A stretch of DNA of 64,000 bases from NCBI GenBank assembly GCA_023374025.1, contig SIJG01000153.1, positions 1 to 64,000 of the forward strand, in the 5' to 3' direction. Numbering within the stretch: the first letter of the stretch is position 1; every line of letters starts with the position of its first letter. Below, in pieces: positions 1 through 64,000 of the stretch. The notes under the pieces were generated by a model that saw only the letters and a list, made by a program, of their open reading frames with translations, was not told where the DNA came from and made no database searches. Made by a program: the position numbers and the translations under genes. This DNA comes from Heterodera schachtii. Lineage: Eukaryota > Nematoda > Chromadorea > Rhabditida > Heteroderidae.

Positions 1-261
1 TTTTTCCGTTAAAATTAGTCATTTTTAAATTACTTTCTTCGAAGAATGTTTAACATTTGGCTAATTTTCAGGACCTTTTTGGATTTATTTTGTGCTTTTT
101 TGGCATTTTTATGTGACTTTTTGGTTATCTTTTCATTACTTTTTTGGATTTTTTGTGACTTTTTGGCATTTTTATGACTTTTTCGTGACTTTTTTGCGGT
201 TTTTCATGACTTTTTAAGTCGACTTTTTTGAGATTTTTCGTGACTTAAATTCCCATCCCTA
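1..261. mobile_element. Right end of a hAT-like element with GACTTTTT word array
   Basis: From about 100 to 245 the word TGACTTTTTGG and variants (GACTTTTTCG, GACTTTTTTGCGG) are repeated, and the block ends in TTAAATTCCCATCCCTA. This is the inverted counterpart of the terminus at 45,295 and matches the right terminus at 47,427. The left end lies outside the window, so no target duplication can be checked. Confidence 0.6.
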
Positions 262-2784
262 GTCATTAATGAAAAATTTAATTGAAACAAATAATTACAG
301 AAAAGTAAAAACTCATTACCACAAAAAATCTACGAGAAAGTACCCTATTTGAAATTTCATTTTATATAAAATTTTAGATATTGGGTGGCTCTAAATCTTT
401 CACCAACTGTTCAAAGAATAAAATTTATATAATTCACATATATTTTTGCTTTCTCTCTCTCTGTTCTTTAACTCTATCTCTCTTTCAGCCTCTTTATTTA
501 TTGCTCCTCTCCTCTCTTTTCCCAATTCCAAAAAGGTGTATGTATTCAATATTTGCTCTAATACACTTAAAAAATACAATAAACAACCAAAAAATGGATT
601 TAAAACATAAAAATGCAAATTTTTATATTGTCGTCCATCGTAAAAAAATATTTCCAAGTTTGTCAAAATTTCAAAAAAATTCTCATTTAAAAAAATGAAA
701 GGTTCACAAAAATGGCAAAAATATTTATTAAAAAGGACGACGAAAAGTCAAATTTTTCGGATTTTTTGGGCTGTAATTTTTAAAAATTTCCAAAAAGTCC
801 ATCTTTAGGGGTGTATTTTTCGCTTTTTTTTTGCAATTGGATAAAAAAATGTATTAAATTTATATTTTTCGTCTCCCATTATCGCTTTTTACAATTTTTG
901 GGAGGAAATTTTTTGAAATTTCATTCTGATTTGTTAACAGATTTGTCCAAAAAATGATTATAATTAGCGATCTTGGGCCAATTTTTATTAGAAAAAAGAG
1001 GATTTATGGGAGCCGGCGTTGCCGACAGGCGCCGCCGTAAAATCAGAACATTTTTTACAAATAAGAACATTTTTATTTTGTAAGAATTGGACCATCCAAA
1101 TAAGGACAGATCGAAGCCCTGGTTTAATGCCATTAATAAAATTTATTAAAATTAGTAAATAAAGGTTTTATGAAAAAAATGTTATGTACTATCATTATGT
1201 TAATTTTAAGAAAATATTTTTTATTAGGAATCGAATTAATAATCTCCTTTACACATTTAATATACATTTTTCAAATGACAATTAAATAAATGTAAATTCC
1301 CCTCATTTATACCATTTTTTCTCAAAATTTAATCGATATTTTTTTAATTTTTTAACATAAATTTTTTAAAATGATTATTTACTTTTTTAAATTAATTTTG
1401 GGAGGAAAGATACAGAAAATTCCATCACACTAAAATTTCAAATTTTTTTTTTAATTGAAAATAATATACCATTCAATGATTCAATATTTTGCTTTAAATT
1501 ATTACCTTTTAAAACTTCTGGCTTCAATTTGGAAATTTTTTAAGAGGCTTTTTTTTTTATTTTAATTGCAAAGTTATAAAAGTAACAAATAATTTTAAAT
1601 ATTTTAATTTTTTTTAAAAGTGATTGATAATTTTTTCGTATTATAAGCAACACTAAATGAGCAAATACATATTTATTAAGTAAATTTTTCGACGATGTAA
1701 GGAAATTTGTAAAGTATTTCTCTCGCGTCACTTTATGATCGTTTTACATATTTTGCAATTCATAATAATTATTACAAAAATCGCATAATGTTAATTATTA
1801 GTTTTTTTAACATTTAAATGTTGGTAAAATAATTCATTCCTTATGTCGTTATAATTTTCTATTTATTAATACTTATATTCTAAAACTCTTATGAGCATGG
1901 TGACATAAGATAATAATTGTATATAAATTTAATGAAAAAAGATATATTACGAATTTTCTTTAAATTATTTTACATGCTTTATTAATTAAGTTTGTTCAAT
2001 TATTTGTTTTATAAAGTTATTTTAGGAATATAATATATTAAAATTTTATTTTGGTTAATTATATCATTTCATTCTTGAGAATAATAAAGAATAATTTATC
2101 AAATTGTTTTCTTAATATCAGGCACACATAAATTTTGGCGTAATTATACATCATTTATAGATCATTAAAATTTTATTTTTGCTCTCACTCATTTAATAGT
2201 TGTAAAATGTTAAGGAATTGTTTTACTCATTTTTGTTTTTATATTTTTATTGTATAAGTAATGTAACCATTTTATAATTTTATCAATTGGTTAATTAGTT
2301 CGACTAAAAAAACAGTATATTTTCGCGTTTGTATATTTTTATTTCCGAATATCTAATGTTTACATTATAATTCACCGAATAATTTTTGCAAATATCACAT
2401 AATTTTAATTATATTTAACTTTTAAATGTTAGAAAAATATTTAATTCATTATTTTACTTCTAAAAATTTATCAATTTATTGATGCAATTATTTCGTTTTA
2501 TAATAATAAAAAAATTTTTATGAACTTTAATTATTGAATCATTATGATTTTCTATTTTTAATACTTATATTCTAAACTTTTTCAGCATGGTGGCATAAGA
2601 AACAGATAATTATATTTTTAAGTAAATTTAATTTAAAAAAGAGATTTTACGAATATTGTTTTAATTATTTTACATGCTTTATTATTTAAATTTGTTCAAT
2701 TATTTGTTGTACAAGGTAAGTAATTATATAATTCTTTTATAATTTCAATTGAGTTTTCGCAACTTATTGTTCTATATTTCTTTC
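262..2784. other. AT-rich gene-free DNA
   Basis: No convincing exon is seen. A GC patch at about 1,008-1,035 is a diverged copy of the dispersed GGCGGCGCC / GGCACCGCC palindrome, and 801-815 carries the recurrent phrase GGGGTGTATTTTT. The rest is low-complexity, mostly T-rich on the plus strand. Short ORFs here have no coding character. Confidence 0.6.
1755..2725. repeat. Degenerate tandem repeat, unit about 0.68 kb (two units)
   Basis: The segment around 1,850-2,030 recurs at about 2,540-2,720 in the same orientation. Shared blocks in the same order include ATACTTATATTCTAAA, GCATGGTG followed by CATAAGA, TTTTACATGCTTTATTA and TTGTTCAATTATTTGTT. The offset is roughly 0.68-0.69 kb. Both copies carry many substitutions and small indels, so this is an old AT-rich satellite-like duplication. 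Confidence 0.65.
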
Positions 2785-2792
2785 CGGGTTTC

Positions 2793-3359
2793 GGCTCCCG
2801 GACATTTCGACAATGACCAACCGTTTCGCCAAAGACCATTTCGACAATACCTTTTCGACAATGCCGTTTCGACAATAAAATTAATTGGCTGAACTGCTTG
2901 AACTATGCTATCATATCCGTCTCAATTTGTCGCACATACACTAGGGTTCGAGCCGCGCCCCGTGAAAAGCAGACCCGCCCACGGGGATCGACCCTAACAT
3001 ACACAATAGGCGATAGATAATTGCATCATTATGAATAAATTAAAAGAAAATATCCGGTGAGAATTTTTAACATACTTAGGTATTTGTAACACTATGTTTT
3101 TGAGAACAATTTTATATTTAAGTAGCTACTTAACAATTAATTAATAATTTTTATATATTAGTTTTGTTTTTCTATTAATATTAAAAAATTCATAATTTCT
3201 CTTTAAAATTTCATCAATAAGTTTTTTTAAGTTAATTTATTATTTTTAATTAAATATTTGAAATTTTGGCGATATTTTATGGTCGTAAATGGTCATTGTC
3301 GAAATGGGATAGTCGAAAAGGTATTGTCGAAACGGTCATTGTCGAAATGTCCCGCCACC
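2793..3359. mobile_element. Fold-back element, TTTCGACAATG word family, 8-bp TSD
   Basis: Termini are GGCTCCCGGACATTTCGACA on the left and, inverted, GGTGGCGGGACATTTCGACA on the right. The word TTTCGACAAT is repeated several times after each end (2,803-2,875 and, inverted, 3,290-3,347). The element is bracketed by the perfect direct repeat CGGGTTTC at 2,785-2,792 and 3,360-3,367. There is no coding capacity, and a second small element is nested inside. Confidence 0.85.
2942..2996. mobile_element. 55-bp micro-MITE with perfect 8-bp TSD (nested)
   Basis: Starts TAGGGTTCGAGCC and ends GATCGACCCTA. It is flanked by perfect ACATACAC direct repeats (2,934-2,941 and 2,997-3,004). The interior is GC-rich (GCCCCGTGAAAAGCAG, CCCGCCCACGGGG), far above the surroundings. 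It lies within the 2,793-3,359 element, so it inserted later. A related GC block sits at 48,118-48,236. Confidence 0.85.
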
Positions 3360-3821
3360 CGGGTTTCGGCGTCACCCAGCCAGGCTTCTTCAGCAATTGC
3401 ACCCATTTTGCGGTCGCTTCTTCAATATAACAATTTAAATTAAATTTTGATTAAATTATCTTTATGTTATTTAGTACAATATTAATTTTTATATCTTTGT
3501 CAATTTAAACATTAACTAGTGGTATTTATATTTTTTTCGTTTATTATTTTGTTTCTTTTTAAAATAAGGTAATTTTTAAATTAATTAATTTTTAATTTAC
3601 TTATTTTTTTTACTTTAAATATATTTATTATGTATTTTTTAATCCCTAAAAAAATTTAAAAAAAAAATTTAAAAAATTTAAGATTTTATATTTAATTATT
3701 CATCTCTTCTATATTGAAGTAAATTCAAAGCAATTAAAACTAAATTAATTATTTTTTTTGTTTAATTTAAGTGATAATGTTAATTAAGCTTTATATATTT
3801 TTAATGCATTTGATTACGCAT

Positions 3822-3920
3822 TGTTGGAATTTTGTGAAACTTAATTCATAATTTTAAGATTGAAATTTACTCTTTATGTGTTTTATCCACTACCGTTAGA
3901 AATTGATTTTATTGGTTTAC
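3822..3920 (+). repeat. Dispersed AT-rich repeat, copy 1
   Basis: The block containing TTGTGAAACTTA, GATTGAAATT, ACTCTTTATGTG and TTTTATCCA recurs in the same order at about 21,255-21,345, with a more diverged relative at about 22,080-22,140. This links T-rich segments 17 kb apart. Confidence 0.55.
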
Positions 3921-4554
3921 AAGCTTTTTTTTACTTGAATAATAAACATTTTCAAACTCATCTTTTATTTTTTTATAACTTTAATCCTTTCGAGTTAACT
4001 TGTTATTTTAAGTGTAACATTTGATAGCAGTCGCACTTAATAGATTGTATCGAATGAATAATTTATTATAATGATTAATCAAATTTAAATCATTTTTTAA
4101 TAGTTTTTGGTTTGGAAGTTAAAATTTTTTAATTTCATAAAATCATATTATTTCGTTCTTTTGTTATGAACATATTTTAATTAGTTATGATATGCTAATA
4201 TTTTTTATTGATTCATATTATTCTGACATTAATCCTATAACTATATTTATCCTTTCAATTTTTACACTATATTTGTCATTATTTATTTTACTACCTTCTA
4301 TAAAATAAAAGATCAAAAATATAAGAATTTCAAATTTGTTAATGCTTACCTATTTATCAAAAGCTTAATTTACAAAATAATAATATTACTGACATAAAAA
4401 GGAAAGTGTAAAATTAAAAAGAAAATGAAATGAAATTGGAATAAATGCCAAGTGAAACAAAATAACTAATGATTAGGTTAAATAAAAATAGGAATAATGT
4501 ATCCAATTATAGCAATTCAATAAGAAAATGTTGGTCTTGTGCCATCAATAGTGA

Positions 4555-4915
4555 CATATGCACCCGAATCTCGAGTCCCGACATTTTTCTCGACCCGATG
4601 ATTTTGGGTCGGATTTCTGGACAAAAATAAGCACTGGTAAGAAAGGGGTCTGGGTGAAAATTAGGTAGATAAGGAAATTGGCGGAGAAAGAGAAATTTTA
4701 AGAAAAAAAAAATTATTTTATTTACTGAAGTTAATCAAATTCAAATTTGTAATAAAAAATATTTTAACTTAAAAATTATTTTTACTTTTTTAAACAACCC
4801 AAAACCGCAAATTTAACCAAAGGTTTGGGCAAAATCTGTTAACAAATCACACTCAAAATTTCAAATTTTTCCCGGCGGCGCCGATAGGCACTGCCAGACC
4901 ACCTAGTTCCCAAAA
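4555..4915. repeat. Relative of the 52.4-kb element
   Basis: It begins with a CTCGAGTCCCGAC / CTCGACCCGA word cluster, then AAGCACTGGTAAGAA, GGGGTCT, GTTAACAAATCACACTCAAA and a CCCGGCGGCGCC palindrome. The same blocks occur in the same order inside the element at 52,389-53,157. The terminal words differ while the interior is shared. I could not find clear termini here. Confidence 0.55.
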
Positions 4916-7900
4916 AATTATTAATATTAATTTCATTTATTAACATAAGGAACTAGTTAATTCAATAGTTTTTTATGATACAAATACTAATGAAGTTAAT
5001 TAATAAAAATCTGTAAAATTCTCTTTGTTGTGTTTTTTAAATTTAAAAATTGTAAATTTTTAGAGTCACAAAAAAAAATCAGGTAAAAGATAGAATTATG
5101 AAATAATAAAATATACAAAAATAATAAACAATAATGCATCATAATATTTTGTCATTAATTAAAACATATAAGAATTTCTTTTTTAAACTATAACTTCTTT
5201 AGAAATAAAATATATTTAGCTGTCAGGCCGTTTATTGAATAAAAAGTCTACAAATGTTAAACAATTAAAAAAAATTGATTATAAAAAAAGGTAAAACTTA
5301 GCGTCGGCGAGCAACAACAACTCTGCTACGGAGCGAGGCCGCTTTAATTTTTTAATAAAAAGGGGAAATAAATTTAGTTTATAAATACTTTACATTCTTA
5401 TGGGTTGCGTAAAATTAAATCTATTTACTTAATGAATAAATAAATTAAAAATGAATACCTAGCTATATTGACGACATTTATCTGTATAAAAAATTAAGGA
5501 AAAACAAGAATTTTAACACAATGCAAAATGATTTCTTTAAAATTATAAGAAAAAATTGGACAATAATTCGTTGATCGAACTAACATTCATTCATATTTTA
5601 AAATGAAGGTTAGTAAAAAATAATAAATAAAAGAAATCTTAGAAGAAAAAATATTTTTAATATGGAGAACAAACAAATATTAGATAAAATAAATGATATT
5701 CTTTGAAAAAATTATTTTATGTTTCTTCATTATAAGTAAACACCCGTGCAGGCTTTACATGCAATTAAAAATTTGTAAAGAAATATCTAGAGATAAATTA
5801 AATAAATATTAAAGAAATAATTCCATATTATAAAAAATAGACTTCAGTGATAAATATCCTTAAACAGAACAGATGCTACAAAGTAATTGATAAAATTTCA
5901 CCGTGCCGCACATATGGTAAATGTTTAAGGAAAATTGAAAAACAAATCTTTAAAGAAAAAACATCTAAAATTATTTTAAAATTATATTAGGTAACAAACA
6001 TCCAACTTACAACCAATTAATAAAAAAAAACATACTTTTATAAAATATTTTAAACTCAGCAGAATTCTATCTAACATGATGGATAATTTTATTTAAAATT
6101 AAAGAAACTTCAAAATACATCCAACAGGAATTTCGAAAAAGTACATATTAGGTGCACTTTTTACAAAATTGTTTTTTGAAAAAATAGCGTTGCAGCGGAT
6201 GAAGTAAATCACTTAATATTTCAAATATTTTGCTTTTAGTGCTATGTTAATTGAAACCAAATGATAAAAATAACAAAATAAAATAAATACTATTAATTTC
6301 ACTTAACTTACACCAAAAATTTAAATCGTAATGTCTTTAAAAAATAGATAAAAAAGTGTGAAAACATAGAAAATAAAATTTATATAGTAAAGAATTCTAC
6401 CATGCTGCAATTACATGTGATATCATTTGTCGAAACTATAAAATTCTAAAAAATAATTTTCAGCATATAATTAAAAAGTAAAATTTTTGAAGTGAAATAA
6501 CGATCAAATAATTTTAATTAAAATATGATTAGCGATAAAACAATATTTTAAGTAAAATTTAATTTAGACCAAATATTATGCCAATTTAAATATGAAGAAT
6601 TTATATACAACGCCGGAGAGAAAAGTCCAAATTTTAATTAAAAATTGTTAGCTATTTCGCCTAAAAAGAGGATATAATTGTCGTTATAGGTTTTAAAAGG
6701 ATTAAATATATTTTTATTTAAATGTCGAAAAGTTTTTTAAGGTGTTAAAATTTTTATTTTGAATTTGCTTTCTAATTATAATTATGCAATTAAACAAATA
6801 ATTTATGTTTAAGGTAACAAATGTACAAAAATTTAAACTCAATCACAAATCTGCATTAAATAAATAATTACTATTATTATTTTTAGGAAATTCTCAATTA
6901 ATAACTACAAACATAAAAATCATTTAAATATTCAAAATAACAAATTTAAACCATTGGTATTTTCCATCAAGAAAATTGGAAGAAGATTTGTTACAATTCT
7001 GACTCAAAGCAAAAAGAAAAATAAACAAAAAATGTGAAAAAATTAAAATATTTAATTTTTTTTGAAAATATTTGCAAACCATTCAACTGCATTTAGTAAT
7101 TATAAAATGAATTTTACATATAATTATATTATTAAAAAACCCAATTTGATTCTAATTCACAGTCATATTCTTATGAACAATCTGTAGAAAATAAGTTTAT
7201 GCATTAGATGTAAAACAGATATATTATCAGATTAGAATAATATTTGAAAAAACATAGCATATCAATGAAAAATTAAAATTCTAATGAAAAATCATATATG
7301 GCATTTTAACAAGTGAAAAAATTTTGCTTTGTTAGCTACTTTTACTAAAAATCCAAAATTATCAAGTCAATGAAAAGATATAAAAACATTTTCCTATAAA
7401 TAACAAAACAAGTCTCTATTTAATATTTATTAATTCTTTACTAAATTTACAAGAAAATCTTTTATAATAAAATTAAAAATTTAAATGAAAAATGCGTTAA
7501 AATTTCAATTATTTTAATAACAATGAATTTTTTCGTATTTAAAACTTTGACAAAAAATTTATTTACATATTGAATAAATTACTAGATATGGTTTTAAGTA
7601 ATTTTGCTTTTAAATGAATTCAGCTTGCTAAATTCCTGATTTGTTAAAAGATACAAAATATTATTTGTGTTTCAAAATTAATTTGGTAAACTGATAATAC
7701 ACAAAATGGGTTAAATTAAAAATTAAATTACAATTCTTTAAATTTAACAAATAAATATTTAAAGTTTCAAAGTAATATAAAAATCTGTAAATTTAAAAAT
7801 TTAAATTAAATGAGATTTACTATTTTTTTATAGCAACTTGCTTTGTTGCAACACTACGCAGTTCGCTCTTTTTTTCATCTGTAGTTAACTTATTTTTTAC

Positions 7901-9106
7901 TTTATATTTCTTCGAAACAATTTTTGAAATTTTGGATTGTTAAGAAATACGTAGTGATGGAATGTATCCTTGATACCCAATTGTTCAAAGAATTGCCAAA
8001 TTTTTGGGCATTTTAAAAACTATGTTTTTCTTTTTTTGATATAATTTTTAAATGTGTAAAAATCAAAATTATTTTGACAACAATTTATTACAGGCCAACT
8101 GATTAAAAATAGAATGATTAGAAATAGTAAAATATAATTAAATTACGTATTAGCGTTAACCAGCATAACATCTTTATACAATTTTCATACTCAACAATTG
8201 GTTGAAATTTAAATTTTATTAAATAATCAAATGCCAACACATTAACCTAAATCAGCAAAAAAGAAAAATTATGATTAGCAAAATAAAATTCCATCTAAGT
8301 TGTATAAATTACAAAAGATTTTAATAGAAGCATTAATGAAACAAAGACATACTAGAAAAATGAATATACTGTCAATCAATTCATGTACACATAAGATTTT
8401 ACATTTATTATCTAAATTTTAAAATTAGAGAATGAATATTTTTAAATATGCTTCCCGTCTAAATTAGTTTTTCAAAATAAGTAATTGACTACAATAACGG
8501 CTAGGAGCTATATCTACATAATTATTTCCACAAATATTAAAATTAATGCATATAGTTAAAAGACTACAATTCTAATAAAAACCCAAATTAACAAAAATTT
8601 AATAATTAAATGGGGTTCAGATGAATTTTTGTTATATGAAAAAAAATAATAAATTCATATTTGTTTTTAAATTGAAATAATCGAAGCGAAAAGTTTAAAT
8701 ACAACTAGAGTCAATTAATCAATTGTTTTATTTTTAATAGATAATAGAAATCGTGCAGGATTTGAATTTCATAGAAAAAAAAAGATATTCGGATATATTT
8801 CCAGATTAATGTTTTTTTTTAAATCACTAAAATTAAAGATGCAGTGCTAATATAATGAATTAAATTTTTTTAAATGAAAGAAAGTTTTTCAGTTTTAATT
8901 TAAATTATTTGAAATTAATATTTTGCGAAATTTTGAATTTTATCTTTACTAAAACTAATGTTTTTGTAATTATATTAAAACTCACAACTAGCTATATTAT
9001 GAAATAATTTGTATATTACTCAACTAAAACATAAATTTTGCAAAGGACCGTGAATGATATAATTAATAAATCCGTTTTTAAATTAAATACTAAAAGAATT
9101 TACAAA

Positions 9107-9432
9107 ATGAAAGTAAGTAACATTGATAAAATTAGATAATGATAAATGAATTACATTAACACCTGAAGTAGACTTAAAATACGAAATTTCAGGAAATTTT
9201 TTTAGTTTTTTTAAATTTTTCGTTTGCTTTAAATATTTAACTCGTAAAAACCACACAAATTTAATTTGGATCATCAATTTTTGAAAGAAAAAAAATAAAT
9301 TATTTTTGTTTTTAGGCAATTCAACCTAGTTCCGCAAAAGTCGGTCTGCAAAAGTTGGCTAACCAGCAAAACATTAAGAAAGGCAGTACAGGAAAAATTG
9401 CACAGAAAAGAGCAAATAAAAAGCCAAAATAA
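9107..9432 (+). CDS. Candidate two-exon micro-gene for a 40-residue basic peptide
   Basis: Exon 1 would be ATG AAA (9,107-9,112), followed by an excellent donor GTAAGTAA. Exon 2 starts after TTGTTTTTAG at 9,316 and runs 39 codons to TAA at 9,430-9,432. The phase is 0 on both sides. The product starts MKAIQPSSAKVG and ends KIAQKRANKKPK; it is rich in Lys, Gln and Ala with no membrane segment. Exon 2 is clearly richer in G and C than the DNA around it. I recognise no family. It could be the last exon of a longer gene or chance. The stretch right after the stop contains AATAAATAAATAAAT, suitable for polyadenylation. Confidence 0.4.
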
Positions 9433-12400
9433 TCTAAAATGAATAAATAAATAAATAATGAAAAAAATTACAATCTTATTTTCTAAGACCGGATTTTTAG
9501 GTGCTAAAAATCCTAAAAATATTTCTAAAAATCTTTAAGATTTTTTATGAGCTTTCTTCTTTTTTTGCTTTAAATTTCAATATTAGAGTAAAAATACCCG
9601 TGTAGACCGGCAAAATAATTGCTTGAATATTTGGAAGGGAATAATGAAACATAAAAAAAATTATTGGTTTCTATTTGCTTTAATTAGTAATAATAAAAAT
9701 AAGGTTTATTTATTATTAGATAATTGTATTTGTATAATGTCTTTACAAGATTTTAAACTCGAAATTTAATCTATTGAAATAGTTGATCTTTTGCATAATT
9801 AAAACAAAGAATTGGCATTATAATTTTCTACTAAATTGTTTTTAAATAAATCTTTCTAATGACGACAATGCAAATAAATAGTAAAACAATTTTAATTTTT
9901 ATGTTACAGTTATAGAAATAATCAAAAGTAAATTAATGCCAGCAAATTAAAAAATCACAACGATAAATAATTAAAGTTTAACTTTTTTATTGTTCAATTT
10001 CTGCTTGCTAATAAATTTTCATTTAAATTTTTTCATATATTACAACATAAATATTTATTTAATTTATACTGATAAATTCTATTTCTTCTTTGAAATTTTA
10101 TTATCATTTTTATATCGTATTTACATATGTATGTGTGTATATTTTTGCTTATGTTATCAGTATTGAAATATTTATCTCATCAGTACTGTATAATAAATAT
10201 ATCTGTAAAAAATATAATTTACCGTATTGTTTTAATGTTGTCTAGGGTTTTAATAGGTTTTTTAATAACAAACTCAAATTTTATACTTTAATCTGCCATA
10301 AATTTTTTTGATTTCTTAAATAACAAATTATTTATGAAGCCTTTACCCATTTATTTTTATGTTTTATGGTTTCATTTTTATTTCTTCAAATTTAGATGAA
10401 GTTTAAGTATTTTTGTAATATTGGTTTTTTTAATAGCTGACATTTTAATGCTTACATCATTTATTATTGGAATTTTTATTAATTTTTTGATATATACACA
10501 ACTGGACTTTTTTATTGAATTACATATTTAAGTGAATTTTTAACGATTAATTTTATTATCTAAAAAAGGATTTAATTTGAAATTTCAATGCAATTTTTGT
10601 TAAGTTTTATCCAATTTACTTAATTAATAAAAGTGATCAAACTTGCAAGTTTATTAAAATTTAATTCTCTTTTGTCCGGCTTGTCAAGTACCGAAACTTC
10701 CTTAATGACTTTGTGGTATTTTTTAAGATTAGTAATACAGCTAATCTCATTAAAATATTGACAAAATTTTGATTAAAGTGCTTCATCATATCCTTTTAAA
10801 AATTACATTAATTGTCACTTGATAAACTTAAATATATTTAATTTTTAGATGATTTATTTTAATTAAGTTTTTTTAAAGTTTGACATATACATTTTTTAGT
10901 TAAAGCATGTTTAATAATGATTTTTTCTTTTTTTTTTATTAGATTATTATTCTTTCTCTTGAGAACGTAAATTTTTTCGCTCTTTTTTGCTGCCACAAGT
11001 TTGTTTTTTAAATTTGATTGAAAATTTTTTAAAGTATTTTTTGTTATTTAATTTATATTAAATCAAATCTAATGAAATTTATTTCGAGAGGTGAAAAAAT
11101 AAAGCACATATTTTTTTGATATTATAAAAATTTATTTATTTGTTGTAGTATTTATTTGATTTATAAGATTCATCATTATTAAATATTAATAGTAAGATGA
11201 AAAGCATGATATATTAAATCATTTTATGTGGAAATTTTCATTTATTTTATGTCAATTTTTTTTTTAATTTTATTAGTTTATTTTGTTTTAGTATTAAATT
11301 TTCTAGTATTTAGCAAATATTTAATCACACAACTTCATTTTCGTATAATTTTAAAAATTCTTATAATAGAAAATAATTGCGAACAATCTTAAATTGATTT
11401 TTTCGCTTTGCCCATTTCGCCTTACGCATTTTTTGCCGTTTCGAATTTCGCTTTTTGGTGCAAAGTGCTTCCTTCCTATTAATTAATGATCTAGAAAAAA
11501 AGTTGCCTTTGAAGATTAAAGAGATTTTGTTGTTCACAACCTCAAAATCTATGATTTTGACTATTGCGAAATTTTATTAATAGATTTAATATAAAATAAA
11601 AAAATTCCTAATTAGTCAATGATCATTATTATAAATACATAGTTAATAAAATTAAAATTGATAAAGATGAATATTATTAAACAATTAAAAGTAATAAACA
11701 ATGTTACTTCGAATAAGTTAATTAACAAGACTTAATTTATAGCAAAAAATTAAATAAATAAAAAAAATAGTAATTCAATGACAAAATAGGGAGATATGGA
11801 AGATTAAAAAAACCATCTTTTAACTCCTGATAGAGTGTTCAATTTAAATGAGTAAAGTAATAAATATGAAAAAAACATGGATTTAATTTGAAATTTGTAC
11901 CCTCATATTTTTTCTATTTAAGTGATTTCCAATGAGTCCATTTCCTGAGAGTATTATGTATTTTGAATGCTTTATTAATTGATTTTTCTCTTGTAGTCTT
12001 TTATTTATTAAAAATATTAAATTATCAAATGTTTATCTGTATTGTCATGTAATTTTTTGAATAATTACGATTTTTTTATTATTTTAAATTAACTTGGCAA
12101 TCTACCTAGCTTGAAAATAGTCCACAGCTGATGAACATTTCCATTTTTTCTTTATAAAAACTTTCAAGGATTATGATTATAAAAATTAAAAACATCGTAC
12201 GGTAGAATAAATATTTAATGTATTGCAGTTTTAATTTATTCGAGCCATTTAAAGGTTTGAATTAAAGTTTCATCTTTTACAAATTTGTAATATTTTAATT
12301 TATTTTATTTGTTTCTTTATTGGTTTAATTTTACATTTGTTTAATCCAAGGTTTTGCGATTAAACTTGACGCTTTAAGTGCATTATTTACTCATTATTTT

Positions 12401-12899
12401 AAATTTGTTTAATTTTATTTTTATTTAAATTTTTCATTTTTAATTAATTTAGTTGATAAATTATAATTTTAAAAATATATATTATCAATTTATTATTTAT
12501 TTTAATTAAATTTTTTAAAGATTTTAATGAAAGCTTCAGTTTCTAAACCTTTAAAATTAGATTTAAAATATAAAAAGTTATTAATAAGAGTTGGAATTTT
12601 TAAATTTAGATTTCTGTCGAATTTAATACTTTTTTTAATGTTTTTATTTTTGCCTTAAGTTCATTTTTAAAAGTATAATGCTTCAAGAAATTAGAAAATA
12701 TAATGATTATATAAATAACCTCCATAACATTTAAATAATCATCTTTAAAGTAGATTTTTATAATTATAAATGCTAATGCGTTTGATACCGTTATATTCAG
12801 TAAATTATATATGAAAAAAACACATAAGCATTCATAAATTTTAATTAATTAAAAATATATTCATAATCCAATATTTTGTTGTGTTTGCGAACAAAAGTA
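9433..12899. other. AT-rich gene desert, T-rich strand
   Basis: No exon recognised. Mostly T-rich on the plus strand from about 9.5 kb. A cluster of TTCGC words at 11,397-11,455 resembles the terminal word array of the element at 29,333-30,139, but no element boundary is evident. Confidence 0.5.
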
Positions 12900-13252
12900 A
12901 AGACTTTTATTTACATATTTTTACATATTTCGGGGTTTTTCTACATATTTACATAGTTTGGTCTTTTTCGTAAATATTTCGCAATTTTTCGTAAATAATT
13001 ACTATTTTTTTTACATATTTCATAGAAATTTAAAAAATAATTTTTGAAAATGATCCATAAAAAATTGATTTTTTTTCAAAACTCTATGCCCATTTCACCC
13101 TTACGAGGCCAAAAAATAACCATTAAAAAATTTTTATTTACATATTTGGTAGGTATTTTGGTTTTTTATACATATTTCGCACATTTTTGCATTTTTTATA
13201 CATATTTTATATACATAATTCGTGATTTTTCTTAATAAAATTACCATCCCTA
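12900..13252. mobile_element. hAT-like element with TACATATTT words (right end clear)
   Basis: Repeats of TTTACATATTT and variants (12,909-12,955; 13,008-13,022; 13,136-13,210) end in AAAATTACCATCCCTA, which read inverted is TAGGGATGGTAATTTT, the TAGGG-type terminus. The same word in the opposite orientation fills the element at 58,761. No left terminus is visible, so it is truncated or diverged. Confidence 0.5.
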
Positions 13253-15185
13253 CTTATTTGTATTTAATAATTTGTTATTTTAGCAATTTATTTATCTTAC
13301 TTGACTTTAACAGGACCAAATATTATTTTCAAATTTTTTAATTATCAAATATTTCACTTTTACCTGGTATTTATAAATAAAATAGAAAATTAATGCCTTT
13401 TATTGTATATATCCATGGTTACGAGAACTTCGTTAAGAATTCTGCTGTGTGCTAGTATTATGAAGAAATATAGGCAGTTGTTTAATACTAAGATAATATA
13501 ACTTAGTCTTTAATTTAAATGTTAATTACAAGTATTATATCAATTATTTTAAATTTGCAACATTTAATTTCATTCTTTAAATATTTATAGTTAAATAAAA
13601 TTTTTAATTATTAAAAATAAATTTAAAAATTTCAGCAAAAGTTTAATTGTTTCGATGAAATACGATTGCGAATGATAATTGTTAAAATGATAAAAAATAA
13701 GTTTTTGGCTAAATATTTATTTAGATAATTTAGGTGTATTTTATTTAGTATTAAATTAATCGAAGTTAAATTTTTTATATGTATAAATTTTTTTAGTAGT
13801 TTTTGTGTTTAAATTATCTATATTGTAAAATGTCAAATAAATTTCTCCACGTGTTTAAGAAATATAATTTGTTGGACATTATAGTGAAATAATATTTGTC
13901 AAATTTAATTTTTTTTTTTTTTTTAAATATATTTCATTGCGATTTAGATAAATTTAAATGCTAAAATTAATTCTAAATATAATTTTTTAATAATAATGAA
14001 TTTGTTTGAAATTATTATTTGAGATAAAAATGCGTTGTATATTATATTGGAATTGAGTAATAATGAAAATAAATAATTTTCTTTCACAGATATTTATTTT
14101 AATTTATTTCTTTTTACATAATTTTATTTAACATGAGTATTGCAGGAATCCACATTGAATTAATTTGATTAGCTTTCTCAAAATTAAATAAGTACTAAAA
14201 TTGAAGTATGATTAAAATGTTTAAAAATTATTTTCATTTTGTTTCGAACTCAATTTTCCAAACATTTAATTTAATATTAACGTTTAAATCGAACTTTTAA
14301 ATAATTGTTAAAGGTATGATGATTTAAAATTAAATATATTTAAATATAATCCAATCGTTTACTAATCTTTTTTTTCAGTATAAGATTTATTTTTGTGCTA
14401 TTTCGCCATTTTAGCGCCTTTTTACAAATATAATTTTTTCCTTGAATTAATTTTAAATTATTATATAATATATATATATTTTTCATAAATAGTTTTAATG
14501 TTCTCATCTGTAGAATGATTAAATATTATTAAATTATTTCACCTATAGTGGTTGAAAAATAAAATTTCGTGCATTCGGCCTATAATTTGTTCATCAACGG
14601 CTTTGAAAAATTTAATAAATAAAAATAAACTAATAAACTACTCCAATTGTTGAGCTATTCTTGAAGACTATTTTTTAAAATTTTAATATTGAATTTTTAA
14701 ATCGGACTTTAAAATTACAAATTTTATATGAACCTAAGAATTTTGAAACAACGAAGATTTAAAACTTTTCAAGTTCAAGTTTAAATGAAATTATTTAAAA
14801 GTATTATAAGTGTTGTTCTTAATTAAAGATCGTATTAATTATGTTATAATTTTTTCAGTTTACGTCAATTGTCACGATAAGTAGATTGATTGTAAACAAT
14901 AAAAAGTTATTGCAAATAAATAAACATACATTTTTGATCATGTCGTCAAATTAAATTTGTATGATTACTGTTAAATACTTATTCATATTTATGTCATTTG
15001 TTTTCCACAATAAAGTTAAAAAAAATTCTCAGAAAGAGATTTAATATTGTTTAAAGCAATGGTAATTATGTGTTTATTTTAACTTTTCGTCTTTGTCAAC
15101 CACTGTTTTTATTTTATTATTTTTAAAATTGTATTATTTGAATTAATTATTATGAAACTAAAAATAAGAAATGGGCAAAATGTTA
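13253..15185. other. AT-rich DNA without recognisable genes
   Basis: Low-complexity, T-rich plus strand. Nothing with codon structure or RNA folding potential stood out before the tRNA-like gene at 15.19 kb. Confidence 0.5.
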
Positions 15186-15256
15186 AACCTCGGGTGGGAA
15201 TCGAACCCACTCATGTACTCTTTCCGTGGGCAGCTCTACCATTAAGCTACCGAGGC
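15186..15256 (-). tRNA. tRNA-like gene, isotype uncertain, probably degenerate
   Basis: On the minus strand it starts GCCTCGGTAGCTTAATGGTA. A 7-bp acceptor stem is present (GCCTCGG with CCGAGGT, last pair G-T). The D arm is GCTT...GAGC, and a perfect T arm GTGGG-TTCGATT-CCCAC supplies a normal B box. The anticodon arm is poor: the best stem (TGCCC with GAGTA) has a mismatch and a wobble, and the loop ACGGAAA lacks the invariant U33. If read literally the anticodon is GGA. It could be a tRNA pseudogene or an unorthodox nematode tRNA. Its 5' flank is shared with the tRNA at 36.7 kb. Confidence 0.6.
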
Positions 15257-15263
15257 ACATCCG

Positions 15264-15316
15264 CCCTTTCTTTTATGGATCTTATCAACCCCCGCTTCCC
15301 GCGTTTTAACCGCCCA
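15264..15316 (-). promoter_or_regulatory. Conserved 5' flank of tRNA-like gene
   Basis: Read on the minus strand it contains GCGGTTAAAACGC, AAGCGGGGG and GATCCATAAAAG in order. The same blocks at similar spacing lie just upstream of the tRNA at 36,711. CATAAAAG, about 20 nt before the RNA start, could serve as a TATA-like element for RNA polymerase III. Confidence 0.55.
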
Positions 15317-18300
15317 GTCAGCTTCTTCCTTACATAAAATTATTCAGTAAGCTTTTTATCATTAAACAAACTGTCCGATAGGATTTGTTTGTTTATTTTA
15401 AATCATATTTTTTACAATTAGATAATTTTATTTAAAAAAATTTATTTATAGTTGTCTAAGCATTTATCGTTCTTTTATTTATTCAAAACTATCACAGAAT
15501 TTGGGCAATTATTTAAATTTTATATAACCTTAAAAGCCCATTTCTTATTTCTTTCTCTAAATGTTCTCATTATAATAAAAAAGTGAATAAACTCTCATTC
15601 TTATTACAATTTTAATTTTATATACCAAAAATGAACAATCCAATTATTTATAAAAATATGCAAATTTAATTTAAAAAGTTAATTAATGTAAATTTTACTG
15701 TATATTACTTTCAATAAAAATATTTGTACCACTTTGCAAAGAATATAATAACAATTATTAGTTTAATGTTCGAATAACTAGCATAACTTGCCAATCAAAC
15801 TGAAATAATTTGTTAAGGATAGTCCAAACAGAGTAAATAAAGAACAGAAATATAGAACAAATATTCAATACAAAAACAATTTAAATACAATGTAAGGCTG
15901 TTTTTCTCTGAAAAACCAATGATCTAAAGCACACACGACATCAAGAAATAAATAAATTCATAATTTAAAATATTTTCATAATCAGTTTTGCAACTATTAA
16001 ATATTTAATAAAATGTTAGCATCTCTAATATTGCCAGCATTTGTTCTTTGAAATAAAAATGTTTGAAATTGAATAATAATATGATTATTTATAAATAATA
16101 TTTGTGTTCTTAAATGATCCAAAAACGATGATAAAAATAATAAATTATAACAGAGATATTCCGCCAAGAAATTATTATTTATAACGATCTTAATGATTCT
16201 ACTTGGTACCAAAAGCAAAAAGTTAAACATTGAAAATCTAACATATTAATATACAAAAAAAAATTTTAAAATTTTAAATGATTGAATTATTAAATAATAA
16301 TATTAATTATATAATAAAATATCTATTCAATAATACTGTTCATTTTGATTTTTGTTATATTTAAAATCAGTAATTTCCGAAAGAATGGTGTCGGGGAATA
16401 TTAACTTACGCGAAGTAAAATTTCAATAAAATGAAGCAATTATAAAAACGCAAATATAGACTATCAAAGGTTATAATTATAAGAGTCAAAAACAAAATCA
16501 TATAAAAAATGAATAAACATAAAATCTTGAAAAATTCCATGAATAATAAATATATTTAAATTAAGGGCTCAGATCGACACAATTGATAAAATGACACATT
16601 GAATTCCTTTGTGAATAGAATTTAAATAAATAATTAAATTCTCTTCATCTACCTACAATAAAAAAAATTCATTTGGTTTAATTAAAAATATAATATTCAG
16701 CCGTAAATTAAAAAATTAATTTTTTATTTATTTATAAAAGATTTGAAATAATAAAAATACTATAATAAAGCTAGAAATTATATTTTTATTCATCATATTA
16801 GCGGTAAATTATTAATTAATTATTTAAAAAATACTAAACTTTAATAATTCATGATTAAATATGAAAGATAATTAAAGTAAAGATTTTGGTTAAATGAGGA
16901 AAAAATTAACTATTTGGAACAATATTTAGATATTCAAACAAATAATTATTTTTTATTTTTTCATTAGAGATTAACATATAATAAGCTAATTAATATAGTA
17001 AATGATCATTTATAGTACCACTAAAAAAGTTATAACTTATAAGAAATATTAAATTAAAAAAATCTTTACGCTTGAACCTTTGTCAGATTCGCGTTCTAAC
17101 GGCATATTAAGAACAATTAAAAATATTATATAAATTAATACATTAAATATAATTGAACTATTGACATATGCAAAATATGCTTAAAAATAAAAATTAAAAT
17201 ATACAGAAGCAAAGTCATTTAATTATATCTTTTCAATTCATGAGTTTAAAGTAATTAAAGAACAAAAAAAAATAATACAATGATTAGCTAATATAAATCA
17301 AATTGTTTGATTCAATTTGCCGGTTAACTTTTTTATTGAAAAAATTAAAAAAAGTATTATTAAAAAATTCTAAAATTCGAAAATACAAAATTAAAAAATA
17401 TTAATCATATAATATTTTATCACTTGTTTCATTAATATAAAAACCCAATTTTATTATAAATTTAATTTTTGGTAATTCAGAAGCAAAATAATTACGGGAA
17501 ATGCACATTAAATTTTTTTAAACGGATTTTATGATTAAAATAATAGTTAATTTTTGCATTTATATCTAAAAATTTAAAAATTAATTAATTCATAACTTTA
17601 ACATGTGAATTTTTGTTATATTTAAATTTGAAGTCATTTTACAGTTTTGTTTAAGTGTGAAATAAAATTATAAGTTTTAAATTTATCAAAAAATACGCAT
17701 CCTCAAAGAAATTTTAATAAGCTTGCCGCTCGTTTGGAAGTTGAAGAATGAATATTCAAAACGCAGCATGACAAGAAAATTTTAACTTAATTTAGAAAAG
17801 AAGATTAAAATAATAAATAAAATTAATTCAAAAAGTTATAACCATGTATTTTGTGATCTCGGATTGGTTTAAGTACGCAACAGAACAAGACAAGCGCAAT
17901 ATATAAATAAAATTTAAAATTATTTATTCTCAAATAATAGTAATAAAAGAATTTATCAAAAAAAAAAATTTTTTTTTGATAGACAAAGAAAAATTTAATT
18001 CATTTTGTATTTTTTATCAATTAAATGAGAAAAAATAAAGGAAAACAAAAGGAATTATCAATTTACCTTAGAAGCTTATGAATTAAAATTTAATTATAAT
18101 TTAGAGAAATGGAATTATAAAAAATAATTAATAGGTATGCTTATTCTAATGATTAGAAAATTAAAAAGAATTTTGACAATTTAATTTAATTGAAATCTTT
18201 AATTATTATTGTAACGAGAAAAAATAAATAGTAAAAGTTAAAATCTGAAAAAGGTAGTAAAATGAAACGCAAATTGTCGTGAAGTAAATAGTAGTACGTG

Positions 18301-19911
18301 TCCAAAAGAATGTGGGAGGACGACAAATTAATTAATGTAATTGATTATAAATTACAAATAAAAATTTACAGTAATTATAATTATAATAAATTTTTGCTAT
18401 TCATATAATGATTCAAATCATGAATAAAATTTAAAGTTAAAATTACTTGTGATAAAAACATTCTATAAATATAAAAGCATTTACCAGCTGATAAATTTTA
18501 AACAGAAACGTTAAAAATAAATACATAAATATTAACCAAAAAATTTAGAAATAAATTTAAAAAGGAATATTACTGATGTAAAAAAATATCAACAAATGGG
18601 TGTATCTAGAAAAAGCTAGTTCCGTATTCATAATATAAATTATACTTCAATTTTTTTATAAACTAACAGAACTTTTTACTTTTATTAATAAAAATAATAC
18701 GCATAAACAAAATATTTATTAAACCGATTCATTAAAAAACCCCAATCACAAAAACAAATACCAAAAATTTCACTTAAATAAAAAGGTATGTTTTACTCAA
18801 TTATTGAGATTTTTCACCTAGTTTTAAAATTCTATTATAAACAATTTAATAAAAATAAACATTAATTTAATAAGCAAAAAATTTAATAATTTTAAATTTA
18901 TTATTGTATGTACATCGAACTGCAAAAATAAAATTCAAATTGGATATAAATTTATATTTAAATAATTTAGTTTATTACAGTAAAAAAAATCAATTAATAA
19001 AAAAAAACCAAATGAAAAAAATAAACCTTTTCGCGACATAATGGGTGAAACGAAGATTGTCTTAGAGCCAAGGTAATTAAGAATCAACTTGATTTTAATC
19101 CACAGATATTTAACAAAAACAATTATTTCTGCCATAATGTAGTTTAAATTTTTCTCAGCTTCAAATACGGTTCAAACTTACATTGGAGAATTAATTAAAA
19201 TAAAATCAAAAATTTAGCTTTTGGTTTAGAGATAATAATATATCAAATATAAATAAATTTAATAAAAATTCAACCAAATACAATTTAAATATCGGTTCAA
19301 TATGATCAATTTAGAGATAATATCATTAATTAATGAGAAAAACTATAAATTTAATCCTCTTATAAAATTTACTAATTATTTTATTATTTTTTTTAAAAGT
19401 TAAATTCAAAAATTAATTTTATAAACATAATTAAAGAAATTTAAAAAGACATTAACATTAATTATTAAGGTTACGAAAAACCATGAGAAAATTTACAATT
19501 AAAAAATAGATAATTATTAAGTAATAAGTAAAATAAAAAAAGCTAATAAAATTACAATTAATAATAATTATTCTATTATTATATTATATTTATTAAAAAT
19601 TATAAATATTACTACCATTTGTATAAATAAAATAAAATTGTGAATATGTAAGAAAAAGTTATTAAAAAGTCCAAAATAGTACCAATGTTGCAAATAAAAC
19701 AAGAATAATCAATTTTCTGTAAAGGAACTACGATTCTGAACCATTCGTCTCTCAAATTAAAGAAAAATATTCAACAATATACATATGTTGTGAGGGGTTA
19801 TTACAGAATTAATAAATAAATATTTACAAAACACAATATTTACTAAGATAATTTGAATTAATTAGTAATTTAAAATTAGTAGGAAACCAAATAATAACAA
19901 AAATTAATTGG
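15317..19911. other. AT-rich gene desert, A-rich plus strand
   Basis: A-rich from about 15.5 kb. No exon, RNA or element boundary recognised. The short ORFs present are low-complexity and not credible genes. Confidence 0.5.
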
Positions 19912-20500
19912 CTCTAATTCGCCAGTATCTTCGCTCATTGCAATTATCGAGGGCCTACATTCCGTAACACTTTCTTTCCTTGCGATCGGTGCTAGGTCGT
20001 TTCTTAAATTCCGCAACTATGGGCGCTTTTTAATTCCGCCAGGACATTACTTAAATCCGTCAAGGGGTAGGAAAACAATAAAAAAAAAGTTAAGGTCACA
20101 AAAGTTCAAAAAATCTTCATCAGAATTTTCGGCCATAACTTTTTGAAACTCAATGAAATTTTTTTTAATTTTAAAGATAAATAGACTAAATAGTGGACTT
20201 GAATTTAAGCCAAGTTATGAATTTATATGGGTTACATTTTTTGATTTCCTACCCTTGTTGTGGAAGTGTTGCACGTGATTATCTAAAAAATATTTTAAAA
20301 AACCTATCTATCAGTATTTTTCCATTATGCTGTGCACCCCAAATTAAAAAAAAAAAAAGGTAAAAAAGCGCCAATTCTGGCGGGCAAAGGTTATTTATGA
20401 GGAATAAAAGCCGCGAATTTGAGCTAAAATGGCATCGAAGGTCGTCCATTACGTTCTTCGTGCATAAATTAGCGTACTGAGAGCATATTGTTCAAATAAC
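19912..20500. repeat. Unclassified repeat-like island in the AT desert
   Basis: Less AT-rich than its surroundings, with repeated words around ATTCCGCAA, ATTCCGCCAGG, AATCCGTCAAGG and AGCGCCAATTCTGGCGGG. A segment GGCCATAACTTTTTGAAACT (20,132 on) recurs in fold-back elements near 39.4, 48.5 and 57.1 kb. It looks like a decayed mobile element; no termini or target duplication were found. Confidence 0.4.
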
Positions 20501-22369
20501 GGCTTTTATTTCTAATAAAAATTATACAAATAATAATTCCCTCATTTCATCATTTTCTATTAAAATGCATATTTAAGCTTAATTCTCTTATAATTAATTA
20601 ATGCGGCAAGTAAATAACTAAACCCGCAAATTTATGTAACAGACTAAAAATAATGTGAATAAGAAGAACTTTATTATTTATTTATTTAACACGATAACTG
20701 AATAACAAAATAATTATAATTGTGTTTGATTCGGACAATTAAAATAAGTAATTTGCATATCAAACATAATAGGTCGGGTATAATATTAATGAATGTATTA
20801 ATTAAAAATTATCTCATTAAAAATATATAAAATAATTTTCGTGAATAAAAAACATAAGAATAAATTAAAGAAGGTTAAAATTTACCATTAAGTGGTATAA
20901 AAATTATAATCAACATTCTTATTTACTATAAATGATTAAACCAAAAGCAGCATAGTTATTAAATAAATAATTGAAAATTCTACGCATAAACTAAATAATA
21001 CTCTCATCAGCCTTCACAATCATGCAGCCAGTGTAGACTATTGAATTGAATAATAAACAAGATAAAAAAAAATATTAAAAAAATTGTAATAATAATGAGA
21101 GTTTATAAACTTTTTTATCCCCTTGAACAAGGGTCCTTAATATATTCTATCCATTCGTAATTTAAACATATTAACAAATAAACTAATTTTTAAAATCAAA
21201 TAAATTTTAATTTAATTTATGTTTAGTCGAAAAATTTTGTTTAGGTCCGCGTTGTTGAGGTTTTTGTGAAACTTACTCCATAATTTACGATTGAAATTGA
21301 CTCTTTATGTGCTTTATCCATTTACCATAGAAAAATGCTTTTATTAGATCATAATAAATAAAAATGCCAATTAATTTTTTAGTTACTTTTTAGGATATCA
21401 ATGAAAATTATTCAACGTCGGTGCCGTTCGATTTTTTTGTATCTTAATGTTATTTTTTGGTTCATTATTTACTATTTGGAAACTTTGTTTTAAAGAGAAC
21501 AACTAAAGTTTATTCAAAATTCAAACAAATAATTAAAATCGAATGATAAGTTAATTAAGAAAATCAATTATTTTATAAAGTTTATTTAAAATAAATATTT
21601 TTGTTGCTTTCTTATTTTTAATTAATCCATTAGAAGTATTACACATGTACAGCGATAAATTTACCAAATATACATGCTTTGTTAGTTTTTATTTCAAAAC
21701 TTTATTTTATAACTATATATCAGAATTAATTAACATTTTGTTAGAAAGTAAATTGTCGAGCTTTGTTTTGTGCAAATTTTATTTAGCCAACAGATTTAAC
21801 GATTAATAAAACTTTCTTTTTTAATGTTTATATTGAGTTAATTAGTTTAAATTGCACAAACTAAATACAGCCAATTAATATTAAAATATTTAATTAAAAC
21901 ACTTTATTGTAATTTTTTACAATAATAATAAAATATTATTTGTTATTTTTATTAGATTATTACTCAAAATAATTTTTGATTTTGTATATACTATTTCTCG
22001 GGCCTTAAGTTTTTTCTATTTGAAATATTGTTATTTATCATTTTTAGTCTTTTTTTTTATATTTAATCACAGGTGGCTGGAAGTTTCAATTTATAATTCA
22101 TGATTGGAATCTATATGTACTATACCAAATATCGACGAAGCGATCGATAATTGTGTTGAGGGTGCAAATAATTATAGGAAATCCTAGAAGAACCATATCT
22201 AATTATAAAAATTTAGATTTCACAATTTGTTTAAAAAATTAACAACAAACCATTGGCTGTACTATAGTCTACCACCCACAAAAAAAATGAATAAAATTGA
22301 TGCCATTCGTTCTCTCGTGGCCTGTAATGCTCAGGAAAAATACTCCTGAGGTGCGGAAATGGCAAAAAA
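20501..22369. other. AT-rich DNA; skew switches near 21.2 kb
   Basis: A-rich to about 21.2 kb, then T-rich. It contains the second copy of the dispersed repeat (21,255-21,345). No genes recognised. Confidence 0.5.
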
Positions 22370-22565
22370 ATGGGTTTTGAACCAGTTCAAAATTCGAAAA
22401 ATTGAGTGAAAATGGGAGCTTCTGATCCTTAAAAACGGTCAAATTCGGACAAATTTGGTATCATTCGAAAGCTCTTGATGAGCTAAGTCTAAAAATCAAA
22501 GAATAAATTCGAACCGATGCCATCTAAGCACTGGGATAACTGAGTCCCAGTGAAAATCGACACTT
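22370..22565. repeat. Dispersed repeat, copy 1 (pair at 52.06 kb)
   Basis: Blocks in order: GAACCAGTTCAAA, TTGGTATCATTCGA, AGCTCTTGA, GCACTGG, AACTGAGTCCCAGTGAAAAT. The same order appears at about 52,065-52,195. Function unknown. Confidence 0.6.
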
Positions 22566-22650
22566 TTTTTGAGGTCGCTGATCACGAATTCGGGCTCAGA
22601 TCAGCGCTACCGTTTACTACATGAGCTCTACAGGGAAAACAAATTGACAG

Positions 22651-22795
22651 GCTTCCTGTACATATAATACCCTCATGGGCAAGATGCCCATGAGTGTATC
22701 ATCCATACAAATTTCGAATTTTATTCTTCCTGTACCAATGGTACCCGCATGGGCATGATGCAATGAGGATATTTATCCATATAGATTTTCTAATT
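22651..22795. repeat. Tandem duplication, unit about 75 bp
   Basis: Two consecutive imperfect units, each with CTTCCTGTAC, a stretch containing CATGGGCA...GATGC, ATCCATA and an AT-rich tail ending in ATTTTATT. The unit also contains the small palindrome GGGCAAGATGCCC. Confidence 0.6.
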
Positions 22796-25220
22796 TTATT
22801 TTTGTTCGAGTTCGGGTAAAGGAGTCGAAATAGGCAAAAATGGGTGCTATATTCATGATCAGCGACCTCAGAAACCCCTTAAAACTTATTTGCATTAATT
22901 TCTAAAACACATTTATAGGAATTTGAAAATGTATGTGAAATCTGTCCCTTAAACAGCAAAAGTACCAACATTTTAATAAACAATTTATAAAAGTAATAAA
23001 ATTTGAATAAATATTTAAAACAAAATTCTCAAAATATAGTATTTTATTTTAAAAAACTTTTAAATAAACTATATATTTTTAAAACTCATTCCAATTTTAA
23101 AAATATTGAAAATTCTGAAATGTCGGGTTTTTTTAATATTTATTTTAAAACCAATTAAATTTTTAAACTCAGATGAGATGAGTTATAAAAGATTAAAAAA
23201 TGCAAATAATCGCTTTTTGAATTCTAATTATAACCCTTTTTTCAATTACTATTGGTTTCTCAAATAAATTTTAGAGAAAATAAATTTAAAATTAAAATTA
23301 AATTTAATTTGTTATAGCGATATTTATTGAAAAATTAATCAATAGGAGTGACAAAGATTACATTTTTCTTAAAAATTCTTAATATTTTTTTACCTTTTTA
23401 CCCCTTTTTATTTGGTGCTTTTCCAAATGTTAATTTTTTTTAATTGGTTTATTTTATATCTTTAATAAGCGATAATATTAGCTTTAAATGCTTGTAATTT
23501 TGATTAAATAATTTTATTGATTTCTTGGTCAAATCACTGTTTAATGAATTTTAATATAAATTTGAAATTAAATAAATAAAACTTTAAAAATAAAAATTCA
23601 TCCTATTAAGAAAAAAGGTTGAAGCGGCATTCTTAACGTCATTATGGAATTTAAAATGAAAAATATTGATTTAATTTTAATAATTAATTTAAATTTAAGG
23701 GTTGCAAAACCTAGAGAAGAAAACTCTATTACATACCATTTACAATTGTAACATTGCCGCAGGAAATTAAAAATTCAGAAAAAAAACAATAGGATAAAAT
23801 ATTGATTCCACTTAAAATATTTTAGTCACATCGAACAAATTACACTGAAAATGGTACATGAGAGAACACGAGTGCTTAAACACAAATATAAAAATAATGG
23901 AAATCATAAATTAATAATGAAATACCTATCATACAGATAAATAAAAATTAATAACTAATAGAGATTACGAAATATAAACAATACCGAAAATAAAAAAATT
24001 AATAGTAATTTTTTTATTTATGATTAAATTATGAAGAAAAAGCAACTAGCCTTGAAGAAAACACCGTGATATGATATGTGGAGATAGCGAGTAATTAAAC
24101 ACAAAAATGTAAAAAATAAAGGAAATCTAAAACTAAAATATTGTTATTTTAAAGTAAATGTAAGATTAAAGTGATCGAAGTAAAAGTTTTTAAACATCTT
24201 GATTTGTTGCGAAACATGTAATTTAAAACAAAACCAAATAAAATTAAAAACAATTTTCGTCCAAAACGATTTTAGACACCCTTGCTTTTTTTTCATCAAA
24301 AAACTTAAGTTCATAAAAATAAATAAATATATTTGAATCGATTTTGACAGCTTGTAAAAATATTATTGAGGATAAGATTTACATAATGAATATAATAATT
24401 AAAATGCAATTCATAAAATTAAAAAACCATAGGATCTAAATACCAAAAATAGCACAAAGAATACATTGTTAGTGCAAAAAATTGTAGAGTTGAACTATTA
24501 AAAATTATAAAACTCTAAAGATTTTTCATTAAAAAAAACAAATTATTCTATGAATATTAATTTAATTTAATTGTTGTTTCCCCCATTTATAAATTATAAT
24601 AAGTGCAGAAATACTAATTACATATAAATTGATTTAAACGGTTATTTACATTCTTGCACAATTCATTTTAATAGAATATATGAAATATACAAATTTACTA
24701 AGCGTATATTTTTATGACATGAATTAATAAACAAATTTATATTTTCTCGAATAATAAAATCTTTTTAAACTATTAATATTATAGTACTTTTATTTCTATT
24801 TTTCATAATCTTCGATTTATTTTATAAACTATAGATTATTTATTTTTATAATTGTTTTCACATAAATTAAATTAGAATTATTATTTGAGCTTTAAGTTAA
24901 TTTTAATTTTGTTCATTTTAGTATAATTACATTTCTTTTTGCAAGGCTTTAAAACCTCACATTTTTTAATCACTTATTCCCGTGAACAGCATTCAAAAAA
25001 TTTTAAAAATAAAAATTTAAAAAGCGAAATAATAAAAAAATTAAAACTGTCAACTGCTTATTCAGAATCATCTGAACAATTCTAACTAATTTAATGAAGA
25101 ATTTTCCTCATCTAAATTTGGCAACAATTTAAATCTAATAAATTTATTTGGCATAGAAAATACGCAAAAAACAAAAATCATTAGCGCAATTAATACACAA
25201 TATTTTAAAATATTATTTTT
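22796..25220. other. AT-rich DNA without recognisable genes
   Basis: T-rich to about 23.7 kb, then A-rich. Nothing supports a gene or RNA. Confidence 0.5.
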
Positions 25221-25618
25221 GACGCCGGTTCGCCGATGGAGGGTTCGCCGACAAAACGTTTCGCCGACAGACGATTCGCCGATAAAATGTGTGACAGAAT
25301 GTTTTTAAATAAAATTGAAATAAATCATCAACTTTCTGGGAAACCCCCTTAATTAACATTCACTCGCGCTGACTTTATCCTTGACATATATATATATATT
25401 CATTTAGAGCATACTTTTGTAGTGCGAAGCGACGCTAAAAATAGTAACCACTACAAAAGTTCTTTAAAAAGACATAAGTATTTCTTAAATTGATTAGTTT
25501 TCCAGAAATTTCTGATTTATTTCAATTTTATTTAAAAGATTCTGTCCCGAATCTTATCGGCGAATCGTCTGTCGGCGAAACGTCTTGTCGTCGAAACGTC
25601 CATCGGCGAACCGGCGTC
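25221..25618. mobile_element. Fold-back element, TTCGCCGAC word family
   Basis: Left terminus GACGCCGGTTCGCCGATGGA is matched inverted at the right end (TCCATCGGCGAACCGGCGTC). Words TTCGCCGACA / TTCGCCGATG recur four times on the left and, inverted, on the right (CGGCGAA). No clear target duplication: the outermost bases may be diverged. The interior is AT-rich and non-coding. Confidence 0.75.
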
Positions 25619-27206
25619 GGCGAATAGTCATATACCCCACGAGACGTTCAATTGACCAGCCCAGGTTCGAGTCGATGAAAACTCTCTGCCAGTCTTTGGG
25701 TTGATGAATTTGTTATTTTCGTATTTTGTTATAAACTTTATGGATGTGAAATAAAATGAAAAATCTTGTTTATTTTTATTCTGATGCTTTTTCAATTCGA
25801 TCTGACGCTTATACAACATCTCGTACGAAAACGAGACGCGTATGAAAACGGTCGTACGAAAACGACCCGGACCGCCCCCAGCAGTAGGTATTGATTTCTT
25901 CTCTAAGTATGCGACAATAATCACTACTAGGGACTTCATTTTTAGGCAAATGCCTAAAATTTTTGCGCACTTAACACGTATAGATAAGCACGAAAAATGC
26001 ATTTTCCGCTTGGTTTTTGGTGTCTACGTTGACTTTTATAATGCCTATTTTTGCCTATTTTGGAGTTTTTGTGCCGAATGTGCCTATTTAAGGGTTTTGA
26101 AAAAATCCTTAACAAAAATGCAATAAAAAAGAAAAATACACCCCCTAAGAAATGTTCCAAAAAAAAATTCAGAAATACATATTTTTTCTTAAAAAAAATT
26201 GTTCTTTTCAAAAAAACTTTAAACTATTTATAATTTCATTTACAATTTAATTTTTTTTGTGTATTTTGCTACCTAAAAAGCGTTAATAAAAAATTTTAGT
26301 TTAATTAAATTGCAATTTGAATGATTTTTCTCTCTACTATATTGATTGCAATTAATAATATAATAATAATAACCATAATAATGTAAATAAAAAATTTTTG
26401 ATTAATTAAAAGCGAGCATAAAAACGCATATATTTTTAAAAAATAACATTTTTAAATTTCTGAGCATTGCCAAAAGTATTCGAATAACTAAGTGTGCTTT
26501 TGTGTATATTATTTCATCAAAACAAAGCCTCAAAAAATACGTAAAAGATTCGGATTTTGGTGAAAAAATAATAACGGAGAAAGAAAAATTATAAAAAATG
26601 GATAAAATGAAAATTTATTGGAAAATAAAACGAGCAAATCAAAAATGAGTGACGCGAAAATTTCAAAAATGCTAAAATTAAATTAACAAAACATTTTCAA
26701 TTGGAAGCCACAATACAGAGAAGAATTAAATGAGGATTAAAAAATTAAGGAGATAAAATTTCGTTTACTTTTCGCTTTTTTCATTACGGAAATTAACCGA
26801 TTTTTGTTTGTTTTTAAAAAAATTAAACTACTCTTAACTATCCAATGGATCTTTTTTCGCACTTTGTTGGACCAAAAAAGAATTGTTAAAAATTGTTATC
26901 TTATTGCCGTTAATGGACGTTAGGCTTTTTTCCTTAATCCTTTGGCCGAATACATATTAATTTTGATAAGTATAAAATTCTTCAGAAAATAAGAAATCAT
27001 TGAGAAAAAAGTATTATTATAATTTTTTGAAAGTTATTACATAAAAATATATATAATTAAAAAATAATAATGAATCAAAATAACATAAAAAAAGAAAATT
27101 ATCAACCAATATGAGTGAAGTTTTGATAATATTTTGTTTTATCAGAAAGGGTCGGGTCGGGGGGCTCGGGGTCGGGGCTTAACCCTAATTTAATTGATAA
27201 ATTTGC
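25619..27206. other. Non-coding DNA with fragmentary element ends
   Basis: 25,820-25,880 repeats the word CGTACGAAAACGA three times in direct or inverted form. 25,928 starts TAGGGACTTCATTTTTAGGC and is followed to 26,095 by TGCCTATTTT words, like the left end of a TAGGG-type element whose right end is not found. 26,130-26,150 carries the phrase ACACCCCCTAAGAAA. 27,150-27,187 has GGTCGGG words ending in ACCCTA. Short ORFs across 25.6-26.2 kb follow these repeats and are not credible genes. Confidence 0.45.
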
Positions 27207-27560
27207 TGGCTTTCGGACAATCCGTCAGTGGTCAATCCGTCAGTGGACAATCCGTCAGTAGGTAATAGATAATGCGTCAGTGGACAATCCGTCAGTAACT
27301 AATCCATAAGCAAAATTATTTTTAAAACACCCAGATTTATTGTAATCATGTGAAAATTAATTTAACTCGCTAAAAATGTGAATTAAAAATTTGTTTTATT
27401 TTATAAAAATATGAATTAATCATTCTTAAGATTTTTAATCATTGCTCAAAAAAATTTGCTGACGAATTGTCCACTGACGTATTATCCACTGACCGATTAT
27501 CCATTACTGACGGATTGTCCTTCACTGACGGATTGTCCACTGACGGATTGTCCGGACCCC
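27207..27560. mobile_element. Fold-back element, AATCCGTCAGTGG word family
   Basis: GGACAATCCGTCAGTGG words are repeated on the left (27,215-27,300) and inverted on the right (27,460-27,557). Flanking 8-mers AAATTTGC and AAATTGGC differ at one position and are a plausible target duplication. Non-coding. Confidence 0.75.
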
Positions 27561-28307
27561 AAATTGGCTCATGTTTATTATTAGAAATATTATTTATCTA
27601 TTATTGAAATCATCTTTTATTTCTTTTTATAAAATTATTTTAAAAATTTTCAAATTTACCCAGAAAATTTTAGTATGAAATCTTCATTTATATTTTTAAA
27701 TTCTATTTTTCTATAAATGGTTTCCTTTAAGAGCCTATATAAAGACATTTAATCTTAAACAATAAGAATTTTTTAATTTTACGTTAGCTTATTTTTTGTG
27801 TTCCTTCAAATCCATAAATTTACTAAATGTTTATTTAATAATTGATCTCTTTATTGCTATTTATAGAAAAAAATGTTTATTGATTATTATTATCTTTTAT
27901 CTTATCTGCTAAAATTTCTTTACTTTTATCTGATTTTATTATTTGTTATTGATTTCTATGTGATGTCGGTTCTAATTATGGGCCCTAATTTCCCCGTACA
28001 ATAATAATATACACATGGAATAATGTCCTTTATTCCGAAGGCGGATCCAAGAAACAAATATGCTAATGTAATGAGTAAAAGGGGGAAAGGGACCCCGATC
28101 CGTACAGGACGGAAGGGGAAGGATCGGGAGTAAATGTGATCCCGATAATAAGAATGAATTGAGGTGATCACTAGGAAATGGGCCACATTACGAGAAGGGG
28201 CGGAGCTAAAGTTGATCAGAGTGATCAGAGGCACTAACAAAATCAGACTTTTCTACTTTAAATTCACAAATTAATATTGAAAATGCTTAACAATCCCGTT
28301 ATCGTGA
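27561..28307. other. Gene-free stretch with a GC-richer island
   Basis: 27,960-28,245 is markedly less AT-rich than its surroundings (GGACCCCGATCCGTACAGGA, GAAGGGGCGGAGC). It has a 94-codon ORF on the minus strand that shows no recognisable domain. I treat it as an unclassified repeat or unique fragment. Confidence 0.4.
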
Positions 28308-28595
28308 GCAGAATATGCGTCAGTGGAAAATGCGTCAGTGACAGAAATATTTTAAAATTAAGATTTTTCTTAAAAATCGGTTTAAATATGCGGAAGCAAA
28401 CTGAAAGCCATCAATTCTTTAATAAGAAATCATTTCTACCGTTTTGGAACCAAAAATGCCAAATTACAGAGTCCGGGGTTCAGAATTGGCCGTAATGGAA
28501 ATTGGATTCGTGGATAATGCCCTCGAAAAAGGAAGTTGTTTTTTGACAATAAATTTTCACTGACGCATTTTCCACTGAAGCATTATCCGGGCGCC
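28308..28595. mobile_element. Fold-back element, ATGCGTCAGTGG word family
   Basis: ATGCGTCAGTGGAAAATGCG at the left is mirrored by CGCATTTTCCACTGAAGCAT at the right. It is a sibling of the 27,207 element. Outer ends are uncertain and no target duplication was found. It stops just before the ambiguous base at 28,613. Confidence 0.6.
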
Positions 28596-28617
28596 CCTAT
28601 TATTCCTTACATNATGC

Positions 28618-29058
28618 AATGAGAAGTTGGCATTGAGCAAAGAAGAAAATGATACTTTTTGGCTGCTGAAACGGTGCCCAATTATTGTTGGGGAGACGGC
28701 GACGGTTAAATCGGAAAACGAAAATTGGGACGACAAATTGAACAATGTCCATTTTGCTTTATGGGCTGATTGCAATTGTATTGGGTGAGCAGTCAGCAGT
28801 AACAGACACAGCATTTGAAAGAGAGACCGGACGGGATCGGGGTCCCGCGGGAATAAATTCAGGGTCCTGAACTCGGGATCTGTCACAAGCCTAATTTATA
28901 TCTAGGGATTCGGTTAGGATCCTCCGACCTCAGAATCCGTCGTCCGGTCTCTAACAATAAGTTGAATTTATAGAAAGAATTTTGAACATAATTTTAGGCC
29001 ATTGTTGCCACCAGCGGAAGAAGAAAACGAAGAAGCGGGCAAAAGCAACGGAAATTAA
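28618..29058 (+). pseudogene. 3' fragment of an F-box-family gene
   Basis: Only the last part of exon 3 (28,618-28,784, starting NEKLALSKEEND) and exon 4 (28,998-29,058) remain. Exon 3 contains FWLLKRCPIIVGE and ends in NCIG at a GG|GTGAGC donor. Exon 4 adds PLLPPAEEENEEAGKSNGN and stops. Phase and exon boundaries match the complete gene at 35,770. Everything upstream is missing: homology starts a few bases after the only ambiguous base in the window (n at 28,613), so the truncation could be biological or an assembly join. The intron contains a GGACGGGATCGGGGTCCCGC repeat related to 38.7-38.9 kb. Confidence 0.75.
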
Positions 29059-29332
29059 TTATATTTGAGAAAAGAAATGATCGACGATCTCACCCAATTG
29101 GACAATGAATTTGATTTGAATGCTCTCTCATTTTCTCTCAGAAATGCTTTTGTTGATTTTAAAGTGTTAAAAAAAATTCAAAATGTAACGTTTGCAAGTA
29201 GCGCCGAAATTGCTTAAAGTTAATTAAAAAAAAATTTTTTGTCTATACAAATCGAAAAAAGCAATTCGGTACAAATGTAGTGCTCTTCCCTTCCAAAACC
29301 GAAAATTTAAATGAACTGCCCATTGTATGCAC

Positions 29333-30139
29333 CAGGGATGTTGCAAGTTTCGCTTTTCACCTTTCGCAATTTTCGCTTTTTTTGGGCCTTTCGCTTTTCG
29401 CCTTTCGCTTTTTGGCTGAAAAGCGAAAAAAAAGTACACCCCTAAAGATTGGGTTTTTAAAATAAACAAATGCATTTTCGTGGGAGAAAAAGCAAAAAAT
29501 TAACACAAAATTTTTACCAAATTTTTATGAAATAAAGTAAAATTGCTTATTCACCTGTAGTGTGGTGTAGTGGTTAGTGCATCAACCTTGACATTATTTT
29601 CTGTCAGGAGTTCGGTGCCGGTTAACGGTTTCTTTTTTAATTTAATTTTTTTTTAATTTTAAAATTCGCCTGGCGCTACCTATCGGCATCGCCGGGCCCA
29701 AAAATCGTAATTATTCAAAAAAAATTCTCTCAAAATTGCAAAAATCTATCATTTTTTGGACAGATCCATCCAAATTTTCAAAATTTTTCCCGGCGGCGCC
29801 GCCCCCACCCCTTGTTTCCGAAAATGTTTTTGAAAAGCGCATCGAAAAATTATAAATTTTTGAGCCTCGGTTTTCAAAAAGTGAAATATGCGTTTTTACA
29901 ATGTTCTATATAAAATCTACGATAAAAAAAGAAATAAAAAATAAAAGCAAATAAACAGAACAGTTAAGAATTAAAAGGCGAATTTTAAGTATGTCAAATT
30001 CATCTAATTTTTGGAAAAAAATTTCGCCTTTTCGCCTTTCGCATTTTTCGCTTTTTTGGGGCATTTCACTTTCGCCTTTTCGCTTTTTATTTTACTTTCG
30101 CAAATTTCGCTTTTTATTTTTCAATTTGCAACATCCCTG
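29333..30139. mobile_element. hAT-like element, TTTCGC word family, perfect 8-bp TSD
   Basis: Left end CAGGGATGTTGCAAGTTTCG, right end AATTTGCAACATCCCTG. Flanked by perfect GTATGCAC repeats at 29,325-29,332 and 30,140-30,147. The words TTTCGC and TTCGCCTTTCGC fill 29,349-29,425 and 30,022-30,120; here the arrays are mostly in the same orientation. The interior holds a SINE-like segment. Small ORFs inside are word-array translations, not genes. Confidence 0.85.
29555..29820 (+). repeat. tRNA-derived SINE-like segment plus GC palindromes
   Basis: GTGTGGTGTAGTGGTTAGTG resembles an A box and GGAGTTCGGTGCCGG, about 40 nt on, a B box, as in a tRNA-derived SINE head. This is followed by an AT tract, a CTATCGGCATCGCCGG palindrome half, and TTTTTCCCGGCGGCGCCGCC. 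A related piece (GAGTTCTACACCGGTT) is at 47,437. It is nested in the 29,333 element. Confidence 0.5.
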
Positions 30140-30147
30140 GTATGCAC

Positions 30148-30199
30148 CAGGGACGGCACGGAATTCCGAAATTTTTGGGGCCTCGGAATTTCATCGCTG
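30148..30199. mobile_element. 52-bp micro-MITE, GGAATTCCG family, perfect TSD
   Basis: Starts CAGGGACGGCACGGAATTCC and ends CATCGCTG. It is bracketed by GTATGCAC at 30,140-30,147 and 30,200-30,207, the same octamer used by the neighbouring 29,333 element, so the two are adjacent insertions at one target. Relatives at 36,834 and 62,315. Confidence 0.75.
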
Positions 30200-30214
30200 G
30201 TATGCACTGCCATG

Positions 30215-30836
30215 GGCAATGGTATGGAATTGCGGTCCCGACGAAAAAAAATGTTAAAAATTTCGCAGGTATTTTTTCTAGGCTTAAAAAATGCGCTGAT
30301 AACGAATCTGAGCTCAGATTTTGAAAATCAATGATTTTTATCTATGATTTTTCATCAACTACTTGATTTCTTTAATTATTTAAAAAAAAGTTTAGCAATG
30401 AATTTGGGGTTAAAAAAAACTCTGACCATGAATTTAAGCTCTAATTATGCATGAACTTTCATTTTGTCTATGATTTTTCATCAAGTGTCGTAAAAAAACA
30501 AACCGCAGCCAAGCGGACTCGAACCTCAGATCCCCGTCTCATATGACCCCTAGGATTAATAATTAAATTTCAAAAAATCGTAAAAATTTAAAACTTGACT
30601 TTTCCATAAGCTCTTTTTAGGCTCTACAATATCTGTATATGAGTTTTAACGCCTGACTAATTTTCTTAAAATTTTTGAAAAAAATCAAGTAGTTGATAAA
30701 AAATCATAGATAAAAATCAATGATTTTCAAAATCTGAGTTCAGATTCGTGATCATCGCATTTTTTTACTCTAGAAAAAATGCTTTTTGAAATTTTACTAT
30801 TTTTTTCCGTCGGGACCGCAATTCCACACCATTGCC
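30215..30836. mobile_element. Fold-back element with about 150-bp arms, perfect TSD
   Basis: Ends GGCAATGGTATGGAATTGCG and, inverted, GGCAATGGTGTGGAATTGCG, continuing into GTCCCGACG and long complementary arms (30,225-30,370 with 30,670-30,825). Target duplication CTGCCATG at 30,207-30,214 and 30,837-30,844 is exact. A tRNA-like B box (GGTTCGAGTCC, minus strand, about 30,520-30,530) lies inside with T-rich sequence after it. The GG terminus places it in the second structural class. Confidence 0.85.
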
Positions 30837-30949
30837 CTGCCATGACACACCCCGGCTATGAAAATCGTGGAAAATTGCAAAACTTAGAAAAAACAAAATC
30901 TTTCTCATAAATGGCGCCAAATAAATAAATGTTTATTTGTTTGATTTCT

Positions 30950-30990
30950 GTTTCTCTGATCACACACACTCCGATCACTTTTGTTCATCC
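30950..30990 (+). promoter_or_regulatory. Conserved block in F-box gene flank, copy 1
   Basis: TTTCTCTGATC, then CCGATCACTTTTGTTCAT, recurs at 35,290-35,321 as TTTCTCTGATC and CCGATCGCTTTTTGTTCAT. Both lie upstream of an F-box gene start, after an ATAAATGTT-type tract, so it may be promoter or simply duplicated flank. Confidence 0.4.
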
Positions 30991-30995
30991 TTCAT

Positions 30996-31625
30996 TCAAT
31001 CATCTTCGCGGTGAAACTCAATTTCGAGCTGTTCGTCCTCGGTCAGAAAGTTGGCCATTTTGCCCTTACGAGTGATTACCAATTTGCCAATGTCCATGCC
31101 CAATCCGAGATCACACAGCAAATCAGTTGCAATGCTGTGTTTAAAAAATTGGGACGAAATTTGACAAAAATTCATTGGGTTCTTTTAGACATACAGAATA
31201 TCGAACTTCTTCGGGGCAAACCTTAAAATATAAAAAAATTTTATTTGTAAATAAAACGGTTGCATTTTTTAATTGAATTTAATTAAAAAAGATAATAAGT
31301 CAAAACGTACAGCGGCAAATGCTTGTCCGACACCACCCCCAAACGGCACACAAATTGCAAATTGAGTTCATCAATACGGACTTGAACATCGTCGATCCTG
31401 AAAAATGCGAAAATAAATATTTGTTTAAATAAGCAATTGTAAAAATAATTAATTAATTGCCCAAAGGGGTGCATCCAGAAATCTCATCACCGAAATTTTT
31501 TTTCGATTTTCAAAAATTTCACAAATCTCGGTGAAAAAAAAAAATTTTTTTTGGCACCACTCACCAGCCAAGCACTTTGGCACCTCCAGAAATCGGCACG
31601 TATATTGTCTGACATGCGGTGCTGG
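30996..31625 (-). CDS. 3' part of an unidentified conserved-looking gene (4 exons)
   Basis: Four minus-strand exons splice in frame: about 31,625-31,565 (QTIYVPISGGAKVLG), donor GTGAGT; 31,397-31,311 (IDDVQVRIDELNLQFVCRLG), donor GTACGT; a 27-nt exon 31,221-31,195 (FAPKKFDIL), donor GTATGT; and 31,134-30,996 (starts IATDLLCDLGLGMDIGK, ends QLEIEFHREDD, stop). Phases agree at all three junctions (TG|G, CT|G, CT|C), which is hard to get by chance. The first exon runs into a GGAATTCCG-type repeat, so the 5' part is missing or beyond it. About 100 residues are readable; no signal peptide or known motif. I do not recognise the family. Either a truncated gene or the end of a longer one. Confidence 0.6.
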
Positions 31626-31639
31626 ACGCACGCACTTTT

Positions 31640-31693
31640 CGGAATTCCGAGGAAAATTTTTTGGAAATCGGAATTCCGTGCCGTCCCTGGTTA
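31640..31693. mobile_element. Remnant of GGAATTCCG micro-MITE
   Basis: Contains two GGAATTCCG words and ends CGTGCCGTCCCTG, the right terminus of the family seen at 30,148 and 36,834. The left terminus is not visible. Confidence 0.5.
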
Positions 31694-31716
31694 GGCATTT
31701 AGCGCTTAATTTGGTA

Positions 31717-31807
31717 CTTTTCTGTTTTGTTCCTACACTTCAAAATTTTAAGAGATGTCAACAAAGGGCGCGCTGAGGGGTTAAGGTGTAGGAACAAAAC
31801 CGAAAAG
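31717..31807. repeat. 91-bp imperfect hairpin
   Basis: CTTTTCTGTTTTGTTCCTAC at the left is mirrored by GTAGGAACAAAACCGAAAAG at the right. A fold-back MITE candidate; no target duplication identified. Confidence 0.55.
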
Positions 31808-32131
31808 AACCCTTAATTTTTTTCATTTGAACGTCATTTTCGTTAATTAAAAATTTTTTTCTGTTTTTTAAAGAAAAAAAAATTATTGTCAATGTTAAAG
31901 AATGACAGAATGCCATACGTTATGTTTCAAAAAAGCTGTAGCTAAAATGTTTAGGAAAAAACTACTTTTTGAAGATTTCTGGCCATAACTTGTTTGAAAC
32001 ATAACAAAAATTTTTGAAATTTTGTCATCTAATAGAAGATTAATTTGGAAGATTTTTGAAAAGTTCTTATTTATTCGGGCATCAATCAATTGTATAACGA
32101 ACGTACCCAAAGTGTGCTAATTGCAGCAAAA
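31808..32131. other. Upstream region of the interrupted F-box gene
   Basis: Non-coding. 31,920-32,020 has two near-complementary blocks (GTTATGTTTCAAAAAAGCTG and GGCCATAACTTGTTTGAAAC), like the fold-back repeats near 39.4 and 48.5 kb. The last bases before the start, AAGTGTGCTAATTGCAGC, are shared almost exactly with the intact gene (35,745-35,762). Confidence 0.5.
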
Positions 32132-33461
32132 ATGAACAGATGGCAAGCAATTAAAAAATAAATAAATAAAATTCATTTACCCATTTTTTCCCATGTTTCA
32201 GTTGGGTGTGCAATGACGTGTGGATGGACATTCTGCCATCCTTTGACCATGCTCAACTCGGCCTCAAAATGGCATTGCTTTCCGACCGTTTTGATGCGCT
32301 GGTGGACACGCATTTTGATGGCAAAAACGAATTGACAATTTGGAAAACAACAACAATTAAAACGCTATATGGATTGCATAAATCTGTGTTGACCAATTAT
32401 GCCAATTCTGTGCATTTTCTATTGTCCGACCATCCGTTGTTGCCCAGCAAAATTCGCTTTAAGGACCTTCAAATTTCGTAATTCAAAATTCAGTGAATTT
32501 TTCACTGATCAAAGCATCTTCCCTTTTTTCAGGTACATCGATCACTCCGTCATCGCATTCCTCCGTTCCAAGAAGCACATTTGGGACAGCAAAGGCACCA
32601 ATTTTGGTCTGTGGATTCCGTTTTCACGCGAATATTATGACCAGCAGCGGATTTGGAAAGTTTTTGTCCGTGAAGTGTGGCCCATTTTTGAGCCAATTCG
32701 CCATTTGACTCTTTCCAATGCTGATCATTTGAACGATTTGCGTCGTCTCATTTCGCCGACAATTCTCACTGATCTCAACCAGTTGAATTCAATCGATTCC
32801 AATCAGTTGTATCCAGCACCAAATGCAAATTCTTCTTCTGCTGCTGGCCAAGCGTTGTTCAAATGGTTGCACACGCCGAGCACCGACGATCAGCCCAAGC
32901 GATTGTATTGCAGAAATTTTGATTATAGATGGATGACCGTCGACATATGGGCCTCCATTTTCAAGAAGGTCAACAGCAGGACTATCAATTTTAAGCAAGA
33001 AAGAAAACCCCTGGGGGTTCTGTTTGTCAATCGTCCTTGAAAAGGAGGGGGGTTCTAATTCAGGGGGAGGGTTTTATTTTTCAATACCCCTCAAAGGCGT
33101 TGTTTTAATTCAATAAATACGGTTATTTTCATTTTTTTCCCCAATTGTTTTTTAGGCATTTCTCCGTGCCATCACTTCTGTCAGCTACAAAATTCGTCTT
33201 GAACTTTTCAAGTTTACGAGAATTGAGCCATTTGAATCGGTGAATGAACGGACTAATGAACAGATGACATTGGTGAAAGAAGGCGATAATGGAAATTCTT
33301 ATTTTATTTGGCTGTTGGAGCGATGCAAAATTGGGGGAATGGCGGCGACGGTTCAGTGGGAGGACGAAAATTCGGACAATGTCCACTTTATGTTTTATGA
33401 AGCTTCGGTACTTTCGGGTTTTGTGTCAACAAAATTTTTTTCTTTGTTAAATTTATTTTAA
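32132..33461 (+). CDS. F-box-family protein, 3' end replaced by a Merlin transposon
   Basis: Exons: 32,132-32,142 (ATGAACAGATG), 32,202-32,477, 32,533-32,968, and 33,156 into the transposon. The first intron starts GCAAGC, a GC-AG intron; the intact homologue has GT. Spliced it begins MNRCWVCNDVWMDILP and keeps the family order LGLKMALLS, YIDHSVIAFLR, VWPIF, SPTILTDLNQL, KWLHTPS and NEQMTLVKEG. Exons 1b and 1a match the intact copy in length (276 and 11 nt). In exon 3 the usual NCIG end is lost: after VHFMFY the frame enters the transposon terminus and stops 20 codons later at 33,459-33,461. About 341 residues could still be made. The N-terminal block is F-box-like, suggesting an SCF ubiquitin-ligase substrate adaptor (inference). 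Its old last exon is stranded at 34,749. Confidence 0.75.
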
Positions 33462-34414
33462 ATTAATAAAAAGTCGTTTCTATAGGTTTTCGGGGTCGTA
33501 GAACCCGAATATGATATCTGTTTCGACCCATTTCGAACTCCGAACCCGGATTCGAACAATTATCAAAATTCAATTTTTTCCCATTTTTTCTCCTAAAAAT
33601 TATTATCATCGCAAGAAATCATATTTATATTGCCGTTGTCGTTCTGCATGTCCACTTTGTTTGTTCTCGCATTGATACCGCAAAAAAATGACCTGTAACT
33701 CTTGACCAAATAAATGAGGGAAAAGGGTGTGGGCGTAGGTAGGAAGCAATTGGGGGCATTTGCAGAGAAACGCGAGAGTGTTTTTTGGTGGCTGTCCCGG
33801 ACCGCACTGCCGCAACACTTCTTCCTATTATTGCGCAGCGCATTGCACCAGGATGCACTATCCACTCGGATTGTTGGGCAGCGTACAATCAGGTGTTAGT
33901 CCAATTGTTCGGGGATATGATTAATTGTGCAGATCGCTGCTGGAGGCCAATTCAACCACTTGCGTGTTAATCATCGGCTGAACTTCGTGGATCCACAAAC
34001 AGGAGCGCATACCCAAAACATTGAGCGTCTGTGGCGTTCCGCTAAACGTCGAAACAAGGAGCAGAGTGGCACGCATCGGCAGATGCTTGACAGTTACTTC
34101 TGCGAGTTTTTATGGCGTCATTCCGTCAAACGAAGAGATGTCGATGCATTCGAAGACCATTTGCAAAACATCGTTGCTTATATGCCACCAAATTAATATG
34201 ATTTCTTGCGATGATAATAATTTTTAGGAGAAAAAATGGGAAAAAATTGAATTTTGATAATTGTTCGAATCCGGGTTCGGAGTTCGAAATGGGTCGAAAC
34301 AGATATCATATTCGGGTTCTACGACCCCGAAAACCTATAGAAACGACTTTTTATTAATTTAAAATAAATTTAACAAAGAAAAAAATTTTGTTGACACAAA
34401 ACCCGAAAGTACCG
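33406..34414. mobile_element. Merlin-type DNA transposon with TIRs of about 210 bp
   Basis: Near-perfect terminal inverted repeats run from 33,406 to about 33,627 and from 34,195 to 34,414, starting CGGTACTTTCGGGTTTTGTG. The core encodes a decayed ISXO2-like transposase, which defines the Merlin superfamily (related to bacterial IS1595/IS1016). The subterminal stretch contains TCGAACTCCGAACCCGGATT, also present alone at 47,176. It sits in exon 3 of the F-box gene. No direct repeat flanks it (GAAGCTTC against GGCATTCC); the right flank seems altered. Confidence 0.85.
33640..34195 (+). pseudogene. ISXO2/Merlin transposase remnant
   Basis: Pieces in three frames: LGAFAEKRESVF (about 33,749-33,785), VPDRTAATLLPIIAQRIAPG with HSDCWAAYNQ (33,794-33,892), and NHRLNFVDPQTGAHTQNIER with LWRSAKRRNK to YFCEFLWR (33,969-34,121). 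The second Asp (HSD) and the Glu of NIERLW belong to the DDE catalytic triad; the segment with the first Asp is not readable. A one-base loss in the T run at about 33,780 and another frame change near 33,930 break the ORF, so it cannot encode active enzyme. Bacterial and eukaryotic ISXO2-like proteins carry the same NHS/RLNFVDP...TQ.IE blocks. Confidence 0.8.
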
Positions 34415-34556
34415 GCATTCCGAGGCCTCAAAAATTTTCGGAAATCGAAATTCCGAGGGTCAAAAATTTTTCGGAAATCGGAATTCCGAGGCCTCAAAAA
34501 TTTTCGGAAATCGGAATTCCGACCCCCAACAATGTCGGAATTCCGTGCCATCCCTG
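34415..34556. repeat. Array of GGAATTCCG words ending in a CAGGGATGGCA terminus
   Basis: About four tandem units of TCGGAATTCCGAGGCCTC with AAAAATTTT spacers end in CCGTGCCATCCCTG. It is a longer member of the micro-MITE family at 30,148, 36,834 and 62,315. The left end is lost at the Merlin border. Confidence 0.65.
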
Positions 34557-34680
34557 GTTCACACGACCATTAAATAAAATAATTTGACAACTAATTAATT
34601 TATGGCCAAATGTTTTGAAAACCTATTTTGTGAGGAAACATGGCAAATAAAGTGCCAAATTATTTTATGGCCGTGTGAAC
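34557..34680. mobile_element. 124-bp MITE with GTTCACACG termini
   Basis: GTTCACACGACCATTAAATA at the left and TATTTTATGGCCGTGTGAAC at the right form inverted ends with AAATAATTTG continuing inside. Partial copies of the same end occur at 35,555, 39,220 and 48,262. Confidence 0.65.
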
Positions 34681-34748
34681 TGTAATAGAGCCCCACCCTT
34701 GTACTTTAATTGATGTCTGTCACATTTAATTTTTCACACTTCATTTAG

Positions 34749-34800
34749 GCAATTGTCTCCACCAAATGCGGATCAGCAGATGACGCAAAAGGACGTCTGA
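34749..34800 (+). pseudogene. Stranded last exon of the interrupted F-box gene
   Basis: After TCATTTAG the sequence G CAA TTG TCT CCA CCA... encodes QLSPPNADQQMTQKDV and stops at 34,798-34,800. It matches exon 4 of the other copies (PLSPPAEEE...) in position, phase and start. The donor it would join has been lost to the Merlin insertion 1.3 kb upstream. Confidence 0.65.
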
Positions 34801-35037
34801 AAATGAGTGCCGGGCCCAGCGGAAGAAAACGTGAATGAATTATTGGAAAAATGGCAAATGATGGATCATTAGGAATGGAAATTGATTGCTGCTGGATAAT
34901 TGCTCCTCACATTTATGTATTGTTGCTCTTACATTTAATTTGTTTGTTTTGTTGAAATATTAAATTTCGCCTTTTTGTTCAAATCCGGTTTGGCATGGAT
35001 CTCCCGACACTTTGTGTATTGGTGCCAAATAAATGTT

Positions 35038-35235
35038 GGTCCCGAAATTTTTTTTTTGAAGTTTAGTCAAATTATTTTTAAGGATAATCTTAGGCGCTGA
35101 GCATGAATCTGAACTTCTTTTGGCTCAATTTCAAAACCTGAGCTCGAATTCGAACATTTTCGTGCTCAGCGCCTCAGATTACCCTTAAAATTGATTTTCT
35201 TTTCCTAAACTTTATTAAAAAAAAATTTCGGGACC
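35038..35235. mobile_element. 198-bp fold-back element with GGTCCCGAAA termini
   Basis: GGTCCCGAAATTTTTTTTT at the left and AAAAAAAATTTCGGGACC at the right. Inner arms GGATAATCTTAGGCGCTGAG and CTCAGCGCCTCAGATTACCC pair as well. AATGTT on both sides may be part of a target duplication. Confidence 0.7.
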
Positions 35236-35284
35236 AATGTTCTCCACCTTTGCCAATATGTTTTATTTGTTGGATTTCTTTTTC

Positions 35285-35325
35285 TCTGATCGCAAAATTC
35301 CGATCGCTTTTTGTTCATTCGTTCT
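35285..35325 (+). promoter_or_regulatory. Conserved block in F-box gene flank, copy 2
   Basis: TTTCTCTGATC followed by CCGATCGCTTTTTGTTCAT, shared with 30,950-30,990. It lies about 450 bp upstream of the intact F-box gene start. Between it and the start, 35,326-35,769 is non-coding and includes a GTCGTGTGAACTG repeat end at 35,561. Confidence 0.4.
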
Positions 35326-35769
35326 TTCGTTTGTCAGTAGGTGTCCGAGTGCGAATGACGTCGATTTGTTGATTGGCTTAGATGTGGTTGAATAAACAAA
35401 ATTTCGACATTTAGGGGAAAAATACCGCCTAAGAAACATTTAAACATTTTTTTTAATTATGCGTCTCTGCCTTTTATATGAGAAGGGTCAGTGGAAAACA
35501 GAGAAAGAGAAATTATGAAAATTGCTTCCAGAAAAATTTTTTATCTCATCTTTTTTATGGTCGTGTGAACTGCCAATAGAGCCAATTTTCTCTTGCATTC
35601 GGACCACCTAGGAATTCCTTGAAATTTTCAAAATTTGTGCCAACCCAAAAAACTTACCTAATCTGCTTGTTTAAAAAAAAGGATTTTCCAAAACAATTAG
35701 TATTTCCTCTGCATTTTGTGACACCAATCAATTGAAAGAGGTCAAAGTGTGCTAATTGCAGCCCAAAAA

Positions 35770-37403
35770 ATGAACAGACGGTAAACAAATTTAAAATTAA
35801 TATTAAAAATTTTCATTTTCCAATTTTTTGTTTCCAATTTTCAGATGGATTTGTAGCGACGTGTGGATGGACATTCTTCCATCTTTTCACCGTCCGCAAC
35901 TTGGCTTCAAAATGGCATTGCTTTCTTATCGTTTCGACCTTTTGGTGGACACGCATTTCGATGGAAAAACGGAATTGACGCTTATGAAATTGATTATTAT
36001 AAACAAGGATTGTGGAACAAAACCGAAACTGTCTGTACACATTGATGGCAAATTTGTGGATTTTCCGTTGCCGGATCGTCCATTGCCCAACAATGTTCGA
36101 TTTAAGAACCTTCAGATTGAGTAATTTTCAAAATTTTGTTTATATTAAAACATTTTATATTTCCTTCAGGTACATTGACCATTCCGTTATTGCATTTCTC
36201 CGTGCCAACAAGCACATTTGGGACAGCAAAGGCACCACTTTGGAAATGCCAATGTCGGAAACAAAAATTGATGACAAACAGCCCAAATGGGATGTTTTGG
36301 CGCGTGAAATTTGGCCAATTTTTGGGACAAGCACTCGCTGTTTGAGCCTTAATGATGGCGATCATCTTGACCCTTTGTGTCGTCGCATTTCGCCGACAAT
36401 TCTCACCGATCTTGATCAATTGATTGCAATCGATTTCGAATATATGTTCTTTCATGGAAGAATTGCTGATGATGATGAGCCGAATGCAACTTGTTCTGCT
36501 AGCCAAGTGTTATTCAAATGGTTGCACACTCCGAGCAAAGACGGACAACTGAAGAACTTGCTTTGGAGGGACACGGAATTGGACGAAGAAGGAAGCTTAG
36601 ATTGGATTAACAGTTTCAAGGAGGTGTGTGGTGTAAGGAATGAGCCAGCGGACGGTTAAAACGCTTAAAGCGGGGGCAAAAGATCCATAAAAGGGAAGGG
36701 CTAATGGGACGGCCTGGTAGCTCAGACGGAAAGAGCACTGGTTTGGGCGGGAAGCCGATCGCCGCACCTGAGGTCGAGGGTTCGATCCCCTCCCAGGTCT
36801 ACCATTTTGCCCAACCTTTTCTGTGTTGTGTGGCAGGGATGGCATTTCGAGGCCACAAAAATTTTCACAGATCGGAATTCCGTGCCATTCCTGGTGTGTG
36901 GTCACTTATTGTACTAGTTGCACTACGTTTCTCCGGTACTTCCGTGTTTTGCTACCCCCCCCCCCCCCTCGAAAAAATTGAAAAATAATTTTGTATCAGC
37001 TTCCTTTTGTACAGACATTTATGCGTGCCACCGCTTCAGTCAGTTACCAAATTGTTTTTGGAATTGGCATTGAACCGTTACCAACACCAATTGAGCCGTT
37101 TGAATTGGTGAACGAAGGGACGAAAGAAAAGCTGACACTGAAAGAGGGTGGTTATATTTATTGGCTGTTGAAGCGATGTCCAATTGTTGGTGAGACGACG
37201 GACCCATGGGAAGAGGACGAAAATTGGGACAGCAAATTGAACACAGTCAAATTTTCTTTGTGTGATGGCGGCACCGGCAATTGCATTGGGTGAGCAGCAA
37301 CGGAATTTGATTTTGTCCAAAAAATAAACATAATTTTAGGCCATTGTCGCCACCAGCGGAAGAAGAAGAAAAAGAAGAAGCGGATGAAAGCAACGAAGAT
37401 TAA
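35770..37403 (+). CDS. F-box-like family protein, complete, 359 codons
   Basis: Five exons: 35,770-35,780 (ATGAACAGACG), 35,845-36,120, 36,170-36,623, 37,015-37,289, 37,340-37,403. All junctions are GT-AG and all phases agree, giving 1,080 nt with stop. It begins MNRRWICSDVWMDILP; the first 45 residues are F-box-like (DVWMDILPSF...LGFKMALLS). Then come YIDHSVIAFLRANKHIWDS, REIWPIF, SPTILTDLDQL, FKWLHTPSKDGQLK, TFMRATASVSYQIVF, EKLTLKEGG, WLLKRCPIVGE, GNCIG and an acidic tail (PPAEEEEKEEADESNED). Such families usually supply substrate receptors for SCF ubiquitin ligases; substrate unknown. Intron 3 carries a tRNA gene and a 60-bp micro-MITE. It is the only copy here with no defect. Recognition as a cyst-nematode family is from memory. 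Confidence 0.85.
36658..36706 (+). promoter_or_regulatory. Conserved 5' flank of the tRNA gene
   Basis: GGTTAAAACGC, AAAGCGGGGG and AGATCCATAAAAG in order, matching the flank of the tRNA-like gene at 15.2 kb. CATAAAAG lies about 25 nt upstream of the RNA start. Confidence 0.55.
36711..36800 (+). tRNA. tRNA gene, probably intron-containing, isotype unsure
   Basis: Acceptor stem GGCCTGG with CCAGGTC (one G-T), D arm GCTC...GAGC with A box TAGCTCAGACGG, T arm GAGGG-TTCGATC-CCCTC. The part between D and T arms is long (about 40 nt). The best model is an anticodon stem CTGGT/ACCTG with one T-T mismatch, loop starting TTGGG, and an intron of about 16 nt after position 37. That gives anticodon GGG (Pro), unusual in eukaryotes, so the reading is tentative. 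It lies in sense orientation within intron 3 of the F-box gene. Confidence 0.65.
36834..36893. mobile_element. 60-bp micro-MITE in F-box intron, GGAATTCCG family
   Basis: CAGGGATGGCATTTCGAGGC at the left and GGAATTCCGTGCCATTCCTG at the right. The flanking octamers TTGTGTGG and GTGTGTGG differ at one position. Confidence 0.75.
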
Positions 37404-37654
37404 TTATGTATGTGAGGAATGATCGACGATCTCACCGATTGGAAACGGATTAGATTTGATGCCCTTTTATTTTCTCTCATCAGAAATGCTTTTGTTTGAT
37501 TCTCTTACATTTATTTGTTTGCCTTTTTGTTCCGCGATATTTCTTTGATACCGATTGAAAAGCTTAAAATCTATAGTATTTTTTTTGGTTCTGGTCGGTT
37601 TTACGTGTACAAAATCCAATTTAGTTGACGCAAATTATGGCTCAATTCCAGTTT
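37404..37654. other. 3' flank of the intact F-box gene
   Basis: Shares GAATGATCGACGATCTCACC and TTTTCTCTCA...CAGAAATGCTTTTGTTGATT-like blocks with the 3' flank of the fragment at 29.07-29.16 kb, so 3' untranslated sequence was duplicated with the gene. No further gene seen. An ORF from 37,555 looks like a signal peptide but begins with TTG and reads into the tandem repeat. Confidence 0.5.
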
Positions 37655-37792
37655 ATGCGTCCCATCAATTTTATGCGTCCAATCAATTTTATGCGTCCAA
37701 TCAATTTTATGCGTCCAATATCAAATTTTTATGCGTCCCATCAATTTTTATGCGTCCAATCAAATTTTTATGCGTCCAATCAAATTTTTGTC
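37655..37792. repeat. Tandem array of TTTATGCGTCCAATCAA, about 7-8 units
   Basis: Units of 17-19 bp: TTTATGCGTCCCATCAAT, TTTATGCGTCCAATCAAT and variants. It resembles the word arrays at element ends, but no inverted partner was found. Confidence 0.8.
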
Positions 37793-37920
37793 TACCGTAT
37801 TTGCTCTAATTATCCCCCAATCTCCATTAATCCCCCAATCTCCAATTATCCCCCATTCTAGGAGGGGTTTGAAAAATAATCCCCCAGTCTCCATTTATCC
37901 CCCAGGGGGATAAATAGAAT
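37793..37920. repeat. Solo end of the TACCGTATTTGCTCTAA family
   Basis: TACCGTATTTGCTCTAATTA is followed by repeated ATCCCCCAATCTCC words and ends GGGGGATAAATAGAATTTT. A nearly identical block is at 54,424-54,550. Confidence 0.65.
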
Positions 37921-38699
37921 TTTCAGAAAATTATATGCCGTCAATTCTTTCAAAAAAACAAACAAATCGACAGTAAAAGTGCTATAAATGCTAAAATAAC
38001 ATGTGAATAGAGTAATCATTTTGAGAAGAATTGAAAAGGGTTGAAAACGAAGAGAAATCAGCAAAAATCCTGAATAAAAATTTTTTTGATTTCTATTATA
38101 AAACCTAAAATAGGGATGATAATTATATCAGGTTTTTATAGAATTTTTTTTCCAAAATTATAATATTCATACCTAAAAAGTCAGACTTTGGGGTCAAAAA
38201 TTAGAACATTTAACAACATAGCTTTAAATGTTTTTTTTTTATAATTTAATCAATTAATGTCAATTTTTATTATCTTTTCGCCTTTTTTAACAATTTTAAG
38301 GAAATTAGAAAATCGTAAACTGCATCGGGATCAAAAAAATAATGGGTTCTTGGGCCGAGCGGTGCCGATAGGCATCGAAGGAAAAATACGTAGACAATAA
38401 TTTTTATTCTGATTATTGGACAGAATTCTTAGAAATCGTTGTGCCATAAAACTACCTAATAAGATTTAGTAATGTTTTAATAATTTTAAAAGATAATTTA
38501 TGATAATTCTTTTTGGAAGAAATAAATGTCACAAAACGGCCAACTTTTTCGTCAAATTTTGAAAATTTAGTGGAATTTTGGAGACCCATGAAAATTTTTT
38601 GGGATTTTAAAGTGATTTTTTAAGAAAAATTAGCAAATGACAATATTTTTTAATTTAAAATTCAAGATCTTAATTAAAAAATGGAGATTTTTCGAAAAA
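37921..38699. other. Non-coding stretch
   Basis: AT-rich. It includes half of the GC palindrome (GGTGCCGATAGGCATCG at 38,364) and nothing gene-like. Confidence 0.4.
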
Positions 38700-38864
38700 T
38701 TATCGTGACTTCAATCCCGCGGGATTGGTAAAATGGTCGGGAGGGATCCCGATGAAATCCCGATCCCGATCAATCCCGATGAATCTTAAAATTCGCTCGG
38801 GACGGATCCCGAGGTCAGGATCCCGAATTTAATCCCGCGGGATCCCGATCCCGTCCGGTCTCTA
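38700..38864. mobile_element. Right end of a GATCCCG-word hAT-like element
   Basis: ATCCCGATCCCGAT words in both orientations, then GATCCCGTCCGGTCTCTA. CCGGTCTCTA resembles the CCGATCTCTA terminus at 43,052. The related inverted piece AGAGACCGGACGGGATCGGG lies in the F-box fragment intron (28,831). The left terminus is not identified. Confidence 0.5.
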
Positions 38865-39179
38865 GTAAAAAGGTGCTAAAAACTTTCAAAATAAGGGGCG
38901 TAAAATCGAAAATTTTCTTCAAAAAGCAAAAATATTATGCCCAAACAATTAATGAATTAATTTTGGAAATGATTTTTTGAAAATTTTTTCATTTCTTAGG
39001 GGTGCGTTTTTGATAATTCTCAGGTCGATTCTTAGGGGTGTATTTTTTGAAAAAAAATGTCGGTTCTTAGGAGGTGTATTTTTCCGTTTTATTGCATTTT
39101 TGTTAACAAATTTCGGAAGAGGCGGGTCATTTCATTACGTAAGAGTTATTCTAATGATTAATTAATTATTTAATTTTTA
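38865..39179. other. Non-coding, TAGGGGTGTATTTTT phrases
   Basis: The phrase TTAGGGGTGCGTTTTTGA / TTAGGGGTGTATTTTTTGA / TTAGGAGGTGTATTTTTCCG occurs three times (38,996-39,080). The same phrase in one orientation or the other is at 801, 26,133, 29,434 and 59,500-59,580. Confidence 0.5.
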
Positions 39180-39555
39180 AAAATGAAATTGAATAATAAG
39201 CTAATAATAAATATATTTGGCTCTATTTCATTTTACACGACCACGAAAAAAGACACGACCATGTAATATTTTGATAAATTTCATGCACCATAATTGTCCT
39301 AAAAGCACCCAAATTAAACATTCTTGGTAATATTTGATAGAATAAAGTGTCCTCTATTTTCCTGTAAAATTTCAAAAAATTTCGTTGAGTTTCAAAAAAG
39401 TTGTGGCCAAAACGATTTAAGGAACCAATTTTTGAAATTTACAAGCCACAACTTTTTTGAAACTCAACGAAATATTTTAAAATTTTACAGGAAAATAGAG
39501 GACACTTTGGCTATCGAAAGATACCAAGATTGTTTAATTTGGATGCTTCTAGAAG
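39180..39555. repeat. Segmental duplication block A1 (mate 48,238-48,570), contains a fold-back
   Basis: AATAAGCTAATAATAA, TTGGCTCTATTTCA and ACACGACCATGTAATATTTTG recur at 48.24-48.33 kb in the same order. Within it 39,301-39,555 folds back: AAAATAGAGGACACTTT and CAAGATTGTTTAATTTGGAT on the right complement the left arm. The block-B copy is more diverged. Confidence 0.65.
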
Positions 39556-39989
39556 TTATGGTTCTGATCAAAAATTGATCATTTTTAAATATTCAACCAA
39601 GTATATCTTTTTATGTAAAAGTCGTAGACCCATTATTCAAAAGGCAAACCAGTAGAGAATTTTGTGCTCTTTCTAGTGGGCTTGCGTTTGAGTCAAGACT
39701 TTTCTGAGAGAGTATATTTCTCTTAAAAATGTAATTTGTTTGTGAAATATTAAAATAATAAATCTAAATTAAAATTATGGTCAGCAAATCTAACTAATAG
39801 ATTAAAATAATTATATATTAAGTAATCATTAGAATAACTCTTCCGTACTAAATGACCCGTCCCTTCCGATCACCCCGCACTCATACTTTTTTCGCTTCGT
39901 CCATACCCGCACTTTTTTCGCTTCGGCTCACCACGTTTTATTTATATGAAATAAATTAGACATAACGACGAGAAATTTAACATATTATG

Positions 39990-40208
39990 AAAAGAGGGGT
40001 ATGGTATAAAATTACATTAGAATGGATAAGAAAATGGGGGGGGGGGAATATGAAAATACATTAATTATAAGGAGAAAGATATGAGAATACATTAATTAGG
40101 TATATATACAAAGAGGGGAGGGACACGAGAATAAATTAATTATATATTTGAAGGCGGGGATATGAAATTAATTAGAACATTAATAAGAATGGGGGGGGGG
40201 ATCATTAC
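39990..40208. repeat. Segmental duplication block A2 (mate about 48,925-49,025) with G runs
   Basis: TATAAAATTACATTAGAATG, GGATAAGAAAA and GGGGGAATA recur downstream of the second Fic fragment. It also holds runs of 10-11 G (40,038; 40,190) and repeated AATACATTAATTA words. 39,556-39,989 between the blocks is non-coding apart from a twofold repeat of ACTTTTTTCGCTTCG (39,885-39,930). Confidence 0.6.
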
Positions 40209-40415
40209 TAGTCGGTAGTGCGTCTCATTGTTATTTCAATTATGTCAGTAGTGTTCTCGTGTGTCGAACCAATCGAGAAACTCCGTTAGTTTTGCCGGGA
40301 CTTCTTCGAACGGAACGGCGACGTGCCCGCACACTTCGACGTCCGTGCTCCGTATTTCACCGGCGGCCAGGGTGTTAGTTGTCCACATTAAATGCTCGTG
40401 TAAATCGAGCACCAT
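40209..40415 (-). pseudogene. Fic-domain gene fragment A (frameshifted)
   Basis: After the acceptor TTGTTTAG the frame reads MVLDLHEHLMWTTNTLAAGE, IRSTDVEV, EEVPAKLTEFLDWFDTREHY and then a stop. Fic (AMP-transferase) proteins carry the same succession: a LH/IH helix, G.(I/L)R.T.V, and VP..M.EF..W. Compared with fragment B (49,357-49,566), two bases are missing near 40,245 and one further on, so the AEVHYRL segment is out of frame. The exon carrying the HPF...GNGR motif is absent downstream. It is an upstream-truncated pseudogene. The J-domain end of the GAK pseudogene lies about 240 bp upstream on the same strand. Confidence 0.75.
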
Positions 40416-40656
40416 CTAAACAAGGCATCATCATGACCTTGCCCACTCCATAAAATTGTAAACTGTTTTTGGATTTTTTGTATGGGGAGAGAAACCATTC
40501 TACTATCCCAAATTAGGCCCAGTAAGCGCTACAATCTCTGCTTGAACAGTGCAAGTGCCATGGTAAGAGGCAAAAACAAAGGGTCAGAAATTAATTACTG
40601 GGCATGTTTCACGACGCATCAATTCGATCTGCCAGTCGAAAGAGAGAAAGAGCCAA

Positions 40657-43600
40657 TTAAGAAGCAGTGGAGACCGAGGCGTTCTTTTGAAATTCGGTCC
40701 ATGCATCGTTCAGTTCCGTGAAAATCGCCTTCGCCAACTGCTCGTGCACGGAGTACACCAATTTGTTCGGTGAACGACCAGCCAAGCGCGACGGTACTGC
40801 TTCTTCACCTGTTGTGGAGGAGGAAAGATTTTGAATAAAGCGAATGAGCAATAAATTGAAAAGATTTTTTTATATGTTATTGCATATTTCAGATTGGTTA
40901 GTCGAAAGATTTGTAAATATAGTAAACAAAAATGAAAAAACATTAAAATATGAATGTTTTTTCAATAGTATTTTTGCTGAAAATTTTCGTTTTTCTTGTT
41001 GTTATACCCTCCAAGATTTACCTCATCAACCAATTTTTGGTGAAAATCTGCTTAGAAAAGAGAGGAAAATCTACAAAAATATCTTGCTTAATTTCATAAA
41101 AATTGCTCAAAATACTACAATACAAGGCATACATAAAATAAAGGGGGAGGGGGTCAGCCGAAATTTCTGCGAAGGGGTCCGGACATCTAAATCGACGAAC
41201 ATTTTTTCTTGATTTTAAAAAGCGCTTTTTTTGCGGTGCGTTTTTTTCAAAAAATTGACAATTATAAAATAAACCCTAAAATGCGATTCCAACCCAAAAA
41301 ATGGAATAAAAATTCAAAATGTTCTTTAAATCTCTCATTTTCCTTCGGGTTTCCCTTTTGCCATAAAATTGCTTAAATTGGGGCAATATTTTTCGTAAAA
41401 ATGGGATTTCAAAATATACCGAATTTTCATTAAAATTTTCAGGAGGTTCCGCCGGGCTCTGTATTTTCTCAGAGATTGGCATAAAAAACGAAAAGCAAAA
41501 TCTGATCAATAAAACCCACCCAAATGTCCTGCGCTGGTCCAATGGGAAAGTTTCGGTAAGTGTCCAACACTTCGGGCGCCCGATACATTGGCGTAGTGAA
41601 TTTGGCAATCTGAGAACAATGGGAGAAAATTGTAATGCATCAACAGCAAAAAAAATGTGTAAAGAAATCAAAATCTATCGAACAACCCCAAAAATGCTTT
41701 ATTTAGTTAACAGCGGAAAAAAATGCTCAAAAAATTATTCGGCGACGTTTTGGGAAGCACCATAACATTAGGGGAATGTTTTCAAATATATCGAACAAAA
41801 AACTTTTAAAGAAAAATTTGGCAATATTTAATTGTTTCTGCATACAAAATTTTGGGAGCAGTTCGTTCCGCAACTGAAAAAATTAAAAAAAACCTATAAT
41901 TTTTTAATTTTCTATTTCAGGCTGTTACAAGTTGAAAAATTTAAAAAATCTCAAGTTTTTTTTGTTGAAATATAAAAAAGTAAAGCAAAAGTTACGTCGC
42001 TTAACGAGCTCGCGCCAAAGAAAATCAAATAAATACGAATCCAACAAATGGGGTGCGCCTTCAAAACAGGAAAGTACAAAAAATTTGTAGAATTATCTAC
42101 ATAGAAAAAACTTCAAAGAATAGGAAAATCAAAAATTTTATGGGACGGGTACGAAATGGATCATCAATTTTTTGGAGCCAAAAGGACTCAAATCCCTAAA
42201 AGCAACTGACCTCCTCCTCAACTTGCGAGCGGACCAATGCGCTCCATTCGTCGCATGGCCTGTAAATGTCAGTGGTTGCGCCCCCAAAGTCGCACATTTT
42301 GATGTGTCCGTGGGCATCGAACAGCAAATTTTCAATCTAAAAACTCGAGCACATTTAATTTTTGAGTGCGTATTTTTCAAAGCCCCTAAATCCTAAAAAA
42401 ATTCATACACAGAAACTTTTCAAAAAAAACTTATTGTTAGAAGATTTCACAAAAAATTTCAAGAAAATGAGAGGAAAAACAAGTTGTACAATTTGCTCTC
42501 ACACAACATAATGGGAAATTTCTAGAGACCGGCCTGGACCTGGATCCAGGCCTGGATTTTTCCTGGATCCAGGTCCAGGTCCAGGCCATTTTTCGGAAAC
42601 CTGGATTTTTCCTGGACCTGGATTTTCCTGGATTTTTGTCCAGGAAATCCAGGTCCAGGTCAAATGTTAAAAAAAATCCAGGTCCAGGTCCAGGCAAAAC
42701 AGGAAAAAACCTGGAGTTTCCTGGACAGAATTTTAGAATTTATTATTTCAAGTGACCGATATTTTTTCAAGTTTTCAAAAAATGATTAAATATATTTAAA
42801 AACAAATTATTATTGTAAATTAGATATTTTTAGATGTTCCCAAGCAATTTATTGATTTTTTCAAACATTTTTTGATTTTTAAAATGAATTTCAAAAAATC
42901 CAGGTCCAGGCCTGGATCCAGGTCTCGAGGAGCCTGGATTTTTCCTGGACCTGGATTTTCCTGGATTTTTGTCCAGGAAATCCAGGTCCAGGTCCAACAT
43001 GGAATCCAGGTCCAGGTCCAGGTCCAGGCTTTTTTCAAAATACCGATCTCTAGAAATTTCCGTTAATTTAACAAAAAAATATTTTCATAAATAATTTAAA
43101 AGATTAAATGAATTTTGTTTGCCATTTTTTGATGCAAAAATTATAGTACAAAATGCAGAAAAGCAAAAAAAGTTCACTTTGATGTCCCGCTGGGTGATCG
43201 GTGGGTTTCGGTCGTGCATGTGATTGATCGCTTGGGCAGTGGCGTACAAAATTTTGCAAACCTAAAAAAACAAATTTTTATAAAATTTGCATTTTATTTT
43301 AAATTCCAATGGCCTAAAACGAATTTAATAAAATCATTACTACATTCCGAAAAAAGGCTTACGGTTGTAGAACGGACATTTTTCAAATTAAAAACCAAAC
43401 GAATGCCAAAAAGATTGTTTTAAAACATTATTTGACAAAAAAAGGATGTTAAAAAAGGCGAATGGGAAACTGTACCACCACGGTAGGACTACCGTATGAG
43501 ACGGAACTACCGTAGGAAATGGTCCCCTAGAACTGCCGTCCGTACCTGTTTGCCAAATTTGGGTGGACGAGAACATAGAAATGAATGTCCAACCCCACAC

Positions 43601-43738
43601 ACCGCCCAAATTTAGCTTTTTTCAGCGCTTCCACCGCGAACACCAACGCGTAGCCGCACTCCGCCAGCAGGGAACGGACGGCGTACGAATGGTGGCCAAT
43701 GGTCAGCGTTTGGCCCACGAGGGGATGGGATTTGGCAT
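40657..43738 (-). pseudogene. GAK: Cyclin-G-associated kinase (GAK/auxilin) pseudogene
   Basis: Order on the minus strand: 43,738-43,603 N-lobe start (LVGQTLTIG...LLAECGYALVF); 43,261-43,178 (INHMHDRNPPITQRDIK); 42,336-42,211 (ENLLFDAHGHIKMCDFGGAT to EEE); 41,609-41,520 (IAKFTTPMYRAPEV, FPIGPAQDIW); and the C-terminal J domain 40,808-40,657 (VKKQYRRAWLVVH ... AKAIFTELNDAWTEF, stop). GAK uncoats clathrin vesicles: Numb-associated-type kinase, PTEN-like/C2 region, clathrin-binding part and Hsc70-recruiting J domain. The exon with the ATP-binding Lys and helix C, the end of the kinase and the whole middle are absent. HRD is QRD, and a one-base deletion (about 40,763) shifts the frame exactly in the J-domain HPD motif. 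Introns are kept, so it is not a retrocopy. Exons 2-4 are still in one frame, suggesting recent decay. Confidence 0.8.
42523..43052. mobile_element. hAT-like element, CCAGGTC word family, perfect 8-bp TSD
   Basis: Starts TAGAGACCGGCCTGGACC and ends CCGATCTCTA. Exact GAAATTTC repeats at 42,515-42,522 and 43,053-43,060. The words TCCAGGTCCAGG / CCTGGACCTGG fill 42,530-42,720 and 42,895-43,030 with an AT-rich middle. It sits in an intron of the GAK pseudogene. ORFs inside are pure word translations (repeats of WTWTW and PGPG type). Confidence 0.9.
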
Positions 43739-43870
43739 CTGCGAAATTAGTTGGGAAAATGAGAAAATTTAGAATGGTAAACCAAACAGAAAACCTAAAC
43801 CCCTGTACGACTCCCCCTATTTTAAATGCATTAAAATATAAACAAAATGACCAGTATCAATGTTTAAAAA
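43739..43870. other. Spacer upstream of GAK N-lobe exon
   Basis: Non-coding; contains the acceptor for the GAK exon and the left target octamer of the next element. Confidence 0.4.
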
Positions 43871-44584
43871 GGTTACCTATCATTTCGTCACTGATCGTTT
43901 CGCCACTGTTCAGTTCGTCACTGATCATTTCGTCACTGAGACATAATTTTTAAAAAACATTGACAAATTTCAATAAAATTATCCCATAAAATTATTAATT
44001 GGTTTAAAATTCTCTAAAAATTATTCCTGGGTAAGAGTACCACCGGTGGTAGCCCCTTTTCGAAATTTTTTCTTGAGATTTTAAAAATCGAAAAATGAGT
44101 TTATAAGGTTTTCAAGGTCGCTGATCACGAATTTGATGTTGTCCTAAATGATATTGTTCTGAGATATCGATGAGGATTTTCTGCTGCTACTTTCTGCTCT
44201 AATTCTTCAAAATTTGATGCAAATTGTTATCTTGGTCAACATTGTGAGATTTACGTTTAAGATCATTCCCTCTAGCCATTTGTAGGCGCTTTTTCATACT
44301 CAGCAAAGAAATATTTCCTTTAATCATTTCTTAGTTAACATATTTTTTTATGTGATCCATAAAGCTCTGTTGAAGATGACTTAAATTGGTCATTAAAAAA
44401 TAAATAAAACGAAAACTGAAGTCCGCAATTTGCGAGAAAACAAATGGCAATTATATAAAAGTTTTAAAACCAAAATTTTTTCAATATTTAACTAAAAATT
44501 TTTAAAAATTATTTCTCAGTGACGAAATGATCAGTGACGAACTGAACAGTGACGAAACGATCAGTGACGAAATGATCGGCCACC
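43871..44584. mobile_element. Fold-back element, TTTCGTCACTGATC word family, perfect TSD
   Basis: Left GGTTACCTATCATTTCGTCA and right, inverted, GGTGGCCGATCATTTCGTCA. Four words on each side (43,879-43,941; 44,517-44,577). Target duplication TTTAAAAA at 43,863-43,870 and 44,585-44,592 is exact. Belongs to the GG-ended class with 2,793 and 62,724. Confidence 0.9.
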
Positions 44585-44592
44585 TTTAAAAA

Positions 44593-45230
44593 TGTTGGGA
44601 GCAGATTCATTCCCCCCCTCCTCGAGAAATTAAAAAAAAATTTACAAAGTTAGAAATTTTTCAAAAAAAAATCTTATTGTTAGTAAAAAAACAGAAACGC
44701 AAATTTTCAATCAACTTTCTTGGGACGCCGGAATTTGTCTGTCCAATTAATTAAAATAGAATTATCGGCACCACCCATGTGCTATTATATATATCAGTAT
44801 TATTTTTCAACATATTTTATGCCTTGCTGCTTTTGATGCTGCTTCTGTCTCGGCTGGTCGTGCCGTTGTTGCGGCAGTTTTTGCCGTGCCGTCGTCGTTG
44901 CGGTCACCGCAATTTTTTTTTAATTTTTCAATTTTTCGCATCACTTCTCATCAATTTTCTACATTTGTAGTAGACACAACCGGACGCCATTAATACCGTT
45001 TTGTAGAGCTCATCGATTCAGGAAAATGACACCAATCAATCACTGAGTTTTTTTCGCATCGACCTAGCACCAAATAATGTCGAAAATTTATTTAACTATT
45101 TATTATGTATAAAATTCTGAAAAATTTATAAACATGACTATAGAAAAAAAAATTGCCTTTGAAATTTTGCGGGAAATAAAGGGTCCAAGGGAGGGGTGGA
45201 AGTCGGAAAATTTTGTTTTCCATGCATTAC
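44593..45230. other. Non-coding stretch with a GC-rich patch
   Basis: 44,850-44,915 is GC-rich (GCCGTTGTTGCGGCAG, GCCGTGCCGTCGTCG) and could encode a Q/H-rich segment on the minus strand, but no splice sites or family support it. Confidence 0.4.
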
Positions 45231-45282
45231 GTATCAAATCGTGGAACACTTTGTACTCGGACTGGGCCGGCACTGTGTAAAC
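45231..45282 (-). pseudogene. Displaced GAK kinase-domain exon
   Basis: The minus strand reads VYTVPAQSEYKVFHDLI followed by a GTAATG donor. This corresponds to the GAK block Y(S/T)(I/V)P...(Q/E)Y.VFH.LIR near the end of the kinase domain. In a normal gene it should come after the 41.5-kb exon, but it lies upstream of the N-lobe exon, so the locus is rearranged or there were two copies. The 45,295 element inserted only a few bases beyond its 5' edge. Confidence 0.5.
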
Positions 45283-45626
45283 TTTTTGTATGAGTAGGGC
45301 TGGGAATTTAAGTCAAATGACTTTTTTTTTGTTGAATCTAAATGGCCTCAAAATGACTTAAAAAGTGTTCTAAACTCTGTTTGAAGTTTCTAACGCGCAT
45401 TTTTTGTGACTTTTTAGAGCTTTTGCGACTTTTTCCGTGATTTTTTGTCTTTTTGAGGCAAAATTTGAATTTTAGCGAAGAAAATGCCGAAAAATACAAA
45501 GAAAATCCGAAAAATAAAATTTCGATCGATAAAAAGGCAATGAACCTGCAATGGTAAAGAACCCGAAAAAATTTTTTTTTTTTTAATTTGAGAAAATTAT
45601 TTTTAGGGGTCATCCGAGGTGATAAG

Positions 45627-46265
45627 TAGGGCATAGAAAAATATGGACATAAAATCGCGAAATATGGCCATAAATATGGACAACAAATCGCGAAATATGG
45701 TCATAATAGCAAAAATATGGACATAAATTTTTCGAAATTAAGGGCATAATTTCTCAAAATTTCAAATTCGCTAAATGTAAAGTAAAACGTTCAAAAATGG
45801 CTAAATATGTTATTAAAAATCATTTTAGTATAAAAAACATGATAAAGCTAAGATTTATTCATTTTTTGCGAAAAATCAACCCAAAAAGGGAAAATTGCGC
45901 TTTTTGCTTATTTTTGACACAAATTTATTAATTTTTAAGAAAATTTAAATTTATTCAATATTCTCGAGAAAATTTGGCGAAAAAAGATTTTTTGAAATTT
46001 CCGGTTTTTGGGCTCAAAAAGGCCAATTTAGCTGCTGGGGGCCGTTCAAATAGAGGTTTTTTGGAAAAATGCCAAAATATGGACATAAAATATGGATAAA
46101 AATGCAAAATATGGAAATATGGACATAAATCGCGAAATATGGAAAATATGGATATAGAAATCCATCCTAGAAGCTTCTAATCAAGCTAAAAACATGTTTT
46201 TCGTGCGTTTCAGACCTCCCATAGTCCAGGAAAAAATATGGATTTCCATATAATTCTATGCCCTA
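45627..46265. mobile_element. hAT-like element, ATATGGACATAAA words (nested)
   Basis: Left TAGGGCATAGAAAAATATGG, right CCATATAATTCTATGCCCTA. Target octamers GTGATAAG and GTGATAAT (7 of 8). The words AATATGGACATAAA and TCGCGAAATATGG fill 45,640-45,735 and 46,074-46,155. Confidence 0.85.
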
Positions 46266-46272
46266 GTGATAA

Positions 46273-47138
46273 TAGTGCTGCCCGAGACTCTCGGTCTCGA
46301 GTCTCGACTCGAGAAAAGTCTCGGGTTTTTTTGGTCTCGGTCTCGAGTCTCGGGTTTTTAAGTCTCGGTCTCGGTTTTCGAGACTCGAGACCGAGACCGA
46401 GACTTTTTTATACCCCTAATGATTGACTTTTGGTAAACTTCTATTTTATAAATTTTAGGTCATTTTTTGTTCAATTTTGTTTACATATGCGTGGTCCAGT
46501 GTGTTGTGTTCTTATTTCTGTTCCGTATTTTCTCGTAGGATCAGTTCCCCTCCAAGTATTTACAAAATTAATGTTTTTTTTTCGATGGGAATCCAATCAC
46601 AATTTAACAATTAAAATCGTAAAATATTGTCATTTTTGGACTAAATTCAAAATTTTCCCCGGCGGCGCCTAACGGCACCGCCGGCACCCAAAACTCCTAT
46701 TTTTCTTTTAAAAAAGTAGCTCAAAGTCACAAAATTGGGATATTATTTGGATAAAATCTGTTAACAAATTGTACTCAAATTAAAAAAATTTCCCCGGCGG
46801 CGCCTATCGGCACCGCCGGAGCTCTAAACCCTTTATTTCTTTAAATTGACTCAAAAACCGCGAAAAAAACTAACGAATTTTTTGTTTTGTGCGTTTTTGA
46901 TTGATAAAAAATGGTACCTAATTGAATCAAAATTTAAAAAAAAAACCAAAAATTGGCTAAGAAAAGACTCAAAATAATTTTTAAACGATTTTTAAGCGAA
47001 TAAGAAAATTTTTTGAAAAAAGTCTCGAGTCTCGGGTTTTTTGGGTCTCGGGTTTTTTGAGTCTCGGAATCGGTCTCGAGTCTCGGGGTCAAGTCTCGGT
47101 TTCGAGTCTCGGGAAATTTTCGGTCTCGAGCAGCACTA
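46273..47138. mobile_element. hAT-like element, TCTCGGTC word family, perfect TSD (nested)
   Basis: Left TAGTGCTGCCCGAGACTCTC, right GGTCTCGAGCAGCACTA. Exact AGTGATAA duplication at 46,265-46,272 and 47,139-47,146. The words CGAGTCTCGG / GGTCTCGAG fill 46,280-46,400 and 47,020-47,130. The interior holds two GC palindromes (46,658-46,692; 46,793-46,821). Confidence 0.9.
46655..46825. repeat. Two copies of the GGCGGCGCC...GGCACCGCC palindrome
   Basis: CCCCGGCGGCGCCTAACGGC and CCCCGGCGGCGCCTATCGGC, each followed by the complementary ACCGCCGG half. Preceded by GTTAACAAATTGTACTCAAA in the second. Other copies: 1,008; 4,870; 29,680-29,815; 38,364; 47,632; 52,738; 59,390. Confidence 0.75.
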
Positions 47139-47427
47139 AGTGATAAGCATGAATATAACATTCTTTTGGCTTTATTTCGAACTCCGAACCCGGACTCGAA
47201 CGTTTTTCGAAAATTTTTGTTTTTTTACAAGTTGTCAGGGCGTTGATTTATTTTTATTTGTACACCAAATGTATGAGTAAACATAAGGATTCGGATGTGG
47301 TTCACATCAAATCAAGCCTTAGCAATCAATATTAACAAAAAAGACTTTTTTGTGACTTTTTGGCGATTTTTTATGACTTTTTAGTCGACTTTTTGAAGAT
47401 TTTTAGTGACTTAAATTCCCAGCCCTA

Positions 47428-48117
47428 GTTATGAGTTCTACACCGGTTGACGTTTTCTTTTGATTTTATTTTTTTCCAATTAATACAGGGTTTTCTATAT
47501 GTTCTTATTTGTAAGAAATGTTCTGATTTGGGGGTAATGCCTTATTTTCATTTAAAAGAGGGAAATTTCTGAAAAACTTGGCTAATTTCTAACAAAATTC
47601 ATATAGTCTTAAAATTTTTCCCTTGCGGTGACAATCGGCACAGCCGGCACCCCAAAAATCATATTTTTTCTTAAAAATTAGCCAACGATTTAACCTTTTG
47701 TCCTTTTTTGGACAAAATTTGTTAAAAATTGCATTCAATTTTCAAAATTTTTTCGGCGGTCTCCCCTCGCACATTCGCCAAGTTTTTTGGAAAAGTGCCG
47801 CAAAAAATGTTAATCTGATTTAGTGATCCCGAATGCACTGAAATTTGTGATAAATATAATAAGAGAATGCATTTTTGATCGAATAAAATGTAAAAATATT
47901 TGAAGCATTTTTGCAAAATGTTCTTATATTTAACTCTAGTCTTATTTTTTGGCCTTTCTTATTTTGAAAATTTTGAGACAGAAACCCTGGATTAATAGAC
48001 AAAACACCAATAAAAAAAGAATTAAATCGAGGCGATACAACGAATAAAGGAATGTGGAGCCAAACACATCCTTCAAAAAAATTATTTTTTTGTAAGATTT
48101 TGGAGCTAATTAAAAGC
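47428..48117. other. Non-coding repeat-rich stretch
   Basis: 47,437-47,460 is the SINE-like GAGTTCTACACCGGTT piece; 47,625-47,660 is a diverged GC palindrome. Nothing gene-like. Confidence 0.45.
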
Positions 48118-48236
48118 AAACCCCCGCCCCCGTCCCCGGGGGCGAGTCATTTGCTCACTCACGCCCCGCGACTCTGACCCCCGCAATCCCCCGCCCCCGC
48201 GAAAAGCCACCCCCGCCCACGGAGGGCGAACCCTAA
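48118..48236. repeat. GC-rich block related to the 2,942 micro-MITE
   Basis: CCCCCGCCCCCGTCCCCGGG, then GAAAAGCCACCCCCGCCCAC and a GGGCGAACCCTA end. The element at 2,942-2,996 has GAAAAGCAGACCCGCCCACG and ends ATCGACCCTA. The left TAGGG end is not visible here. Confidence 0.55.
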
Positions 48237-48237
48237 T

Positions 48238-49024
48238 AATAAGCTAATAATAACAAAATATATTGGCTCTATTTCAGTTTAAACTACCACGATAAAGGAC
48301 ACGACCATGTAATATTTTGATTACATTTCATGCATAACTTTTTCAAGAAGCATTCCACATTCACTTGGTGGCCTCTCCTTTGTAAGTGTCCTTTATTTGC
48401 CCTTAATATTTCAGAAAATTTGGTTGAGTTTCAAAAAATTCTGGTCAAAAAGGTTTATCAAATAATTTTTGAAATTTACAAGCCACAACTTTTTTGAAAC
48501 ACAACCAAATTTTTTGAAATTTTAAAGGCAAATAGAGGACACTTAGGGCTATCAAATGATACCAAGAATCAAATTCGTGCTCATCGCATCAAATAACCCC
48601 ATTTTTTATTATTTATTCTTTTTTTTGTGGGACCAATCATCTTCACAATTGCCAACTTTGTGCATGCCTGATTAAAACCGAAAACCTTTAGGAACATATT
48701 TTTAATGACTTCGCCAAAGTGCGAAATTCGAAAATTTTGGTGCGAAATTCGAAAAGTTTGTATTTCGAGTTTTTGTTCGAATTTGGGCTGGGAATTTATC
48801 TAAATGGAGGCCAGATTCAAAATCGAAAACCCTTAGGAACATTTTTTCAGTGGCGACTAGATTATAATTTTTATTTTAACCGAAAAATGCGACTGGATAA
48901 TAACAAGAAATCAACATTAATATGAAGAGGTAAATGGGTATAAAAAATTACATTAGCTAATGGATAAGAAAAGGGGGAATAAATACATTACATATATTAA
49001 GGAGAGGAATATGGAATAACAAAA
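48238..49024. repeat. Segmental duplication block B (mate of 39.2-40.2 kb)
   Basis: 48,238-48,570 matches 39,180-39,555 (including the fold-back with ACAAGCCACAACTTTTTTGA), and about 48,925-49,025 matches 39,990-40,090. The middle differs; 48,720-48,775 has GTGCGAAATTCGAAAA twice. Confidence 0.6.
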
Positions 49025-49566
49025 TTACATGAATGAATTATTATATTCTTTCCGCATATTTTCATCAAAAATTACAGTGTTAAATCCCTTCAGGGCCAGT
49101 ACAAAATTAGATGGAAGTCGAGCACAGCGCCCGTTGCCGCCAGCGAAGGGGTGAATGAAGGTCTAAATATTGATTGGGTTAGCAAAAGGGACAATAAAAC
49201 AACATTTTCCTATGTATTATGCATTGTTTGAACAGTTTATAATTTTGTGTGTGTATGCATTTCACTAACTTGGCTTTTCAGAACAAGAATTTTGGCTTTT
49301 AATTACATATTTTGCTTTTTAAAATTACTGCTAATATAATAAGTAAATTGCATTACTAGGCGGTAATGGACTTCCGCTGTTAGTGAGAGGAGGTCAGTTG
49401 TGTGTTCATGTGAGTTAAACCACGCTACGAATTCCGCCATTTTCGCCGGGACTTCTTCAGCGGAGACGCCGGAATGGTCGCGCACATCGATTTCCGTTAA
49501 TCGGAGATCTCCCGCGATGAGTGGGTTAGTAGCACACATGATGTCCTTGTGCATGTCCAGCACCAT
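49025..49566 (-). pseudogene. Fic-domain gene fragment B with altered FIC motif
   Basis: Exon 1 (49,566-49,357) follows TTTTTACTAG and reads MVLDMHKDIMCATNPLIAGD, LRLTEIDVRDH, EEVPAKMAEFVAWF, TAEVHYRL. A GTAATG donor and 194-nt intron lead to exon 2 (49,162-49,025): TFIHPFAGGNGRCARLPSNF, VLALKGFNTVIFDENMRKEY, NNSFM, stop. Fic enzymes transfer AMP (or related groups) to target hydroxyls using HPFx(D/E)GNGRxxR: here the His, Asn and both Arg are kept but the Mg-binding acidic residue is Gly. The protein stops soon after RKEY, where family members continue for several helices. Upstream exons are missing. It is closest to the metazoan FICD/FIC-1 type in spacing. A truncated pseudogene is most likely; a minimal transcript is possible. 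Confidence 0.75.
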
Positions 49567-49851
49567 CTAGTAAAAAACACAATGACCTGACCCATAAAAA
49601 TTCATTTTCGAATTTTCAGATTTTAAATTACGATGAATGGATAGGAAACCAAAATACATATTGACCCCAATATTCCCTTTTTAGATGTTTTTCTAAGATT
49701 TTCATATAACGAAATTAACCTCCAGTGTTAGTTCCTTTGCGTATATGACGCTAGTGTTTAAAAGGTAAAAATAACGCGCATCATGCTCAAAAAGCGAACG
49801 CTGATCCCATAAGAATTGTTGATGTTCCAGCTATACCCTGTCCATATTTAC

Positions 49852-50052
49852 CTCAGCCAATGCGTCGTAAAAGTCGTCGGCAGCGAATGCGTTCGGGTCG
49901 TACACGGCGCAGACAAAGCAGGTGCCCTTCTCGTCGATGCCGTACGCTTTGCGCAACGCCTCGTAAAGTGCCGGATTGATGTAGTCCTTTCACCGTTTGA
50001 TGCTCGTGTGCATGTCACGCCGCGCTCCTTCTCGAAAAAGGCGACGACTTTG
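49852..50052 (-). pseudogene. SAP30BP/HCNGP-like exon, frameshifted
   Basis: After TTTTCAG the minus strand reads KVVAFFEKERGV; then, after a one-base loss, DMHTSIKR, an in-frame TGA, KDYINPALYEALRKAYGIDE, KGTCFVCAVYDPNAF and DDFYDALAE with donor GTAAAT. HCNGP-family proteins (SAP30-binding protein, a nuclear transcription/splicing factor) have the same succession (R.M.....I.RKK.F.NP..YE.L......DE.GTN...D.FDP....D.YYE.LA). Two independent lesions (about 50,007 and the TGA near 49,992) indicate a pseudogene. Only this exon is recognised; a GC-rich patch at 50,250-50,320 could be an upstream exon but has no clear homology. Confidence 0.7.
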
Positions 50053-50525
50053 CTGAAAAGAAATTCAAAATTTTTTTTTTGCATTGCAAGAAATTCCCGA
50101 AAATATGTGCTAGACAGCTTTAGGACATTAAAAATATTGTTGAAAACTTGAAAAAGAGAGGCATTTCCAAAATTCAAAGAAAAGGGTTCAAGTTTAACCC
50201 ATTTTCGTTCGGCATAATTAATCAAGCATTTCACCTGAGTCGGCATCGGTTGGTGCTGCTGAATCGGCTGTGGCGTCGCAATCGCCGAAGAGACACAGCG
50301 GACGGCGCCTGGGCCTGAAACATTGGAACTATTTTTTTTTCGAAAAAGTAGTATGATCGGAAGATAAGGTTATTTTTTTGAACCGCACGAACCAGGCCCC
50401 GTCTATCAACGCCATAAAATTCCGACCATAATAAGAGGAAGCATTCTCAAAACCCATCATTTTTGCCAAAATTTTTATGGCTCCGCATGTCGGTGACGAA
50501 ATTTGTCACATATTTTGACGCGAAC

Positions 50526-51598
50526 CTGTACTCCGGGGAAGTCGCCGCCCATGGTCTCCATGTCGTCGGTGTCACCCCAGTCGCCCTCGTTGACGGCGAT
50601 GTCCGCCTCGCCCTCCTTCTCCTGTGGGTCACGGGAGGAAGTACAAGTCGGGCATGATCAGCTTGTCGTCCACAACAAAGCCCGTCTGGCGACTGATTTT
50701 GCCGCGAAACGGCAAAACTTCACGGGCCAACAGCCACCAAATCAGTCCGACGGAGTGCTTTTTCTGTGGGGGGGGGGGGGTTGCACAAAATATATTATAA
50801 ATTTGGCCAACAATTAATTCTTTTTTGCACAAATGGCAAGTATTTGAAAATATAAAATTGTATTTTAGGCAGCAGATAATTTTGCAAATTTTCCACTCAA
50901 TAATAAAAGAGTTGGTTTTGTTCAAAAAACCGTTAATCATAAATTTAGAAAACAATTGAAAACCTTGAAATTCTTTTGGATTTGGTTGGTCAAAGAACTG
51001 GGCGTGAAATGGCCAACGATTGGCGGTGTAAAGGGATTTCCTTCCACCTTGTTAAGGGCTTGAAATAGATAAAAAATCACAATCAGCCCGCCCTGGGACC
51101 ATGGAATAAGGAAAACCTTGAGCACAGCGCGTTGGGCATACGGCTGGGCAGAGACAACCACAACATCGGACGGATTTTCAATGGCCGCGATGGCACGGAC
51201 GGCGAACAACAGTTTCTCCCACGTTTTGCGAATGTTGATGATGTGAATGCCTTAATGTGGTGGGGGTGGATTGTTTTTTTAATTTGTAAGATTTTGTGCT
51301 CGGCATAATTTGGTAGGCATGGCTTTGAGACAGAAAAAGTTGAAAACTTCAAAATCATTGGCCAAAAATACAAAAATATCAGAATTTTGAATATGCAAAA
51401 TACAGCAAGTTTTTCTTTTGCATTACATTTTTTTAAATTTATTGTGCACAAGTCAAAAAATAATCCGTCTGATCGACGCTTCCACACATTGTGCTCCATT
51501 TGGTAGTCCATCTTTTTGGTGCCGATGTGCGATTCGCTCACCAAAAATTTCATTGCGTCATCGTCCGTCAGTTTGAAGACGTCAAAACTGCTTGACAT
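50526..51598 (-). pseudogene. RPSA: Small-subunit ribosomal protein SA (uS2) pseudogene
   Basis: Exons: 51,598-51,466 (MSSSFDVFKLTDDDAMKFL, YQMEHNVWKRRSDG), 51,250-51,117 ([40 protein letters not shown]), 51,047-50,964 ([17 protein letters not shown]) and 50,763-50,526 ([43 protein letters not shown]). This is the S2 fold of the 40S subunit with its acidic tail. Defects: the first donor is GATT instead of GT; the exon for the EPRLL...DPR...CNN block is absent; an extra base after DLYF (about 50,635) shifts the frame. Introns are kept, so it arose by DNA duplication. The tail breaks off at a GTTCGC donor. A G run (50,769-50,779) abuts the last exon. Confidence 0.85.
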
Positions 51599-52059
51599 GT
51601 TGGAGGCAGAAAATAAATTGTATTAATTAATCTGAAAAAAGAGTGGAAAATGGAAATGAGATTTGGGAAGAAAGAATGAAGTCGAGATTGGGCAACAGAT
51701 CAATTTGAGCGGGAATTTTAAATAGAGAAGCAACGCTTTCATGCTCTTTTTAATTTTAAGCTTAAAAGCAAAAAGAAAACAAGGAACAAATTCAAACAAT
51801 ATGGCGTTCTGTCTAAAAAAAAATTTACTAGAGAAAAATTTCAAACAAAACCCATTAAGAGAAAATCAAATAAAAATATAGAAAGGAGAGAAATTTTGCC
51901 GCTCATTTTGGCGTACTTAACAAATTAGTTTAAACCATTTGGGTAAATATTAATCATAGGGCCCAGACTCAAAATTGCTTAAACCACTTTTATAGGTTTT
52001 CTTATGCGCTGAAAACGATAAAGCAATCAACAATTTTAGCGCGCTTCAACTTTAAACCG
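51599..52059. other. Non-coding stretch upstream of the RPSA copy
   Basis: It would contain the promoter of the original ribosomal-protein gene; no TATA or trans-splice signal is evident. 51,957-52,060 is repeat-like. Confidence 0.4.
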
Positions 52060-52198
52060 GTTTTTGAACCGGTTCAAATGTGGAAAAAGAAATTGGTATC
52101 ATTCGACAGCTCTTGACGAGTTACTTTAAAAACCTAAGAATAAAGTCTAACGATGAAATCTGAGCACTGGACAACTGAGTCCCAGTGAAAATACTCAT
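52060..52198. repeat. Dispersed repeat, copy 2 (pair at 22.4 kb)
   Basis: GAACCGGTTCAAA, TTGGTATCATTCGA, AGCTCTTGA, GCACTGG and AACTGAGTCCCAGTGAAAAT in the same order as 22,370-22,565. 52,199-52,388 is non-coding with a purine-rich GC patch (52,245-52,310). Confidence 0.6.
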
Positions 52199-52388
52199 TT
52201 CAGTACCATACAAATAATAAAGAAAAATTTATATTTTCGCAAAAGGGAGCATGCGAAGACGGAGCAAGTAGTGGGGCGAGACGGAGGGCGGAGGAAGCAG
52301 TTGGAAATGCATACAAATCCGGAACCTAATTATTACATTAACAGTTGATTTGCCTTTTATTCTGATTTTCTACTTTTCTACAAAAAAG

Positions 52389-53157
52389 TAGAGTTGAGCG
52401 GGACCGGGACGGAAATTCCCGGTCCTCCGATGTCCCGGTTCCCGGATTTTGAAAATTTATTTCCGGTCCCGGTAAGGCAACCGGGAAAAACAAGCACTGG
52501 TAAGAATGGGGGTCTAAGTGAAAAAATAGTGATGAAAATTGGAGTTAAAGGAAAAAAAATAGTCTAAAATATTCATTGATTTCCTATCGACAAAATATGA
52601 TTCCTCATATTTTTTTTAATTGACACATTTTTTATCATGTTTTAAAGAAAATCCATACAAATTGAGCTTAGTAATCTCAAAACCAGCCTTTTTGTTGAAA
52701 ATCTGTTAACAAATCACACTCAAATTTTCAAAATTTCCCCCGACGGCGCCTATCGGCACCGCCGGACCCCATTCTTCCACAAAAGTTTTTTGGAAAAAGC
52801 GCACCGCAAAAAAGTGATATGAAAAGCAAATCTGAATTTCTAAAATATTCAATCATTTGAGTCAAAAAATGATTAATTGTTTCAAAAACTGAAGTAAATT
52901 CGATTTGAAATTTTCATTAATTTAATTTAGCTTTAATTTTGGATTTTATAAAATAAATAGCAATTTAAAAAACAAATTTTGTATTATTTTCACTTGATTA
53001 AAATTGAATTGTTTTAAAATATTTGAATTTTTAAAAATTCCCGGTCGGTCCCGGTTCCCGGTCCCGGACAAAAATCAAGGTCCCGGTCCCGGCTTCTCAG
53101 GTTTCGGCAAGTCCCGGTCCCGGTTTTGCCCAAAATTCCCGGTCCCGCTCAACTCTA
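52389..53157. mobile_element. hAT-like element, CCCGGTC word family
   Basis: Left TAGAGTTGAGCGGGACCGGG and right CCGGTCCCGCTCAACTCTA. The words CCCGGTTCCCGG / GGTCCCGGT cluster at 52,400-52,490 and 53,038-53,145. Flanking octamers CAAAAAAG and ATAAAAGC do not match well. The interior shares AAGCACTGGTAAGAA and the GC palindrome with 4,555-4,915. Confidence 0.8.
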
Positions 53158-54423
53158 ATAAAAGCATTTGTTAACTCCATTTCTCATTAAAATAATTAAA
53201 TTACAATGTTTATTATTATTTCTGGAGTCCATTTAGAAATTTTCAATTTCTATAATTTAAAAAAAAATAATCCTTATTTTACTACGGATATGAAATATTT
53301 ATCTGAAATTAGCTTTCGATTAAAATAATCAAAAATATGCATATAAAATAAAATATGCGCATAAAATATAACCAAAAAACACATAAATTTTCCCATATTG
53401 AGGGCGAAATTTTCCAAAATTCTTCAAGTTAGTTAAATTTAAGCTAAAAATCTCGAAAATAGCTAAATACGGTATAAAATTAAATTATTTAATATTGGAG
53501 AAAATGTATAAAAACAAAAATTTATCATTTTTGAACTTGTTTTTTGACATAAATTCCCTATTTATTTTTTTACTTTATATTTTCGACAAAATACTTAAAA
53601 TGAAAATTTTTGAAAAATTTTCGGTCCTTGGAGATTCAAGGGCCGCTTTAATAGAAGGGCCGTTTTAATAGAGAACAACGGTGGAATATATCTTCCGTAA
53701 CGTTTATCTTTAAAAAATTTTCGAAAAAATTCTAATGGATTGCAATTTTCAGAAAAGCCCCATTAACTAATTGGAAAATTGACAAATTCATTAATTTTGT
53801 GGTGAGTGGCGATTAAATTAATTATTTTGCTCATTAAAAATACTACTACTTTTGTGTTCCTTATTTTTCGCTTCAAACTACAATTAATTGCTATCATAAA
53901 TTTTTGGCAATTATTAAGCATATCCCAAAAAAACAACAAAATTAAGGATTTTAAGCCATTTTCGGGTTTTCAGACTACCTTGAAGGAGTGATCTGATCAA
54001 ATTGGTGCAATTTTCAGATTTTTCTGCAAATTTAGAACTAAGTTTTTGGTGATTAAACTTTTTGGTGCATTACTTTTGAGACACCAAAAGGGGGGCTTAT
54101 ATAAAGTCTTAATTTATTAATTATATCACAATTACTAACTAATTCTATTTCCTTTGATTCACAATTTTTTAAACAAACATTTTGTTCATTGTAATTATTT
54201 TCCTCTATAATTACTAAAAACTTAGGATTAAATCTCTTAAATATTTTTTTTGTTTTTAAAACATTAAAAGAATCTCCTAAATTATACTCTGATTTTGTTT
54301 TATTTTTTTTAATTCAGAAACTCAAAAAAAAATTTTTTTTAAAAGATTCAAAAAAGTTACTCAAAAAAAACATCAACATACTCTTTAATACTAACTCACT
54401 ATTTTTATAAAAATCTATGAGCC
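53158..54423. other. Non-coding AT-rich stretch
   Basis: 53,330-53,375 has ATAAAATATGCGCATAAAAT words; 54,040-54,105 carries TGGTGCATTACTTTTGAGAC, related to the mariner-like end at 59.7-59.9 kb. No gene recognised. Confidence 0.45.
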
Positions 54424-54861
54424 TACCGTATATGCTCTAATTATAGCCCAGTCTCTATTAATCCCGCAGTCTCCAATTATCCCCCCCCCTTTCTGAGGAG
54501 TTTAAAAATAATCCCCCAGTCTCTCTTTATCCCCCATGGGGGTAAATAGAATTTTTAAATTTTCGAAGAAAATTTTATAAAGCAAAATTGCGAATTTTTC
54601 TACTATTTTAATTTGTGTAAACTATCTTTCAGAACCGATTTCTCATTTTTAAGATCTCCCGATTATTTTTATTTTTAAGCTTAATACCACTAACATATCC
54701 AAATATCTTAGTTATGAATTTCCAAAAATTAGCTTACCTAATTCTTACAAGCTCGAAAAATGAAAAATTTTTAAAAATTCAAATATGAAAGAAAACTAAT
54801 GTTCAAATTCGGAACTCGTCAGTTGGGCCCTCGCGTATGGCCCCAGAATGTTTTAGCCTAT

Positions 54862-55362
54862 AACCAGAGCGGAGCAGGTCGTTTCCCCCCCGTCGTTTCC
54901 CCCCCGCCGGTTCCCCCCCGTCGTTTCCCCCCCGTGTCGTTTCCCCCCCAGGTCGTTTCCCCCCCGAAAAATTTTTTTTTAAAAAAAATTTTCAAACCTA
55001 GAAATTTTTCATAAAAAAATTCTTAGGAATTTTCTTAGTACGAAAATTTCAAGAAAAAATTTTTTGAGAAATTTTTCAGTGGTTTTTTAGAAATTTCGTT
55101 ATGAACTGCTAAGTTTTTCAAAAATTTTCTAAAAAAAAATTTTTTTTTCTTGAAATTTTCGTACTAAGAAAATTCCTAAGAATTTTTTTATGAAAAATTT
55201 CTAGGTTTGAAAATTTTTTTAAAAAAAATTTTTCGGGCGGGAAACGACGTGGGGGGGAAACGACCCGGGGGGGAAACGACCGGGGGGGGACGGGGGGGAA
55301 CCGGCGGGGGGGAACCGGCGGGGGGGAAATGAAGTGCACCCAACCAGAGCGGAGCAGGTCGT
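54862..55362. mobile_element. Fold-back element, GTCGTTTCCCCCCC word family
   Basis: CGTTTCCCCCCCG words (54,880-54,965) and inverted GGGGGGGAAACGAC words (55,232-55,328) flank long complementary arms (54,966-55,120 with 55,130-55,232). The phrase AACCAGAGCGGAGCAGGTCG occurs at both outer edges (54,861 and 55,343) as a 20-bp direct repeat, longer than a usual target duplication. Confidence 0.75.
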
Positions 55363-57014
55363 CCTTTTTTCTAAGATTTGTCCTTTTTTGGAGGGGCCCG
55401 ATCTTAGAAAGCTAAAATGTAATTTTTCTAAGATTTTCCTTTATTTTGGGGTGCTAGGTCGATGCGAAAAAAAACAGCTTATTTAAAAAGCCTCATTTGT
55501 CCTTTTTTTGAAAAAAAACTTGGCCACTATGCCTATAAATTAGCATAGAAAAATAAAAAGATTTTTTGGCTTTTGAAAATGTTATTCTGGGGAGAAACGT
55601 GTGGGGCTTAACTGACGTAGATCGTTCAAATTCGTATTTCAATATTTTGAAGGTTTTGTCAAAGTTTTGTAAATATTTGACATTTTTCAAATTTTCATGT
55701 AAAATTCAGAAATTCTTTAACAAGAATGCAATAAAAAATATTTTTTTTTTGACTCGATGACATTTTGGCACATGTTTAAAAAATTCAAAAATTTTTTTCT
55801 AAATAAATCACTTTGCATAAAAAAATTGTGGCCACATTCAAAAGGAAATGTGGCCACATTCTAAAAGAAATATTCATTCGGCAATATGTTTAAGAAATAT
55901 TGCGTAAGAATTGTATAAATATTTTAGAAAAAGTTTAGAATGCTAGAAATTGTTCCTAGAAGGAATCTGAGCGATTTTTTTAATTTTAATTGTAAAATGA
56001 AGCATTGCCAAAAACACATAAATTTAAAATTAATTTAATGATGATAATTAACAATTCGATTAATAACAAATTGTTTGCTTTATTGGGTCATTCTTTCTTT
56101 TTAAAGCCATCCTTACTATAGTTGGGCATATTTTGTCATTTTTTATAGCATCGATAATTTTTTAAAATTTTTATTGGCATTTTCCAATTTCTAACACAGC
56201 TCAGCCTAGACCAATAATTTCATTTAAAATTTTGAGAAAATGAAAAAGATTTTACCGTTTATAAATTTGAAATTGAATCTTTAAAAAAGACATAATGAGT
56301 GAAAACCAAGAAAAAAAACCATTGTATCTTTAAAGGATTTAAAAAATCGAAAGGACAGCCCCGACTATCGAGGAGACCCTCCAAAAAAATGAGAAATTTC
56401 TCGACTTGCAAATTTTAAAAAAGCTTTACTTTTTACCAAGAGGGTGCTTCTTGCGGTTCCTGGTGATTGGGGATAAACTTTTTCCAAAATTTTTAAAAAT
56501 TTCTAGAAATTAAAGGGAAACTTGTGATACCTCGTTTCCTACTGGCAAAATTTTCTTGAAATTTTGTTGGCCAAATGTTCCCGTTTTTGCCTCTCATCAG
56601 ATGTTCATCCAGCAGTTTGTTGTTTTAAAATTTTCATTTTACGTAAATTATTCAGAAAACTGAATGACGATGAGACAGAATAAAAAATTACAAAATTCTC
56701 CACCCCAAAATTTTGTCAATTTTCATCATAATTTTTCACGCGGATTTGGCGGACCGTCGACGGATGGGAAACAGCAGAAGAAACGGCTTGGAAAAAGCAG
56801 CGATCAGAATAATTAAGAAATTGTTAAAAAATCATCTTAATAATTTAAAAAGCTGGAAAGTGCCAAAATCTTAATTTTTGTTCGCTAGACTGCTTGAGAT
56901 GAGAATTACAGAGACGCGAAACCATCACCGAGACGTATACTTAAATGTTTTATAAAAAGACATTTAATTTGAATTAATTAATACTCATTTAAATATGTGT
57001 TGGGTACGCTACCG
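55363..57014. other. Non-coding stretch
   Basis: AT-rich with scattered repeats. 55,830-55,870 has a twofold GTGGCCACATTC. No exon could be supported. Confidence 0.4.
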
Positions 57015-57414
57015 GGGTCAAGGCAGTTCGTACAATGGCGTTTCGTACAATTTGAAATGGGAATGGCCATAACTTTTTTATTCGTCCGTTAATTTCTTCA
57101 AAATTGGTATCATTCGAAAGCTCTACGTGTTTAGAAGCTATCATTAAGCAGAAGCTAAGCGATTAGTCAGTTCACCAAAAAGTTATGATTTATAAGACTT
57201 AAAAATTCAAGAAAATCCTAATTTTTTCTAAACTATAAACCATAACTTTTTGATGAGATGATTAATCGTTTAGCTTCTGCTTAATGATAGCTTCTAAACA
57301 CGTAGAGCTTTCGAATGATACCAATTTTGAAGAAATTAACGGACGAATAAAAAAGTTATGGCCATTCCCATTTCAAATTGTACGAAACGCCATTGTACGA
57401 ACTGCTATCGACCC
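57015..57414. mobile_element. Fold-back element with arms of about 190 bp, TTCGTACAATG words
   Basis: GGCAGTTCGTACAATGGCGT then TTCGTACAATTTGAAATGGG is exactly mirrored at 57,357-57,408. Arms including TTGGTATCATTCGAAAGCTC are almost perfect. Outer flanks ACGCTACCG and ACGCTAACCG suggest an imperfect target duplication. Confidence 0.8.
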
Positions 57415-58064
57415 ACGCTAACCGTCGACCAACTTTAAATTGGCAAAATTCCAAACTTCCACTGCGAAAAAACAATATGCTAGCGAAAAGATTTTCTATA
57501 AAATAATAATGTAGTAAATTTTACGATTTTTTGAATAGAATTTCTTTCTACTGATTGCTTTAAATCAATTTACCTATGCAGTGATTTAAAATGATCAAAG
57601 TAGGAATTTTTATTTTCATGCAATATTATGGGAAAAAATTGATCATTTTTTAATGCACTCTTTTTATGAATTTATATCCAATCTTTTTGCCTTTACATGT
57701 GAATTTATTGATGGGAAAAATTCTACTTTTGTTTTTATATATTTTACAAAAATAAATACTTGCTAAATTAAAAATAGAAACATATATGTGCAAATGGGTA
57801 TTTAAATGAAAATAATTATCGTAAAAATCATCAATTTTCTTCTTTTTTTTTGCAGCTGATAATTGAAAAATACGGGGTAATTAATGATTCACAAAGCCCC
57901 TTAATCATATTAGCAAAATTTTTTAAAAAAATTATCTTCTTTAAGCGAGTTTTAATTTTCATTTTCGCCCTTTATCCTGGTTTCACGATGTTCATTTAAA
58001 TAATAAAATTTCAAAGCTTAAATGTTCAAAATTAAGGAGCATACAGCATACACATTGCCCCAAT
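57415..58064. other. Upstream region of the secreted-protein gene
   Basis: AT-rich. TTTTTTTTTGCAG at 57,843-57,855 could be an acceptor for a 5' untranslated exon or a trans-splice site. No upstream coding exon seen. Confidence 0.4.
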
Positions 58065-58322
58065 ATGTTGCTCATCATTCTGTGCTTATTTTTTGCTTTT
58101 CTGTTGCCATTCTGTCCTCATTCTAGTGTAAATGCCGGATGTGTTTGTGGCACGGCCAACACGCCAAATTATGCTGGAAGCATGTCATGGGCGCGTTATT
58201 GTTACGGTATAGTACACAATAACAATTTAACAATTGCACAAAAACAAAACCAATGCAATGAGCCTGTACAATTCTGTGAATGGAATGACCAAAGTAGAAG
58301 TTGTTCCGCTGTAAGACAATAA
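58065..58322 (+). CDS. Small secreted six-cysteine protein, 85 aa
   Basis: Single exon of 86 codons with stop. Residues 1-24 form a signal peptide (MLLIILCLFFAFLLPF...SSVNA, cleavage probably after A24). The mature 61 residues have six Cys (26, 28, 46, 64, 71, 80), enough for three disulfides, one sequon (N54-L-T) and no membrane segment. G+C and codon use are clearly higher than in the flanks. Small secreted Cys-rich proteins are typical gland-cell or cuticle products of parasitic nematodes, so an effector role is possible but only inferred. I do not recognise the family. No intron is needed. It lies between two inverted TACCGTATATG repeats, so it might be carried by an element. Confidence 0.7.
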   Translation: MLLIILCLFFAFLLPFCPHSSVNAGCVCGTANTPNYAGSMSWARYCYGIVHNNNLTIAQKQNQCNEPVQFCEWNDQSRSCSAVRQ

Positions 58323-58760
58323 AATTTCCCTGATCCGTCGAGAGGTACTCAAATTTTTCGAAAAATTAATCTGTTTTTATCAGTAAGAGAATTTTTTTGT
58401 TTCAGGCTAATTTCTTAACAGTTCCATTAAAAATTTCAAATTTAAATTTTTATTAATTTAGTGAAAGTCTGCTAAAAAAACGCTACAAGCTTTTCCTTAA
58501 TTTTCTTAAGAGCTGACAATTGAATTTTTTTTTTGTAAAATTTGGGTGCAATGAAATATAAACTAAAAATTTTCTTTTATTCTGAAAAAGGCGTGTATTG
58601 AATGTAACAAAATTTATTTTTCAACGTTTTAAAGTAACGGAACCAATTATTGGAAAAAATTTGATGACTTTTAAAATAATGTCGACAACTTGCTTCATCA
58701 TCGTATAATCCCTTATTAAATCATTTAAAAATTACAAAAAATTATAGTCAAAGTCAGTAA
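58323..58760. other. 3' flank of the secreted-protein gene
   Basis: Non-coding, AT-rich; nothing further seen. Confidence 0.4.
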
Positions 58761-59146
58761 TAGGGCTGCCAAAAATATGTACAAAAAGGGGTCAAAATAT
58801 GTATATAAATATGTAAGAAATATGTACAAAAACCCCCCAAATATGTACCAAATATGTAAATAAAAAATTTTTTAAAGATTATTTTTTGGAAAAAAATTCC
58901 TCGTAAATGATGAAATAGGCACAAAATGCCATAAAAATGACTTAACTAGGCTTAGAATCACCTTTCAATATTTTAAAAATTATTTTTTTCTCTATAAATT
59001 TTCAAAAATTCAAAATATGTAAAAAAAATAAAAATGTACAAAAATATTTTTTATGATTTCCAAAAATTTCCGTAAAAAATCGTCAAAATATGTAAAAATA
59101 AAAATATATATGAAAAAAATCCAAAATATGTACCAAATATGTACCA
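58761..59146. mobile_element. hAT-like element, AAATATGTAC word family, right end lost
   Basis: Starts TAGGGCTGCCAAAAATATGT. AAATATGTACAAA words at 58,774-58,860 and 59,015-59,143. The right terminus is replaced by the TACCGTATATG repeat at 59,147, so that piece inserted or recombined later. Confidence 0.6.
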
Positions 59147-59239
59147 TGGGCTATAATTAGAGCATATACGGTATCTATACCTAAAGCAAACCCTATACTT
59201 GGAAGATAAGACTTTTGATCAGCATCAAAAGTTAGCTGA

Positions 59240-59600
59240 GCTAAGGGCGTAGGCAGTGGGGGGGGGGGGGGCTGAGGGGGCTAAAGCCCCCCCCCCCCCG
59301 AAATCCAAAAAGTAAAAAACTTTCAGTAATTTTTTTGAAATTTTAAGCAATTTTCTTAACAAAATTGCATTAAAATACTCAAAAATTTTCCCGGCGGCGC
59401 CTATCGGCACCGCCGGACCCCCATTTTACCATATTTTTGAAAAATAGAGGCCAAAATGGCAAAAAAATATTAATTTTTTGGCGAAAAATTTTGTAAAATA
59501 CACCCCTTAATTCGAGATTTCAAAAACCAAAAATACACCCCTAAAAATTGACCTAAAAAAGAAAAATACACCCCTAAAAATCGAATTTTTGACTTCAGCC
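59240..59600. repeat. GC palindrome copy plus ACACCCCTAA phrases and G/C runs
   Basis: Runs of G (59,259-59,270) and C (59,287-59,299) flank GCTGAGGGGGCTAAAGC. 59,390-59,420 is CCCGGCGGCGCCTATCGGCA followed by CCGCCGG. 59,500-59,580 repeats AATACACCCCTAAAAAT three times. Confidence 0.6.
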
Positions 59601-59689
59601 CCCCCTGAAGCCAAGGGTCTGGCTACGCCTTTGAGCTGAGCAGTAATTTTTTCAGAATTTTATTTCAATAAAAAATTGAGTTTGGGTCG

Positions 59690-59920
59690 GTTAAACATTT
59701 GATGCATTACTTTTGTCCCACCAAAAAAGGGGGTGGTTCGGGTCATGACCAATTTTTTCGTTAACAAAGAGAGTTACGGGGGCAGTTTTTGGGTATTTAT
59801 TAGTGGGCTAATTAACATTTCTTTTGGCATAAATTAGACATTTTTCACACAATTCATTTTTGAGAAAATCGAATTTTTCAAAAAAATTTTTTTGATGCAA
59901 TACTTTTGACCGTGACTGTA
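59690..59920. mobile_element. Tc1/mariner-like end
   Basis: TGATGCAATACTTTTGACCG followed by TGACTGTA at 59,892-59,920 has the look of a Tc1/mariner terminus (inverted: TACAGTCACGGTCAAAAGTA). A similar GATGCATTACTTTTGTCCCA is at 59,699. The opposite terminus and transposase are absent. Confidence 0.5.
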
Positions 59921-60531
59921 GCTGTCAATTACATAAAATTAAGACTAAATACGTAATCATTATGAACGCAAACAACAACAAATCTTTGAAAAATGGCGGT
60001 CGTTACGGTACCACGGCAAATGCAAAAGGTAGAAATAACCGATTTTGAAAAAAAAGTTATGCATTTAAGCTCTGTAATGGTATATTTTAGAAAGTAATCA
60101 ATTTCAATACCTTTCCAGAGACAAGAATTCTAAGCCGGCCCGAAAATGAAAATTTTTTTTTAGTTTTTTTTTGTTGGGCCGGGGGCATCATAAAATTTGA
60201 AAAATTACATTTTATTGACATAATGCCATAATTTAATCAAAATATTGTTGAAAATTACAAAGATTTCCTAAATTTCTTTGAATTTTTTAAAACTTTTCCA
60301 AATGCACATTTCCAAGGACGTCCTTGGCACCCAAGGACGGATACGAACCCTGCAAAAAATTTATAGCGTTTGGCGCCAAAATGGCCGCTTCCCTTATATA
60401 TCCGATTTATTTACATGTAAACATATTCTAAAATTCCTTTTATCATAATAAATAATGATCGATCATTTCCCAATAATTAAATCATTTCTTCTGCTGATCA
60501 CTGTTTTTGTTGTTGTTCTTTTGTCCGTCGC
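59921..60531. other. Non-coding stretch
   Basis: 60,310-60,350 (minus strand GCAGGGTTCGTATCCGTCC) resembles a tRNA B box and may be a SINE remnant. The rest is AT-rich 3' flank of the F-box pseudogene. Confidence 0.4.
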
Positions 60532-61676
60532 TCATTTGTCAGAAGTCGCCCCATTTTCGCTGCTTTGTCCCGCTTCTTCTTCTGCCGGTGGCGACAATGG
60601 CCTAAATTAAGCGCAATTTTTATTTTGATTATTAAAGCAAAAAGCTGTTGCCACTCACCCAATGCAATTTCCATAAAACGTAAAGCTGATATGGTTCAAA
60701 TTGCCCGAATTTTGGTTTAACGCGGCCTTTGTTTCCCCAATTTTGCATCGCTTCATCAGCCAATCAACACCGGTATTTTCACGATCGCCTTCTTTCTCCA
60801 ATGTCAGCTTTTCGTTGGTCCGTTCGTTCATCAATTGAAATGGCACAATTTCCGTTGGCTCCTCATAAACAGTAAATTGAATTTGATAGCTGGCGGAAGA
60901 AGTGGTGGCACGGATAAATTTCTAAAAATGGGAAATGAAAATCAAATGGCAATTAATCCAACGAAAATGTGGCCACACACCTTCTTGAAATTGTTGACTA
61001 AATCAACGATTTCTGACGAATCAGTCCAGCAAATCAATTGCTTCGGTTGGCCATCTTTTCCCGGGATGTGAAGCCATTCAGACAGAATTTGGCCAGCAGA
61101 ATATGCAAGTGGCTGATCAAAATCACCACCAATCTCATCGAGCAATTCATTTGGAGAAGTGAAACGAAGCAAACTGTACAGATGATCAGCATTTTTGAAT
61201 TCCAATTGGCGAATGTTTGGAGCGAAAATTGGCAAAATATGGCGGATCAAAGCATTCCAAATTGGCTGGACTAAAGGTTTTGTTCGACAATTGAATTTCC
61301 AAATCGGTGCCTTTGTCAAAAATTTGTTGGTTTGCACGGAGAAATGCGATGACAGAATGGTCGATTTAGCTAAAAAGGGAATGGTTTATCGTTAATCAAT
61401 ACTTTTGAATTCGAACTACCAAATCCGAAGTTGCTTGAAGCGAATTTTGTCGGGTAATGGACGGTTGGGCAGTGGAAAAGGCACAGATTTGCGACCAATC
61501 CGTACAGATAATTCTTGTCAATTTTGATTGGTCTCCAAATTGTCAATTCTGATTGGCCATCGAAATGTTTGTCCACCAATGCATTAAAACGTGGTGAAAG
61601 AAGTGCCATTTTGAGGCCGAGTTGAGGACGATCAAAAAATGGGAACATGTCCATCCACACGTCGGTGCAAATCCAA
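60532..61676 (-). pseudogene. F-box-family pseudogene, all exons but three lesions
   Basis: Exons on the minus strand: 61,676-61,420 (WICTDVWMDMFPFFDRPQLG, LKMALLSPRF), 61,369-60,981, 60,921-60,659 (KFIRATTSSASYQIQF, ERTNEKLTLEKEG, FYGNCIG) and 60,601-60,532 (PLSPPAEEEAGQSSENGATS, DK, stop). Lesions: a frame change near 61,500 in exon 1 (expected FPLPNRPLPDKIRF is in another frame); TAC to TAA turns the first Tyr of exon 2 (YIDHSVIAFLR) into a stop; a further shift near 61,275 before QPIWNALIRHILPIFAPN. Exon order and all splice sites are preserved, so inactivation is recent. It faces the next copy head to head. Confidence 0.8.
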
Positions 61677-61900
61677 CTGAAGATGAGAAAAATACGTTAA
61701 AACGGTCTTAAAAAATGAAATTTCTCATAAATTTTTTATTTTAGGCTAGATAAATTATTATTTTTCTAAATGGCACCTGTCAAAAAAAAGAAAAAACTTT
61801 CCTCCGTCAATCACCGCCCATTTTTGAAACTAATCAACAGAAACTGTTGGGCTCATTTGTAACATTTGGAATACGACAAAGTGTTCACGTGGCCTTGAAA

Positions 61901-62601
61901 ATGAATAAGCGAATTTTGAAGAAAATGTGAGAAAATTATTGGGTTAAAATTTAATAAATTTTATTTTTTAAGACCGTTTCAAACATTTTTCCCCGTGTTC
62001 AGTTGGATTTGCACTGATGTTTGGATGGACACTCTCCCATTTTTGGTCGTCGTCAACTCGGCCTCAAATGGCACTTCTTTCGCCACGTTTCAATGCGTTG
62101 GTGGACAAACATTTCGATGGTAAATCAGAATGGACAATTTGGAGACCAATCAGAATTGACAAGATGCGAACAACCGCAAAATTGTTTGTTGAGAAGAGCA
62201 ATGGCAATTCAAAGCAATTTCCATTGCCGAAATATCCGCTGTCCAACAAAATCCGCTTTGAGAACCTTTGGATCGCGTAATTCAAAACTCTTTCATTCCA
62301 CAAATCATTTGAATCAGGGGATGGCACGGAATTCCGAAAAATTTTTGACCCTCGGAATGCCATCCCAGATTTTAATGATTTGAACTATCTTAAAAGTATT
62401 CCCTTTTTCAGCTACATCGATCACTCTGTCAGCACATTTCTTCGTTCCAACGAGCAAATTTTTGACAAAGGCATCGATTTGAGTTTGTATGTGCCTTCAG
62501 GCGACGATTATCAGCCAATTGAAATGCTTTTGCCAGTGGAATTTGGACCATTTTCGCGCCAATATTCGCCATTTGAGTTTTTCTTATCATCATGCTCTTG
62601 A
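61901..62601 (+). pseudogene. F-box-family pseudogene, truncated, divergent partner
   Basis: A likely original start exon ATGAATAAGCG (61,901) is no longer followed by a GT donor. Exon 1b 62,003-62,276 starts WICTDVWMDTLP; single-base losses in the T run near 62,043 and the A run near 62,069 shift the frame twice (274 nt against 276 in the intact gene). Exon 2 from 62,412 reads AYIDHSVSTFLRSNEQIFDK and ends abnormally at FFLSSCS (62,601). Exons 3 and 4 are missing and an element begins at 62,656. Exon 1b is nearly identical to the opposite-strand copy (LVDKHFDG...SE.TIWRPI.IDK). Confidence 0.8.
62315..62368. mobile_element. 54-bp micro-MITE in F-box pseudogene intron
   Basis: CAGGGGATGGCACGGAATTC at the left, CGGAATGCCATCCCAG at the right. 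Target octamers ATTTGAAT and ATTTTAAT differ once. Same family as 30,148 and 36,834. Confidence 0.8.
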
Positions 62602-62723
62602 AAATTGATATTTACTTAATATCCACATACATTATGACACCAACGTAATATCAACTAGAGAAAGGCAAATCAACATTTTTCTCTTAGCGGATGTTGTTTT
62701 AATTAAATATCAACATTGATGTT

Positions 62724-63504
62724 GGTAACATGTGATTTCGTCAGAAGTGATTTCGTCAGTAAGGGATTTCGTCAGTGATAAGGAATTCTTTTACAAAAAA
62801 ACTTAAATAATTCATAAATTCGTTGAAATTTATTAAACAAATATGTAAATTCAATATATTTTATTTGCTCGATTGTAAACCTTGGTTATTTCGGCCGGTC
62901 AATTATATTTTAAATAATTATATTTGTGCTTCGTCTTTGCTACTTTTATTCATGTACATATGTTTATTTCTAGATGATGGCCAGCCATTATCATTCTGCA
63001 CTAACCTCAAAATTTCTTTTAAATTTTTTACCAGGGATGGAGCGCAATTGCGGGATTTTTTCTGCGACCCGTGATTTGCGACTGCGGCAATTTTTAGTCC
63101 GCGCTCCACCCCCTGTTTCTTAGTAATAATTATATATTTTGAGTTGTAGTTGTTGGTCTTAGTCAGTTTTGTCCGCGAATCGAATCGTTTTGCGTCGTCA
63201 GCCGATCACGTGTGGAGGCTACTTGTACCTTTTTAGTAGTTGAATTTCGCGCAGCCCAGCAGCAGACGGAATAAGCGGGTAACATTAAAAGAGCAAATCA
63301 AAATTCTTTCGACAAGACCAATTTGGTAATACTTGTAGAAGATTTTGCAAATCGTGATCTCTTTAGAATATTTACAGGCTTGTATTACTCGAATTTTTGA
63401 TTTTTTAAATAATACTTGGATAGGTATACGTTTTTTAAGAATAAATTTTCACTGACGAAATTACTCACTGACGAAATCACTTACTGACGAAATCACCGGG
63501 AACC
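62724..63504. mobile_element. Fold-back element, GATTTCGTCAGTG words, perfect TSD (nested)
   Basis: Left GGTAACATGTGATTTCGTCA and right, inverted, GGTTCCCGGTGATTTCGTCA. Exact TTGATGTT at 62,716-62,723 and 63,505-63,512. Three words on each side. The interior has a short ORF without recognisable homology. Confidence 0.9.
63032..63115. mobile_element. 84-bp micro-MITE, third nesting level
   Basis: CAGGGATGGAGCGCAATTGC at the left and GCGCTCCACCCCCTG at the right; GCGAC / TTGCG words inside. Flanks TTTTTTAC and TTTCTTAG agree at six of eight positions. Confidence 0.65.
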
Positions 63505-63724
63505 TTGATGTTGACTCTCCCAAATGATATTCCCGCTAAAAGTCATTTTTAAAAAATTGCTTTAAATTTTCAAAAAATGATACAAATTTTAAAAATAGCG
63601 TTGATATAACGTTGATTGGCATTATGTTATGTTGATTTAATTAAATATCAACATCAATGTTGATATTTATTAAAACAACATCCGCTAAGAGAAAAATGTT
63701 GATTTGCCTTTCTCTAATATCAAC

Positions 63725-64000
63725 GCTATTTTTAATAGGATAATTTTTTTAAATTTAAAGCAAATTTTTAAAAATAACTTTTCGGAAAAATAAAATGTGG
63801 AGAGAGATGACAGAAAAATGTGCGGGTGTTAAATTCAGCCCCAGTCATACAAAAGCATTTTTGGTGAAGAAGAATAAAGAAAAATTAATTAAAAAGCGAG
63901 TGTTATGGAAGAGATTTAAGACAGAGAGAGAACAGGGAACATAGTGAGGAATCTGCATCTCTTACCAAAAGATTCAGCGAAGAAGGAAATAGAATTCTCT
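63725..64000. other. Unassigned window edge
   Basis: Becomes purine-rich (63,880-64,000: GGAAGAGATTTAAGACAGAG). It could be the 5' flank of a gene beyond the window; nothing is supported. Confidence 0.3.

Follow-up and report, generated by a model that had tools for sequence, protein, structure and literature searches.

Repeated words near the ends of C/TAG-ended transposons in Heterodera schachtii as putative binding sites of hAT transposases

hAT transposases bind short subterminal motifs, AAACGG in Ac/Ds and CGATTCAT in Herves according to the available sections of PMC3260210 and PMC3143072. In both systems, as in the elements described here, the motif recurs close to the ends, is retained by many non-autonomous copies, and differs from one hAT to another. 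However, the same sections describe one motif set per studied element, whereas a single genome here yields 24 clusters of words, with sister elements whose word copies nearly all differ in one letter. In the part of PMC10368747 available, a BED helix of Hermes reads short subterminal repeats through base contacts of S66, N67, and R70, with Q64 and the main chain, and its 17-residue C-to-H spacing is also that of the fingers of two of our loci (L079 and L080). The Hermes repeats, AAG(T/C), are concentrated toward the tips, while the words here are longer and often tandem. The hAT-encoded CGGBP-type domains bind mostly CGG or CGC motifs and some AT-rich ones (PMC8097297, available sections), and resemble our case in their diverse specificities; for each of the four hAT proteins, the motif also has matches in the subterminal regions of its own element. 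They differ in being proteins from across species, measured by microarray, and those sections describe no replacement of word arrays between sister elements.

Two systems outside the hAT superfamily are also close. Root-knot nematode Tm1 is a Mutator/Foldback element with a MULE transposase (PMC3169594, in the sections available) and shares with our GG-ended elements the asymmetric outer motifs, the 13- to 15-bp tandem repeats with inverted counterparts at the opposite end, and the 8- to 10-bp duplications, although the words differ and only one weak MULE match could be placed within an element here. Merlin (PMC8101967, available in part) shares the DDE_Tnp_IS1595 transposase and, as mentioned in its abstract, internal tandem repeats with our TTTATGCGTCC family, which differs by its inverted arrays around the gene; the term "subterminal" is absent from the main text of that paper. 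The original prediction knew of no word-swapping series in nematodes. The GG-ended design is already in print for Tm1, and for hAT elements our literature search found no description of such a series.

Fold-back elements of the window

The window is the whole stretch of 64,000 nucleotides that was analyzed. As background, hAT elements make target duplications (TSDs) of 8 bp, and their short inverted termini are of the C/TA-G-N-G type. The C/TAG-ended elements and arrays are the following.

2942-2996, plus strand: 55-bp hAT-type mini-element TAGGGTTCGAGCC, TSD ACATACAC, lying within 2793-3359
29333-30139, plus strand: hAT non-autonomous element, word TTTCGCC/TTTCGCTTTT, 14-bp perfect ends CAGGGATGTTGCAA, TSD GTATGCAC
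30148-30199, plus strand: 52-bp hAT-type mini-element, word CGGAATTCCG, TSD GTATGCAC in common with the preceding element
34414-34556, plus strand: array TCGGAATTCCG with end GTGCCATCCCTG, hAT lineage L012/L025
36834-36893, plus strand: hAT-type mini-element CAGGGATGGC, TSD with one mismatch
38714-38864, plus strand: ATCCCG array with end CCGGTCTCTA, hAT lineage L015-L019
42523-43052, plus strand: hAT non-autonomous element, word CCTGGA/TCCAGG, ends TAGAGACCGG and TAGAGATCGG, TSD GAAATTTC
45295-47427, plus strand: hAT-type element, word GACTTTTT, 16-bp perfect ends TAGGGCTGGGAATTTA, TSD 6/8
45627-46265, plus strand: hAT-type element, word ATATGGACATAAA, ends TAGGGCATAG, TSD GTGATAAG with one mismatch, split by the 46273 element
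46273-47138, plus strand: hAT-type element, word GTCTCGG, ends TAGTGCTGC, TSD AGTGATAA, itself sitting inside the TSD of the 45627 element
48063-48235, no strand assigned: CCCCCG array, hAT lineage L085, an addition to the original list
52389-53157, plus strand: hAT-type element, word TCCCGG, 16-bp perfect ends TAGAGTTGAGCGGGAC, no TSD seen
62315-62368, plus strand: hAT-type mini-element, word GGAATTCCG, TSD with one mismatch
62656-63716, plus strand: hAT element, word GTTGAT, perfect 16-bp ends TAGAGAAAGGCAAATC, TSD ATATCAAC

The GG-ended and Merlin features are as follows.

2793-3359, plus strand: GG-ended foldback, word TTTCGACAATG, TSD CGGGTTTC
30215-30836, plus strand: GG-ended element with 179-bp inverted arms, 84% complementary, TSD CTGCCATG
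33406-34414, plus strand: Merlin (DDE_Tnp_IS1595) element with 223-bp perfect inverted arms
37652-37789, plus strand: TTTATGCGTCC array; the same array, in inverted orientation, flanks a Merlin gene on contig C57
43871-44584, plus strand: GG-ended foldback, word TTTCGTCACTG, TSD TTTAAAAA
62724-63504, plus strand: GG-ended foldback, word GATTTCGTCAGTGA, TSD TTGATGTT, inserted in 62656-63716

The original prediction described a swarm of elements with a single design, an end motif followed by a family-specific word array and an 8-bp duplication. Its ten octamers proved exact (8/8), six in C/TAG-ended elements (2942, 29333, 30148, 42523, 46273, and 62656) and the others at 2793, 30215, 43871, and 62724, and all 15 of its words occur in the window. 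Most of the words (13/15) are at least six-fold above the first-order Markov expectation for the window, while ATCCCG (21 versus 16.6 expected) and TTTCGCC (21 versus 10.4) are unusual only by their clustering. The inversion at the far end that had been claimed does not apply to every word: ATATGGACATAAA is present on one strand only. With element ends set by eye, the octamer is exact in 11 of the 17 elements with both ends placed, including one at 31713 (CTTAATTT) beyond the ten; GTATGCAC occurs three times in a row around 29333 and 30148, so these two are not independent duplications. One mismatch is seen in 3/17 (36834, 45627, and 62315) and two mismatches at 45295, while 52389 and 58761 (2/17) have no octamer duplication at their by-eye ends. 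Outside these 17, an 18th element at 63032 has an octamer with two mismatches, and a 19th, at 25928, was left out of the tally. Word arrays are also present at 25221, 27215, 28311, and 57023, where no clean duplication was seen by eye. What did not hold is the single design, as the elements of the window belong to at least two, and probably three, superfamilies; a single one is ruled out by 9-bp duplications in a GG-ended family.

The C/TAG-ended elements are for the most part hAT. Their exact octamers (imperfect or absent in 36834, 45295, 45627, 52389, 58761, and 62315) are accompanied by short C/TA-G-N-G-type inverted termini, some mini-elements being poor beyond the tip, and the hAT C-terminal dimerization domain is present in autonomous relatives that share their ends and words. 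The 42523 element has copies across the genome with octamers that differ between copies and match within each copy (eight loci fetched, both ends found in six; exact in 5/6, including the window copy, and one mismatch in 1/6).

The GG-ended elements have a similar layout and probably use other enzymes, either Mutator/Foldback (Tm1-like) or Merlin. For the 43871 family, 30 loci were fetched and both ends were found in 11, with exact 8-bp duplications in five (including the window copy), exact 9-bp duplications in three, and no duplication in 3/11, so that the strict 8 bp of hAT elements is not observed. The GG-ended elements instead show a Tm1-like layout, with 8- to 10-bp duplications and an asymmetric outer motif plus 13- to 16-bp tandem repeats. 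A weak MULE match (E value of 2.5e-4; C25:1046912-1047118) is located inside a 2.5-kb relative of the 2793 element, and a Merlin gene, sought in the loci of the 43871 family, gave matches only in the window.

The TTTATGCGTCC family is Merlin. On C57, at one locus, the DDE_Tnp_IS1595 domain (61324-61707) is placed between TTTATGCGTCC arrays at 59110 (plus) and 61851 (minus), and a second Merlin locus, on C327, has one TTTATGCGTCC array among the matches listed. In three further Merlin elements (L069, L072, and L073) the 8-bp duplications are exact, and a search for word arrays gave no word more than three times.

Word arrays beside hAT transposase genes

The genome contains 141 hAT matches, of which 70 loci were read; the terminus was located by eye in 64 of them (L081, tallied as lacking one, bears the terminus of L036). 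The top hexamer beats all 200 dinucleotide shuffles in 50/64 arrays, and six (L095, L100, L105, L111, L112, and L113) showed no word enrichment by this test, counts that are not independent because many hAT loci are near-identical copies. The arrays form 24 word clusters, three of them containing only shuffle-test failures, and the top word contains CG in 16/24. Word similarity tracks transposase similarity (Mantel rho of 0.33; 0/999 permutations as high). However, 4/24 clusters bring together transposase groups that are distant or distinct (L009/L010 with L079/L083, L021/L024/L109 with L078, L090 with L093/L099/L110, and L012-type with L020-type), so similar words recur and are not strictly lineage specific.

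As the original prediction had proposed looking for, many window arrays match specific transposase-bearing hAT arrays. The 42523 array recurs next to transposases L029 and L101 with an identity of as much as 95% over 261 bp, the 29333 array matches that of L035, and the 30148 array those of L012/L013/L102. Positions 34414 to 34543 are 83% identical to L025 over 145 bp, the 52389 element is 86% identical to L083 over 155 bp, parts of the 62656 element match the transposase-bearing L076/L086, and the terminus at 2942 is, by eye, like that of hAT locus L085. The GTCTCGG, ATATGGACATAAA, GACTTTTT, and TACATATTT lineages match none of the 64 transposase-side arrays, and no hAT-domain relatives were found for them; among these, only GTCTCGG was also searched singly, and no transposase partner of its element at 46273 was found among the 40 of 3,257 candidate places scored. 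Two such places, on C140 and C21, are at most 3 kb from hAT matches L026 and L086, whose words differ.

Lineages with unlike words have the terminus CCGGTCTCTA in common. This, together with the same words beside hAT genes and the one-letter sisters described below, supports reading the words as putative binding sites, and we consider it quite probable that in the mostly hAT, C/TAG-ended elements with 8-bp duplications each word would be bound by the transposase finger of its own lineage. The idea that the words, as putative hAT binding sites, are exchanged and the termini remain is thus well supported for C/TAG-ended elements and does not extend to the GG-ended, Mutator/Foldback- or Merlin-like ones.

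One-letter differences between sister transposons

Two pairs of sister elements differ in the word by one letter, counted over the full, untrimmed arrays at both ends. Between L094 (TSD TTTTAAAC) and L097 (TSD GAAATAAC), both read at both ends and carrying the word at each, the letter is replaced (ATCCGG/ACCCGG) in 19/20 aligned copies (5' end, 12/13; 3' end, 7/7), with one unchanged. Between L011 and L014 (TCCTGC/TCCCGC), the letter is replaced in 27/29 (16/16 and 11/13 at the two ends), with two unchanged. Differences at other word positions amount to 8/120 and 5/140, respectively, and outside the words to 46/315 and 33/324 sites (Fisher test against outside sites, P = 5e-14 and 1e-21, with sites treated as independent). 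Other sisters have nearly exclusive words: TCCCGG in L079 (10) and L083 (9), TACCGG in L080 (17; one in L079), and ACCCGG in L082 (10; one in L080). The same kind of step is seen among L021 (TCCGTA, 11), L037 (CCCGTA, 8; TCCGTA, 2), and L032 (CCCGTG, 12; CCCGTA, 3), and between L078 (TTACGG, 9) and L090 (TCACGG, 14).

The one-letter difference likely keeps each transposase moving its own family only. A finger would dock at each end on numerous copies of the word and so bring the ends together; if its specificity shifted, old-letter copies would become immobile and new-letter copies would spread, and we propose that the whole array would thereby change together and sister families would stop cross-mobilizing. 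Sister elements one letter apart, fingers included, make it directly testable how a transposase and many sites at both ends change together. If true, they would provide pairs on which a BED-finger recognition code could be trained, of use for the many domesticated hAT proteins (ZBED and CGGBP), and would allow orphan non-autonomous elements to be assigned by rule to the enzyme that mobilizes them.

Among the other explanations, the one that survives best, although we regard it as unlikely, is that unequal exchange or gene conversion homogenized the arrays in a satellite-like manner, with no selection by protein binding. The word of the 62724 family does fill at least about C54:177,759-184,669 as a satellite, TTTATGCGTCC fills C153:167,577-170,101 in the same way, and foldback repeats of Drosophila Tetris turn into satellites (PMC4079207, available sections). 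In both sister pairs, however, the spacers between the word copies can be aligned individually and show no homogenization, and a single word position concentrates nearly all of the within-word change at both inverted ends. A binding site for a host factor, or a role in transcription or silencing, with the transposases linked by descent only, seems quite improbable. Kinship alone makes arrays alike and similar words recur in distant transposases, but sister transposases differ in word within one genome, with the same host factors, and a finger column correlates with word class. Directional mutation, by CpG decay or a comparable bias, is more improbable still: turning TCCCGC into TCCTGC takes a CpG-to-TpG change, and CG is frequent in the top words, but the complementary product CCCAC, whose absence argues against CpG decay, is found in neither L011 (CCTGC, 18; CCCGC, 1) nor L014 (CCTGC, 0; CCCGC, 26), with zero copies in each; six copies differ as G/C, and the ATCCGG/ACCCGG difference falls outside CpG. 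Ordinary microsatellites, which the original prediction had named as a refuting outcome, or chance low-complexity sequence, a reading the near-expected totals of ATCCCG and TTTCGCC and the six arrays without enrichment would favor, can practically be dismissed, as the words sit between transposase and terminus and correlate with the transposase, and the shuffle test rules it out for the lineages that pass (50/64 arrays).

Coming back to binding by the transposase finger, column 48 alone of 73 separates CCCG from other words in 16 zinc fingers. It is the residue before the zinc-binding histidine and, by alignment on the zinc ligand, corresponds to Hermes R70. This link was tested only after it had been noticed: taken singly, 2/462 block labelings do as well as column 48, but with any column allowed, 158/462 block labelings and 169/5000 free permutations do, which weakens a recognition code. 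That this residue may help to read the changing letter is suggestive only. We hold as no more than tentative the broader code in which it would set the word letter (T/C/M with CCCG words; V/I/A/N with others), and a finger change followed by letter-by-letter rewriting at both ends would make new families, with sisters mutually immobile in one genome. A sequence search for a solved structure gave one irrelevant match (E value of 1.1). The L014 finger is truncated, and Pfam gave no BED match for L094 or L011 and one below the cutoff for L097 (E value of 0.052), while L079 (2.5e-14) and L080 (4.4e-13) have BED fingers and BED matches are located upstream of many hAT domains.

Word arrays beside hAT transposases

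The hAT dimerisation domain matched the genome at least 141 times (150 of 238 candidates scored). Seventy of these loci were read: the top 30 with 1.5-kb flanks, and 40 lower-ranked ones with up to 700 bp downstream, skipping apparent duplicates when choosing the latter; locus counts include many mutual copies. A 3' terminus (CTCTA, CCCTG, CCCTA or similar) was located by eye in 64 loci, with the word array sitting between the gene and the terminus; the other six loci have no listed terminus, one of them, L081, by omission only. The commonest hexamer exceeded all 200 dinucleotide shuffles in 50 of the 64 arrays and reached p values of 0.01 to 0.04 in 8 others, and no hexamer stood out in this test in the remaining 6 (L095, L100, L105, L111, L112 and L113). 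L087 and L094 agree in their 3' flank and in the octamer (the 8-bp target site duplication) and probably go back to a single insertion, by segmental duplication.

Window arrays matching arrays beside hAT transposase loci (E ≤ 1e-6)
42567-43052: match to L029/L101
29362-29413 and 30037-30120: match to L035
30161-30199, 34414-34543 and 36834-36882: match to L012/L025
38744-38849: match to L015-L019
53000-53157: match to L079/L083
62692-62724 and 63584-63716: match to L076/L086
48063-48235: match to L085
47852-47974: match to L098
55489-55527: match to L100

Judged by array similarity, the window elements with these matches belong to hAT transposase lineages. The words GTCTCGG, ATATGGACATAAA, GACTTTTT and TACATATTT had no partner among the 64 hAT arrays.

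Letter replacement in the word and the zinc finger

In two pairs of sister elements, one letter of the word differs in nearly all copies of the array. L094 and L097, read at both ends, have duplications TTTTAAAC and GAAATAAC, respectively, and word arrays at both ends. Aligning the full arrays shows a T/C difference between the two elements at word letter 2 in 12 of 13 5' copies and 7 of 7 3' copies, against 8 of 120 differences at other word positions (Fisher p = 3e-16) and 46 of 315 outside the words (p = 5e-14). Similarly, L011 and L014 differ at letter 4 (TCCTGC/TCCCGC) in all 16 copies of one array and 11 of the 13 of the other (20 T/C, 6 G/C, 1 T/A and 2 unchanged), against 5 of 140 (p = 5e-24) and 33 of 324 (p = 1e-21); in both pairs, only word copies that one or both partners have intact were counted, and independence of sites is assumed in the tests. 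CpG decay as the source of the change is disfavoured, because CCCAC is absent from either array pair.

Other sisters have nearly exclusive words: TCCCGG (L079, L083), TACCGG (L080) and ACCCGG (L082), the exceptions being a single TACCGG in L079 and a single ACCCGG in L080; TCCGTA (L021, L024, L109), CCCGTA (L037) and CCCGTG (L032), with 2 to 3 copies of a neighbour's word in each of L024, L109, L037 and L032; and TTACGG (L078) and TCACGG (L090). In a distant hAT group ending in CACCTTA, TAGGAAACTA words in L111, L112 and L114 and ACAGGTTTC in L113, seen by eye, are a possible further shift, not significant in the shuffle test.

BED-type fingers were located about 1.2 to 2.8 kb upstream. Those of the first hAT group fall below the Pfam BED cut-off or are unmatched, like CGGBP1, also reported to be missed by it (PMC8097297), and the finger of L014 is truncated. 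We compared 16 elements of this group over 73 columns, with word classes defined by CCCG in the 3' array (≥8 versus ≤2). A single column, that of the residue preceding the zinc-binding histidine, had no residue common to both classes (TTTTTMCC versus VVIVAVIN), a pattern spotted before being tested. When labels were shuffled over 11 blocks of relatives, some column was disjoint in 158 of 462 labelings, but this one in only 2; the columns standing for Hermes S66, N67 and Q64 were disjoint in none of the 462. Aligned on the zinc ligand, the column would be equivalent to Hermes R70, which precedes H71 and is among the base-reading residues in the BED-DNA crystal structure, as is S66 (PMC10368747). 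In L079/L080, whose fingers have the C-to-H spacing of Hermes (17), the letter change is accompanied by K to M at the S66 position and R to K at the R70 position, 2 of the 9 differences in 46 residues compared.

Turnover and expansion of the words

The repeated-word spectra of 62 arrays formed 24 clusters (3 made up only of arrays failing the shuffle test), with CG in the top word of 16. Word similarity tracks domain similarity (Mantel rho 0.33, a value reached in 0 of 999 permutations) and drops steeply with divergence, the mean cosine being 0.88 for near-identical domains, 0.22 at score ratios of 0.7 to 0.9 and 0.07 at 0.5 to 0.7. Kinship is an incomplete account, as 4 of the 24 clusters unite distant or different transposase groups (e.g., GTCCCGG in L009/L010 and L079/L083). 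The steep fall-off and these clusters therefore indicate that words turn over fast and that similar ones reappear, whereas lineages have termini such as CCGGTCTCTA in common.

hAT transposases bind repeated subterminal motifs, such as AAACGG in Ac and CGATTCAT in Herves (PMC3260210, PMC3143072), as does Hermes (PMC10368747). The CGGBP domains derived from hAT elements differ in specificity, most being of CGG type, and their motifs match the subterminal regions of their own elements (PMC8097297). Each word is probably the site of its own transposase's finger; the copies would jointly hold the element ends together, and when the finger shifts, selection on mobility would rewrite the whole array. 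Satellite-like expansion also occurs. In the 62724 family, the 16-bp word forms, among the matches listed, an array of about 7 kb (about C54:177759-184669), beside or inside an element copy; TTTATGCGTCC has expanded to 2.5 kb (C153:167577-170101), some 100 kb from the window on the same contig; and Tetris is comparable (PMC4079207). However, expansion alone does not account for interspersed copies at the two ends having changed at a single position. The component parts are already known; a series of hAT lineages in one genome, with words differing letter by letter along with their fingers, did not turn up in full-text searches of mainly open literature. At C79:273470-280881, the 46273 element is present in four partial copies at 2.3-kb intervals, a tandem segmental repeat.

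Other superfamilies and the window elements

The original prediction placed about twenty window elements on one plan of terminus, word, far-end inversion and 8-bp duplication. Every listed octamer was recovered exactly and every family word was found again, but the single design did not hold: C/TAG-ended elements with clean ends have 8 bp, whereas the GG-ended 43871 family has 8 or 9. Of the 30 loci fetched for this family, 11 yielded both ends, with exact duplications of 8 bp in 5 (the window copy L039, plus L042, L043, L056 and L046), 9 bp in 3 (L040, L045 and L055) and none in L048, L049 and L051. These duplications, the asymmetric outer motifs (GGTTACC/GGTGGCC) and the 14- to 16-bp tandem unit match Tm1 Mutator/Foldback elements of root-knot nematodes, as described in PMC3169594. 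The 2793 and 62724 families may belong to the same superfamily; one relative of the 2793 element, 2.5 kb long, contains a weak MULE-domain match (E = 2.5e-4).

The TTTATGCGTCC family is Merlin, its arrays flanking a transposase in inverted orientation on C57 and adjoining another on C327. The window also has a Merlin element:
33406-34414: Merlin element, 223-bp arms, 100% complementary
It is probably a recent insertion, given the perfect arms; no duplication was seen at its ends by eye.

The 42523 element has exact, differing octamers in 5 of 6 loci with both ends found (8 fetched; the window copy is one of the 5). Nesting is observed: 46273 lies inside the duplication of 45627, itself inside 45295, and 62724 lies inside 62656. 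At the point corresponding to the 62724 insertion, ATCAACATTGAGGTTGATTC stands uninterrupted in the hAT relatives L076 and L086, an empty-site-like comparison, and L075 has a more diverged version. Repeated fragments of exons from a single host gene family lie at 32170-33460, 36990-37420 and 61200-62600 (by eye), one exon being without a Pfam match. At 29325-30207, three in-register copies of GTATGCAC separate two different hAT-type elements, i.e., two insertions at one octamer. Last, 57023-57405 has inverted arms of 172 bp (97% complementary, 39 bp between them), the word TCGTACAATG at each end and, by eye, a possible 7/8 duplication (ACGCTACC/ACGCTAAC).
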